From contig OZ025248.1 in the NCBI GenBank assembly GCA_964019135.1, positions 11,105,574 to 11,169,573 of the forward strand: a stretch of DNA of 64,000 bases, read 5' to 3'. The DNA is from Arenicola marina. Its lineage: Eukaryota > Annelida > Polychaeta > Arenicolidae. The position numbers and the translations under genes are program-made. A model generated the notes under the pieces. The model saw nothing but the letters and a program-made list of their open reading frames with translations. It had not been told where the DNA came from and made no database searches. The first letter of the stretch is position 1. Each line of letters opens with the position of its first letter. This document shows positions 1 through 64,000 of the stretch, in pieces.

Positions 1-3000
1 CGCCGTGCCCCTCCATCTACCAATAACAACCCCAAGTCCCTCATTTGACACGACCCATTAAGAATCCCTCTTCCATCGCCAGAACTGTAACATCGACGAC
101 CCGCCGTGCCCCTCCATCTACCAATAACAACCCCAAGTCCCTCATTAGACACGACCCATTAAGAATCCCTCTTCCATCGCCAGAGCTGTAACATCGACGA
201 CCCGCCGTGCCCCTCCATCTATCAATAACAACCCAAGTCCCTCATTAGACACGACCCATTAAGAATATCTCTTCCCTCTCCAGAACTGTAACATCGACGA
301 CCCGCCGTGCCCCTCCATCTACCAATAACAACCCCAAGTCCCTCATTAGACACGACCTATTAAGGATTTCTCTTCCATCGCCAGAACTGTAACTTTGACG
401 ACCCGCCGTGCCCCTCCATCTACCAATAACAACCCCAAGTCCCTCATTAGACACGACCCATTAAGGATTTCTTTTCCATCGCCAGAACTGTAACATTGAC
501 GACCCGCCGTGCCCCTCCATCTAACAATAACAACCCCAAGTCCCTCATTAGACACGACCCATTAAGGATTTCTCTTCCCTCGCCAGAAATGTAACCTCGA
601 CGACCCGCCGTGCCCCTCCATCTACCAATAACAACCCCAAGTCCCTCATTTGACACGACCCATTAAGAATCTCTCTTCCCTCTCCAGAACTGTAACATCG
701 ACGACCCGCCGTGCCCCTCCATCTACCAATAACAACCCCAAGTCCCTCATTTGACACGACCCATTAAGGATTTCTCTTCCCTCGCCAGAACTGTAACATC
801 GACGACCCGCCGTGCCCCTCCATCTACCAATAACAACCCCAAGTCCCTCATTTGACACGACCCATTAAGAATCTCTCTTCCCTCGCCAGAACTGTAACAT
901 CGACGACCCGCCGTGCCCCTCCATCTACCAATAACAACCCAAGTCCCTCATTAGACACGACCCATTAAGAATCTCTCTTCCCTCGCCAGAACTGTAACAT
1001 TGACGACCCGCCGTGCCCCTCCATCTACCAATAACAACCCCAAGTCCCTCATTTGACACGACCCATTAAGAATCCCTCTTTCATCGCCAGAACTGTAACA
1101 TCGACGACCCGCCGTGCCCCTCCATCTACCAATAACAACCCCAAGTCCCTCATTTGACACGACCCATTAAGAATCTCTCTTCCATCGCCGGAACTGTAAC
1201 ATCGACGACCCGCCGTGCCCCTCCATCTACCAATAACAACCCCAAGTCCCTCATTAGACACGACCCATTAAGGATTTCTCTTCCCTCGCCAGAACTGTAA
1301 CATTGACGACCCGCCGTGCCCCTCCATCTACCAATAACAACCCCAAGTCCCTCATTAGACACGACCCATTAAGGATCTCTCTTCCCTCGCCAGAACTGTA
1401 ACATTGACGACCCGCCGTGCCCCTCCATCTACCAATAACAACCCAAGTCCCTCATTAGACACGACCCATTAAGGATCTCTCTTCCATCGCCAGAACTGTA
1501 ACATCGACGACCCGCCGTGCCCCTCCATCTACCAATAACAACCCAAGTCCCTCATTAGACACGACCCATTAAGAATCTCTCTTCCCTCGCCAGAACTGTA
1601 ACATTGACGACCCGCCATGCCCCTCCATCTACCAATAACAACCCCAAGTCCCTCATTTGACACGACCCATTAAGAATCCCTCTTTCATCGCCAGAACTGT
1701 AACATCGACGACCCGCCATGCCCCTCCATCTACCAATAACAACCCCAAGTCCCTCATTTGACACGACCCATTAAGAATCTCTCTTCCATCGCCAGAACTG
1801 TAACATCGACGACCCGCCGTGCCCCTCCAACTGCCAATAACAACCCCAAGTCCCTCATTAGACACGACCCATTAAGGATTTCTCTTCCCTCGCCAGAACT
1901 GTAACATTGACGACCCGCCGTGCCCCTCCATCTACCAATAACAACCCCAAGTCCCTCATTAGACACGACCCATTAAGGATCTCTCTTCCCTCGCCAGAAC
2001 TGTAACATTGACGACCCGCCGTGCCCCTCCATCTACCAATAACAACCCCAAGTCCCTCATTAGACACGACCCATTAAGAATCTCTCTTCCCTCGCCAGAA
2101 CTGTAACATCGACGACCCGCCGTGCCCCTCCATCTACCAATAACAACCCAAAGTCCCTCATTAGACACGACCCATTAAGAATCTCTCTTCCCTCTCCAGA
2201 ACTGTAACATCGACGACCCGCCGTGCCCCTCCATCTACCAATAACAACCCCAAGTCCCTCATTAGACACGACCCATTAAGAATCTCTCTTCCCTCGCCAC
2301 AACTGTAACATCGACGACCCGCCGTGCCCCTCCATCTACCAATAACAACCCCAAGTCCCTCATTAGACACGACCCATTAAGGATTTCTCTTCCATCGCCA
2401 GAACTGTAACATTGACGACCCGCCGTGTCCCTCCATCTACCAATAACAACCCCAAGTCCCTCATTAGACACGACCCATTAAGGATTTCTCTTCCATCCCC
2501 AGAACTGTAACATTGACGACCCGCCGTGCCCCTCCATCTACCAATAACAACCCCAAGTCCCTCATTAGACACGACCCATTAAGGATTTCTCTTCCCTCGC
2601 CAGAAATGTAACCTCGACGACCCGCCGTGCCCCTCCATCTACCAATAACAACCCCAAGTCCCTCATTTGACACGACCCATTAAGAATCTCTCTTCCCTCT
2701 CCAGAACTGTAACATCGACGACCCGCCGTGCCCCTCCATCTACCAATAACAACCCCAAGTCCCTCATTTGACACGACCCATTAAGAATCTCTCTTCCCTC
2801 TCCAGAACTGTAACATCGACGACCCGCCGTGCCCCTCCATCTACCAATAACAACCCCAAGTCCCTCATTTGACACGACCCATTAAGAATCCCTCTTCCCT
2901 CGCCAGAACTGTAACATCGACGACCCGCCGTGCCCCTCCATCTACCAATAACAACCCCAAGTCCCTCATTTGACACGACCCATTAAGGATCCCTCTTCCC

Positions 3001-6000
3001 TCGCCAGAACTGTAACATCGACGACCCGCCGTGCCCCTCCATCTACCAATAACAACCCCAAGTCCCTCATTAGACACGACCCATTAAGAATCTCTCTTCC
3101 CTCGCCAGAACTGTAACATTGACGACCCGCCGTGCCCCTCCATCTACCAATAACAACCCCAAGTCCCTCATTAGACACGACCCATTAAGAATCTCTCTTC
3201 CCTCGCCAGAACTGTAACATCGACGACCCGCCGTGCCCCTCCATCTACCAATAACAACCCAAGTCCCTCATTAGACACGACCCATTAAGAATCTCTCTTC
3301 CCTCGCCAGAACTGTAACATTGACGACCCGCCATGCCCCTCCATCTACCAATAACAACCCCAAGTCCCTCATTTGACACGACCCATTAAGAATCCCTCTT
3401 TCATCGCCAGAACTGTAACATCGACGACCCGCCGTGCCCCTCCATCTACCAATAACAACCCCAAGTCCCTCATTTGACACGACCCATTAAGAATCCCTCT
3501 TCCATCGCCAGAACTGTAACATCGACGACCCGCCGTGCCCCTCCATCTACCAATAACAACCCCAAGTCCCTCATTAGACACGACCCATTAAGGATTTCTC
3601 TTCCCTCGCCAGAACTGTAACATTGACGACCCGCCGTGCCCCTCCATCTACCAATAACAACCCCAAGTCCCTCATTAGACACGACCCATTAAGGATCTCT
3701 CTTCCCTCGCCAGAACTGTAACATTGACGACCCGCCGTGCCCCTCCATCTACCAATAACAACCCCAAGTCCCTCATTAGACACGACCCATTAAGAATCTC
3801 TTTTCCCTCGCCAGAACTGTAACATCGACGACCCGCCGTGCCCCTCCATCTACCAATAACAACCCCAAGTCCCTCATTAGACACGACCCATTAAGAATCT
3901 CTCTTCCCTCGCCAGAACTGTAACATCGACGACCCGCCGTGCCCCTCCATCTACCAATAACAACCCCAAGTCCCTCATTAGACACGACCCATTAAGAATC
4001 CCTCTTCCCTCGCCAGAACTGTAACATCGACGACCCGCCGTGCCCCTCCATCTACCAATAACAACCCCAAGTCCCTCATTGGACACGACCCATTAAGAAT
4101 CTCTCTTCCCTCGCCACAACTGTAACATCGACGACCCGCCGTGCCCCTCCATCTACCAATAACAACCCCAAGTCCCTCATTAGACACGACCCATTAAGAA
4201 TCCCTCTTCCCTCGCCAGAACTGTAACATTGACGACCCGCCGTGCCCCTCCATCTACCAATAACAACCCCAAGTCCCTCATTAGACACGACCCATTAAGA
4301 ATCCCTCTTCCCTCGCCAGAACTGTAACATCGACGACCCGCCGTGCCCCTCCATCTACCAATAACAACCCCAAGTCCCTCATTAGACACGACCCATTAAG
4401 GATCTCTCTTCCCTCGCCACAACTGTAACATCGACGACCCGCCGTGCCCCTCCATCTACCAATAACAACCCAAGTCCCTCATTAGACACGACCCATTAAG
4501 AATCTCTCTTCCCTCGCCAGAACTGTAACATCGACGACCCGCCGTGCCCCTCCATCTACCAATAACAACCCCAAGTCCCTCATTAGACACGACCCATTAA
4601 GAATCTCTCTTCCCTCTCCAGAACTGTAACATCAACGACCCGCCGTGCCCCTCCATCTACCAATAACAACCCCAAGTCCCTCATTAGACACGTCCCATTA
4701 AGAATCTCTCTTCCCTCTCCAGAACTGTAACATCGACGACCCGCCGTGCCCCTCCATCTACCAATAACAACCCCAAGTCCCTCATTTGACACGACCCATT
4801 AAGAATCTCTCTTCCCTCGCCAGAACTGTAACATTGACGACCCGCCGTGCCCCTCCATATACCAATAACAACCCAAGTCCCTCATTAGACACGACCCATT
4901 AAGAATCCCTCTTCCCTCGCCAGAACTGTAACATTGACGACCCGCCGTGCCCCTCCATCTACCAATAACAACCCCAAGCCCCTCATTAGACACGATCCAT
5001 TAAGGATCTCTCTTCCCTCGCCAGAACTGTAACATCGACGACCCGCCGTGCCCCTCCATCTACCAATAACAACCCAAGTTCCTCATTAGACACGACCCAT
5101 TAAGAATCCCTCTTCCCTCGCCAGAACTGTAACATCGACGACCCGCCGTGCCCCTCCATCTACCAATAACAACCCCAAGTCCCTCATTAGACACGACCCA
5201 TTAAGAATCTCTCTTCCCTTTCCAGAACTGTAACATCGACGACCCGCCGTGCCCCTCCATCTACCAATAACAACCCCAAGTCCCTCATTAGACACGACCC
5301 ATTAAGAATCTCTCTTCCCTCGCCAGAACTGTAACATCGACGACCCGCCGTGCCCCTCCATCTACCAATAACAACCCCAAGTCCCTCATTAGACACGACC
5401 CATTAAGAGTCCCTCTTCCCTCTCCAGAACTGTAACATCGACGACCCGCCGTGCCCCTCCATCTACCAATAACAACCCCAAGTCCCTCATTAGACACGAC
5501 CCATTAAGAATCTCTCTTCCCTCGCCAGAACTGTAACATTGACGACCCGCCGTGCCCCTCCATCTACCAATAACAACCCCAAGTCCCTCATTAGACACGA
5601 CCCATTAAGAATCTCTCTTCCCTCGCCAGAACTGTAACATCGACGACCCGCCGTGCCCCTCCATCTACCAATAACAACCCCAAGTCCCTCATTAGACACG
5701 ACCCATTAAGAGTCCCTCTTCCCTCTCCAGAACTGTAACATCGACGACCCGCCGTGCCCCTCCATCTACCAATTACAACCCCAAGTCCCTCATTAGACAC
5801 GACCCATTAAGAGTCCCTCTTCCCTCTCCAGAACTGTAACATCGACGACCCGCCGTGCCCCTCCATCTACCAATAACAACCCCAAGTCCCTCATTAGACA
5901 CGACCCATTAAGAATCTCTCTTCCCTCGCCAGAACTGTAACATTGACGACCCGCCGTGCCCCTCCATCTACCAATAACAACCCCAAGTCCCTCATTAGAC

Positions 6001-8553
6001 ACGACCCATTAAGAATCTCTCTTCCCTCGCCAGAACTGTAACATCGACGACCCGCCGTGCCCCTCCATCTACCAATAACAACCCCAAGTCCCTCATTAGA
6101 CACGACCCATTAAGAGTCCCTCTTCCCTCTCCAGAACTGTAACATCGACGACCCGCCGTGCCCCTCCATCTACCAATAACAACCCCAAGTCCCTCATTAG
6201 ACACGACCCATTAAGGATCTCTCTTCCCTCGCCAGAACTGTAACATCGACGACCCGCCGTGCCCCTCCATCTACCAATAACAACCCAAGTCCCTCATTAG
6301 ACACGACCCATTCAGAATCCCTCTTCCCTCGCCAGAACTGTAACATCGACGACCCGCCGTGCCCCTCCATCTACCAATAACAACCCCAAGTCCCTCATTA
6401 GACACGACCCATTAAGGATCCCTCTTCCCTCGCCAGAACTGTAACATCGACGACCCGCCGTGCCCCTCCATCTACCAATAACAACCCCAAGTCCCTCATT
6501 AGACACGACCCATTAAGGATCCCTCTTCCCTCGCCAGAACTGTAACATCGACGACCCGCCGTGCCCCTCCATCTACCAATAACAACCCCAAGTCCCTCAT
6601 TAGACACGACCCATTAAGGATCCCTCTTCCCTCGCCAGAACTGTAACATCGACGACCCGCCGTGCCCCTCCATCTACCAATAACAACCCCAAGTCCCTCA
6701 TTAGACACGACCCATTAAGGATCTCTCTTCCCTCGCCAGAACTGTAACATCGACGACCCGCCGTGCCCCTCCATCTACCAATAACAACCCCAAGTCCCTC
6801 ATTAGACACGACCCATTAAGAGTCCCTCTTCCCTCGCCAGAACTGTAACATCGACGACCCGCCGTGCCCCTCCATCTACCAATAACAACCCCAAGTCCCT
6901 CATTAGACACGACCCATTAAGAGTCCCTCTTCCCTCGCCAGAACTGTAACATTGACGACCCGCCGTGCCCCTCCATCTACCAATAACAACCCAAGTCCCT
7001 CATTAGACACGACCTATTAAGGATCCCTCTTCCCTCGCCAGAACTGTAACATCGACGACCCGCCGTGCCCCTCCATCTACCAATAACAACCCCAAGTCCC
7101 TCATTAGACACGACCCATTAAGGATCTCTCTTCCCTCTCCAGAACTGTAACATCGACGACCCGCCGTGCCCCTCCATCTACCAATAACAACCCAAGTCCC
7201 TCATTAGACACGACCTATTAAGGATCCCTCTTCCCTCGCCAGAACTGTAACATCGACGACCCGCCGTGCCCCTCCATCTACCAATAACAACCCCAAGTCC
7301 CTCATTAAACACGACCCATTAAGAGTCCCTCTTCCCTCTCCAGAACTGTAACATCGACGACCCGCCGTGCCCCTCCATCTACCAATAACAACCCCAAGTC
7401 CCTCATTAGACACGACCCATTAAGAGTCCCTCTTCCCTCTCCAGAACTGTAACATCGACGACCCGCCGTGCCCCTCCATCTACCAATAACAACCCAAGTC
7501 CCTCATTAGACACGACCCATTAAGGATCCCTCTTCCCTCGCCAGAACTGTAACATCGACGACCCGCCGTGCCCCTCCATCTACCAATAACAACCCCAAGT
7601 CCCTCATTAGACACGACCCATTAAGGATCCCTCTTCCCTCGCCAGAACTGTAACATCGACGACCCGCCGTGCCCCTCCATCTACCAATAACAACCCCAAG
7701 TCCCTCATTAGACACGACCCATTAAGGATCTCTCTTCCCTCTCCAGAACTGTAACATCGACGACCCGCCGTGCCCCTCCATCTACCAATAACAACCCCAA
7801 GTCCCTCATTAGACACGACCCATTAAGGATCTCTCTTCCCTCTCCAGAACTGTAACATCGACGACCCGCCGTGCCCCTCCATCTACCAATAACAACCCCA
7901 AGTCCCTCATTAGACACGACCCATTAAGAATCCCTCTTCCCTCGCCAGAACTGTAACATCGACGACCCGCCGTGCCCCTCCATCTACCAATAACAACCCC
8001 AAGTCCCTCATTAGACACGACCCATTAAGGATCTCTCTTCCATCGCCAGAACTGTAACATCGACGACCCGCCGTGCCCCTCCATCTACCAATAACAACCC
8101 AAGTCCCTCATTAGACACGACCTATTAAGGATCCCTCTTCCCTCGCCAGAACTGTAACATCGACGACCCGCCGTGCCCCTCCATCTACCAATAACAACCC
8201 CAAGTCCCTCATTAGACACGACCCATTAAGAATCCCTCTTCCCTCGCCAGAACTGTAACATTGACGACCCGCCGGGCCCCTCCATCTACCAATAACAACC
8301 CCAAGTCCCTCATTAGACACGACCCATTAAGGATCTCTCTTCCCTCGCCAGAACTGTAACATCGACGACCCGCCGTGCCCCTCCATCTACCAATAACAAC
8401 CCCAAGTCCCTCATTAGACACGACCCATTAAGGATCTCTCTTCCCTCGCCAGAACTGTAACATCGACGACCCGCCGTGCCCCTCCATCTACCAATAACAA
8501 CCCCAAGTCCCTCATTAGACACGACCCATTAAGAATCTCTCTTCCCTCGCCAG
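1..8553. repeat. 101-bp minisatellite carrying a copied BLTP1 splice acceptor
   Basis: About 85 head-to-tail copies of a 101-bp unit (some 100 bp through loss of one C) fill the window from its first base. Each unit contains a pyrimidine tract and CGCCAG, then about 40 nt matching the start of BLTP1 exon 1 (AACTGTAACATYGACGAC and onward), then about 45 nt found only in the array. The last copy runs directly into the real exon at 8554. Read in the exon frame, each copy meets TAA shortly after the exon-like part, so the copies are not exons. The minus strand shows overlapping 69-70 codon frames in every unit; these are an artefact of repetition. Total length is unknown because the array continues to the left. 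Confidence 0.97.
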
Positions 8554-8691
8554 AACTGTAACATTGACGACCCGCCGTGCCCCTCCATTTACCTGGAGCG
8601 GCTGGGGTTCGAGATGCACAAGCGTTACCGGGAGACCAACCTTCAGCTGCTGCTGTCCCCGGCCGTCGTCGTCGTCAGGGACTTCTACCAG
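8554..8691 (+). CDS. BLTP1: BLTP1 exon 1 of window
   Basis: 46 codons, phase 0 at both ends, donor GTAACC. Starts NCNIDDPPC and contains YLERLGFEMHKRYRET, a segment I recognise from the vertebrate protein. Its acceptor is the last copy of the 101-bp array, so the exon start is part of the repeated unit. Confidence 0.9.
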
Positions 8692-11600
8692 GTAACCAAG
8701 GACGCCGTCTATGGCAGCTTCGTACGCTAGTCTACAGCCTCCTGTCAACTTGCTTGATTAATATGCCCCGTAACATCTGCAAGCCACCTCAGGTCTAGTC
8801 ACCACGTGGTCGTATGCAGGTCGTGTGTGCCGATGAAAAATAATGTACCATTTCCACCTCCACTAAGCCACTTTGCATGACTTTTATGAGAAATAGTTAC
8901 AACTGAACTTTTTGTAATGTAGTAATGTGGTTAGTAAGTGTAAATGGTAGTTCAAAAATAATGACCTTGTCAAGTTCCCACGACAGGGAAACTGTGCCAC
9001 CTTATTATATTACTCCTAATGTACAATCTTCCTTATGCCAGTATTATGTAGTTTTCCTAATACCTGACAGCTACTCACCTCCTCCCATTGATCCCACAGA
9101 GCATGTTTCGACCTCGCAATGTGTTACTTGTGTGAAAACCAACTGTTTATGCAATGACCTTTATTTCACCCAGGGGCGTGACCCCGCCCACGAGCACCTA
9201 GAGGCGGGTCACATGACTCTGTCGGGACTCCAGGTGCGAGGCAACGCCTTCTTTTCCCACAAGGGGCGCCCCCTGGACAGCGAGACGCTGGAGTACGGCT
9301 GGCTGCTAGAGGTCACCGTGGGTGACATCACCGGTAGACTCACCGCCCCGCAGGTACGCTCAAATATGCCTTGCCACCCGTGCTCAACCAAATATGTCCC
9401 ACCCCCCAGGTACGCTCAAATATCTCCCACCCCCAGGTACGCTCAAATACCTCCCACCCTCAGGTACGCTCAAATATCTCCCACCCTCAGGTACGCTCAA
9501 ATACCTCCCACCCTCAGGTACGCTCAAATATCTCCGACCCCCAGGTACGCTCAAATATCTCCCACCCCCCAGGTACGCTCAAATATCCCCCCGTCCCTCC
9601 AGCCCCCCCCCCCCCAAGTTATGTACAAATACCCCCCCCCCCCGCCCTCTTATGTACACTCAAACATCCCCTATCCGTCAAGGAACGCTCAACTATGTAC
9701 GTCGATAATATCCTCTTGCAGCCCCAAGTGACAAGAAGACGGCGTTGTCTGTACTGCGTTGTCTATGCGGAGTTGTCTGTGCGGCGTTGTCTGTGCGGCG
9801 TTGTCTCTACGGCGTTGGCTGTGCGGCGTTGTCTCTACGGCGTTGTCTCTACGGCGTTGTCTCTACGGCGTTGTCTCTACGGCGTTGGCTGTGCGGCGTT
9901 GTCTGTACAGCGTTGTCTGTACGGCGTTGTCTGTGCGGCGTTGTCTGTACGGTGTTGTCTGTACTGCGTTGTCTATGCGGCGTTGTCTGTGCGGCGTTGT
10001 CTGTGCGGCGTTGTCTCTACGGCGTTGGCTGTGCGGCGTTGTCTCTACGGCGTTGTCTCTACGGCGTTGTCTCTACGGCGTTGTCTCTACGGCTTTGTCT
10101 CTACGGCGTTGTCTGTGCGTCCTAACGGAAGCGTCCTGACCTGTCACACGCGTGTATGTGTTTTTGTTTCCAGCTACAAGGGATCATCGAGTTCTTGCAG
10201 ACGTTCCTCCACCTGGTGCAAGACTCTGAGAACGGCCTGCAGCGTGCCGTGGGTTACCACCTGTGCCAACACGGCCTGCCCCAGGCCGAGTGTCGCGCCG
10301 AGGACCGGGGCACGGACCCCTGCCCCACCGAGGGCGACCTCAAGTACCGCATGACCCGCGCCACGCTCGACTGTGTCGATCTCTATCTCGTCGAGGCCGG
10401 CACCGCTCTCAACATACAGGTCAGCTGGGGGTGGAGGGGTTGGTGCAGGGGGTGGGGGTGATGGGGGTTGGGGTGATAGGGATTGGGGTTTTGGTAGGTG
10501 GGAGTTGGGAGCGGGCGTGGGGTATGGTGTATCTGGAAGAGAGTTGCGTATATAGTTTCATCGGGTTTAGGGAGAATTACCATAAATACCAAGTTGTGTC
10601 ACATTTGTCAACCTTGGTCACAATGATACATGTGACTAACCACAATCAGAATATCGAACGCATCCCTCTCCTATCCTGGTAGTCCTTCGATTGTCACTAC
10701 TATTACGTGTTTCTTTATCCCATATCAACTGGAATCGTAATTATGATGTCTGCCCTTGACCTTGATCTTGAACTTGACCTTGATCGCAGGTGTATCCCGT
10801 CCGCCTGTCGACGTGTAACCTACACGGCAAGAACAACAAGGCAGGCATCACGGCGCTCATCCCGCACGTCAAGGTCAAACAGTTCGTGCTGTCGGGCCCG
10901 GTCACGGCGCCGCTCCACCCGTCGGACATTTGGCTGGAGGCCGGCGGCATCTCCCTGGGGCCCATCAACGTGGACGCGGCCATGGCCCTGCCCGGCCCCG
11001 AGTTCCACGCCCTGCAGGACCGCTTCCTGAAGCGGCACGACGCCCCGACGCGGCGGCTGTGGTTCCTCTGGCCGCCAGATATCAAGACCATGAGCCCCCG
11101 CGTCATCGGCAAGTGCGGCTGCCTCGGCGGGTGTCGCTTCTTCGGGAATAACCGCAACGGCTACCGCGTCTTCCACCCGAACGACCGCGACTTTCTGGAC
11201 AGCGTCAACACGGCCATGTTCCACATATGCGACGACGGAGTCAACTACGGCTTCGGGCAGAGTATCCTGCAGACGGGTCAGCTGATGTTCCAGGCACGCG
11301 CCACCTTGCTGCCGATGACGCCGAGCCGCGACCAGATCCGGGTCCTGGCCAAGCAGCAGGAGCAGTACCAGCTGCTGAACGACAGCATGGTCAGCGCGGT
11401 GAGCGCGTCTACCCATGAGACGAGCACCACGCTGGTGGGCGAGTCTCCCATGGCGCCGCGCTATGGGAGTCCGGGGGTCCAACGCGGGCGAGGCGGCGGC
11501 GGCGGCAGCCCGCGAACGGGCCACGCCACGGTGACTGGTAGCGACGTCGGGTGGACGAAGCAGACCCTGACACTGCCGCTGGTGGATATCCATAGAGACG

Positions 11601-14600
11601 CCCGTGGGGGCGCGGTGAGTCCGGACAGCATTCCTAGCGAGTACATGCCCGAGGGCCCCCTGCCGGACGCCTACGACACAGACCCAGGCGATGACGTCAC
11701 GCCGTCCGATGCCTCCACGTGGGTGGTGTCGGCCAGCGAGAGTAACGCCTCCCCGCTGTCTTCCCTCAAGCCGCTGCCCAGCACGACGTCCTGGACCGCC
11801 ACCGACTCCAGCCAAGACCTCTACCACGACACCGTCTCCCACGTGGGCACCACATCCGGGCTCTTCGTGGAGGTGGACCAAGCCTCGTCGCCCAATCTGT
11901 CGTCGTCGGGTTCGCTCGTCGAGCCGCGCGCCGCCCTGAGGCGCCAGTCGAGCCTGGCAAGCCCCGTTCTGCGGCGGCTCTCCTCCCAGCTCTCCGTCGA
12001 CCGCCAGGGGTCCACCACCTCCATGACGACCACCATCGGAAGCGGAAGCGAGCGCTTCTTCTCGGCCGCCGAGGACATGAGCGACAGCCGCAGCACGCTC
12101 AACGTGCCGGAGATGGCCGCCGAGTCCCCGGCGAGGGATGCGGGCGGGCAGGCTGGTTCCCGGCGCCCGCCGCTGTCGCAGCAGTCGAGCGGCTCCAGCA
12201 CGTCCTCCTCCTCCCCCAACAAGCCGTACCCCCGCCAGAACGCGGGTCAGGGTCGCAGGCGGGCGTCGCGGCAGCGGTCGATGGAGGGGGACGAGTCGAC
12301 CGGAAGCTCGGGTTCCGAGTCGACGCACTCGTTCGTTTCCGCCGTGTCTTCCCAGCACGCCTCGCGGCATGACGTCACGCTGAGGCACGCGTCGGGTGCG
12401 GCGGCGGCTGCGGCGGCGCGCGGCAGCAGTGACAGCGACATGACGATCAACGCCGAGGATGACGACGACGACGACACGGATGACAGCGACGACGGCGACG
12501 TGTCGCTGCCGCCGGGGGCCTCCAACAACGTGGACCTGCACGGCCAGATCAACCAGCCCATCACCCGGTCGCCGCTCCTCATGTCCTGTTACTTGAAGCA
12601 CATGACGCAGCTCCACTGCTCCCAGTGGGACGCCTCGGCCCCGCTGCCCCACCTCCTGGGCAAGGTCTCCATCCCCCCATCCCCCCAGCCTCCGCAACCC
12701 CCTCCCCCTCCTCTTCCTCCTGGCGCTGCTGCCGCTGGTGGTGCCGCCCACCGCCGCGCCTCTCACCCCCGCCACCACAGCCCCTGCACCCCGGACGTCC
12801 CCGCCGCTCCCGCCTGGATACCCCGGTTCATGTACATCAAGGAGGGCTTCACCCCCGGGCTGATGGCCGACAAGAAGGCCCCCAAGTCACCCCCCGGCCT
12901 CAGCTCGCCCACCCCCACCACGCTAGATAGCGATAAACAACGGAGGTTCTTCCCGTCCAGCGAGGACGTCAACGCAGGTACGGTGCCCCAGAGCTGTGTA
13001 TGTGTTTCCACCGTGGGAGCGTATATGTTAAACTATCTTCCTTATTATCTTGTTCCTCATATTAATCATATAACGCATTCTTAAGGAGGCGTAACCGTGA
13101 CATGCAAAGCAGAAATTATGTTGAGATTACATCCATTTTGCCATAATGTTAAAGTCATCCATGTTCGTAAGATATACAAATACGCTCCACCTTTGAGAAA
13201 GCCGTCGTGCACGTGTGATTTTCTGTAGCAATGAGTGAATTATGAAGCATGTATTATAGGCATTGGTCTCCCAATATTTCTCACCCCATTCTATTATTGT
13301 TTTAGTCAATATTTTTCTGTCAAGTTTTGCCGCGGTGACTTCAGGCTTAAGTTACCGCGGCTCTCAGTGCCTTTCTGTATAAGTCTAAACCTGGCAAGAT
13401 CGAGGGAGATTTTTCTCTTTTCTTTTTTATGTTTTAACTGTTTAGGCGTCTGGTAGATATACCTACTTGTGTTATACTAAGGGATTCCACTGAACGTACT
13501 TTGATGTCGGGTGTTTTGATGTTGCTATTTTCTGCATATTTTGCAATGGGTGGACTAGTATAATATCCGGTATGCTAGTTTTTGACTAGCTGTAGTCTTT
13601 TTTGTGGTTTATTACTGATTCTGTTTAATGGTCGGTCTGAGTTTTATCCTCTTCATGTGTGAGTATTGTTCTTATTTCATTGGCATGGTTTGCTTTGTTG
13701 CTGGAACGTGCCACGTGAAACGCATAACCATGGCTGTCTATAGGTTGCTATGTGTTTTTTCCAATATTGGATCTGACGTATGACGTGCAGTTTCTTGATC
13801 TCTATATGGTCTGGAGCTTTTTGCTACGCCTGTAACCACTCTGCCACCCTACCCCCCACCCCCCCAACCCCCGCTGGCACCCTTACCCTGGATTGCCATG
13901 AACATTGACAGCGCTCCAGGCAACGTCAAGCCGTGCGCCTCTCCGTAAATCTCCCCCATCCCTTCTTCCATGTTAGGCATAGCTAAATGGAGTATAACCG
14001 TAAATATGTGCTATGCGTGAGTAAAACGTGAGCTATTTTTAAATTAGAAAAAGGTTGACGCTAACATGGAATATACGGCCAGTAGGAGATTACGAACATG
14101 AACCAGAAATGCACGTCTCGTCCGTTTCACACCTATTCACGCGATAGTCTCGTGGGATAAAGGAAGGGCTGGGCAACTGGGATGTCAAATACATGTCATA
14201 CCGATTTCATGAGGGATTTATTTCGTTGGAAAGGAACCCCAATGCAGTCCTGGGCGGACACAGGTAGGCTGCCGGATGTGCCGGCGAGGCTGTCACTGTA
14301 CATATACCTCATTGATACGTAACATTATACGTCTAATCACCAGCACAATGTGACAAATAACGTTTAATACACGACCTGTTCGATTTTATGATTTTTTTTC
14401 GGTGTTTCTCGGAAAGCGAACATGCAGGATTAGATCTACATGTGAACAAATATCGGCCAATATTGTAGCTTTGATTTAGATCTTTGTTAAGATATACGGC
14501 ATTGGCTGTCGGCTCTGAAGCGATCAAAGCATTATGTATTCTCTTTGTTAAATGCTTAATTGAGCTTTTGATGTATGATGGGCCTGACGGTCTTGAAAAA

Positions 14601-17600
14601 TGAATAAATCCGCCCATCAGTCGAGCCTCGCTTAACATTTAACGTTTACTTATATTGCATTTTAAACTTTTCTCAGAAAAAGGCTAAACGTTTAATAGAT
14701 TTACCCTATTTAAATGTCCATTTATTAACGGAAATAGTTTGATGGCGGTGGCTTTCTGGCCATAGTGTAGTTTTGTAGCACATAACGAAATACAATAGAT
14801 TAATATGGATCATGGTTTATGTTATGAATAATAAAACGACAAACAGATTTATGGAGGAAACAAAACCACTAGCTAATTATTACTTAGATACCCCCTTAGC
14901 TTAACCGTAATATTGCCAGGTGCATAACTCGCTCTTGGGGAAGTTGAACAAATGTGTAGAAAGTGCCACAACGAGCGAGGGAAGGTAACCTGGTGAGTAG
15001 CGTACTAACTGTGGCAAATAGCGTATGTTGTATGTTCATTCCTGTGGTGGGAACCCAGCTTCTCATTAGGTGATTGTTCTTCTTCCTGTGATAATTGAGC
15101 TTGAGAGTGGCTCCGTGATAACGTGACGTTGATCACGTGACATTATCACATGACCTGATCACATGACCCTGACAAACGTGTTTGACGTCGTATTATATAT
15201 ATCACCCCTCTTGTAAATTGTTCCCCGGATGTATTAACTGAAATTAATCAATTTGATTCCATTTGTAATGATTCAACATTGCCATATTTTTCTTTATTTT
15301 GATTGATTTATTTATTCACTTAATATTTTGCTTTGCGTTTTTTTCATTTACCGGTGCAATTACTTGCGCTTTTTAGTGCTGAGATAACATCATAATTTCA
15401 CCTTTTTGTCTCATATTTCGCTAAATTATATTTTGTAAGAAACAATTGTTACATTTAACCGGTGATGGTGGAAATCGCATTTCTGTTTGTATTATTATCA
15501 TGGCTTATTATCATGAAACGAAGGCGATTTCTGAACGGAAACATTCTATTTTGTTATTGTATATATGAATTAAATGAGATATTTAACAGAGATATTTTTA
15601 TTTGCATGTAGACTCATACGTATTTTGTGTGAATATTCCTTGTGAAGAACATCACAGTTCTTACCTTTCTCTACCGGTACATATACAATTGTATATATGT
15701 GTATATATACAGTGCAATAACCGAATCGACGCCTGTTATGGATCCGTGCATGTGGGAAACAGGGCCTTATGTAACATACCCCTCGTTATTGTCTCTCGAC
15801 AGAATTTGACAACATGTTTACTTATGAAGACCACGTGTCTAAGACCACGGCGGTGGTGAACCTCAAGGGGTCCGTGGACGTCATGGTGTCGCCCCTCATG
15901 CTGGAGGCACTGCAGCGGTAAGTCAACCTTGTGGTGTGACGGCATGGTGTGACGTCATGGTGTGACGTCCTGGTGTGACGTCATGGTGTCGCCCCTCATA
16001 CTGGAGGCACTGCAGCGGTAAGTCAACCTTGTGGTGTGACGTCATGGTGTGACGTCATGGTGTGACGTCATGGTGTCGCGCCTCATACTGGAGGCACTTC
16101 AGCGGTAAGTAAACCTTGTGGTGTGACGTCATGGTGTCGCGCCTCATGCTAGAGGCACTGCAGCGTTAAGTCTTCTGGTCTGTGGTCTGGTCTTTTGGCA
16201 ACGTCCTGTTGTCCACGTGCTCCAAGTAGTGCAATGCCTCTACAAAAACGTGAAACATAAACATATGTAAGTACAACTTACTGAGAGGTATCATCGTGTG
16301 TTCAGATCTTAGATACTTTTAAGTCTTCATGCAAGCACTCTTATTAATACAGGCCTCTATGTATGAATAGAGCGTGCAGTTACACTTCGCAATAACATTT
16401 GATATTTGGATATTTTAATTGTATCCGGAGAGCGACTGTGAACATTCTTCGTTCTAGCGATTTCAGCGTTTAATTTTATTCACTATAATTGTAAATTAAT
16501 GAAACGTAACGTACCGTATATCAGAAGAGGACTGTACATTAACATTTATAGCGAGCCCAAGCGAGCTCTTAAGGTAACATGTATGCATATTCAAAGTCCA
16601 TTTCAAGCATTGGCTTAGGACTTTCATTTCGCGTAACAGCGCCCATGAGACACTTTCGGATTCGGAGTAAATATCAGCTGTACATAAATAGATTCAAGCA
16701 AAGAGAGGTCAAAGTATATTATGTCATGTCTTTAATAATTAAATCAGCTGCCCCACAAAATTAACGAATAAATTATTCAATGTTAACAATGGATGTATAT
16801 TTAAAAATAAAGTTAATTTATAAGCGATGCGCTAAATTTCTGTTGCCAAGCTCCAAGCAGAGCATATTGAGTAGCTGTGACGTCAAAATATTATAAACAT
16901 GACGTCACAATGGGAGTTCCTAAGCAACCGAATTATATGTCACAAGCACATGCACGGTATACTTCATCCCGCCAAAGATATGCGTTACGGCAAGCCGAAG
17001 TGAAATAAATTTTGAATATTAATCTAGATGTATCCCCTCGGAATATCTGAAATAATAAATGTACGCTCGCATTTTTTAGGTAGCACCTATCTATAATATA
17101 ATATATGTATTATTAACTTTTATCAGCAAATGATTAAAGTGCGATAATATTAATTTAGGCACTAGTTTAATTCAATTAATGATATGATAAATTTTTGTTG
17201 CTAATTGACACCAGGAGAAGATTGTGCAATGAATTAATAAAAACATTTTTGCAATTCGGGCAGTCATTTTATTTATTTAATGATTTAATAAATTAATAAA
17301 TGTGTCGTTGAAATCCTTGCAGATACGTTGAGGCCGTGACGCCCGCGCTGGTGAAGCGTCACCCGTCCGCTATCGTGGACGCCATCCACTTCCAGTGCGC
17401 CTCTACCGTCAAGGACCAGAACAAACTCAAGCAGCAGCAGTCAGAGAACGAGTCCGCCGAGCGCAAGGATATCAGGTCAAAGGTCAAGCCCTCGGGCTCG
17501 GCTGGTAGGTCTGGTGACGCGGCCGGCGAGGGGGGTTCTGGGGCCAAGGAAGGGGCGGGGAAGACCAGCAAGACATCCAGGCTGCAGGTCATGTTCAGTT

Positions 17601-20600
17601 TGTCGAAGGTGAGTCCGTGTTTTAGTGTTTATTATTTTTATTAAGTTTAAATGTCTTTGTTTGTGCCTGTTGTGTTTGTGATTAGGTTAATACATATGCC
17701 TTAAAAGCATTTCTAAATTAATTTATTTTATACAAATCCATCATGCAATTTAACTTTTCGGCCGTCCATACATTAGTTAAGCAGCCATGGGGTCCATGGC
17801 TTAATGTATCCTTCCTTTCTTTGCTCCTAAGATCAACGTCGATGACGATTTAATTTAATCCTTCCCTTCTCCACAACTATATCAGTATCCAAGACGTCCA
17901 TGGTTCATAGTAATCTCTCCCTTCTTTACTGACTATATCTACCTCCAAATAATATTAAATATTATATGTATATATATCTTATTAAAACTCGTCTCTGTTC
18001 CACCACCTAAGTGTATGTTTTTCAAAATACTATGCACCATGCAAACTGTTTGTATGATTATATGTTGTGTCATTTGGGCCTTAAGGCCTTCAAGACCAAA
18101 TAAACTTCAACCACCAACAATCCATGATAATTTCAATTCCCCTTCCCCTCCCGTCCACCTCTCATGACGATTCACCCATCCTTGCTTTCCTCATTTGATC
18201 AACGTCGATAACTATTTCAATTAAATGTGCATGCCGCTTGCCGCCGCCAGATCAACGTCTGCCTGCTGCAAGCCTCGTTGGTGGAGGAGATGATTCCGTT
18301 CGCGGCGCTGGACCGCGTCCAGGAGCTGACGTGTGTGTCCGTCCTCACGGCGTGTCTGGACAACATCTCCTGCCAGCTGCTCGTCAACACGGCCAGCCTC
18401 AAGTCCATCGAGGTCATCGGGTCGGACTGCAGCCCAGACTCGGTGGCCAAGGCGGCGGGGGCAGGGGCCTCCGCTTCCGCCTCCACCGAGGCTGTGCGCA
18501 AGCAGCTGTCGGTCGCCGCCTCCGAGGGGGGCGAGCGCCTGCGGCTCGTGGAGACCCAGCAGGATGACCAGGTGGGCAGCCTAGCCATCGGCAGGATCCA
18601 CCTGCAGCTGAGGAGGATGAAGAGGAAGTGCAATTACTCTGAAAGCGTCCACCTCACGGCCATTCCGGAGTACCGCTCCAAGGTGTTGTTCACCTTCCAG
18701 CCCAAGATGCACTTGAGCGGCGGGGAGACGCCCGAGGGTCAAGGTCAAGGTCAGGGACAGCAGGGCGGCGGCGGTCGCGGTGGGGGCGGGGGTGGGAGCG
18801 GCTCGGGGCGGGTGGCGGCGGGGTGGGAGGAAACCCCGGTCGGGGAGTACACCACCAGCGGCACGCTGACCCCGGCCAGCGCGAACCAGGTGGCCAGGGA
18901 CGTGACCAAGATGGCGGCCAGCGAGGGAATCCACGTGCCGAGGAAGGACGCGGTTCCTGCCGGAGTATCCACCGGGTCGCAAACACACGCGCACACGCAT
19001 GCGCATGCGCCGCACCAGACCCTGCAAAAGACGCTGAGCGAGCAGACGGCCGAGGAGCTGTCTGGGTTCATCATGTTCGAGTGCGGCCTGGAGGGTATCT
19101 CCCTGCGGGCCGCCCGCCGCACGGGTTACAGCGGCAGGGCCTCGCCCCAGGAGGAGGTCATCCGCCAGCGCTGGCACAAGTCCTTCACCGAGAAGATGGC
19201 GGAGAGCGCCACCAGCCCCACCGCCAGAGGCGCCACCGCCACCACCACCACCGCGGCCGCCGCCACCGCCGGCAGCACCGGCGACCATTGCCCGCACGAC
19301 GAGGGTCACGTGAACGAGACCGTCACGCAGTCGGAAGAGGACTCCCTTCGCAGCTCCTCGCCCAGTCACGATGGCAACGCGGCCGACGACGAGGCGTCGC
19401 TGCACTCGCACGCCTCGCTGGAGGCCGACGGCTCCCCCGGGCGGGCGGCGCGGCCGGCCAGCCCGGGTGAGGAGGGGGAGGAGGAGGACGGGGAGGCAGG
19501 GGGAGGGGAGGAAGATGAGGAGGAGGATGGGGAGGCAAGAGAGGGACGCCAGGACCAGCAGCTCAAGGGAGACGCTTCCAGCTGCTCGCTCGAGTTCAGT
19601 GGAGTCTGGTTCAACTTCGCCGCCCCGCCACCCTCCCCCAAGAAAAAGAAACTCGAGTACACCAGGTAACGTCAACGCATTCTGTGGACCACTATCACAC
19701 TTATTTGATAAATACTGTATTTACCATGATTAAATACTGCATGTAACATGATTAAGTACTGCATTTAACACGATTAAGTACTGCATTTAACATGATTAAG
19801 TACTGCATTTAACGTCATTAAGTACTGTATTTAACATCATTAAGTACTGTATTTAACACCATTAAGTACTGTATTTAACATTATTAAGTACTGTATCTTA
19901 GACCTAGAAAATACATATATTAACATTACTTACATAGGTAGGACACATGTTGACCTTTCTCCCTGGCCTGTCTTCCCCAGACTGGACTGGAACCTGCTGA
20001 GCACGGTGACGCCCGCCATCAATGCCTGGATGAACCCCTGTCACCGCGCCATGATCGCCTCCCAGACCCTGGTCAGCAAGCTCAACGAGCGTATCTCTGT
20101 CGTCATGGCCTGCATCATGACCGAGGCGCTGGAGGTACCCAGCATCCACCTGCTGCCCAAGGTAGGCCGGTCAGTGTGGAGGGGGGGGGGTGCTGTGGGA
20201 GTACCCAGCATCCACCTGCTGCCCAAGGTAGGCTGGTCAGTGTGGAGGGGAGGGGGGGGGCTGTGGGAGTACCCAGCATCCACCTGCTGCCCAAGGTAGG
20301 CTGGTCAGTGTGGAGTGGGGGGGTGGTGGCTATGGGAGTACCCAGCATCCACCTGCTGCCCAAGGTAGGCTGGTCAGTGTGGAGTGGGGGGGGGTGGTGG
20401 CTATGGGAGTACCCAGCATCCACCTGCTGCCCAAGGTAGGCTGGTCAGTGTGGAGTGGGGGGGTGGTGGCTATGGGAGTACCCAGCATCCACCTGCTGCC
20501 CAAGGTAGGCCGGTTAGTGTGGAGGGGGGGGGGCTGTGGGAGTACCCAGCATCCACCTGCTGCCCAAGGTAGGCTGGTCAGTGTGGAGCGGGGGGGTCTG

Positions 20601-23600
20601 TGGGAGTACCCAGCATCCACCTGCTGCCCAAGGTAGGCCGGTTAGTGTGGAGGGGGGGGCTATGGGAGTACCCAGCATCCACCTGCTGCCCAAGGTAGGC
20701 TGGTCAGTGTGGAGTGGGGGGGTGGTGGCTATGGGAGTACCCAGCATCCACCTGCTGCCCAAGGTAGGCCGGTTAGTGTGGAGGGGGGGGGGGCTGTGGG
20801 AGTACCCAGCACCCACCTGCTGCCCAAGGTAGGCTGGTCAGTGTGGAGTGGGGGGTGGTGGCTATGGGAGTACCCAGCATCCACCTGCAGCCCAAGGTAG
20901 GCTGGTCAGTGTGGAGGGGGGGGGGGGCTGTGGGAGTACCCAGCATCCACCTGCTGCCCAAGGTAGGCTGGTCAGTGTGGAGTGGGGGGGTGGGGGCTGT
21001 GGGAGTACCCAGCATCCACCTGCTGCCCAAGGTAGGCCGGTCAGTGTGGAGGGTGGGGGGGGCAGTACCCGGCATCCACCTGCTGCCCAAGGTAGGCCGG
21101 TTAGTGTGGAGGGGGGGGGGGCTGTGGGAGTACCCAGCACCCACCTGCTGCCCAAGGTAGGCCGGTCAGTGTGGAGGGGGGGGGGGGGGCTGTGGGAGTA
21201 CCCAGCATCCACCTGCTGCCCAAGGTAGGCTGGTCAGTGTGGAGTGGGGGGGCGGCTGTGGGAGTACCCAGCATCCACCTGCTGCCCAAGGTAGGCTGGT
21301 CAGTGTGGAGTGGGGGGGTGGTGGCTATGGGAGTACCCAGCATCCACCTGCTGCCCAAGGTAGGCCGGTCAGTGTGGAGGGGGGGGGGGCTGTGGGAGTA
21401 CCCAGCATCCACCTGCTGCCCAAGGTAGGCTGGTCAGTGTGGAGGGGAGGGGGGGGGGCTGTGGGAGTACCCAGCATCCACCTGCTGCCCAAGGTAGGCT
21501 GGTCAGTGTGGAAGGGGGGGGGCAGTACCCAGCATCCACCTGCTGCCCAAGGTAGGCTGGTCAGTGTGGAGGGGAGGGGGGGGGCTGTGGGGGTACCCAG
21601 CATCCACCTGCTGCCCAAGGTAGGCTGGTCAGTGTGGAGGGGAGGGGGGGGGGCTGTGGGAGTACCCAGCATCCACCTGCTGCCCAAGGTAGGCTGGTCA
21701 GTGTGTGGAGGGGGGGGGGGGGTGGGCTGTGGGAGTACCCAGCATCCACCTGCTGCCCAACGTAGGCTGGTCTGTGTGGAGAGGGGGGGGGGGTGGCCGT
21801 GGGAGTACCCAGCATCCACCTGCTGCCCAAGGTAGGCCGGTCAGTGTGGAGGGGGGGGTGGGCTGTGGGAGTACCCAGCATCCACCTGCTGCCCAAGGTA
21901 GGCCGGTCAGTGTGGAGGGGGGGGGGGCAGTACCCAGCATCCACCTGCTGCCCAAGGTAGACGGTTACACCCCGGAGACATAGCTCCTCTCTACCGCCAT
22001 TGCTTCCGATATAACCTTCCTAGGCCAGGGGATCAAGGTTAACCGTCCATCGGTTCCTGCCCGCCATTCGAAATGAATGTCTTGTTGTCAACGTAAATCG
22101 TGCTATTGTTTATTTGAAAGTTCTAGTTTCGATTAGCTTATCCGATATTTTAGTTAGTACCTACAATACCATAGTCACAACCAGCGACACACCGCTTGTT
22201 AGTCGTTTAGTCATGTTATTGACTATTTTCTGGCCATTATTTGATTACGTTGTGTGATTATATCGGTCCCATTGACAGAGTAAGATTGACAAGATCACGA
22301 GCCTGTCGAAGACGATCCAGGAGGACCCGTCCTGCCAGCTGCTCACCGTGCTGCGCCGCTACATCAAGACGGTCGGCGTGTCCCACATCGAGGCCAACAT
22401 CTGCGTGGAGACCATCCCCCAGCTGCTGACGATCCAGAAGGGCCTCCTGGTCCTCACCCGGCAGTGGAAGACCGTCCTGTACCACCCGCGCGTCGCCGAC
22501 GGCGGCTTCAAGACCAAGAAAAAGGTCCTCTACAACGTAACTTTCGCCATCCCGCCGGACGAAAGCCTTGACGTCATCGATGAGGAGAGCGTCACCATGG
22601 GGATGACGAACGCCGGGGCGGCGGGGGCGGGGGAGCTGGCCGACGAGGAGGAGACGATGGGCGGCGATAACTTTGAGATCGTCGACGAGAAGACGTCGTT
22701 GTTGAAGGCGGAGGGGGGCTCGGTGTTGCGGTCCCTGTCGGCGCTCAGCCTGACGGGGGACGCGGCCTATGTGGTGGCCCCGGAGGAGCAGCCCGCGCCC
22801 AGCGTCGGCGACCCGCGGCAGGCGCTGCTGGCCGATGACGTCACCGGCCAGGACGCGCTCAAGAAAGGTACGCGGAAGGTTTTATCTTTGCATGAATATA
22901 ATTTCAAACTTATGTTTCTCAATTGTGAGTTTCTCAAGAGTTTTACCCAGGTAAATTGGTCATGAAAAAAAATGGTGTCCTTCCACCGTCTCCCCACCGA
23001 GCTGGTGCAGTAATTTATGTCTAGAGATTATGAAGATCCAACACAGATGGAAATGACGACATCGGAGACTTGATGTGTGAATACAGAAGGCGCGCGTGTA
23101 CTTAGAGAGAGATAACTTTCTCAAGGCGGTTCTCTATAACCGTCTTTGACCCGACCAAAACATATGTGTTATGATGAAGGTAAAGCAAGTATGACCCGTG
23201 CTTTTACTAATAAAAGTACCAGTATCATAAAGGAAAATGTCCTGTCGTGCACGTGCACGACATGTCTGTAAACGTCTCTGTATGACCAAATAATGGCTGT
23301 GTATTGAAAACTGAAAAATACTCAAAGGGCGATACATATTATGACTCACCTTCTCTATCTTCGTACATCGTGTATATCCGCTTCCACGCCTAACACTATT
23401 AGTGGTGCTTGCAGGTAAGCCCAAGGCGCGGGGTCTCTCCAGCGTACCGCTCGGCAAGACCGGGGGCGACGGCCCGACGGCCTCCCTGGGCAGGGGAGAG
23501 GGCGGCGGCGGCGGCGGAGGGGTCCCGCCCCACACCCCGACCAACGCCCCTCCCTTGGCCGCCACCTTCAGCAACCTGTTCGCCTCGCAGTCCAAGATCC

Positions 23601-26600
23601 GACGCAACGAGAGCAACGCCAGCTTCCAGACGGTCTCCCAGAGCCGGTCCAGCATCGACGTCTTCGCCTCGGTGCCCGGAACGCCGCTACGTCAGAGCCT
23701 GACGCGCCACCTCTCGGAGCTGGACAAGAACAGCAAGAAGGACCCAGGCAACCTGTACCAGTGGATGCAGAAACAGCAGGAGTTCACGACCCAGTCGGCC
23801 AAGGAGCCCTTCCCGTTCTTCCCGTCCATGGGCCAGGACTCCCTGCTGAACGCCGGCCTCAGCGAGTACAGCCATGACGATACAATGAGCGTGCAGCCCA
23901 TGCCCATGCCCATGGCTCACCCCGCCATACAGATGCAGGACGCCCAGGTACACGCCGCGCTGGTAGCTGTTGTTAGCACCCGAGCATGTGCATATACATA
24001 TAGGTATTTGGTTCGAGTCTGAGATGGGTTTATCTCAGTACTGTCGCTTCCAAACCCCGGTCTGGGCGATATAATCTGGGGCATAGTTTACCCACATCAA
24101 TCGTTGTCTCCGGAGGTTCTTTTGCCTAATGTAGTCGGCGTGTGCACGAAACTGGCCTAAAACAACATGTTGATCATTAGCAGCCGTGAAAGCAAAGGTC
24201 TATTATAAAGTAAATATTAATTTCGATTGCAAAATATTTAGACGCTGGATGGCCGCCAATTTAATATAACAGGAAAATAATACAGGAAAACCTCTATGGA
24301 CCGAGTGTGATGTGGACGGAGCGATAGTAAAACAATAAAATAGAAACTCTAAAGACAATATTCTATGCTATTCTAAAAACCGAGTGTGATTTAGACTGAG
24401 CGATATTTTCGGTTTACATTGGTGTTCGCTTGATCAAGGTTATAGTACGGGATACAAAACGATATCGGGACCAAGACAATGTCCGACTGCTGCTTTGATG
24501 CCTGGCCGCTTTGTATTTCACATATGTAAGGTTGCTGTATTCTGTTTATTGCAGACCCTCTTCAGACCCCTACTTAAAGCCATGGGGCTTCACTACGGAG
24601 GGGTCAAAATGTCGGCTGTCATGAAAAAGTTTGGCGGGAACGTGTCGGTGAAGGGAAAACTGCCCACGATCAAGATCGAAATCGTGGACTCGGAGAGCTT
24701 CGGTGACGTCACGCGCGAAGCCAAGTCCAAGCCTCGTTCGAAGTCTCGCGGCCGGCGTCATCCGACCTTCCGCATCGACACCGGAATGGACAAACCGGCC
24801 TTCCAGTGCGACGCCCTGGAGGCCATGATCTCCATGAAGAACGTCATCGACTTCGAGAAGAAGGCCGAGGAAGACGGGCCGCTAGACGGCGCCAGCGGCA
24901 GCACCAGTCTCGGGTCCAGCGCGGGCGACGTGCACCGCCACTCGCTGCGGCCGCTCAAGCTGGAGGCCGAGTACCTGGACGCCAAGCTGACCACCACCAT
25001 GGTCAACTTCAGCCTCAACTGTGACGCCGTGACGCAGCACGTCAACATGTCCCTGCTGCGGCTCATCCACCAGTTCGTCACGATGATCCAGAACGTGAAC
25101 GAGACTCGGACGGAGCTGAAGGAGCTGGCTCAGGAGGACTGCTTCCGGGGTCACCGGAAGCAGGACTCCAAGGGGTCGTCTTCTGGAACCGGCACGGACG
25201 CCCAGAGCTACGACCACGTGGACATCACGCGGCCCCCGACGGACGGCACCCTGGAGAGCTTGGCCGCCGATATCCCGACCCCGGGGGTGCTAGGGGTCAC
25301 CCCGAGCCCCCTGGAGCAGCCGGTAACCGCGGCGGGAGGGGCGGCGACCAGGGACAACTGGACCCCTTCGCCGCAACCCCCGCCGCCTCACCATTACCGC
25401 GCCTCGACCTACCAGGCCCCGCAGCAGAGTCGCCCCGACCGCCTACCGCTCGGCCTGGGGTACCGCTCCCCGAAGAAGCTGTCGTTCCGGAAAGGCCGCC
25501 CGCCGCCGCCGGACTACCACGCCGCGATAGAGCAGCCGCTGGACTCCGCGGGGGGCCACGGTGGGGGCGGCGGCGGCGGGAGGGAGAGCTCGCTGCCGCA
25601 GTCCCCCGCTCGGGGGTCCTGCCGGGGGGTCACAGCCGTGGTGGTGGACATGGCCGACACCTCGTCACCCGCCATGGCCGAGAAGACCATCGTGGACGAG
25701 ATCCACGAGAACACGCCGCGCTGTTGGCGCAACCTCTACACCTTGCTCAACCTCTACTCCACCATGCCGGAGACCAAGACGGTCGGCAAGCGGCTCAGCG
25801 CGTCCAGGCTCTCCGTCATCGACGAGGAGCCCGAGAAGGGAAGCCAGTCCGTCTCCAAGCAGGGATCCACCGGCCCGATCAACGCCGATTCTGATGCGGA
25901 ACGCGCTATCCCGGCGACCAAATTCCGAGACGGCCGAGGAGGCCCGGATGTGCTGGATCACTCGGGTCGCCCGGGGCAGGGCGGCACCCCGGGCCACAGC
26001 GCCCATGGGCACCGTGCTGGGGCCGGGGCTGGGGCCGGCCACCGGGCCAGGGACACCCCCTACCGCAGACTGTTTGCCGGCAGCGGCTTCACTCACAGTG
26101 AGTATTCTTAATATCGACAGGGCCGATAATACGATAATAATTCGATACTGTGTGCTCTCCTGTTGAAACGATTCAGATATAACTGATGTACTTTATTTCA
26201 CTTTCTCCTTGGTCGTAACATTTTTTGGGTGTAAGCTAACATTTTAAAACAATATGTAAGCGTACAGACTATTTGAGACAAATGGGCTGTGTAATGAAAA
26301 TAAGTGTAAAGGTATGAAGATAATAATGATAACAGTTTTAACCCATTGATATATTTAGTTAAGCATATATGGCTACTTCTATGATTAAAGCTGCTGTATG
26401 TGTCATACTTTATATGTTGTGTTTTTTTATCCCTTGCACCTGACCCCCCCCCCCCCTCCTGCCCCTCCTCCCGCCCCTCCTTCCGCCCCAGGTTTCTTCA
26501 TAGGCGCCGAGCACGTCCCTCTCGTGGTGTTCGGCTTCGCCAAGCTGAAGAGCGTCAAGGTGTCGGCCATGTTGAGCGGTCTCACCCTGGAGGCCGACAT

Positions 26601-29600
26601 GAAGGACGTGCACGCCAGCGCCACCCACCGGGACAAGGTCAAAGGTCAGACACACACGATTCATGCGCAATCATGCATACGCGCCGATCGAATACGTATA
26701 ATGTGGATATTCTACTTACATGAATTCAAACGCAGAGCTCGGAAATGGCTCCTTAACCTCTGTTGACCTCTGTTTGCAGGCGTCCCCAAGCGTCGCTCGC
26801 ACGAGTCTTCCTTCATGGCCCACGTGGGCAACACGATGATTGTCCTGCTGGAAGGCATTCCGCCACAGACACAGTGAGCACGTCTTCTTATCACTGTATT
26901 ATACATACATAAATATTAAATTACATGAATTAAATTAAATTACGTGAATATTTATATTAAGTGTCAACAGCATGGCAATACCTAAGACCTAGGCTCCCCC
27001 TCTTCTTTAATATATGCCCACACGACCTCACAGTGGCAGCTGGTTCTCGGGCGTTTAACCCTATTCTTGTGGTTTAGCTCACGTATTACTCACTCCTAAT
27101 GACAATAATCCATGTCATGGGGCCTAAGATAGAACATGAACCCTGTTTGTATGTTTATAAATACATGATATACATATATATTTCAAATTTCCGATGTTTA
27201 TAATAGTTCTCTCCCTCCTTTACCTACCCTACTCCCACCCCTCCCCCACACCGTACCACGACCCCCCCCCCCCGCCTGGTCGCCGCCCCCACCAGGACGG
27301 TGGTGACGGTGAACGTGTCCAAGTCCCAGGGCCTGTTGTCGTCCCACTCCAAGCGGAGTCGCCTGCACAACGCGGGTCTGCTGACGGTGGGTCAGATGGA
27401 CATCGACATCCCGCAGCACCCCGTCGCCCTGCACGGCGTGGTCGCCAGGAGCTCCAAGCGCATCTCCAGCACCCTGCAGGAGTTCATCAGGCCCTCCAAG
27501 ACCAGGTCAGTGCCAGGCGGTGGCCGACATGATGTGACTATCAAAGCAATGTTATCCAAGACCAGGTCAGTGCCAGGCGGTGGCCGACAAGATTATCAAA
27601 GCAATGTTATCCAAGACCAGGTCAGTGCCAGGCGGCGGCCGACATGATTATCAAAGCAATGTTATCCAAGACCAGGTCAGTGCCAGGCGGTGGCCGACAT
27701 GATGTGACAATCAAAGCAATGTTATCCAAGACCAAGTCAGTGCCAGGCGGTAGCCGACAAGATTATCAAAGCAATGTTATCCAAGACCACGTCAGTGCCA
27801 GGCGGTGGCCGACAAGATTATCAAAGCAATGTTATCCAAGACCAGGTCAGTGCCAGGCGGTAGCCGACAAGATTATCAAAGCAATGTTATCCAAGACCAC
27901 GTCAGTGCCAGGCGGTAGCCGACAAGATTATCAAAGCAATGTTATCCAAGACCAGGTCAGTGCCAGGCGGTAGCCGACAAGATTATCAAAGCAATGTTAT
28001 CCAAGACCACGTCAGTGCCAGGCGGTAGCCGACAAGATTATCAAAGCAATGTTATCTAAGACCAGGTCAGTGATAGGTGGTGGCCGAGATGATGTGATTA
28101 CCAAAGCAATGTTATCCAAGACCAGGTCAGTGATAGGCGTTAGCCGACAAGATTATCAAAGCAATGTTATCTAAGACCAGGTCAGTGATGGGCGGCAAAG
28201 CAATGTTCTCTAATCAGATTCTGGAGAGTCCGATAGAGAGACGGTGTCACAGTGTCGTCACTACTGAAAAATGTACAACCGTGCCAGTGGTTGGTTGGTT
28301 GGTTATTCAGGACGCTTTAACCACTTTTCTGTGCCAGTGGTGATCTGGAGTTGTTTCAAGGTCATTGTGGGGTCAAGGCATGATCTATCCACTAAACGAC
28401 CAGTGGGTTTATATCGCCTGTCAGGGTCGTTTACAATGATTTGAAGTTTTGTGTTGGTAAAAACAAAAGAGACAAAACTATTGCTGACCCAAAGTTTAAC
28501 CTAACGAGAACAAAAATAATAATTGCCGCCAATATTAAATATTACTTAACCAGGCGCCCATAACGGTACACGTATAGTGGCGTTACCTTGTCACCCCCTC
28601 TGTGTACTGCAGGTCGCAGGACGCGACAGACGGCAACATGCCCCAGCAACAGACCTCCAGACACTCCGAGCTGAGCGACTATATCACCACCTACCAGACC
28701 CAGAGCGAGCCCAGCCAATCAGCGCCCGCAAAGGCCGACAGCCCGAGCCACCTGGTTGTGATTCACTTCCAGGCTGTGTTGAAAGGCTTTGCGGTGGGGG
28801 CTTCATTGCTGCCCTCGCTCAAGGCACAATACACGGTCAGTGCCAGGGAGGGCTTATTGCTTCGTCGTCCAGCCGGTAGACATGGCCTAATCAATGTGTG
28901 TCATGTGATCTTTAAAGAGCCTTATTTTTAAATACATACGTGAATGGTTTTTCTTAAATGATAAGGACAAAACGTCGCCCAGCTGGTAGAAACGGTCTTT
29001 TGTAAATTAAATACATACGCTACAAAATTGTCTTCCATGAATAAAAAACACCGACAATAAGCTGTCAGTATAACGACCTTGTTAAGGACAATGGCTGACC
29101 TGCATTGTTATTTGTGACAGCGACAATGTTGTCAAATATATACGTTAAATAACGTTAAATAAAAAGGATAAAAAACGATATGCAAAAAAATCAATGTGTT
29201 AAATGAAAATGTGGTTAATCTACATTGTAAAACAGCGACATTTGTGTCCTATATTTATACGTGTGTCTTGATATTGTCCATAATGTTGGCAGCATTTTGG
29301 CATTATTGTTTGCATGACCTTGGGATAATCAGGATGTTCTGAGATGAAGTGATTTGCTTTGAAATGCCAATGTCATTGCTTCTGTTGGCAGATGGGTCAG
29401 GTGACCAGTGCTGGTCAGACAGGCAAGAAGGCACGCTTTGTTATCGACTTACCGGGACACTCACTCAGCTTCAAGTCTCAGGTACGACTCAGCTTTCCTG
29501 ATTGTCATTTATTGTCATCTCGATCTAGTCTCTATTTAAAGCGGAACAGAATTGACAGAAATAATATTCTATGCGGTATTCTAACGAATCATAATAATTA

Positions 29601-32600
29601 TTGGCGAAAACTATATATGTTTAGGCCTAACGAGAGCTTGAAAAACGGTTGTTAAAGAAGGGACTATTTCTTTGCTGTGAGTAGGGCGTTATGAGGCCTC
29701 CGCGCACTGACGTCTCGTGAAGTAGTCGTGTTTCCTCCGCGATCCAGAGCGCATGGGGAACATCTGGAACATCTAGTAGTCTCTAGCGTATCACGAGTTC
29801 TATGCGAAATATCGACTATGGAAGACATTGTAATTGACAGTGGTACATTCACTGAACAAGTCAGTTGTTACTAATTGTTACTACCGTAGTATTTAACCTT
29901 TATAACAGCAGAGGGCTATCTCAATAAATTTCAAGTTAGTTATATATGTAATATACTGAATCAAACATGTACTGACACATGTTTGTATCCATCTTACATG
30001 GCAATATTATACCATATTGGTTAGGCTAGCTATCTAAGCAATATGTTACTAATATTTAACCTTTATAACAGCAGAGGGCTATCTCAATAAATTTCAACAA
30101 TTAGTTATATATGTAATATACTGAATCAAAGATGTACTGACACATGTGTGTATCCATCTTACATCGCAATATTATACAATATTGGTTAGGCTAGCTATCT
30201 AAGCAATATGTTACTAATATTTAACCTATATAACAGCAGATGGCTTTCTCAAGAAATTTCAACAGTTAGTTATATATGTAATATACTAAATCAAAAATGT
30301 ACTGACACATGTGTCTATCCATTTTACATGGCAACATTATACAATATTGGTTAGGCTAGCTATCTAAGCAAAATGTTACTAATATTTAACCTTTATAACA
30401 GCAGAGGGCTATCTCAATAAATTTCAACAGTTATATATGTAATATACTGAATCAAACATGTACTGACACATGTTTGTATCCATCCTACATGGCAATATTA
30501 TACAATATTGGTTAGGCTAGCTATCTAAGCAATATGTTACTAATTTTTAACCTATATAACAGCAGACGGCTTTCTCAAGAAATTTTAACAGTTAGTTATA
30601 TATGTAATATACTGAATCAAAAATGTACTGACACATGTGTCTATCCATTTTACATGGCAATATTATACAATATTGGTTAGGCTAGCTATCCAAGCAATAT
30701 GTTACTAATATTTAACCTATATAACAGCAGATAGCTTTCTCAATAAATTTCAACAGTTAGTTATATATGTAATATACTGAATCAAAAATGTACTGACACA
30801 TGTGTCTATCCATTTTACATGGCAATATTATACAATATTGGTTAGGCTAGCTATCCAAGCAATATGTTACTAATATTTAACCTATATAACAGCAGATAGC
30901 TTTCTCAATAAATTTCAACAGTTAGTTATATATGTAATATACTGAATCAAAAATGTACTGACACATGTGTCTATCCATTTTACATGGCAACATTATACAA
31001 TATTGGTTAGGCTAGCTATCTAAGCAAAATGTTACTAACATTTAACCTTCATTACAGCAATTAGATTTATATTTGACATATTGAAATAAAACTACATTTA
31101 TCAAGCTACATATGATTATCCAGAATTGGCATATCTTAATTAATATATAAATACATGTATGGACAGATGAAGATAATTGAAGTCATGCTTATAACAGTAA
31201 TATTATAATGACAGGAAGAACTGTGTTACCTTATAGATATTATTATCTATATTATCTATTATTATTATTAAGAAAATTATACTTCATTTAATATTTTGTT
31301 ACAAAGTACATAAGGAATTTTTAATGCAATCTTACCTTGTGACCCTCCGCCCACCCCCCTCCAATATTTTAGTATGCCAGTCAAGAGTTTTCAAAACACC
31401 TACCCGCCCCCCCCCCCCCCCCACCCCCATTTTATTTTTGTGGAGCCAGAAGTTAGCAGATAATATATAATTCTATAAATACAAAGAATTACAACTTATA
31501 TGGTTGATCTACGACCCCACAAAAAAATCGCAATTCGAAGCTATTACTGAAAATAAATATAGCAATGCCAACCTGTTTTGTGGCTTCTCGAACTTTTCGT
31601 CTGGTCTCCCTCTGCGTTAATAATTCCCGTTTCCTAGCAGACGTTGCTGGCCGGTCCGTTTCTCCCAGTTGATAAGTTGAGAAGTCAAAAACTGAAGGCA
31701 CTGCTGTAGGTTTTAGTTTGTTTGTTTTGTCAAAAACAAACCGACCATCATTGCCGAAACTTCCTTTAGTTATAAAGTCAGAATCCAGAAAGTGGTCGCT
31801 GCACAGTCTCGAGCGAAGTGGGGGATTAGCAAGTTTCGTGGCCTGCAGCCACTCTTTTCTAAGCTTCAGATCATTCGGTAATGTGTGAAAACTTTTCCAC
31901 TGACATTTATAATACCAACTAGTGCATTCTGGTGCCATACAATGCGATCCCGTAAACGATGTGTCTGATTTTTCCTTTCGACCCGCCGGGCTTTCTCCAG
32001 ATTCCGCCATGTTTACATGATCCAGAATTTGTTTACTCATTCTCGTGACGTCATGCATCCGGGTAACCCTCAACTGAAGAACCAATGGCTGCGCCCATAC
32101 TCGTGCAAGGGAATTTTGAACTCTGTCATGCTACCAGTACGTCTAGAACGCAGTTTTATTAAGAACAGATTTGACGTTGCTGGTTTATGTTCATTTATTA
32201 TGACCCACTGTGTCACAGCGTTTCAGTTCCCCTTTAACGCTAATCTTACCTATGATAACGTTGCTACTTACACATAGGATTTGGATGTTGTCAGTAGTCT
32301 TTGATGGTTATAGCGCTAGACTCACTCAGCGCATCATTGCAGTTCATTATCCAGTAAGTTATGTTGATCCTGGTTTAGCCCGTGATGTGTGCTTGCAAGT
32401 GACCTGAAAATGCGAAAGCAACCCTTCATTATATTAGACGCCTCTCATGGTTCGTAGCAGATCAACAGGTCGTCATGGGTTCACGCCTTGAAATCTGCAA
32501 TTTTTGGGTGTTTCACGCAACCGAATTTCTGGAGGTTTCTTGTCCCGGTGTGGCGTCCTTGTGCACGTGCAGAGCCCTAAACCCCCTAACGTTTCACTTC

Positions 32601-35600
32601 ACCATACGCCATGCTGTGGCCGACCCAGTATCAATGGTGAGTGTCTTCTGGCCCCGTTTAGATCAGCACCCCGAGCAGCCTGCCAAGCGAGGCCAGCGTG
32701 GAGCTACCACCCATCCATATCCATGGCGACTACCGCGACCACGTGGTCGTCACCCCTGGTGGAGGGCCGCCCGCGCCACCCTCCGCCGGGGGCCCCGCCG
32801 CCACGGCCTCCGCCAAAGGGGGTGGAGCGGCCCCTCCGCAGCAGGGCGCTGCCGCGGCCCCCCCGGGCCCAGGCCCCAAGGCCAAGACCAAGGGCAAGGG
32901 CCGGGGGCAGGCGGAAAGCATGACGGAGGGGCTGGCCCTGAGGGAGGGCAAGTTTCTGAACGCCGTGGCCGAGGTGGGCGCCTTCGAGCACAGCCTGACG
33001 ACCGACCTGCTCAACCACTTGGTCTTCGTGCAGAAGGTCTTCATGAAGGTACGGCACTGTTTGGTCTTAAGGACAGGCAGTCACCGGCAGCGTCCCTGGG
33101 CCACGGTGGGAGCGAATAGTGACCGCAGCTGCTGTTTAAATAGCGTTAGATCCACCAGTTATATGAGTACTGTAACTACTCCGTGGCTCATGGGACTTAC
33201 CTTATAATTAGACTTAATTTTGAGCAAAATTTTATATTGAAATCAAGCAAGTACAATTGTAGTATTGTAACAATTGCAGCAAATTCAAAAAAATTGTACA
33301 CAAATATATATAGTTGACAAAAAAAGTGTGGTACACAATTTAAATACAATACATTTTATTCATTAACCCACATTTTTATTTGCAGGAGGTAAACGAAGTG
33401 GTTCAGAAGGTTTCCGGCGCGGACCAACCTGTTCCACTGTGGGGGGAAGACACCATGATCGCCCAAGGTCATCAGAAAGTCATCACGAAGCCACTCCTCT
33501 ACCACTTCCTCTTCCGACTCAAGGTAAATTCACTGTACGCTGTGTAACGTTGAAATATGTCCGGGTTGCCTGGTTTTCGGTAGATTCGGGTTGATTCTTT
33601 CTAGCCACGATTCGGTTTATTTCTGGTATAACTATATAACTAGTTATAGATCACTTGATTAGCAGTCACTCCATTAGCACCGCTAAATAATTCATGTTAT
33701 TGACGTCATGTTATTAACGTCATGTTATTGACGTCATGTTATTGAACATGTTCTTAAAGCTGCTCGTACTGCAACTTTTCACCTATATCATAACTTGCAA
33801 AATATTTTTTTCAACGTACTGAACACATTATCTTATACATATTGTAAGTAACAGATCAAAAAGAAATGTTTACATTATCAACTTGATTTTCAAGCTTTGA
33901 GGCAATGCCCAACTTTTGTAGAAGTAGTGCACAAGAAAGCCACACTTTCCCCCTCTATTCTGGCCAAAGAGAGCAACGTGTCTTTTTATGGCATGTCTTT
34001 TTCATGTTCTTATGTTAAAAAAAGTCATACAATCATCTTATTAATGTCTATGCTGTTCGTGTCATCTCATAGCGTTATGTTCCAAGCACCATAAGACTGC
34101 GTTATTAATTAACATGATAATATCCTGTTCTTAACATAATATGACCTGTTGTAAACGTCATGTTGATGTTCGTATAATATAATGTTAATATAGTATGTTA
34201 TAGGCATTAACACGAGGCTATATATTCCATGCATGTCCGTGCCCGGTGCTCTCTCGCTGACCCCCGTGTGCCTTGCCTTGACCTTGCAGGGCATTCAGAT
34301 CACGGCCACGACGCCGACCAGTAACGCCGTGCGCCTGGAGACGGACCAGATCCAACTGGAGCTGTCCAACCGCGTGCTGCGGGCGGGGCGGCGGCCCTCT
34401 CCGCACGCCGACCAGGACCCCAAGGTCTTTCTCAAGGCCCAGGTGGACCTGCACGTGGCCCTGGGCACCCTCCTGAAGAACCCCATGTACGAGGAGGTCG
34501 AGCCGGAGTTCCCCCAGCTCGCCTCCTTCGACACCCGGATCAGTCTGCGTAACGCGCTGCAAGTGAGTGCTGGGCCACGGGTCGTGGGTTCGCGCCCTGG
34601 GGCATGTACCTGCATCTGAGGGGACTTGTTTCTTCCTCCACCGGGAGGGCGGGGCTAGTATTAAGCAAACGGCATTTAAATCGTGTTGGGCGATAATGGA
34701 GATCTTTCCGGCCACGTGGTCCTGTGTGTGGTGTTATGTCCGCGTGGTTTATCCGCAGGACGAGATGATACCAGGTGTCTCCAAGGACCAGGAGGCGCTC
34801 CTCATCTCCATGCAGCGACCGCTCATCTACGTCCAGACGGCAGCCTTCGACAAAGGTATATGGTCTAATTTTAAACATTAATTTAAACTAAAAAAAGCTG
34901 TTCTTACAGCTATCTTAAAAAGAGAACGTGCATTAATACAGTGGGAGATAATTAATAAACGTTGTACCGCAAGTCTGTGTTTCCTGAACCTTAATGGCCC
35001 CCTCCTTGCCTGTGAACAGCCGTCCTGGTGTGGATTAACTACAAGAACGCCTACGAGTATTGGAACGAACAGCGCATGGCTCTCAACAAGGAGGTGAAGC
35101 GGGCCACGCAGCAGGTGATGGACAAACTGCCGCTTGGTGGCGCCACCAACCAGGCCAGCGCCGCACTCGGCACGCTCTTCTTACAGCTCACCGTGGACGA
35201 CCTGGGCATCTGCCTCCCCCTCAGTTCACACAACCAGGTACGGACGCCAGTCGCTATGGGTAACCCCCCCCCCCTCAGTTCACATAACCAGGTACGGACG
35301 CCAGTCGCTATGGGTAACCCCCCCCCCCTCCCCCCTCAGTTCACACAACCAGGCACGGACCCCAGTAGCTATGGTTATCTAGCATGTACGTATGAGAAGC
35401 AACGCCGCCTCCCCCCCTCAGTTCACACAACCAGTACGGCCGCTAGTCGCTATGGTTATGTAACCTGTATGGGAAGCGACCACCCCCCCCCTCCCCCCTT
35501 AGTTCACACAACCAGGGACGGACGCTAGTCGCTATGGGTTTGTAAGCTGTAAGTATGGGAAGTGACCCCCCCCCCCTCCCCCTCAGTTCACACAACCAGG

Positions 35601-38600
35601 TATGGACGCCAGTCGCTATGGGTTTGTAAGCTGTAAGTATGGTTAGTGACCCCCCCCCCCTCCCTCAGTTCACATAACCAGATGCGGACGGCAGTCGCTA
35701 TGGTTATGTATCTTGTAAGAGTGTGGGAGTCGTACGCCCCCCCCCACCCCGCCCCCCGCAGTTCACACAACCAGGTATTCATGCTTGTCGCTATGTATTC
35801 TCCACTTAGTTAACGCTATTAAGTTAACGTTTTTATAACAATAATACTAATACTTAGGTAAAGTTACCTTATAAATACCGACAAGACACTTGTTTACACA
35901 TGGCTTTTACTAAAAGCTGCTCTAATCCTCCATTACGTTTGAGGGCTTCCATGGATACGCCTTACAGTAGTCTCCTGTTTTTGCCCGCTGACAGGGCGTC
36001 GCGCCGGCCAATAAGACAGCCGTGGACGAGCCCGGCGCCGCACTCGTCTTGACCCTGGAGAGAACCCAGATCTCAGCAGTCTCTTGCGGCTCCCTCGTTA
36101 GCAAGGGCAAGTTTACAGGTACGTCCGCCCGCACCCCGTGTCGGGTTTAGTGGCTCAGTCTGTAACACTTCACACCGAGGGATCGGGGGTTGGTTGCCTT
36201 TGATCATGCGCGGTAACCCAATGTGGTGATTTGGTTTGCATAATGTACACAGTTTGATATATTTTTACCGGTGCACATTAAGATATTATTACTACTTTCG
36301 TTGCTCTTCATGCTGCACATTCTTCTTCAACTCCATCACCTCGTTGATGCTGTCATCGCAGGCTTTACTCTGAGATTCGACGACGACTTCGAAAAGACGT
36401 GGGACGACTGGAAGCCGAACCGCATCGATGACGTCACGATGAACGCCATGGTGGTACCGGAAGGGACGTACGAAGTGAGCTCGCGCACCATCAACGCGCA
36501 GGTGAACCAGGCCAGTTCCGGCGCCCAGCTGGCCGCCAACGCCAAGTGGATCCTGAACGTCAAGTGGCAGATGCGCGGCATTGACGTCCATCTGGACACC
36601 AACATCGGCAAGCGGCTGTCCGGCCTGGGCAACACGCTGACGTCACTTACCGGCGACCAGCACGACGCGTCCTTCTTCATGGGGGACTCGGCCGAGCAGG
36701 AGGCCGAGGAACACCCGGCGGCGGCGGGCGAGAGTGACGTCACGGCCCGGGGGAGGGGGTCCGCGGCCCGCAGCCTGGACCCCAAGAAGCGCGGCCGGCG
36801 CATCGAGCAGGAGATGAATGAGCAGGCCAAGGTGGTGGAGGACCTGCGGCAGCTGGGGGCCAGCCAGGACACCATCAAGACCGAGGAGCAGAAGCTGCAG
36901 GAGCTGGAGGCCATGGTGTTCCACGACTTCCGGCAGGACATCATGAAGCGCCTCAAGCGGCAGAGCGTGAAAGCCTCGGCCATCAAGGACAAGCTGGGTC
37001 TCGGCTACAAGCCGTCCAAGATGCGCACCAAGGTGCACAACCCGCGCAATGCGCGCGCGGCCACGGCGGCGGCGCGACGACACGAGCGCCACCTGGATTT
37101 GGTCCAGCGCCTGTCGTCGTGCGACGAGCAGGGGGAGAATGATGTCGTCTCCCCGACCAGCGCCTACAAGTTGTTCCCCCAGAAACACACGCGCGCCTTC
37201 TCGCTCGACATCGAGGCCATGAGCACGCCCAAGGTGACCTTCGACCGCTCGCCCGAGGTGCTGTCCATGACCTTGGACGACCCCTCGCAGGTACATTTCG
37301 ACCTGATGGATGGCAGTACGCCGACGACGCCGCTGTCGGCGTCCCCGCCCACCTCGCGCACCGAGGCGTACCATGGCCGATACGACGACCTGACCTCGGA
37401 CAGTGACGACGAGGACGACCCGGAGCTGAGCTATCTACAGCGGGCGTCGCAGAGGTAAGTTAGCTACAGCGAGCGTTCCAGAGGTAAGGTACCTACAACG
37501 GGCGTCCCAGAGGTAAGTTACCTACAGCGGGCGCCCCAGAGGTAAGTTACCTACAGCGGGCGTCCCAGAGGTAAGTTACCTACAGCAGGCGTCCCAGAGG
37601 TAAGTTACCTACAGCGGGCGTCTCAGAGGTAAGTTACCTACAGCGGGCGTCCCAGAGGTAAGTTACCTACAGCGGGCGTTCCAGAGGTAAGTTACCTACA
37701 GCAGGCGTCCCAGAGGTAAGTTACCTACAGCGGGCGTCTCAGAGGTAAGGTACCTACAGCGGGCGTCCCAGAGGTAAGTTACCTACAGCGGGCGTCCCAG
37801 AGGTAACTACCGCTGTCACGGCCTCGTTCTGCTGACCAGTTCCTTAGATGTGGAGAGAGGAGACGGGAAGCAAGGAACCCGGCGTGGAAAGCGTGTAATC
37901 GTGTTATTTATTGCATATGATAACGTTACAAAGCAATCTTCTTTTCTATGCGATACATGCCTTTTATAATACCGAACGATGTGACCGTACCCCGATGCAT
38001 CCATTATATACAGTAAGAAACTAATTAAATAACAAAAAATAACCGATCACCCTTGGTGTATGTATATATATGTAGCGTATAGACTCCTGTAATAGTGTGA
38101 TGTGGGCCGCCCGCATGGTCTAGCGGTTAGCGCGCTCGGCTCTCGAGTGAGCTCTGCCAGGCCAGCCGCGATATGACCGCCAGATGTCAAGATCTCCCTC
38201 TCAAACCAACACGTGCCCTGCTGACCACATCCGGGTCTTTGCCGTCTCTGTCTTTCCCAGCATGTCGGCTGACGTGGCCGACTCAGACGGCGTTTCCCAC
38301 AAGGGTCCCAGCCCCAGCTTCGGCGGCACCTCGGGCAGCTCGAGCAAGTCGCAGCCCGAGCCCAGCGTCGACTTCGAGCTGGACATCAAAGTAGACATCG
38401 ACAGCGGCAAGTGTATGCTGCACCCCAAGGAGAGCAAGGCGGAGGCAGAGGGCGACGTCAAGAAGTATGTCAATGGCGTGGTGATCACTGGGCTGGCACT
38501 GGGCCGTCACTGGGCCGTCACTGGGCCGTCACTGGGCCATCACTGGGCTATCCCCGGGCTGTCACTGGGCTATTATCACTGGGCTATCACTGGGCTGTCA

Positions 38601-41600
38601 CCGGGCCGGCACTGGGCCGTCACTAGGCTATCACTGGGCTATCACTGGGCTATCCCCGGGCTGTCACTGGGCTATTATCACTGGGCTATTACTGGGCTGT
38701 CACCGGGCCGGCACTGGGCCGTCACTAGGCTATCACTGGGCTATTACTGGGCCGTCACTGGGCTATCCCCGAGCCATTATTGGGCTGTCAGTGGGCCGTC
38801 GCTGGGCTGTCACTGGGCTATCACTGGGCTATCACTGGGCTATCATAGGGTTATAATCGGGTTATCGCCAGACTGTCATCAGGTTATCACTTTGCTATCA
38901 CCAGGCCGTCACCAGGCGGTCACTGGGCTATCACTAGGTTTGGGTTGGGTTACCAGTGGTAACTTACCACTGGATTAAGCTTCGTATTACAGCTTAGTAT
39001 GCCAAGTTACCACTAGTATTAACCAGATTCCCAGCGTTATTACCAGATTATCTCAAGGTTTTCTCCACAAGGGTTCATAATGGTCACCCATGTAATTCAC
39101 CCCTTATATCACTATAAATGTCTTCACTCCGGCCACCATGTTTCCATCTAGCCACGTCACTCGGTGTATACATGTACATACATATATACATTGACACCAC
39201 GTGATGTTGCCGCCAGGACTGCCCGCAGCACCAAGGACCTCCACCCGGCCTCCCCCCGCAGTGACCGCAAGAAAACCTCGACCCGCAAACCCCCCGTCGA
39301 CCTGGGGCTGTCGGGCCGCGTGCACCAGCCCCCTGTCGTCAGCAACGTCACCGTCTTCTTTCTGCCTGCCGTCGACGTGAAGGTATGTCAGTAACGTCAC
39401 CCTCTTGTTACTGCCTGCCGCCGACGTCAAGGTATGTCAGTGACGTCACCCTCTTGTTACTGCCTGCCGTCGACGTCAAGGTATGTCAGTAACGTCACCC
39501 TCTTGTTACTGCCTGCCGTCGACGTCAAGTTATGTTAGTGACGTCACCCTCTTGTTACTGCCTGACGTCGACGTCAAGGTATGTCAGTGACGTCACCCTC
39601 TTGTTACTGCCTGCCGTCGACGTCAAGGTATGTCAGTAACGTCACCCTCTTGATACTGCCTGCCGTCGACGTCAAGGTATGTCAGTGACGTCACCCTCTT
39701 GTTACTGCCTGACGTCGACGTCAAGGTATGTCAGTGACGTCACCCTCTTGTTACTGTCTGCCGTCGACGTCAAGGTATGTCAGTAACGTCACCTTAATGG
39801 GTATCCTCGATACACACACCGTGCAGGCAGTTATAGCTCATGGTTAGAAAGTATAAATTAAAAACCCCAAAGGAAAGAAAAATACTACATATGTATATAT
39901 TTTCCGCACTGTCAATGCCAGTGGTGTGACCCTTTCTTGCCGAGCGTTCACGATCTGTTTCCACGTCGCTTCCTCAGGTGGCGTACGGATCCAGCACTCG
40001 AGTCACTGGCCGGGCGGAGAGTCCGCTCAGTTCTGGATCCGACCTCGAGAGCAAGGCCGGGGAGTCCGGAGCGACCACCAGACAGAACTCTACGGAGGCC
40101 GGCGCCACGGGATCCCAGCTGTTTGGTTCTGGATCCAACATGGCCGCCAAGGGAAAGAAGGCGCAGAAGAAAGCCAACCTGTATGCTTGGCTGTCACTGC
40201 AACAACTCTCAGAGGTCAGTTTATAGCTATTTACTTAAATATGATGTCGTCGTGTGTTTGTACATGTCATACACATTTAATCGTGAGAAAACATACCTTA
40301 TGTCGTTGGTTACGTGTACTGAACAACTGTATTGTTACCTTTAGTGAGAACTTGACCCTAATGTGCGTGTAGTGGGTATGAAAGGATGTAAATGTGTAGG
40401 ATTCGTATAGAAACGTGTACTTATATTTGTCGTAATACTAAAAGAAAACTTATCTTTCCTATCCATATAAGAAAAAAATGACAAGACATCAACACCAATT
40501 GAGTAAGAATAATACAGTATTGTTTGTGATGAATATATAACTGGGGACGTCCTGGCTTGCCTTGTACAGGAGATGTTGATCAGTCCCGCCCTGTTGGACT
40601 TCCTGGAACAAGCCATGGAGCCCATCCCAATGTCTGTCTTGGCCGGACGCACCAAGAACGGTCGGTAGCGCCTGGGCATCTGGCAGTATCTCAGTAATAG
40701 CTAATCAGTGTTATCCTCCTTATATCCAGACAAAATGGTTTCTCTTTTTTCAGTTAGTAATGATAAATTTGCCATCAGATAAATAGTATTATTTACGAAT
40801 AGCATTGTTATTTTTATTTTATATTATTTAATTTCTTATTTATATTATTTTTATTATTATCGTTTATATTATGAATTATGTCTTTATTATTATTTATATT
40901 ATTAATTATGTATATTATTATTAATATTAATATCATTATTATTGTTAGTATAAGGTTATATCTTTGTATATCAATGTTGCTATGGTTGCAGCGAGCGCCC
41001 GGACGCCCACTGCAGGGAATAGCCTCGACCTGGACACGTCGGCCACGTCACTGGTCTCCACGGGCAACTACTACACGTCATTTCCGGTTGACGTGGTGGT
41101 GTACGTGTGCGTGCAGCCCTCACGCATACGCTTCACGTGTCTGCCTGTGTCGAGAGTCGAGTGTCTCCTCCGGCTGCCGTCACTCGACGTCGTCCTCTGC
41201 TCCAAGAAGGCTGACGTCGATGACACTGCCGTGACGTCAGCGTCGGCGTCTGAGGGCCTCAACAAAGGTGAGTCGTCTATAATATAGAGGAGATCGTGGG
41301 GGAGAGGGGAGGGGCGAGAGAATATTGGTATTGCTACGCGTAAATAAAATAGTGCCATGTCAGGATTTTTATTCTGTTGTCTACGGCTATCGATATCAGC
41401 TGCTGCTGATCCAAATAATGAAGGTATATCGAAAACAGTTTCTTTTATGCAATCCGTTTGAGCTTTGGTGCCTCAGCCGGAACTACTTTTCCCTTGACGC
41501 TGGTGGCGATGCATGCCTGGTCCCTGTAATATCCAATCCCAAATGCTGATTGTACCACCCTAAGGTATGGCCCCTTTGTATCCATTTATCATATATAGAT

Positions 41601-44600
41601 AGATGACAATGGTGTATATGATATACATGTAATGATGATGCAATGGATCGAAGCTGGCACGCTTCATTGTATTCAATTGTCATACACAGATATTTTAAAA
41701 CAAGCTTTAGCCCAGTTTTCTCCTATTAATGAAAATCTCTCCAGTCGTTTGCATGTTATTTCGGTATTTTGTATTTTTGTACGGTGGGCCTGCTGCATGA
41801 AGTTATCAATCAACTATCTATTGTTGATAGATATTAATCATGTAATGTGACCCCGCCATCACTGTACCTTTACCCCGATCTCTCCCCCTCCCCATCCCCA
41901 TCCCCAGGCCTGAGCGGTAAGCGTGGCAGCCTGGGTGGGGGCCCGGCGGCTGCGGCGGCGGCGGCGGCGGCCGGTGGCGGTGGGTCCATGGCGGGCCGAC
42001 GGTCCTCCTCCTCGTCCTCGAGCCGGCTGCGGACCCCCAGCGGTCACCAGGGAGACAGCGGGGCGGCCTCGGGGGGCGGGCTGTCCGTCACCGGGTGTCT
42101 GGCCGACTTCTCCCTGTATATCTTCCACCCGTACGGGGGCGGCACAAAGAAAACTTCCCTGCAGGCCCTGGAGAACAGCTTCAAGAGGAGCAAAGGTCGG
42201 TGGCGGGCACACCGCCCAAGGCTTATTATATTGGTTATATAAGGTATATATAGGGCTGTTTCGGGTTATAGTCAGTTCACATGATGATCTGTTACGAGTG
42301 AAATTAAACATGAGCAGCAGAGCAATCTACAGGGCTAGATGTTGTTGGCAAATGGAGCTCAACATTTCAATCCTTGCATGAAACAACCTGTGTAAGGAAT
42401 GTAAATTATTATAAATTGGTCCTTCATGTTAGCGAGGATATGTATCCACCCGTGCCCGACATATCATGTTACTCTTGGTGCACCCTTTGTTCCCTATACA
42501 TTCTGGTCTTATTGGCTACTATCATGTGGCATTTCCTAAATGTTCTGTATCTGTCAGGTTCCATCTCTGTTGCATTATTTAAATACTAGTTTTTAATCCA
42601 AATATCTTACTACAATATAGTGGACCTACCGCAAAGTAACCTCGGGGAAAACTTCTTGCCAAATATCAGACCCTTTTTTGGTTTCATCGCGTACTTTAGC
42701 CTTGATTAAGTCTAAACCGCTGCAAACCAAATATATCACTCTGTCCCAAGCGCGTTCGGTTACTACAGCTTCTACTGTAATACATGTACGGCCCCCGCAC
42801 ATAGCTGTACAACGTGTCCCCGTCCACCATTCAGCCTCAGGAGGCATCACCAACACCGCGTCCCTGGGCGGAACGGGGCGCAAGGACTCACTCAGCCTCA
42901 ATGTCGAGTTCGTCAAGGTCAACATCTCGCGCAGTCGCAAGGGCGTCCTTCACGGTGACGTCAACGTGGCCCCTGGCGGCAGTTCGGCGAAGCTGGCTGG
43001 CATGGATGCTCAGTCTAAGGCGGCCAACGTCGTGCGCTTCTCGGGTAAGTGGCTTAAAACTCAAGCTGAGTGATTTCAAAAACTTTCGCAAAACTTTATT
43101 TTACTATTTGGAATTCCAGTGTGGATAGTTCTGGCATTTGAAAACTGTTATATGTTGTGCGTCTTTACTTACGTCATTATGTGTGTCAATTATATGACCA
43201 TACCTCTGTAATTAAAATAAGACGTCTAGGACTAGTGGTGCGTTTCTTTCTTCCATTAGTATATATATATTAATCATTGCCATTGATTATATAACCATTA
43301 GTAATATAACTATGCTAACCGGTCCTACGCATACCAACAAAACTATATTAAAGTATACCCGGTTTCTCCAAGGAGCTCATTGTCTGCGTTAATGTCATGC
43401 AATTTTTCTCCATCCATGTCTTTTCGTGATCCAGCCATTTGCGACATTGGATCGGCGTTGTTTAAATACGACATGCGCCGCCTACCGGAAATTCTGGCGC
43501 TGCCTAAGGCTTGGTACCGTCGTGCGCTGGCTCGACGCATGTTCCTGGGGGAGGAGACGGCGGTGATGGACAGCGACTCGGGTAGGCACCTCGGGCACTG
43601 CGACCATGTCATTACAGATATAACCCTCATCACAATATCTCACACAATAATATTATGCAATTTGTTTAAATCGGTTCTGGCTTTAACATTGAACTAAACG
43701 TAAGATGAGCTTTGGTCCGTCAAAAAAGAGATCCACAAAGACCCATAAAGGTACCCACCCACCACCGCCCACCCCCTCCCTCCCTCTGGCGGTCCTTCGC
43801 AGGGGAGAGGAAGATTATGATGGTTGTGGGGGGTGGGTGGAGGGGTGCCCATTGTTCAGTCGGCAACTCACTGAGCTGCTGCAGATCACAAGAGACCAAT
43901 GACATACCTTGACGTCGACCAATGGTCAATCCTGGAGTACGCTCAGCATGTGAATCCTGTCGTCCATCTCATTAATCCATACTGGAACCTCCTTGGCCTG
44001 GTTTGCCCGTGCGTATACCAGAAATGGGGTATTCGTCTTCAGGATTCGTACACGTCTTCCGGTATTCGTAATTGAATCCATACTTTGTCAACGTATTGGG
44101 ATTAACGATACTTTGTCAACGTATTGGGATTAACGATACTTTGTCAACGTATTGGGATTAACGATACTTTGTCAACGTATTGTTATTCACAATAATTTTG
44201 TCAACGTATTGTTATTCACAATGCTTTGTGAACGTATTGGTATTCACAATACTTTGTCAACGTATTGGTATTCACAATACTTTGTCAACGTATTGGTATT
44301 CACAATATTTTGTCAACGTATTGGTATCCACGCTCGAATACTTTCAAATTGCACAACGTACACGTAGATTAAAGGCTTGAACCATCCGTCACCACGTTAC
44401 AACCCTTTCAGGCGACGATGATGATGAGGACGGAGGCCTGTCGAGCTCGCCCCCCTCCCCCCAGTCCACCCTGTTCCCCACGTCCTACGGGCGAGCACAG
44501 ACCCTGAGCACCGTCCACACTCCCACGGACCGCCCAGCCCAGCACCGCCGCGTGGCCTCCGCCGACCGCGACATCCCGCTCACGTCAGAATTCACGCGAG

Positions 44601-47600
44601 AGTACCTCGAGAAGTCAGGCCGGAAACCCTTCGCAGCAGGTCAGAACCAGTTGTGTTGGTCTTTATTCGTGGGGTGAACAGGGTTGGATATAGCTGCTTG
44701 TATAAATAAGTGGTGTCGGGCGCTGGATACTTTTAAGCATATACTATTGGTGCCCTGAACCGAATGAAATGGATGTAATTTGTTTTGCAGCTGTTATTTC
44801 TGTTAATTATATCAACAGTTAAATTGGAATAATTGAAGGGCGTGGACCCTATGGCGTGGAATGAATGGGTGTGCACTTTAAACCTCACCTGACATGATGA
44901 AATAAATATTTAACCGATCATAGCAACATTCCTTGCCTTGGAGGCTTAAAAACATATGCTTCTTGCCACATTTACCATATCTACCGTACCTTGTTACTCT
45001 TGTTGATTTTGATTAATGCAATCCCTTCATTTTGTTGGTGACAGACCCGAAGGCATGTTCCCCGACCGAGAGCCGTGAGCGACCCCGACCCCGGCCCTCA
45101 CCGCCCTACAGCACCCCCACCTCGCGGGCCCCGCGGGGGCTGCAGGCCAAGGTCCAGCCCCCGCCCCACCCCCAGCCCCAGCCCCAGAGCCGCTGGGCCC
45201 AGCAGCCCCACCCCCGGCCGCAGCTTGTGCCGGACAGGGAGGCGGGCTCGGGGGCGGGCTCGGGGGCGGGCTCGGGGGCGGGCACCATGACGGGGTCCAT
45301 GTCGGGGAAGGCGATCAAGGACTGGGAGACCAGGGTGCTCTACACGGTCAAGCTCTCCCAGCTGGATGTCCAAGTCAACATGAGCAACGTCATGGGAAAC
45401 ACAGTGTAAGCTGAGTTACTAATGCTAACCATATGCCCCCCCACCCCACACACACACACACCGCCAGTGTGAACACACCGGTGGAACTAAACCCCGATTC
45501 CTTCCTTCGTACACACCACGACGTGTCTACGTGACTTTCTCCACGTGCGCGTCCTACACCCTCTGACCTCTGCCGCGTCTCTCGCCCTTCAGGTGGTCGA
45601 CGAAGGACCTCAAGTCCCAGGGTCGGCTGTGTATCGACAGCAGCGGCTACAAGAACATGGTGATCTCGGCGGGGCTGGGCGGCTCGCGACTCGACGCCAA
45701 GGGCGGCATCGTGGGCGGCAACATCGAGCTGCAGGACCTCAGCACCTCCGGTAGGTGGCGACACCGCTCAGGGCAACATTCTGTTTAGATGCTGCCCATT
45801 GTGACATGGACATTCTGCATTTTTAGTTATAATTTATAAAGTGTTATGTCAGCCATATTAAGGTCGATATTAAAGGTATGGTGTTAGCTTCTATGGCAAT
45901 TACTAAAGCACGAATTCATTTCACTTAATTTCGTTGCTACTATTCACCCTGATCCCGAATCTGGTTGTCACCCCCACTCTGCTCCCGGCTCTGGTAGCCA
46001 CCCCTTACCCTGATGTCGACTTGGTTGCCACCCCACTCTGATCCCAGACGCTGGTTGCCACCCCTGACCCTGGTTGCCACCCCTCACCCTAGTTGCCACC
46101 CCTCACCCTGGTTGCCACCCCCACCCTCACCCTGGTTGCCACCCCCTACCCCTGAGCCTGACCCTGGTTGCCACCCCTCACCCTGGTTGCCACCCTCACC
46201 CTGACCCTGGTTGCCAGCACTCACCCCTCACCCTGACCTTGATCTCGGCCCTGGTTGCCACCCCCACCCTCACCCTCACCCTGGTTGCCACCCCTAACCC
46301 TAGTTGCCACCCCAACCCTCACCCTGACCCTGGTTGCCACCCCAACCCTCCCCCTAACCCTGATTGCCACCCCTCACCCTGACCCTCACCCTGATCTCGA
46401 CTCTGACCCCGCAGTGTCGATCAACGAGCGGCCGGGGGATGAGCCGGAGCACAAGACCCACTTCCAGCTGCAGGCCCTGGAGACCCGCGTCGACTACATG
46501 GGCTCCAGCATCCTGATGGGCCGCACCAGCGCCCTCTACGTCAAGATGGCCGACGAGTGGAAGTTCCACCAGGGACGCCGGCTCATGGACGACAAGGACC
46601 CCGTGGCCACGCGCAGGTGGGTGTCAGGGGCGTGGGGGGAGGGGGAGGGGAGGGGCTGGGGGTACAAACTATTAACAGGACTGTAATAGGCATAATAACC
46701 CTTAAAGAACTTCGTTTAACCCAGGAACGCAGTATCTGGTGTGGAGTGAGATTGATACGGTAAAGATACGGTAAAGAGGTTCGTGTCGCCTGTCACAAAA
46801 ATGTTATCCTTACTAAATTCGTTAGTCTTATATCATTGGAATTAACAATTTAGTGGAATGAGGCATCAAATCAAGAACATACGTGAAAACCGTAATTTGC
46901 CTTACCGGATCTTGAGAAAACAGTTTTTACCACTTTTACTATTTTAACACACTACTACAACGTGGATATTATCTTTCCCAGGCCGGCCACCATTATCAAA
47001 TACTGTCAGGTCACGTAGACCGCGATGTTCACGGCGCGCTTTTCTTTCCCAGGCCGGCCACCATTATCAAATACTGTCAGGTCACGTAGACCGCGATGTT
47101 CACGGCGCGCTTTTCTTTCCCAGGCCGGCCACCATTATCAAATACTGTCAGGTCACGTAGACCGCGATGTTCACGGCGCGCTTTTCTTTCCCAGGCCGGC
47201 CACCATTATCAAATACTGTCAGCTCACGTAGACCGCGATGTTCACGGCGCCCTTTTCTTTCCCAGGCCGGCCACCATTATCATCCACGGGGACCTGGACT
47301 GGGACAAGTTCCACCTGATGATCTCGCGGTCGACCACCCCCGACCTGCTGAAGATGATCCACCGCCTGGAGGAGTTCTTCACCCAACAGCTACAGAGCAG
47401 CAAGAAGGTGCTGCAGGCCTACCGCTCGCTGCACACCGCCAAGCCCAAGGCCAAGTCCAGGTTCGACGAAGGTCAGTCAGGCGACGTCCAGTGGAGATTT
47501 CCTGAACGTTTTTTTTGGGGGGGTGGGGGGGGGGTAGTGTTCGAGTTACATGCCACCGTAGGACCCGGCTCTTTGTATAGTACTATGGCAGTGTCGTGCA

Positions 47601-50600
47601 CACCGGTTTCGTATCCTCTCTGGTCAGTACAGCATGTTTAGTTTCGTATAAGTCAAACTTACCCTACATTTGCGTAGTTTTTACGTGGTAAGCCTGCATA
47701 GCGAGTCGATATGGGGTCACACGCAGCCATATTTATCCACCCCTTTTTTCCCGATATGAGATTGAAGTGAATCGCGATCTGGATTCTTACCTTATATGTG
47801 ACCATTGTGTATTATATCCGTGTAGAAAGAAAGTCTGATGCAGATTTTCTCACGGAACCCTCGTGTTTAACAGCGTTTCTTACCAGCATCGCTGTTTTAG
47901 TTGTAGATTTTTTCAACTATGTAAACCATCTCTGGCTCTACGTCACTCCCTATTGCAGCCTCCTGGATATCAGAGATCCGACACCACCGCCACTGGCAGA
48001 AGGTTCTAGAACACGTCTCCGGATGCAAGCTCTCGGCGCTCAAGTTCACTCTCCCGAAGCAGGGGTCGCTGGTAGGGGGCGCCGTCAGCCTCAAGGGACG
48101 CAACCTGTCGCTGGCCTGTTTCCATGGCATCAACTTCCGGTCCAAGTCGTGGGGCCTGTTCACGATGGACGAGCCCTTCATCACCTTCAACACGGAGGCG
48201 CAGGAGTTTGTGGATGACGGTGAGTGGCTGGACTAGTGTGACGTCACGCCGTCCGGTCATGGTATATCTTGAGGGGAGAACCTGGTGGTTAAATTGTTAT
48301 GATAAAACGCTTATCCTGAGCCAGTCGACTGGGCTGGAGTGGCCGGTTAGAACCCCGCTTTGTATCAATATTGCTGTGTATGTAAATATATCAGTGGGGG
48401 ATAATTAACCTCCACAAGATATATCTCCCTAAATATATGTGATCCTTGTGAGCCACAAGTTCTCCTGGCCTGATTATTAACACGACGAATCTTTGCGAAA
48501 AAGCACATATGATTTCTGGTAAATATACATGTTTTTTAACATATGAATGAGATATAGAATGTATAACGTTGTCAAAACTCACGCGCAGAGTAAAAAATAT
48601 CATTTAAATGCATAGCGGTATCGAGGCCATCAGTCATATGATGACGTCATCCTGACGTTGTGCTTTTAAAGAATTATTAATACAATAATATTCCGCAATA
48701 AAGACAGTAGAGCCAAATACGCCACACAAGTACTGACACGTATTTCTCTCGGTGTCCGCCAGAGGGCGTCAAATGCACGCACGTGGAGCAGTCGCTGCTG
48801 TTCAAGCTGGGTCACGACCACCGGGAACGGCGCGAGCTGGACCGCAAGGACATGGCCATGGTGTGCAAGCTGTCCCGGGGCCACTACATGCCGCCCCCCT
48901 TCACCAGCGTCCAGGACTGGTTCCAGTACGCCTTCACCACCTCGGAGATCAAAGGTGAGGTCCTTAGCCCCCCCCCCCCCTCCCTCCCTCTCGCCCCGAC
49001 AGCGATCATTGCTGTCTTAATGGTTAAGGGGGAATCCTGACCAAGTGTACTTTTATATTGGGTATTTATTTCATGGTACTTTGTGTTGCTGTGGGTTTTT
49101 TTTTAACATCTCTTATATATAATTTAGATAATATGATCAAGAACTAGCTTTATTCAGATGGCTGCGCATTCGTTATCATTGTCTTTCGCTAATTCGGCGT
49201 CATTTGGCGTAATTCGGGTTCGCAGAGCTGGACAGCTTCCCGCACATGTCTCGCCAGGGCAACGAGAGTCCGCCCGAGAGGCGCTCTGCGGCGAGACGTA
49301 CACAGGAGTACAGCCACGAGACGGAGGTCATCTTCGTGTTGCCCTGTCTCCTGCTCGACCTCAAGTCGCGGCACCAGCAGGGCGAATACGAACCAGCGGA
49401 TGACGGTGAGTGCTAGGGCGTGGGGGGGGGGGGGGGTCAGAATCATGACATCAAAATTAAACAACAGTTTACCAAAACTGGTATTTATTCGATAATTTTT
49501 GACCCAGTTACATGTAAGTGGGAATTGTTTTGGTTAACCTTAAGTTTAAAATTCAATGTTATTCGCATATCATTAGGTAAATAAAAAGTCCAGAAATCCC
49601 AAGAATGTGATTGTCTCAGTGTGTTATATTGCTTTTCCCTGCCGATGATGACGTCACGCCATGTATCGCATGTGTCTCCCTTCTGATGATGACGTCACAC
49701 CACGTATCGCATGCCTCCCCCTCCTGATGATGACATCACGTCACGTATTGCATGCTACCACCTGCTGCTGATGACGTCACGCCACGTATTGCACTCTCTC
49801 CCTGCTGATGATGACGTCACATTACGTGTTTTATTGGCCACAGATCCCAAGCCGGTGGTTCACTGCAGTTTCGTCACCGACTTCTACCACCACATCAACG
49901 TGGCGATGGACGCGGAGGCCATTCTGTTCATCCACGACCTCATCACCAGCTACGTCAAGGAGAAGGACAAGGGTAAGGGGGGTGGGGGGGGGGGGACTCT
50001 GGAGGGAAGGGCAGAGAGGCCATTCTGTTCATCCACGACCTCATCACCAGCTACGTCAAGGAGAAGGACAAGGGTAAGGGGGGGGGCTCTGGGGGGAGGG
50101 CAGAGAGGCCATTCTGTTCATCCACGACCTCATCACCAGCTACGTCAAGGAGAAGGACAGGGGTAAGGGGGGTAGGGGGGGGGCTCTTGGGCAAGGGCAG
50201 AGAGGTCATTCTGTTCATCCACGACCTCATCACCAGCTACGTCAAGGAGAAGGACAAGGGTAAGGGGGGGGGCTCTGGGGGGAGGGCAGAGAGGCCATTC
50301 TGTTCATCCACGACCTCATCACCAGCTACGTCAATGAGAAGGACAAGGGTAGCGGGGGAGGGCAGAAAGGCCATGACAGAGGGGGTTGGGTAGGTAAGAG
50401 TAGAAAAGCGTAGGGGGAGTGCGGGAAACCAGGTAGATTAGAATGAAAAGGGAGGCGAGGTAAGAGTAAAATGGGTGGTACGAGGTACAAGGAAAAGACA
50501 CTGTTAAAGTAATGTAACATGGGGTTTACAGTTGCTCCTGACATAAACTGTAAAGTAGGTTCTGTGTGTTTTAGGCCTGAACAGACAGCAGAAATCTCCC

Positions 50601-51144
50601 GATAGTGAGAAGGACAACGTATCGAACCCGACGACCGTGCTGAAGCAGGACTACCGAGAGTTCAGCTGTAACACGTGGCGCATGGAGCCCACTGTCAGGT
50701 CAGTACTACCTGACAGAGTCCAGCTGTAACACGTACAACAGGGTAAACACTCAATATAAATCCTCACCCAGATCTACTGGGCTTACAAGTGACTGTGGAA
50801 TTTATAGTCATATCTCGGCGTGAAAATAAAATAACAAAAAATAAAAGAATATTTATAATATAATAATAATAATAATAACCTGTGTGACCCTTGTTACCCC
50901 CCCCCCCACACACACACACACACACACACACAGGCTGCTGTCCTGGGCCGGCAAGAAGATCGACCCCGTGGGCGTCGACTTCATCCTGCAGAAGCTGGGC
51001 TTTCAGCACGCGCGCATGACCATCCCCAAGTGGATGCAGCGTGGCTGCATGGACCCCCTCGACAAGGTTCTCTCGCTGCTCGTCGACAAGCTCGTCCTGC
51101 TCCTCAGAGAAACCAACTCCGACGGCGAGGATGAGGACTTCTGA
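8554..51144 (+). CDS. BLTP1: BLTP1 (KIAA1109/tweek) bridge-like lipid-transfer protein, exons 1-42 of the visible part
   Basis: Exons: 8554-8691, 9174-9353, 10174-10419, 10790-12977, 15803-15917, 17323-17608, 18251-19665, 19981-20161, 22279-22867, 23415-23947, 24555-26097, 26492-26644, 26780-26873, 27296-27505, 28613-28835, 29392-29481, 32662-33048, 33386-33523, 34290-34562, 34759-34855, 35020-35237, 35995-36118, 36362-37454, 38261-38464, 39217-39382, 39978-40214, 40570-40660, 40992-41267, 41908-42195, 42841-43044, 43435-43581, 44412-44639, 45045-45405, 45593-45750, 46415-46616, 47266-47471, 47959-48219, 48763-48954, 49226-49405, 49844-49972, 50575-50698, 50934-51144. All 41 introns are GT-AG and phases agree throughout, giving 4,792 codons and TGA. 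Family hallmarks recalled from vertebrate KIAA1109 are present: CGCLGGCRFFG, WFNYKxAY-like WINYKNAYEYWNEQRMALNK, YDMRRLPEILALPKAWYRR, NMSNVMGN, RVDYMGSSILMG, ISRSTTPDL, KIDPVGVDFILQKLGF. Known of the family: ER-anchored protein forming a long hydrophobic groove for bulk lipid transfer at membrane contacts, needed for phosphoinositide supply and synaptic endocytosis in flies. The ER anchor would be in the missing N-terminus. The protein is longer than the 5,005-residue human one because of Ser/Gly/Ala/acidic insertions in exons 4, 7, 11 and 23. Confidence 0.95.
9174..9353 (+). CDS. BLTP1: BLTP1 exon 2
   Basis: 60 codons, phase 0 to 0, from GRDPAHEHLEAG to GRLTAPQ. Contains DSETLEYGWLLEV and TGRLTAPQ, matching the vertebrate DCETLEYAWLIEF and TGKLTAPQ. 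The donor CAG|GTACGC is the first of eight copies. Confidence 0.93.
9354..9600. repeat. 27-bp array of BLTP1 exon 2 splice donor
   Basis: Eight CAG|GTACGCTCAAATAT copies. GT positions are 9354 (real donor), 9410, 9437, 9464, 9491, 9518, 9545 and 9573. From the second copy on, the CAG follows a pyrimidine tract, so each copy looks like an acceptor joined to a donor. C-rich runs follow to about 9650. Confidence 0.93.
9735..10112. repeat. 14-bp minisatellite in BLTP1 intron 2
   Basis: About 27 copies of a 14-bp unit (GGCGTTGTCTCTAC and variants with CTGTGC or CTGTAC) lie just before exon 3. Because 14 is not a multiple of 3, all three forward frames are open across it. It does not include a splice site and I see no evidence that it is translated. 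Confidence 0.9.
10174..10419 (+). CDS. BLTP1: BLTP1 exon 3
   Basis: 82 codons, phase 0 to 0. Contains CQHGLPQAECR, CPTEGDLKYRM and VDLYLVEAGTALNIQ, all close to the vertebrate sequence. Donor GTCAGC has C at +3. The acceptor follows a 14-bp repeat array. Confidence 0.93.
10425..10515 (+). repeat. G-rich tract after exon 3
   Basis: Runs of 3 to 5 G separated by short spacers begin a few bases after the exon 3 donor. This fits G-quadruplex potential on the transcript. No function can be read from sequence. Confidence 0.6.
10790..12977 (+). CDS. BLTP1: BLTP1 exon 4, very large
   Basis: 2,188 bp, phase 0 to 1 (donor GTACGG). The first 180 or so codons are conserved, including RLWFLWPPD and GKCGCLGGCRFFG. 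The rest is low complexity: Ser-rich runs, Gly runs near 11490-11510, an Asp-rich stretch near 12460-12500 and Pro/Ala-rich stretches near 12670-12800. This part is expected to be disordered and accounts for much of the excess length over the human protein. The long open frame continues for about 35 codons into the intron before a stop, so intron retention would add a short tail. Confidence 0.93.
12978..15802 (+). other. BLTP1 intron 4, no gene seen
   Basis: 2.8 kb of AT-rich intron. It holds a C-rich patch near 13845-13870 and simple AT-rich sequence. A 101-codon minus-strand frame (14333-14638) resembles nothing I know and has no supporting splice or start context. Confidence 0.7.
15803..15917 (+). 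CDS. BLTP1: BLTP1 exon 5
   Basis: 115 bp, phase 1 to 2. Reads EFDNMFTYEDHVSKTTAVV and then VDVMVSPLMLEALQR across the junction. Donor CAGCG|GTAAGT is the first of four copies of the junction. Confidence 0.88.
15880..16172. repeat. Array of BLTP1 exon 5 donor junction
   Basis: Four copies of the last exon 5 codons (CTGGAGGCACTGCAGCG) plus GTAAGT and about 60 bp rich in TGACGTCA. GT positions are 15918 (real), 16018, 16105 and 16165. Only the last copy has lost the donor (GTTAAG). Confidence 0.92.
16175..18250 (+). other. BLTP1 introns 5-6 remainder (exon 6 excluded)
   Basis: AT-rich intronic sequence on both sides of exon 6 (17323-17608). Two TGACGTCA palindromes sit near 16880 and 16902. 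A GGCCTTAAGGCC palindrome followed by AAATAAA near 18085-18105 could be the tail of an old LINE or SINE, but there is too little to name it. Confidence 0.5.
17323..17608 (+). CDS. BLTP1: BLTP1 exon 6
   Basis: 286 bp, phase 2 to 0, donor GTGAGT. Begins YVEAVTPALVKRHPSAIVDA and ends RLQVMFSLSK, with a Lys/Gln/Glu-rich and Gly/Ser-rich middle. Confidence 0.9.
18251..19665 (+). CDS. BLTP1: BLTP1 exon 7, large
   Basis: 1,415 bp, phase 0 to 2, acceptor CGCCAG, donor GTAACG. Starts INVCLLQASLVEEMIPFAAL and carries the beta-rich RBG-type sequence HLQLRRMKRKCNYSE and LSGFIMFECGLEGISLRAARR. Interrupted by Gly-rich (18760-18830), Thr/Ala-rich (19240-19275) and very acidic (19470-19550) insertions. Ends with FSGVWFNFAAPP, a motif typical of the family's repeat units. 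Confidence 0.92.
19725..19900. repeat. 22-bp minisatellite in intron 7
   Basis: About eight copies of a unit built on AACATGATTAAGTACTGCAT, beginning some 60 bp after the exon 7 donor. It does not include the splice junction. Confidence 0.88.
19981..20161 (+). CDS. BLTP1: BLTP1 exon 8
   Basis: 181 bp, phase 2 to 0. Reads LDWNLLSTVTPAINAWMNPC to EALEVPSIHLLPK. The donor AAG|GTAGGC is the first of about 28 copies. An internal GTACCC after GAG at 20132 is an alternative donor, but phase 0 at AAG fits exon 9. Confidence 0.88.
20128..21960. repeat. Array of BLTP1 exon 8 donor junction, about 28 copies
   Basis: Each 55-73 bp unit repeats the last ten codons of exon 8 (VPSIHLLPK in frame), the donor AAG|GTAGGC and a downstream G-run of variable length followed by GGGAGTAC. 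The exon-like part is nearly invariant over 28 copies; G-run length accounts for most size variation. The real donor is the first copy (GT at 20162); others follow at 20228, 20296, 20365, 20436 and onward. One copy near 21760 reads CAACGTAGGC instead of CAAGGTAGGC. The strand is strongly G-rich on the coding side. Confidence 0.95.
22279..22867 (+). CDS. BLTP1: BLTP1 exon 9
   Basis: 589 bp, phase 0 to 1, donor GTACGC. Starts SKIDKITSLSKTIQEDPSC and includes YIKTVGVSHIEANICVETIP, a conserved groove segment. An acidic and Ala-rich tail follows. Confidence 0.92.
22868..23414 (+). other. BLTP1 intron 9
   Basis: Ordinary intronic sequence between exons 9 and 10. No repeat, RNA gene or further coding segment seen. 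Confidence 0.6.
23415..23947 (+). CDS. BLTP1: BLTP1 exon 10
   Basis: 533 bp, phase 1 to 0. Gly-rich start, then FSNLFASQSKIRRNESNASF, which resembles the vertebrate FNNLFAARSLKRQESNAS, and KDPGNLYQWMQKQQEF. Donor GTACAC. Confidence 0.92.
24003..24150 (+). repeat. Possible tRNA-derived SINE fragment
   Basis: TTGGTTCGAGTCTGA resembles the pol III B box (GGTTCGANTCC), followed by about 120 bp of unique body. The A box is not convincing. It lies in intron 10. Confidence 0.3.
24555..26097 (+). CDS. BLTP1: BLTP1 exon 11, large
   Basis: 1,543 bp, phase 0 to 1, donor GTGAGT. Contains TLFRPLLKAMGLHYGGVKMS, VSVKGKLPTIKIEIVDSE, TTMVNFSLNCDAVTQHVNMS, LLRLIHQFVTMIQNVNETR and NTPRCWRNLYTLLNLYSTMP, all in the right order for the family. 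Pro- and Gly-rich spacers lie between about 25370 and 25630. Confidence 0.94.
26492..26644 (+). CDS. BLTP1: BLTP1 exon 12
   Basis: 153 bp, phase 1 to 1, donor GTCAGA (C at +3). Reads FFIGAEHVPLVVFGFAKLKS to SATHRDKVK. Confidence 0.93.
26780..26873 (+). CDS. BLTP1: BLTP1 exon 13
   Basis: 94 bp, phase 1 to 2, donor GTGAGC. Reads VPKRRSHESSFMAHVGNTMI and ends GIPPQTQ across the junction. Confidence 0.92.
27296..27505 (+). CDS. BLTP1: BLTP1 exon 14
   Basis: 210 bp, phase 2 to 2. Reads TVVTVNVSKSQGLLSSHSKR to EFIRPSKTR. The donor AG|GTCAGT (C at +3) is the first of 13 copies. Confidence 0.92.
27490..28200. repeat. 55-bp array of BLTP1 exon 14 donor junction
   Basis: Thirteen copies of CCAAGACCAG|GTCAGTG and spacer. 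GT positions are 27506 (real), 27566, 27621, 27676, 27736, 27791, 27846, 27901, 27956, 28011, 28066, 28126 and 28181: steps of 55, or 60 where an ATGTG-type insertion is present. The base before GT is G in most copies, A in the fifth, and C in the sixth, eighth and tenth, so copies 6-10 alternate in a 110-bp higher-order dimer. Confidence 0.95.
28613..28835 (+). CDS. BLTP1: BLTP1 exon 15
   Basis: 223 bp, phase 2 to 0, donor GTCAGT. Contains SDYITTYQTQ, LVVIHFQAVLKGFAVGASLL and PSLKAQYT. Confidence 0.92.
28836..29391 (+). other. BLTP1 intron 15
   Basis: AT-rich intron without visible repeat or coding sequence. Confidence 0.6.
29392..29481 (+). CDS. BLTP1: BLTP1 exon 16
   Basis: 90 bp, 30 codons, phase 0 to 0, donor GTACGA. 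Reads MGQVTSAGQTGKKARFVIDL to LSFKSQ, similar to the vertebrate block that follows KAQYK. Confidence 0.92.
29880..31060. repeat. 165-bp satellite-like array in intron 16
   Basis: Seven head-to-tail copies, period 165 bp (one step of 161). The marker GGTTAGGCTAGCTATC recurs at about 30019, 30184, 30349, 30510, 30675, 30840 and 31005. The unit is AT-rich, contains no open frame and does not touch a splice site. Confidence 0.95.
31431..31436 (-). terminator. Candidate polyadenylation signal for the THAP ORF
   Basis: AATAAA on the minus strand, about 55 bp after the unspliced stop at 31489. It lies beside a poly-C/G run, so it may be chance. Confidence 0.35.
31573..32010 (-). CDS. THAP-domain protein, nested antisense in BLTP1 intron 16
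   Basis: Starts at ATG (AAACATGG context, good for initiation), MAESGESPAGRKEKS. A THAP zinc-finger follows at about residues 23-110: CMAPEC as the first Cys pair, FHTLP, the invariant Trp in KEW, CSDHF as the C-x2-H pair, and AVPSVF as the closing motif. Known role of the fold: sequence-specific DNA binding, found in host THAP factors and in P-element-type transposases. Residues after the domain are basic (RKRELLTQRETRRKVREATK). At 31573 AAACAG|GTTGGC is a good donor in phase 0, so this may be exon 1 of a longer gene; without splicing the frame runs on to a stop at 31489 (172 residues), with AATAAA shortly after. I see no downstream exon. Whether it is a live gene or a transposon remnant is unclear. 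Confidence 0.75.
32046..32053. promoter_or_regulatory. CRE-type palindrome upstream of THAP start
   Basis: TGACGTCA lies 36 bp upstream of the THAP ATG. The palindrome is common elsewhere in the window's introns, so position is the only support. Confidence 0.3.
32662..33048 (+). CDS. BLTP1: BLTP1 exon 17
   Basis: 387 bp, phase 0 to 0, acceptor CGTTTAG, donor GTACGG. Starts ISTPSSLPSEASVELPPIHI, has a Pro/Ala/Gly/Lys insertion, then LNAVAEVGAFEHSLTTDLLN and LVFVQKVFMK. Confidence 0.93.
33386..33523 (+). CDS. BLTP1: BLTP1 exon 18
   Basis: 46 codons, phase 0 to 0, donor GTAAAT. Reads EVNEVVQKVSGADQPVPLWG to LLYHFLFRLK, matching vertebrate KVEEPVPFWG and LLYSLFFRLE. Confidence 0.93.
33692..33748. 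repeat. Short TGTTATTGACGTCA repeat in intron 18
   Basis: Four near-copies of a 17-bp unit, with GACGTCA in most. Rest of intron 18 (33524-34289) is AT-rich with nothing else recognised. Confidence 0.8.
34290..34562 (+). CDS. BLTP1: BLTP1 exon 19
   Basis: 91 codons, phase 0 to 0, donor GTGAGT. Starts GIQITATTPTSNAVRLETDQ and ends FDTRISLRNALQ, near-identical in pattern to the vertebrate GIQITATTPT and IGLRNAL. Confidence 0.95.
34566..34690 (+). repeat. Possible SINE fragment in intron 19
   Basis: GTGGGTTCGCGCCCTGG resembles a pol III B box and is followed by a SINE-like GC-rich body. No A box seen; it begins just after the exon 19 donor. Confidence 0.3.
34759..34855 (+). CDS. BLTP1: BLTP1 exon 20
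   Basis: 97 bp, phase 0 to 1, donor GTATAT. Reads EALLISMQRPLIYVQTAAFD, matching vertebrate EAVLITLNRPIVFAQPVAFD. Confidence 0.95.
35020..35237 (+). CDS. BLTP1: BLTP1 exon 21
   Basis: 218 bp, phase 1 to 0. Reads VLVWINYKNAYEYWNEQRMA and TLFLQLTVDDLGICLPLSS, both strongly conserved. Donor CAG|GTACGG is the first of eight copies. Confidence 0.95.
35215..35780. repeat. Array of BLTP1 exon 21 donor junction, decaying
   Basis: Eight copies of CTCAGTTCACACAACCAG plus the position of the GT. Donor bases by copy: GTACGG (real, 35238), GTACGG (35292), GCACGG, a shifted GTACGG, GGACGG, GTATGG (35600), GATGCG and GTATTC (35774). Poly-C tracts of varying length separate the units. Only the first two keep the authentic donor intact. 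Confidence 0.93.
35995..36118 (+). CDS. BLTP1: BLTP1 exon 22
   Basis: 124 bp, phase 0 to 1, donor GTACGT. Reads ALVLTLERTQISAVSCGSLV and SKGKFT, matching vertebrate ALVLTIESTLITACSSESLV. Confidence 0.94.
36143..36210 (+). repeat. tRNA-like SINE head remnant in intron 22
   Basis: TAGTGGCTCAGTCTGTAAC closely fits a pol III A box and D arm. The expected B box position holds GGTTGGTTGCC, which is degenerate. Confidence 0.4.
36362..37454 (+). CDS. BLTP1: BLTP1 exon 23, large
   Basis: 1,093 bp, phase 1 to 2. Starts FTLRFDDDFEKTWDDWKPN, then VPEGTYEVSSRT and DVHLDTNIGKRLSGLGNTLT. A predicted coiled-coil-like stretch follows (NEQAKVVEDLRQLGASQDTI). Ends LSYLQRASQR. Donor AG|GTAAGT is the first of 13 copies at exactly 29 bp. 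Confidence 0.95.
37430..37806. repeat. 29-bp array of BLTP1 exon 23 donor junction, 13 exact steps
   Basis: AGAG|GTAAG recurs with GT at 37455 (real) and then every 29 bp to 37803 without one insertion or deletion. Twelve of 13 keep GTAAG; the last reads GTAAC. Substitutions are few (AGCGGGCG versus AGCAGGCG, CCC versus CTC). Confidence 0.97.
38106..38175 (+). repeat. tRNA-Glu-like SINE head in intron 23
   Basis: CATGGTCTAGCGGTTAGCGC is nearly the 5' half of an animal tRNA-Glu, with an anticodon-loop-like CTCTCGA (anticodon CTC, preceded by T). The T arm is absent, so it is not a working tRNA gene; a tRNA-derived SINE start is likeliest. Confidence 0.5.
38261..38464 (+). CDS. BLTP1: BLTP1 exon 24
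   Basis: 204 bp, phase 2 to 2. Contains VDFELDIKVDIDSGKCMLHP, matching vertebrate IDFELDIRVEIDSGKCVLHP. Donor chosen as AA|GTATGT because phase 2 joins exon 25; the open frame would otherwise continue into a repeat. Confidence 0.9.
38478..38930. repeat. 11-12 bp CACTGGGCTAT array in intron 24
   Basis: About 40 near-copies of ACTGGGCYRTC beginning some 20 bp after the exon 24 donor, with higher-order duplication (38560-38640 resembles 38660-38740). The frame of exon 24 happens to stay open through it. Confidence 0.9.
39217..39382 (+). CDS. BLTP1: BLTP1 exon 25
   Basis: 166 bp, phase 2 to 0. Ends VTVFFLPAVDVK, the counterpart of vertebrate TTVFYIPGVDVK. Donor AAG|GTATGT is the first of nine copies at exactly 49 bp. 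Confidence 0.93.
39365..39795. repeat. 49-bp array of BLTP1 exon 25 donor junction, nine exact steps
   Basis: GTCGACGTCAAG|GTATGTC recurs with GT at 39383 (real) and every 49 bp to 39775. The fourth copy reads AAGTTATG and has lost the donor. Each unit holds a TGACGTCA-like palindrome between donors. Confidence 0.97.
39978..40214 (+). CDS. BLTP1: BLTP1 exon 26
   Basis: 79 codons, phase 0 to 0, donor GTCAGT. Ends KKANLYAWLSLQQLSE, matching vertebrate TAKLYAWVALQSLPE. Confidence 0.94.
40570..40660 (+). CDS. BLTP1: BLTP1 exon 27
   Basis: 91 bp, phase 0 to 1. Reads EMLISPALLDFLEQAMEPIP, matching vertebrate EMVISPCLLDFLEKALETIP. Donor inferred as GTCGGT because phase 1 joins exon 28; a TAG follows two codons later if unspliced. 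Confidence 0.88.
40661..40991 (+). other. BLTP1 intron 27
   Basis: AT-rich, with a TTATTATTAT-type simple repeat from about 40790 to 40945 before the exon 28 acceptor. Confidence 0.7.
40992..41267 (+). CDS. BLTP1: BLTP1 exon 28
   Basis: 276 bp, phase 1 to 1, donor GTGAGT. Contains SFPVDVVVYVCVQPSRIRFT and LPVSRVECLLRLPSLDVVL, almost unchanged from vertebrates. Confidence 0.96.
41268..42840 (+). other. BLTP1 introns 28-29 (exon 29 excluded)
   Basis: AT-rich intronic sequence around exon 29 (41908-42195). Nothing recognisable apart from a CCCCATC pyrimidine run at the exon 29 acceptor. Confidence 0.6.
41908..42195 (+). CDS. BLTP1: BLTP1 exon 29
   Basis: 288 bp, phase 1 to 1, donor GTCGGT (C at +3). 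Ala/Gly run and Ser run, then LADFSLYIFHPYGGGTKKT, matching vertebrate MSDFSLYVFHPYGAGKQKT. Confidence 0.94.
42841..43044 (+). CDS. BLTP1: BLTP1 exon 30
   Basis: 204 bp, phase 1 to 1, donor GTAAGT. Reads GRKDSLSLNVEFVKVNISRS, matching vertebrate GRKDSLSINLEFVKVSLSRI. Confidence 0.95.
43435..43581 (+). CDS. BLTP1: BLTP1 exon 31
   Basis: 147 bp, phase 1 to 1, donor GTAGGC. Reads ICDIGSALFKYDMRRLPEIL and ALPKAWYRRALARRMFLGEE, one of the best conserved blocks of the family. Confidence 0.96.
43582..44075 (+). other. BLTP1 intron 31, 5' part
   Basis: Unremarkable intron with a C-rich patch near 43755-43795. Confidence 0.6.
44076..44330. repeat. 28-bp minisatellite in intron 31
   Basis: About nine copies built on ACTTTGTCAACGTATTGG, the first ones ending GATTAACGAT and the later ones TATTCACAAT. 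It ends about 80 bp before exon 32 and does not include the acceptor. Confidence 0.92.
44412..44639 (+). CDS. BLTP1: BLTP1 exon 32
   Basis: 228 bp, phase 1 to 1, donor GTCAGA. Acidic start, then a Ser/Pro-rich variable linker (SPQSTLFPTSYGRAQ). Weakly conserved; supported by phase and splice sites. Confidence 0.85.
44640..45044 (+). other. BLTP1 intron 32
   Basis: Ordinary intron; no feature recognised. Confidence 0.6.
45045..45405 (+). CDS. BLTP1: BLTP1 exon 33
   Basis: 361 bp, phase 1 to 2, donor GTAAGC. Pro/Arg/Gln-rich linker with a GSGA repeat, then DWETRVLYTVKLSQLDVQVN and MSNVMGNT, matching vertebrate INLKQLNVQMNMSNVMGNT. Confidence 0.94.
45593..45750 (+). CDS. BLTP1: BLTP1 exon 34
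   Basis: 158 bp, phase 2 to 1, donor GTAGGT. Reads WSTKDLKSQGRLCI and GLGGSRLDAKGGIVGGNIEL, matching vertebrate WTTSGLKSQGRLSV and LGRSQLDSKGGVVGGTI. Confidence 0.95.
45945..46405. repeat. Pyrimidine-rich CCCTGGTTGCCAC repeat in intron 34
   Basis: Irregular repeats of ACCCTGGTTGCCACCCC lead straight into the exon 35 acceptor (GACCCCGCAG). They give that acceptor an unusually long pyrimidine tract. Confidence 0.9.
46415..46616 (+). CDS. BLTP1: BLTP1 exon 35
   Basis: 202 bp, phase 1 to 2, donor GTGGGT. Contains LETRVDYMGSSILMGRTSAL and ADEWKFH, matching vertebrate ARVDYMGSSILMGIFSNADL and QDEWKVN. Confidence 0.95.
46970..47280. repeat. 71-bp array of BLTP1 exon 36 acceptor junction, five copies
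   Basis: TTTCCCAG|GCCGGCCACCATTATC recurs with the first exon-like base at 46982, 47053, 47124, 47195 and 47266, exact steps of 71 bp. The last copy continues into the real exon. In copies 1-4 the exon-like part stops after 16 bases and is followed by AAATACTGTCAG. Confidence 0.97.
47266..47471 (+). CDS. BLTP1: BLTP1 exon 36
   Basis: 206 bp, phase 2 to 1, donor GTCAGT. Reads PATIIIHGDLDWDKFHLMIS and RSTTPDLLKMIHRLEEFFTQ. The acceptor TTTCCCAG is the last of five copies spaced 71 bp. Confidence 0.95.
47472..47958 (+). other. BLTP1 intron 36
   Basis: Poly-G run near 47515-47535; otherwise nothing recognised. Confidence 0.6.
47959..48219 (+). CDS. BLTP1: BLTP1 exon 37
   Basis: 261 bp, phase 1 to 1, donor GTGAGT. 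Reads HHRHWQKVLEHVSGCKLSAL and CFHGINFRSKSWGLFTMDEP, matching vertebrate HRHWPGVLKVVSGCHISLF and CFHGPNFRSKSWALFHLEEP. Confidence 0.96.
48220..48762 (+). other. BLTP1 intron 37
   Basis: AT-rich intron; TGACGTCA sites near 48240 and 48640. No gene seen. Confidence 0.6.
48763..48954 (+). CDS. BLTP1: BLTP1 exon 38
   Basis: 192 bp, phase 1 to 1, donor GTGAGG. Contains CTHVEQSLLFKLGHDHRERR and SVQDWFQYAFTTSEIK, counterpart of vertebrate SVKEWFNYVTATRNEEL. Confidence 0.94.
49226..49405 (+). CDS. BLTP1: BLTP1 exon 39
   Basis: 180 bp, phase 1 to 1, donor GTGAGT. Contains YSHETEVIFVLPCLLLDLKS, matching vertebrate YNHETETIFALPRMQLDFKS. Confidence 0.95.
49640..49825. repeat. About 40-bp GATGATGACGTCAC repeat in intron 39
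   Basis: Five near-copies built on TGATGATGACGTCACGCCAC and CGTATYGCATG, ending about 20 bp before the exon 40 acceptor. Confidence 0.9.
49844..49972 (+). CDS. BLTP1: BLTP1 exon 40
   Basis: 129 bp, phase 1 to 1, donor GTAAGG. Reads VVHCSFVTDFYHHINVAMDA and EAILFIHDLITSYVKEKDK, matching vertebrate VECSVVTEFTDHICVTMDA. The 3' half plus donor is repeated four more times in the intron. Confidence 0.96.
49916..50352. repeat. Array of BLTP1 exon 40 3' half plus donor, five copies
   Basis: About 57 nt of coding sequence (EAILFIHDLITSYVKEKDK) with donor G|GTAAGG and a G-rich spacer recurs in steps of 89-101 bp. GT positions are 49973 (real), 50074, 50163, 50260 and 50349. The last copy reads GTAGCG, and carries AATGAG in place of AAGGAG. 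Confidence 0.95.
50575..50698 (+). CDS. BLTP1: BLTP1 exon 41
   Basis: 124 bp, phase 1 to 2, acceptor GTTTTAG, donor GTCAGT. Ends DYREFSCNTWRMEPTVR, matching vertebrate DWRDFMCNTWHLEPTLR. Confidence 0.96.
50934..51144 (+). CDS. BLTP1: BLTP1 exon 42, terminal
   Basis: 211 bp including TGA. Reads LLSWAGKKIDPVGVDFILQK, LGFQHARMTIPKWMQRGCMD and PLDKVLSLLVDKL, almost identical to the vertebrate C-terminus, and ends acidic (DGEDEDF). Acceptor is the end of a CA microsatellite. Confidence 0.97.
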
Positions 51145-51490
51145 GTCACGTGACTGCAGGGGAGGAGACAGGGACTTCTGAGGATTCATGTCGCCTGACT
51201 AGAAATGCCGAGAACTTCTTAGTCACGTGACTGAAGGGAGTGAGGACTTCTGAAGACTCGTGTCACGTGATTAGAAGGCTCGAGGACTTCTGAGTGACTT
51301 TAAATGACTAGAGGGGCGAAGACCTAATGACTCGCTTCTCCTGCTAACGATGACAAGGACAAGTTTCAAGCGACAAAGCTGGTAAATTATGTTCGGACCT
51401 ATCTGAGACAATGCGTGGTGACGACTTAATTGTAGAAGATTAAAGTGATACTAGAGTGACATTATGAGTCTTGGGTCATGTGACCTGACA
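51145..51490 (+). other. BLTP1 3' untranslated region, proximal
   Basis: Starts at the TGA. Contains degenerate repeats of GACTTCTGAGTCACGTGACT in the first 170 bp, similar in part to the last codons (GAGGACTTCTGA), so the terminal exon's end also seems to have been copied. Confidence 0.6.
51439..51444 (+). terminator. BLTP1: Candidate proximal polyadenylation signal of BLTP1
   Basis: ATTAAA about 295 bp after the stop, followed by GT-rich sequence (GTGATACTAGAGTGAC). Other candidates: AATAAA at 54275 and 54754. Only transcript ends can decide. Confidence 0.35.
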
Positions 51491-51494
51491 TGGA

Positions 51495-51865
51495 GTCTTG
51501 ACATGACTTAGACTTGAATTCTTGATGAATTCAGACTTGAGTTCTTGATGACTTTAGACTTGAATTCTTGATGAATTCAGACTTGAATTCTTGATGAATT
51601 CATACTTGAATTCTTGATGAATTCAGACTAGAATTATGGATGAATTCAGGCTTGAATTCTTAATGAATTCAGACTTGAATTCTTGATGAATTCAGAATTG
51701 AATTCTTGATGAATGCACCAGACGTGAATTCTGGATGACTGCACCAGACGTGAATTCTGGATGAATGCACCAGACGTGAATTCTGGATGAATGCACCAGA
51801 CGTGAATTCTGGATGAATGCACCAGACGTGAATTATGGATGAATGCACCAGACGTGAATTATGGA
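51495..51865. repeat. 23- and 26-bp GAATTC-containing minisatellite
   Basis: First about nine copies built on CAGACTTGAATTCTTGATGA, then about six built on CACCAGACGTGAATTCTGGA. Lies downstream of BLTP1. Confidence 0.92.
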
Positions 51866-52514
51866 TGACTTCATGAGGTCAGATATGAAATCAGAGATGA
51901 CCCTGACGCCTGACAGACGGTTAGGCAAATGGCTGCATCTCGTGACCGAGCCGTGGGGAGCCACTTATTTCTGTGTCAAGTCACTGGGAGCCTGGCATGG
52001 GTATGTGGGCAGAATGGCTTGTGGACGTGAGTGTGGGCGAGTGTCTTGTGGGTGTGGGTGTGGGCGAGTGGCCAGTGGGCGAGTGGCCGGTGAACCGCTG
52101 TAGCTGAAGGGTCTTGTGGCGGTCTGCTGATAACTGCTGCAATCACTCCTTGTGTGACAGTAACTTTAGTTTGTCCAGTTACAGAAATAATATGTCCGTT
52201 ACTGGTTATGCCAAATGTTAAATATAAAGCGTGAGGGGTGTGGGTTGGAAGGGGGGCCGCCGGTTAGGCATATGAGTCAGTATTTGTTTCAATTGAAGTC
52301 CTATACCTTGCATGCTGTACTACAGGTATATATATATATACAATGTATGTATTTACTTGAACCCCTGGTCCTCTTCTGGACTGAATACCGCATATTATTA
52401 TTATTGCTCAACTATTTAATGTTCTCAACTGCACTTGTCTTGAGTAGTCTTCACAATGGTTTACTAGTGTTCCAACTATTGTTACTAATGATGGCTAACA
52501 TAAACGTTCTACAA

Positions 52515-52935
52515 GTTGTCAGGCGCTATTTGTAACGTTCTACAAGTAACGTTCTACAAGTTGTCAGGCGCCATTAGTAACGTTCTAGAGGTTGTCAGAC
52601 GCCATTAGTAACGTTCTACAAGTTGTCAGGCGCCATTAGTAACGTTCTAGAGGTTGTCAGGCGCCATTAGTAACGTACTACAAGTTGTCAGGCGCCATTA
52701 GTAACGTTCTAGAGGTTGTCAGGCGCCATTAGTAACGTTCTACAAGTTGTCAGGCGCCATTAGTAACGTACTACAAGTTGTCAGGCGCCATTAGTAACGT
52801 TCTAGAGGTTGTCATGCGCCATTAGCAACGTTCTACATATTGTCAGGCGCCATTAGTAACGTTATAGAGGTTGCCATGCGCCATTAGTAACGTTCTACAA
52901 GTTGTCAGGCACCATTAGTAACGTTCTGCAAGCTG
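52515..52935. repeat. 31-bp minisatellite downstream of BLTP1
   Basis: About 13 copies built on AACGTTCTACAAGTTGTCAG followed by GCGCCATTAGT. Two subtypes (CTACAAG and CTAGAGG) alternate, suggesting a dimer unit. Confidence 0.93.
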
Positions 52936-54860
52936 TCAGGTGTCATGCTTTATCTGTATCTTTCTAGTCACTTTTCCCTTCTTTTAAGTGCTTGAGGTGG
53001 ATTGGGAAGTGGGGTTGGGGGAGGGAGGGGGGGGGGGAGGGTGTACAGAAACTGTCAGGGCAACCGTATCAAGTATTAGCATACATTGAAATTATTCTAT
53101 AGAGTACATTCCGTAGTAACAATGCTTCCAACTGATTTCTGGAATTCCAAACAGGTAATTAAAGCTGCTTCTGTGACAGCTGCATATCAGGCTGGTTGTG
53201 TGGTTGGCTGTGTGCAAGCTGGTTCAGGGAATGTACAACGCCTCACAGTTAATATTATCCGTATTACTTGTCAAGTTAAGCTCCCCTTGGGGCTGTCTCC
53301 GGTTGTCATTAAGGTTAAGGTTGTTTGTGGATGGCTTTAGCTTAAGCAGATTATGTAACTGTTAAACCCGTTCTCCGGTGGTGTATGCTTATAATCAACG
53401 GTTGTGCGACTATTTTTTCATATAGTTCTGTTCTAAGACAATGTGATGTATGAACGGTATTAAGATGATTGATTTATATGACTAAGGTCGCTTATTAACT
53501 ATTAACTGCTTCTGTGATTGATTGTGTAGCTGTCTCTCTGTGTTAAGCAATGTGATTGGTTGTCCGTCTGTCACTTTGTTTTAAGCCATGTGATTGGTTG
53601 TCCGTCTGTCTCTCTGTGTTAAGCCATGTGATTGGTTGTCCGTCTGTGAAGCGGCGACTGACTGGCGTGCTAGACTCTGCAATATTGATGAGAGAAGGGC
53701 AACGGGAGGTTATCAAATGAAACCTGCAACACTATACAAACTTATCTTGGAGCGTTCTGCTCTGTTCTTATTGGCTCGAGGTATCCAAAAATGTTTACCG
53801 TTGCTGTATTATAAATCACTGTGCGATGTATAGATAAGGCACGTTTTGTAAGTAAATGAAGTATTACGGTAGTTGCAGTGAGTAGTAATAACATATTCCT
53901 TAGCTGTGAGGATAAGTATGCTAATTTATTATGTATATAAACTATGTCGCATTTTACTTATTCGTGCTACCAGCATAATGCTTACTACAGTGGAGAGTCT
54001 TTGGTTGGCGGGATATTCCTACTATTTCGTTATGATCCGTTTTTTTTGGATTTTGTTTCCCGTTGATGTTTCGGTGAATACAGAAAGAATTGTATCGGTA
54101 AATGTTAATTGGAATATGATGATCTAAAAGCCTAGTGAACACAGAATTCTCTTTAAATGAAGAGTTATATGTAGTTGTTGGTTGGTTACGTGGTTTTATG
54201 CTGCAATAGAGGAGGTTGTCCAATCATATACGCGGAACGTAGAACAATAACCGGAGCGTGGTTTTTAAGAAAGGAATAAATAACACTTTTTTTACGCAGG
54301 TTACATTGCACGCACTGGAGAAAAAAAATATTGACACAAATTAGGAGGAAAAGTGTTCTCGTATTTCTGTGGTACGTTATATAGGCTTTTAGTAAATAAT
54401 ACAGGTAATGCAAAACTTATTCAAATCTGTGAATGATTGAACCTGTAGAGCATGAATAACGAACGATCTTAAATAGCATGTTACTATGTGACATTTTAAT
54501 AAAGATTGTCCGATGGTAGTCTTTTCTTCCGTCTTCGTTATTAACCGGCTCCACGTGCTGGCGATAATAGGGGTATAAATGTTCTCTTGGGCAATTATAA
54601 TGGAAGATCAATGTTCTATCTTTATTAAGATTGTTAACATCTGCTTTAAATGATAAGGCAACGCGTTATGGTGAAACGGCTGTTTTGGTCTTCATACTGA
54701 TGATGTATGGTTAAATAGATATCTATTGATTTAAAATTGTATATATATGTGTAAATAAATCTGTCGTATCCGTAACGACCTTGTCCTTGCACATACCAAT
54801 CTACGTCAAAAGCACGTCAGGAACGAGGAAAAAAACTTCATATAACGGTATTAGAAATAG
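52936..54860. other. Intergenic region between the convergent genes
   Basis: AT-rich. A G-rich run lies near 53015-53040. GTGATTGGTTGTCCGTCTGT occurs three times at 53545-53645. No coding segment or RNA gene recognised. Confidence 0.6.
54754..54759 (+). terminator. Distal candidate polyadenylation signal (+)
   Basis: AATAAA in GTAAATAAATCTGT. If used by BLTP1 its 3' UTR would be about 3.6 kb. Confidence 0.25.
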
Positions 54861-54863
54861 TTC

Positions 54864-54869
54864 TTTATT
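54864..54869 (-). terminator. Candidate polyadenylation signal of the minus-strand gene
   Basis: AATAAA on the minus strand, about 1 kb after that gene's stop codon at 55891. It faces the plus-strand AATAAA at 54754 across about 105 bp. Confidence 0.35.
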
Positions 54870-55554
54870 CCAAACTTCACTTATTATGACGTAAACAGAT
54901 TTTATAATAAGTCAGCCACTTAATAGGTGTAAAAATCACACAGGCTCGTCAATACAAACTTTAAAAATAAGTATCTTAGTTCATTCAGTTTGGCACGATT
55001 TGTTCAGCATTTTTGTACAATAAACATTTGCAAAGGCAAATATAGGTTCCAGTCGAAAATATCGCAATCCACATTGTTAAGCTGGACGGACGTTACGTAT
55101 ATCACAGATATGTTGACAGTTGAACAAGACGTAACTTCCAGTTACTGCCCGTTCCGTCTCGGCACGATAGGTTTCAATACTCCTGGTTACAAGTCCTCTA
55201 CACCGGTAAGATATCAAGTAAGCCTAATACTTGTATAGGTAACCAATAGGTTAGTTAATACCAATAGGTTAATTTGGGTTAACATTCTCTGATTATCACA
55301 AAATAATGACCACGTAATATTCAATCATCATAATTTGTTTGTGTCAAAGATATTAGGCGCTTACATAACTCTCCGATAAGCCATATTAAATATTAACTAA
55401 AGGCGTTACTCGGTCTAGATCTCTCCATACTTATGGCTTTTTATCCAAATATATCTATCTTAATTTACATATTCAATATCAGAGCGGAACGAATAATATT
55501 ACGAGAAAACCAGCAGAACTAAATCTGTTAATTAAATGTTTCAGCTTAGTTATA

Positions 55555-55815
55555 TGTTCCATATCAACTGTTTTATAATTATGTTCACAAATTGTTTTAT
55601 AATTAAGTTCACAAATTGTTTTATAATTAAGTTCACAAATTCTTTTATAATTAAGTTCACAAATTGTTTGATAATTAAGTTCACAAATTGTTTGACAATT
55701 ATCTTCACAAATTGTTTGATAATTGTCTTCACAAATTGTTTGATAATTATCTTCACAAATTGTTTGATAATTGTCTTCACAAATTGTTTGATAATTATCT
55801 TCACAAATTGTTTGA
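55555..55815. repeat. 24-bp minisatellite in the 3' flank of the minus-strand gene
   Basis: About 11 exact-length copies of ACAAATTGTTTGATAATTAT and TTCT-type ends. As 24 is a multiple of 3, frames stay open on both strands; these are not genes. The array begins 75 bp beyond the minus-strand stop and is probably in its 3' UTR. Confidence 0.93.
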
Positions 55816-55890
55816 TAAATATCCGCCATATAGATACGAATAACATAAGCGTCCCAACATGTTCTCGGCCCAATCCCGGGTCCTATGTAA

Positions 55891-56096
55891 TCAACAGCCA
55901 GAAGCAGTGACCGCCCAGGTTCTGGGACGGCCCTGGGCGAACACGCCCTCTCCGCCCCCAGCTCGCTTCTCCTTGTACTCCATCAGCGCCACAAGGCTCA
56001 GCGGCTCCCATTGGCTGACGTTCTCAGAACGCTGACCAATCAGGTGGCCGGACTCTCCCCGCTTGGTGTCGGTGCTGCGCTGATCGATCGGCGCGT
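55891..56096 (-). CDS. Uncharacterised gene, terminal exon f
   Basis: 206 bp with TGA, acceptor GCTTTCAG. Reads DAPIDQRSTDTKRGESGHL, QWEPLSLVALMEYKEKRAG and ends TWAVTASGC. Confidence 0.82.
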
Positions 56097-59000
56097 CTGA
56101 AAGCACACAGAACGCATGAGACTCCAGGTTAGTAGCCGCTACACATCAACATGAAGGGACAAGGCGGCAAAATGTCGCTCATAATTTAGTGCTTTTTAAG
56201 AAATTTGTCAGTATTTATTATTTATTATTACTCCATTTACATTTTATCAGAGTTGTCCTGCGTATACAAACATATATTTCATTCATTTACAAATAAACTG
56301 ACTGACACACAACCGACTAGATTCATGCATGGAAAGCAATACGAAAAGTAATGTTCAGTGAAGTCATGCTGAAGGGATATACGAAATAAGACTCGTCATT
56401 GAATAAATGTCACAACCTCACAATGCGCCCCACACTTCCCGTTGAACACACCTGAACGATGACTGGACAACACAGATCTGGCATTCAGCGCCTCCCGTGA
56501 CGTCACCACATTCTCCCGCCCTATCTTCTCTGACGTCATCTGGGGCTCCATCTCTCTGTAGCAGGACTGCTGGCCTTCCTGGCACGCGTTCCGGATCCTC
56601 TGCGAGAACCGCCCGGGTACTGTGGCCGCCGACTCCGTGAGGAAGTGGATCCTGGGTTGTCCCTGCTCCGGACGCGCCTTCCGGATATCCCGCCGCTGAG
56701 CAAATATGTCACTCCAGTCGCCTCTCTCCGGCTTGATACCTGGATCCGAGACTCCGGATCTGTGGGTCAAGGTCCCGGAGTCGGATGGGCAATCCAGGCG
56801 TTCGCTGGTGACACTGCGCCGTGGTATGTCCTGACGAAGTAATAATATTCAACATTCAAACATCTATGGTTCATTTCATGGGTTTAATTGCCAGATTCGA
56901 TTTCTCCATATGGCAACAGCAGTGACTTCTCACGCACTCATACATTGCATAGGATGTGCGTCAATCGTAAGAACATTCCGTTTTGCCATCAACATTTCTT
57001 TCGGCATTTTATGCTTGTGACTATCAACAATAATATTGCGCAAAATATATCCAATCACAGCGCTGAGAAGCGATGACGTCACCATTGGCGTGTCTGAACA
57101 CTCACCGAGGCTTGGGACGCCCAGGATGGCATGTAGCGTCCGACGCTCTTGTCTCCATGGTGATTGGTGATATCCGGAGCAGGGTTGTTATGGAGCAGGA
57201 CCCCCGTCCGATCCTTGTTGATCTGGGACGAGCGGTACATGAGCTCCACCTTGTGGCGGAAGTCGTGGGCGTTGTGGACACGTGACTGATCCAGGAGGCG
57301 CTCCATATCCGGGACCTGAAGCCATCCCATGGGATTCAAGGGAAATTAAAGGATTGGTGCCTCAGGGAATCTCCGGAGACAGTGGATGATGTTGGCATAA
57401 TGGCCACAGACTACATCGCACTGTGAATCAGACAATATGTGGAGCGTAGACATACAATGGTGGCCTTCCTTTCGCTGTGTCTTCATCATTATATAAATGA
57501 CAATAATCAGAGTACAATAATCAAGAATTAACTAATGCCAATAATCATGACTAAATGACAATAATCATGAATAAATATAAAATAAATATGAATAACAATA
57601 ATCATGACTAAATGCCAATAATGATGAGTAAATGACAATAATCATGAATAAATGAACTCCTTTCATGAGATTAGCGGACAAACAAGTGTTTCCCTTCTCC
57701 GACCATTTTAACCGTCCTCTCGACGTACATCGTTTACGACAAGATGTAAATAAGTCGCGATGTGGGTTTCGCGACGCGGTTACCGAAGCACGCAGACTTA
57801 CATCTTCACTGGAGTAGAAGCCTCTCTTGATTGGTTCTTTCTTCTCAGTCAGGTTCTGACGTACGAAGGCCCCGAATGCCGCCTGCAAAACACAATAATC
57901 ACAGGGTCAAGGCCGTTGCTACCAAAACAACGTCACAATGACGCCGTCGCCAAGGGGTATCAACGCTTATAAAGATGACTCAGAGGAGATAATGCGTGGG
58001 CGGAGGAGAGTGATTTGACCTGGATCCGCCTTGGCTGCCATGGTAACTGGAGGACAATCAAGGTATCTGGGTGAAGGTTATGTGGTGACTTCAGGCGCTA
58101 TACGACCCATAAGTCTCTGTTTCAAGGTCACGCGATGAAGGCAGACCACAATAGGCCCTTCAGCCTACGTCTATTTCCAATGTCTTGACAGTACAATCAC
58201 ACCAACATACCTAGAAAAGCAGTCCACGACCGTCCCTACACCTACAGCCAAGGCCAATCGGTGCAGCAGCGCCTGGAGAGGGGGGTGGCAGTGCGGGGGG
58301 TCAGGATCGGGGTGGGGGGGGGGGGTCACACAGTCACCCCCACCCCCCAGCCACACACACACTGTGAGTGCCCCGACTCACACCGACTGGCCTGGCGGCC
58401 TCACCCCCCGTCCAGGGAACCTGCCAGACCAGCAATCAGCTAAATAGATTACAGGCTTTTTCCTCGCCTCATGTAGCCATGAATTATAAATGTAGGCCAG
58501 CAGGCCATGTCGAGGGGAGGGTTTCTGTCGCTCCTTTCCTCCTTTATTCCCTCAACAAGGCAGTCGTGATGTCGGCACATAACGGGTGTGGGTGTGGGTG
58601 TGGGTGTGGGTGGGGTGGTGCATAGGTCACAGTGTTAGTTGTCTGTACCTAACTAAAACTGTGACCTGGCTGACGCGAGGGCGAAATAAGACCGCAATTG
58701 TTACCGTAATATTACACACCGGAGCTCGGCTGATTAGTCGAGAAGAAAACAATTCAGGGGGGTTTTGGCATCGCATTGAAGTTAACGGGGGTTTCTCACC
58801 ATCTTGGGGCACGGGGTGAAGAACCAAGGCGAAGGCGGGATCTAAAGGATGATCTCCAATTCGGGTGCCGGACACGCAGGAATTCGAACCCTCGACTTGG
58901 GTATCTGAGTCCCAGAACACTATCGCTGCTCCCTTTTACAGGAAAAAATGGTGCCCTAACGGTTATATATAATGCGACGCCACCAGACATTCCCCTCTTC

Positions 59001-62000
59001 CGCCTAACCCACAAGCCAGTCCACCCAGGGGCCTGCAGTGACTGTTATACACCCCCCCCCCTCACCTTGAGTATCCTTCCGCCTAACCCACAAGCCAGTC
59101 CACCCAGGGACCTGCAGTGACTGTTATACACCCCCCCCCCCGCCCCCTCACCTTGAGTTCCTGGGAGAGCAGTTTGTCGTCCTCGTCCAGCAACTTGCGT
59201 TCCGAGTCGTCTCGTAGCAATCTCCACAGAGGGGCAGCGCCAATTCGACCTACAGGGGGAGCCACAAGGTATAGCATTATTAACCCGGATCACACAAGTT
59301 ATATATCATGCAGAGCAATACAATACAATAGGTAGATGCGTTGCCTAGCGTAGGGAATTCCGGTACTGCTTGAAATGCGAAGTGTTTTAGGCCACTTTTG
59401 TGACCATAAAGGCACAATAGCAATAAACCCCCCAGTTCGAGACGCAGCTCAAAGCTTGCTCGATGCAGCCAGGAATAGAGACTGTTTCCTGTTACTCCTA
59501 AAACAAACCTTGTAATAACATCTGTTTCCATGTTTTGCCACTGATACATAAATCCGAAATAAGCAAAATACGAATTACTGAAGTCGGAATGTTAGGGTAC
59601 GAACACTTAAAACGGCAATGTTGGGCAACATGATAAACGCTAACCCATGACCAGGACAATGTCTTCTACGGATCAGTCAATGAAAAGGTGTAAACTGTCG
59701 CGACGCGTAGCCAATGAGAACGCGCTATACGTCTCAACCAATGGGAATACGCGTACACTCCAAGAAGTAGCCAATCAGAATGCTTGACAGGCTTCATCGG
59801 TTAATGAGAGCGCCACATGCGGCACTGGGTACGAGCGCTCCACTCGGAGAGGTCGCCAGAGATCAGTCAGGTCTTAAGTTCCTGAGTCGGGGCTTCATGA
59901 AAGACCAGGACACAAGCCCAATTATCGCGCTAGCATTGAAGCGACATCGGCATTCCGTCGGCAGGTTGCGCTAACTACGACGGCGGCGCCCGGCTCTTTG
60001 TGCCTCCAAATGAGGCGGCCCGAGTCCCGTCTTTGTGGCCGCCCCAGCAGCTCTTACAAGGCCATTACTGCCGAAATCAGGTCTCGCCGGTCACCCTGGT
60101 CAGACCGCCATCGCTGCTACAGCTACGGCTACAGCTACAGGCGGAGGGACATCACACGTCTCAGAACCGCCGCGACCCAAACCTGTCCACCTCGATCTCT
60201 TCTGCTTTACTTCACCCGCCCAGTGGCCTCCTCTCCCTACCCCTGCCCCTACCCGTCCCGTCCCGCCACGCCCACCCTAGCAACGGCATTTCCATCACGT
60301 ACGCGGCATGCCGGGGGTCACTATAGGCTCCGGCCACCCGGGGGTCACTATAGGCTCCGGCCACCCTCCTCCCGACTGGACCTTGCCATGACGTACTGAA
60401 GGGTGCATACACCGTCCCCCACCCGCCTTAAGTTGACCTCTCGTCCCCTCACACCCGCCCCACCCGCCAGTCATCTCCTGCTTACCGCAATCACCTCATC
60501 ATTGGACACCCAACCCCACCCCCCACGACACCTTCCCCGAATCCTTGACTTTGGTGCCCCTCCCTCCCTCCCTTCCAGTGCTTGATCTGGCCAATTACTG
60601 CTGTAAGATTCCGGTCAGCACCCCCCCCACCCCACCCCCCGCAATCCTCACACAATTCCCATCGCGTCCTTGTCCTGGGCGGCCATGGAGAATCTAATAG
60701 CGGTAGAACTCCCCGACCCACCCTCCCAGCTATGTATGGAGATCCCCACGCCAGGGCGGCCGTCCAGTCACCCACCCCGATGTCCGCCAGCCCCAAACCC
60801 ACCCCACACTCACTCGCGTTACCTACACTCCTCACTGAAGCTACTTCTTTTAACCTAGTCATCCACCGCCAACCCTTCCCATAAACGCTCCACTAAACCA
60901 CCGTCACCCCTACCGTTCACTCACCACCAGCCCCTACAACACCCCCGGCCCCCTCCCTCCCCACCCCACCTACACAACCCTCCCAGTGCCAGCGCCGGCC
61001 TAAAGGGTTCCTTCCATTAGTGAGTTGTTCCGGTCTGGAGATACCGGACCGCCGCAGAGGATCAGCTCCAGAGTCCAGACTCGGGGCGAGTGTCCAGAAC
61101 AGACGCTCAGGAAGTCCTCCCTGATCATAACTTATTGAGTTACTCGGAGACACGTGAGCGCCATGGCTTATTCCACCCTACAGGAAAAAAAAACCTGGCC
61201 GCCAGACCGCCACGCACCTCCCAGAACCCTCCCAAATGACTGGTATAGTTACCAAATCCAATAACGTATATATTTTTGCCCATTACAATGACATTGCTTG
61301 TTACCGCTAATCAGCTGAATGGCAATCGTCATAAATAGATACATAAGCCGTTGATCCTAATTCGTCGCAAAGATACATCGTGACCCTTTCCACCCTCACC
61401 CCCCACACCCCCCCACCGCCGTTGCTAATGGATCATAACGGCCCTCCCCCTCCCCCTCGGTATGTACGAATCAGGAGATAATTCTCGTGATCTTGGAACA
61501 ATAATTACACTCATAGCGCCAGCTACCCTGTCCTCATCTTGATCCCTTCTGTAGCAGACCACACTGTCACCCACAGGCTGCTACAGAAGGGAGGTAGGGC
61601 CTATAACGTGGGGTAACGTCTCGCAGACTGGCGCTATCGTTATTATAGGACGCGGGGTATGGGTTGTCTGACGAGGCCCAGTCAACGAACCGACAGCAGT
61701 ATATACAGTGCACATGGCATGGACGTCAAACACGACATGGTTTAAAGAACATAAACATGATGAACCGCTAACGAGGTATGGCGGGACACAACGGTACTGT
61801 ACACTTGATAGCTCAAAGCACACTGCATGTACAAAGCGGGATACAACATGGGCACAATAGCTTAATGAATCTAACATTGAAATTGTATAATGTTACCTAC
61901 AGATTAATGTTAATACAGATTCTATCTTATCTAACATTGATACACAAAAACATACATTATCCAACAGAGAGACAGAAGCAAGTTGGTCTCATCCAACATA

Positions 62001-63671
62001 TATACAGAGCTAACAATGTTATCTTATCTCATTACAGACATAGACAGAACCAGGTCCATCTCATCTGATAGATTGACAGAACCAAGTCTATCTTATCTGA
62101 TAAATAGACAGAACCAAGTCTATCTTATCTGATAAATAGACAGAACCAAGTTTATCTCATCTGATACATAGACAGAATCAAGTCTATCTCATCTGATAGA
62201 TAGACAGAACCAAGGCTATCTTATCTGATAGACAGAACCAAGTTTATCTTATCTGACAGATAGACAGAACCAAGTCTATCTTATCTGATAGATAGACAGA
62301 ACCAGGTCTATCTTATCTGATAGATACAGACATAGTCAATCTTAGCTTACACAGATACACTAGACAACATCGTATATCGCCTTACATAGACACAGATAGA
62401 ACGTTTCAACTCACGTAGACAGAGACATAACTAGGTCCTATCTCATCTAAAACCTGCAACAGACAAACCAAAGCTTGTTTCACCTCACATCGATACAGCT
62501 AGACACAAGTCCCATCTCCGCTGGACGGTCTGAGCCACGTGTATCGGAGGCTACCTGGCCACTTACTAACTAATACACGGACATATAGCGACACACACGT
62601 TACAGGCATCTGATCTACACCCTGGGGATTACCTTTCTTTATCTTGTCAACTGCCCTGTAAATCAAGTCTGCGTCAAACGGAAAGTGAGCAAAAGAAACC
62701 CGGTGTTAAGCATAAGGGAAAGGACAGCGGCTGTACGGCCTCAGGCGTGCGACTAGTGCAGGACATCGCAGCCCATTGCACCACAACGTCCATACAGTCT
62801 GTGAATGCAGGGCACAGTGCTGCGCGGCTTCAGTAGGACAGACAGCCAAGCCGTGCTAAGCGACGTGACAAAGACCCAAGGCGGCGTACGTACAATATCC
62901 GTAGCCAAATGTGCATACAGAAAATTCTCAACCAAGGGTAAGTTACACGGGGAATTCGATACCTCGTTCGACATAAATATGGTGTTTACAGCATAATAAC
63001 GATAACAAGTAAACATATAGAATAAGATGACTTAATACTATATGGGCGACATAAAGATATATACCGGTTTGTTTCAATCATTTTCCGCTCTGTATTCCAT
63101 TACTAACGCGTGTAATCAATCACTAACGCGAGTCACTAACGCAGTGAGCAGCGCCAGGTGACGTCACAGCAGAACCCACCTCCGAAGTTGCGCAGTTTCG
63201 GGTTCAGGGTGACGGCGCGTTTCTTCTCCTCGATCTTGGGGTGCAGGAAGTAGTCAGCCTGGTCGCCGTATAACTCGTACAGCTGCCGCTGGTACCACTG
63301 CAGCGGCTCCTCGTCCTCCTGTGACGTCACACCGTCAGCCTCGTCGTCGTCGTCGTCCTCCTCGACGACCACGGAAAACACCTCCGTCGTTTCCCGGGCC
63401 ACCTCCCCCGGTGACGTCATCGCCGGGTTCTGTGACGTCATCTCCGATGCCTGCGACGTCGACGTATCCTCTCTGTGTGAGGTTACGGGGGTCAGGGGGT
63501 GGTCCCCCGACCCCCCGGCGATCACGGCTTCGGGGTTCTCGTGACGGTCCGACGGCGGCGTTGCCATGGCGACCGTGTTGTTGGACTTGGACAGGAAGTC
63601 CAGGCCGCCACCCTTGCCATTCGGCTTCCGGTGAGCCCTGCGCTCTTCCTCGCGTCTCTTGCGATCTTCAT
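55891..63671 (-). CDS. Uncharacterised gene, last six exons (5' end outside window)
   Basis: Exons in transcript order: 63671-63180, 59249-59152, 57882-57802, 57315-57106, 56830-56452, 56096-55891. All five introns are GT-AG and phases agree (1, 0, 0, 0, 1), giving about 487 codons to TGA. The first visible exon starts in phase 1, so more lies upstream. The protein is charged, without membrane segments or signal peptide: Lys/Arg/Glu-rich start, an Asp/Glu run (VVVEEDDDDDEADG), then conserved-looking blocks WYQRQLYELYGDQADYFLHP, TLNPKLRNFGG, GAFVRQNLTEKKEPIKRGFY, DFRHKVELMYRSSQINKD and GDWSDIFAQRRDIRKARPE. The short-motif style is like sperm or ciliary microtubule-associated proteins, but I do not recognise the family and claim no function. 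Confidence 0.82.
56452..56830 (-). CDS. Uncharacterised gene, exon e
   Basis: 379 bp, phase 0 to 1, acceptor TTCGTCAG, donor GTGTGT. Reads DIPRRSVTSERLDCPSDSG, then GDWSDIFAQRRDIRKARPE and TSREALNARSVLSSHRS. Confidence 0.8.
57106..57315 (-). CDS. Uncharacterised gene, exon d
   Basis: 210 bp, 70 codons, phase 0 to 0, donor GTGAGT. Reads VPDMERLLDQSRVHNAHDFR to SVGRYMPSWASQAS. Confidence 0.83.
57485..57655. repeat. AATAATCATGAATAAATGAC repeat in intron d-c
   Basis: Irregular 14-20 bp repeats, AT-rich, about eight copies, in the intron between exons c and d of the minus-strand gene. Confidence 0.8.
57802..57882 (-). CDS. Uncharacterised gene, exon c
   Basis: 81 bp, 27 codons, phase 0 to 0, donor GTAAGT. 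Reads AAFGAFVRQNLTEKKEPIKR and GFYSSED. Confidence 0.82.
57883..58860 (-). other. Intron between exons b and c, 5' part on plus
   Basis: Contains G/C-rich simple runs near 58300-58345 and a GGGTGTGGGTGTGGG tract near 58587-58618. No coding segment seen. Confidence 0.6.
58861..58935 (-). repeat. tRNA-Leu-like SINE head
   Basis: On the minus strand, AGTGTTCTGGGACTCAGATA then GAGGGTTCGAATTCC: a D-arm-like part, an anticodon-loop-like CTCAGAT and a good B box in the right order. The acceptor stem does not close, so a SINE relic is likelier than a tRNA gene. Confidence 0.5.
58995..59160. repeat. Duplicated exon b donor junction
   Basis: Two copies of about 80 bp, each holding CTCACCTTGAG (the CTCAAG|GTGAG donor on the minus strand), a poly-C run and GCCTGCAGTGACTGTTATAC. 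They differ by a few bases; the copy at 59152 abuts the real exon. Confidence 0.88.
59152..59249 (-). CDS. Uncharacterised gene, exon b
   Basis: 98 bp, phase 1 to 0. Reads RIGAAPLWRLLRDDSERKLL to KLLSQELK. Donor AAG|GTGAGG and its flank are duplicated once downstream. Confidence 0.82.
60205..61000. repeat. C-rich low-complexity intronic sequence
   Basis: Long CCCACCC-type stretches in the 3.9-kb intron between exons a and b. A 25-bp element ending CACTATAGGCTCCGGCCACC occurs twice at 60312-60364. Open frames here are compositional. Confidence 0.75.
61001..62040 (-). other. Intron a-b, middle
   Basis: No gene, RNA or repeat family recognised. Confidence 0.5.
62045..62340. repeat. 32-bp minisatellite in intron a-b
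   Basis: About nine copies of CTATCTTATCTGATAGATAG with ACAGAACCAAGT. The unit contains the near-palindrome CTATC...GATAG. GATA-rich on both strands. Confidence 0.92.
63180..63671 (-). CDS. Uncharacterised gene, exon a
   Basis: 492 bp, acceptor TTCTTTGCAG, donor GTGGGT, phase 1 to 1. Reads DEDRKRREEERRAHRKPNG, an acidic run, then QWYQRQLYELYGDQADYFLH and NPKLRNFGG. Confidence 0.82.
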
Positions 63672-63784
63672 CTGCAAAGAACAAAGGAAAGGAAGGGTTA
63701 AGGCTTTGGTTTGGTTTTCAGCGGGACGCTTTCAATTGTTATTTCACATCGCGACAGTGAGAAGGGTCAAGGTGGAGAGGAATT

Positions 63785-64000
63785 ATGTATCTAGGAGTAA
63801 CCCCTACTATGTGTGAAGACGTGGGTCCTTTACCCAGCACACACATGTGCACAGGTGGGATTCGAACCCCGCACCGGCCGCTTGGGCTGGCCCAGCAGAG
63901 CACACTGGACCCCGCACCGGCCGCTTGGGCTGGCCCAGCAGAGCACACTGGCCCACACATCGGCCGCTAGGGCTGGCCCAGCAGAGCACACTGGACCACA
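63785..64000. repeat. SINE-like sequence with tandem 39-43 bp copies at right edge
   Basis: On the minus strand GGGGTTCGAATCCC is a perfect B-box sequence. Next to it, GGCCGCTTGGGCTGGCCCAG plus CAGAGCACACTGG occurs three times to the window edge, so part of the SINE head appears tandemly copied. The array may continue. Confidence 0.55.

Follow-up and report, generated by a model that had tools for sequence, protein, structure and literature searches.

Results

The BLTP1 gene

The window, meaning the whole stretch of 64,000 nucleotides analysed here, carries on its plus strand a BLTP1 gene, identified through Pfam matches to BLTP1_N, BLTP1_M and BLTP1_C. Spliced profile alignment gave a raw model of 50 exons, which were merged to 42; two exon starts were corrected and the final exon was prolonged to the stop codon. 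The resulting homology-based model of the window part (coding exons 1–42, 8,554–51,144, plus strand) comprises 4719 codons with no internal stops, and 15 more exons lie upstream of the window. As in the dynein models used below, which are likewise derived from homology, some end exons were set by hand or dropped. In a tree the BLTP1 sequence groups with that of the annelid Owenia (support 0.94), and then with nemerteans (1.0); the source animal is a lophotrochozoan. A search of solved structures with one exon returned no match at E 0.001. The window part of the gene has 83 junctions in 42.6 kb.

Arrays at splice junctions

The earlier note had placed ten BLTP1 junctions inside the units of tandem arrays. 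All 83 model junctions were scanned with 20-mers centred on the junction (10 + 10 bases), allowing at most three mismatches and a distance of up to 2.5 kb. The scan recovered exactly those ten and none besides: eight of the 41 donors have copies (exons 2, 5, 8, 14, 21, 23, 25 and 40), as do two of the 42 acceptors (exons 1 and 36). All lie on the plus strand, and their units range from 27 to 101 bp. The exon 1 acceptor array (1–8,593) is built from a 101-bp unit, 40 bp of it exonic, with 85 copies within the window; with upstream DNA counted it extends over 10.2 kb and about 101 such units. At exon 36 (array 46,972–47,290; exon start 47,266) a 71-bp unit supplies five acceptor copies that are 99% alike.

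Copy numbers for the donor arrays, like those for the acceptors, include the real site. The largest in the window, at exon 8 (20,135–21,960; donor after 20,161), holds 28 donors in units of about 69 bp (spacings 58–73), with 27 exonic bases apiece. The exon 14 array (27,495–28,187; donor after 27,505) has 13 donors in a 55-bp unit, some units being 60 bp, and that of exon 23 (37,435–37,806; donor after 37,454) has 13 donors in a 29-bp unit with every GT intact. GT is also intact throughout the eight donors of the exon 2 array (9,344–9,591; donor after 9,353; 27-bp unit). The array of exon 25 (39,338–39,793; donor after 39,382) consists of nine copies of a 49-bp unit, 45 bp of it exonic, and that of exon 5 (15,882–16,170; donor after 15,917) of four copies with 36 exon bp each, spaced 100, 87 and 61 bp apart, the final one lacking GT. 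Seven copies spaced 54–84 bp apart make up the exon 21 array (35,216–35,717; donor after 35,237), in which GT is lost from four of the six decoys; an eighth, weaker match at 35,774 was left out of the count. Finally, the exon 40 array (49,915–50,370; donor after 49,972) has five donors in a unit of about 89 bp with 58 exonic bases, and the motif AGGCCAT, which occupies the unit's exon end, recurs just beyond the last copy.

An eleventh site had been proposed on the minus strand, at the donor of a putative exon b near 59,153. This donor (CTCAAG|GTGAGG) is indeed duplicated (58,997–59,158, minus strand), in two copies only, 79–86 bp apart, and the exon is unconfirmed: Pfam contains no family matching its reading frame.

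The copies that lie away from the exon change in a non-coding fashion. Compared with the real exon pieces, the decoys carry 47 synonymous and 184 non-synonymous codon differences, with no excess of changes at third bases, and the decoy offsets, taken from part of the eight window donor arrays, show no common remainder modulo 3. Of the 259 decoy donors pooled from nine BLTP1 donor arrays, 250 still have GT. Comparison of the decoy consensus with the exon shows differences at 6 of 45 positions for exon 25, 3 of 10 for exon 2, 2 of 36 for exon 5 and 1 of 20 for exon 23; in five other arrays the two are identical.

The same arrangement occurs elsewhere in the genome. A BLTP1 exon upstream of the window has 181 donor copies across 6.2 kb, of which 178 retain GT, and a Pfam search revealed tandem part-exon matches in three dynein heavy chain genes (A, C and D). 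The dynein sample drew on 14 of 16 clusters read from domain matches, one of the 14 only partly. End exons judged spurious were removed in genes B, C, F, G and I, first-exon starts were placed at the nearest AG in A, K, L, M and O, and in H homology fixed the position of the last donor; exon lists were replaced or added late for B, F and J, with those of the other genes unchanged, and F was extended once an array had been noticed at its final exon. Of the 73 dynein donors 10 have copies, as do 4 of the 75 dynein acceptors; with BLTP1 included, the figures are 19 out of 129 for donors and 6 out of 131 for acceptors. Two dynein paralogues have an array at the same intron position. One reading frame stays open across the whole array in two dynein acceptor cases (87 and 75 bp), which may represent coding expansion.

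Excess over chance

Whether arrays coincide with junctions more often than expected was assessed by collapsing each array (TRF score at least 100) to one unit, treating arrays as independent and all positions as equally likely. Among 61 arrays in 15 genes, 22 span a junction versus 9.84 expected (P = 4.9 × 10⁻⁵). The excess is confined to donors (16 versus 5.03, P = 1.1 × 10⁻⁵), a distinction absent from the earlier note and largely post hoc, as the donor/acceptor split was chosen after nearly all loci had been sampled; acceptors in the same 61 arrays show none (6 versus 4.81, P = 0.35), nor do wholly intronic arrays no further than one unit from a junction (14 versus 12.1, P = 0.31). Gene J, sampled after the split was chosen, contributed one donor array.

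Of the 30 arrays beyond the window, 10 span a junction versus 4.4 expected (P = 0.006), and the junction excess that had been claimed for BLTP1 recurs in other genes. With genes A, C and D omitted, their tandem matches having been known beforehand, donors outside the window still number 7 versus 2.36 (P = 0.005), or 5 versus 1.99 at TRF score at least 200 (P = 0.037); omission of F as well gives 6 versus 2.26 (P = 0.017). The dynein genes alone, without A, C and D and at score at least 200, give 4 versus 1.66 (P = 0.068), and BLTP1 upstream of the window alone has one junction-spanning array among five versus 0.64 expected.

For the window part of BLTP1, 8 of 20 raw TRF arrays span a junction versus 3.5 expected (P = 0.011); with the gene left uncollapsed and raw TRF periods, the expectation was 3.7 (P = 0.012). 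The count is eight rather than ten because TRF omits the divergent anchor copies in the arrays of exons 2 and 5. An uncollapsed test with extents set by hand and with basic periods gave 10 of 20 versus 1.9–2.4, and was discarded as too generous because the introns have already been lengthened by the arrays themselves. A position-level test did not single out junctions: in window BLTP1 a nearby copy exists for 27% of the intronic 20-mers and for 2.6% of the exonic ones. This test measures array length and not array birth, and seeds were used instead.

Junction arrays thus exceed chance by a factor of about two to three. The earlier note had called chance placement implausible on the ground that junctions make up so little of the sequence, and an excess does exist, but that argument was overstated: given 83 junctions in 42.6 kb, units of 27–101 bp, and arrays that fill 56% of the intron sequence, the whole gene should contain about four spanning arrays by chance.

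Properties of arrayed donors

In a comparison for which eight features were tried, the 19 arrayed donors differ from 109 others in donor score (9.7 versus 8.4 bits, P = 0.009, the score having been trained on the 56 donors of BLTP1, of which nine are arrayed), in the GC (0.60 versus 0.50, P = 0.0006) and G content (0.36 versus 0.24, P = 0.021) of the intron start, in GGG (4.3 versus 1.5, P = 0.018) and in exon-end GC (0.60 versus 0.56, P = 0.035); C, CpG and AGGT do not differ between the two sets. Donor strength and G-richness may be a consequence of array growth and not its cause. The exonic share of donor units ranges from 0.20 to 0.92, and a uniform distribution is not rejected (18 arrays, P = 0.36). 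Four of six acceptor units contain only 15–26 intron bases.

Discussion

The reading that we favour, with somewhat better than even confidence, is that donors are preferred seeds of minisatellites for mutational reasons, and that the arrays are tolerated through exon-proximal splice choice. The lophotrochozoan genome generates minisatellites in large numbers, and when a new tandem duplication falls across an exon–intron junction, the copy adjoining the exon body would stay functional. The remaining copies would then be intronic decoys, and the array could expand to kilobases with the protein unaffected. The anatomy of the arrays and the non-coding change of their decoys are directly visible; that the exon-proximal copy is the one used in splicing, via exon definition, is what we infer from them. 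Within the 61 arrays and 15 genes, 5′ splice sites seed arrays at about three times expectation, a partly post hoc result whose cause is most likely mutational: strong donors with G-rich intron starts would favour breakage or slippage, and short direct repeats flanking the junction, of which one array provides an example, would set the first duplication. Acceptors probably either lack the seeding property or lose their duplications to purging, as some acceptor duplications would separate the last AG from the branch point; the latter route is weakened by the four acceptor units with so few intron bases. One of the two causes suggested earlier, slippage where breaks are localised to the junction, fits both the donor-only excess and the scattered unit ends. 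The other, purifying selection holding one end of the array, is weakened in that it predicts acceptors equally, although selective removal of acceptor duplications could mask this.

It is worth considering how far the same observations could arise otherwise. Duplications might arise evenly along genes and persist where they touch exons, since array-wide deletions would there also strike the exon or the conserved exon copy would re-seed the array. We consider this unlikely. At TRF score at least 200, the 18 junction arrays do have a higher median match than the 30 others (93.5% versus 91%, P = 0.11) and more copies (10.4 versus 8.2, P = 0.30), neither difference being significant. However, survivorship predicts an excess at acceptors, where six arrays stand against 4.8 expected, and the decoy consensuses of exons 25 and 2 are unlike their exons, so these arrays were not re-seeded from them. 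Less probable again is chance alone, in a minisatellite-laden genome with short introns and a gene chosen for its many arrays. Minisatellites make up about 47% of the sequence at ten arbitrarily chosen 10-kb places, the seed test itself would yield about 9.8 junction arrays by chance where 22 were observed, and the window part alone departs from expectation at P = 0.011; yet the excess is present outside the window too, and over all data it sits at donors.

Two further explanations seem to us very improbable. The decoys might be useful, raising U1 recruitment or adjusting splicing timing, with the arrays maintained by selection. GT is lost from 9 of 259 decoys versus 17.2 expected from the divergence of the exon parts, but 180 of the 259 belong to a single array and copies within arrays share descent and are not independent. 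Moreover, the exon 21 array has dispensed with most of its decoy GTs, and only 4 of 18 junction periods (arrays with TRF score at least 200) are divisible by three, so that use of a decoy would usually shift the frame. If anything a shade less probable is that long reads were mis-joined at junctions during assembly; kilobase arrays are difficult to assemble, but the units differ in a patterned way, their spacings vary, the contig is chromosome-sized (77 Mb), and there is no reason why assembly errors should favour donors.

The closest known parallel to these junction-seeded arrays is provided by the ‘mirage’ minisatellites of amphioxus, described in Adh3, the globins BflGb6 and BflGb9 and TnC, with related imperfect duplications in PGBD5 (PMC3087553, PMC3902484). 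The likeness that had been proposed holds, within the portions of these papers drawn on here: in both systems the unit spans an exon–intron boundary, at a donor or an acceptor, many units retain splice signals, and sizes overlap (27–101 bp here; 10–72 bp in Adh3 and 150–160 bp in the globins). Edge copies of the mirages are excluded from homogenisation; in the present arrays the decoy consensus departs from the exon in four cases and agrees with it in five. Normal mRNA in spite of the multiplied splice sites, length differences among haplotypes and somatic instability are further traits of the mirages as described in amphioxus. Here, in contrast, the host is a lophotrochozoan and the phenomenon is more extensive, reaching 19 of 129 donors, 6 of 131 acceptors and up to 181 copies; an excess at donors only is not mentioned in those portions of the amphioxus accounts. 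Overall, the earlier interpretation stands as to junctions within arrays, the mirage likeness and the excess, and gives way where it relied too strongly on the implausibility of chance.

Human segmental-duplication genes likewise contain variable internal tandem repeats of minisatellite size, with units averaging 30 bp; half lie in coding exons and some at exon–intron boundaries, the latter reportedly giving rise to new introns and to alternative splicing (PMC2812944, in the part consulted). Unlike those repeats, the copies here run into introns and donors are over-represented, and the decoys look unread. The Rogers model of intron gain through AGGT tandem duplication (cited in PMC3087553 and PMC2812944) shares with our arrays a duplication that carries splice motifs along, and two units, the upstream 34-bp unit and that of exon 21, contain both acceptor-like and donor sequence; here, however, existing introns are lengthened. 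Among annelids, earthworm metallothionein genes also have minisatellites within introns, namely in intron 1, although copies of splice junctions are not described in the part of that report available to us (PMC12783039). The amphioxus and, in another form, the human cases suggest that boundary-spanning repeats may recur wherever minisatellites are active.

A broader generalisation is possible, which we offer tentatively and at rather less than even confidence: that genome-wide 5′ splice sites breed minisatellites, that introns of this lineage grow by copying their own boundary again and again, that about one in seven donors is arrayed with decoys, and that the spliceosome, faced with dozens to hundreds of identical sites, discriminates position and not sequence. 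The cell must choose one true splice site among up to about 180 near-identical copies. To our knowledge, choice among identical splice sites has been studied mainly by means of artificial constructs. Natural arrays beside real exons, with as many as 181 donors or about 101 acceptors that are nearly identical, make the rule that the site nearest the exon wins directly testable. If true, a bias of minisatellite birth toward donors would connect DNA instability with transcription or splicing signals, and would provide a simple route to the lengthening of introns.

Results

BLTP1 and its array-rich introns

The plus-strand gene of the window is BLTP1 (KIAA1109, tweek): its exons match the Pfam families BLTP1_N, BLTP1_M and BLTP1_C, and a search with a single exon retrieved full-length animal homologues. 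A spliced alignment between the window and a profile of 18 homologues gave 50 raw exons, some of which were merged across introns inside open, low-complexity exons; with two corrected exon starts and a final exon extended to the stop codon, the model comprised 42 exons and 4719 codons with zero internal stops, and the exon numbering of the earlier note agrees with it. The gene starts upstream of the window, with 15 further exons in the adjoining DNA of the same genome. Its best protein matches are spiralians, not amphioxus, and in a tree of 26 sequences (3894 columns) it groups with the annelid Owenia (support 0.94) and next with nemerteans (1.0).

Within the window the 42 exons occupy 42.6 kb with a median intron of 556 bp; over the whole gene, 56% of intron sequence consists of tandem arrays, which make up more than half of 14 of the 56 introns. 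Repeats also lie at the end of the gene, where a (CA)13 run (50907-50933) ends as the exon 42 acceptor and the stop codon is inside a 72-bp, 2.2-copy repeat (51133-51295) that extends into the 3′ untranslated region. Such abundance is not confined to this gene: in ten arbitrary 10-kb places at round coordinates of the assembly (762 contigs, 867 Mb), 47% of the sequence is minisatellite (TRF score at least 100, period at least 10), and three of the ten (L011, L017 and L019) are array over their whole length. Such a share seems extraordinary for an animal genome. The 68-bp array across all 10 kb of L017 (1-10000, minus strand) has a unit resembling an exon end and donor (STAEAVRAREAWEAIHK, CACAAG/GTAAGC), holds 89 exact copies of CACAAGGTAAGC and is probably another donor array.

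Splice junctions inside arrays

When further copies were sought of the 20 bases centred on each of the 41 donors and 42 acceptors in the window, they were found at eight donors (exons 2, 5, 8, 14, 21, 23, 25 and 40) and two acceptors (exons 1 and 36), exactly the ten BLTP1 junctions that the earlier note had placed in arrays; the same scan found zero further copies for the other 73. According to the gene model, each donor array begins with the real site, adjoining the exon body, each acceptor array ends with the real site, and the remaining copies are intronic decoys. The eleventh site, on the minus strand, does carry a duplication, but it is a weaker case, with two copies only and no Pfam matches to its frame; a minus-strand stretch at 57082-57345 has a weak TSGA13 match (E 0.0086, below the cut-off) and is possibly an exon of the minus-strand neighbour.

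Some of these arrays are very long. The exon 1 acceptor array extends upstream of the window and reaches 10.2 kb in all, or about 101 units. At the end of upstream exon 8, a 34-bp unit recurs across 6.2 kb and provides 181 donor copies, of which 178 retain GT. A 48-bp array of 80 copies in the upstream DNA (L002 6998-10000 through L001 839) starts on the final exonic base, directly ahead of a donor (G/GTGGGTTTAATG), and, as a borderline case, was excluded from the spanning count. The exon 15 donor (28835) starts GTCAGTGCCAGG, and these 12 bases also occur in the exon 14 donor array.

An excess at 5′ splice sites

Because junctions are dense in BLTP1 and arrays abundant, some overlap is expected, and the fair question is where arrays arose. 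Each TRF array was therefore collapsed to one unit, and that length was placed randomly anywhere not wholly exonic, with spanning defined as an overlap of 5 or more bases to both sides of a junction. In the window, 8 of 20 BLTP1 arrays are junction-spanning where 3.5 would be expected (P 0.011), a count that omits exons 2 and 5, where TRF falls short of the anchor copy at the real exon. For the whole gene the figures are 9 of 25 against 4.2 (P 0.012), or 11 spanning with those two anchors added (P 0.0007). Upstream of the window alone, one of five arrays spans a junction (0.64 expected), and three lie near one (0.95 expected). The earlier argument that chance placement is implausible was thus overstated in strength, although an excess over chance survives.

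A search of the same genome for AAA_6, a domain of dynein heavy chains, gave 94 matches, with tandem part-exon matches in rows in three genes (A, C and D). We sampled 15 pieces from 14 of the 16 gene clusters read off this search, using a dynein heavy chain 1 protein profile to model exons and dropping some end exons or setting them by hand. Junction copies occur at 10 of 73 dynein donors and 4 of 75 acceptors and, with BLTP1 included, at 19 of 129 donors versus 6 of 131 acceptors (odds ratio 3.6, P 0.006), a donor-acceptor split that is largely post hoc, having first been made with all loci except L041-L043 in hand; dynein gene J, added afterwards, carries a donor array. In the pooled seed test, 22 of 61 arrays span a junction against 9.8 expected (P 4.9e-5). 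Donors account for 16 against 5.0 (P 1.1e-5), and there is no significant excess among these 61 arrays for acceptors (6 against 4.8, P 0.35) or in the pooled set for wholly intronic arrays within one unit of a junction (14 against 12.1, P 0.31). It is therefore the 5′ splice site, rather than proximity to exons in general, that carries the excess.

This roughly threefold excess survives strict testing, and demanding 8 or 10 bases on each side makes the result stronger. It recurs in further genes of this genome, where its support is weaker though still nominal. Excluding the window and the three genes already known to have tandem matches when they were sampled leaves 7 donor-spanning arrays against 2.4 expected (P 0.005), 5 against 2.0 at a TRF score of at least 200 (P 0.037), and 6 against 2.3 (P 0.017) when gene F, extended after an array was seen at its last exon, is also dropped. 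Dynein alone without A, C and D gives 4 against 1.7 at a score of at least 200 (P 0.068).

Two dynein paralogues (L030 and L036) share an arrayed donor at one intron position (GGTGTTACAG/GTAAGG); the units measure 95 and 78 bp. Dynein acceptor arrays in L029 and L033 (periods 87 and 75 bp) each keep one frame open throughout, and may represent in-frame coding expansion.

Discussion

It is worth considering why donors should be favoured. With eight features tried and a score trained on BLTP1 donors, nine of these arrayed, the 19 arrayed donors are stronger than the 109 others (9.7 vs 8.4 bits, P 0.009), and the sequence after them contains more GC (P 0.0006), G (P 0.021) and GGG (P 0.018), with no enrichment of C in the same comparison. 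Breakage or slippage might be favoured by strong donors with G-rich, GC-rich downstream sequence; these features are consistent with that mechanism, cause and effect not being separated. Alternatively, both exon ends may be more prone to seeding, with acceptor duplications purged because they would separate the last AG from its branch point, yet four of the six acceptor units contain just 15-26 intron bases. At exon 40, the direct repeat AGGCCAT (7 bases) at the exon end of the unit and again just beyond the last copy appears to have been left by a conventional duplication event between short repeats; it is the only clear flanking repeat among the few arrays checked by eye. The exonic share of donor units ranges from 0.20 to 0.92 and a uniform distribution is not rejected (18 arrays, P 0.36); seeds are placed randomly relative to the junction.

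Once formed, the copies appear to change as unread DNA does. Across nine BLTP1 donor arrays, comparing the exon-derived part of decoys with the real exon gives 47 synonymous and 184 non-synonymous codon differences; by codon position, there are 115 changes at the first, 53 at the second and 73 at the third. GT is lost in 9 of 259 decoy donors, most being intact, versus 17 expected from exon-part divergence, but we place little weight on this because one array supplies 180 of them. At exon 25, 6 of 45 bases of the decoy consensus do not match the exon, and this array therefore evolves independently; five of the nine arrays have no such difference. As only 4 of 18 junction periods are divisible by three, use of a decoy would mostly shift the frame. 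Splicing would instead take the exon-proximal copy, as exon definition would predict, for donors and acceptors alike.

Searches of an open-licence library turned up no published lophotrochozoan example of such arrays. Human genes in segmental duplications are reported to have tandem repeats at exon-intron boundaries that are able to create novel introns (PMC2812944). The earlier note rightly drew a parallel with the "mirage" minisatellites of amphioxus (PMC3087553, PMC3902484), in which tandem repeats lie over exon-intron boundaries in Adh3, globin and troponin C, with a looser form in PGBD5, and those of Adh3 and globin reportedly leave regular splicing undisturbed. The arrays of Arenicola marina have the defining anatomy of mirages in common with amphioxus and differ in lineage, extent and donor excess.
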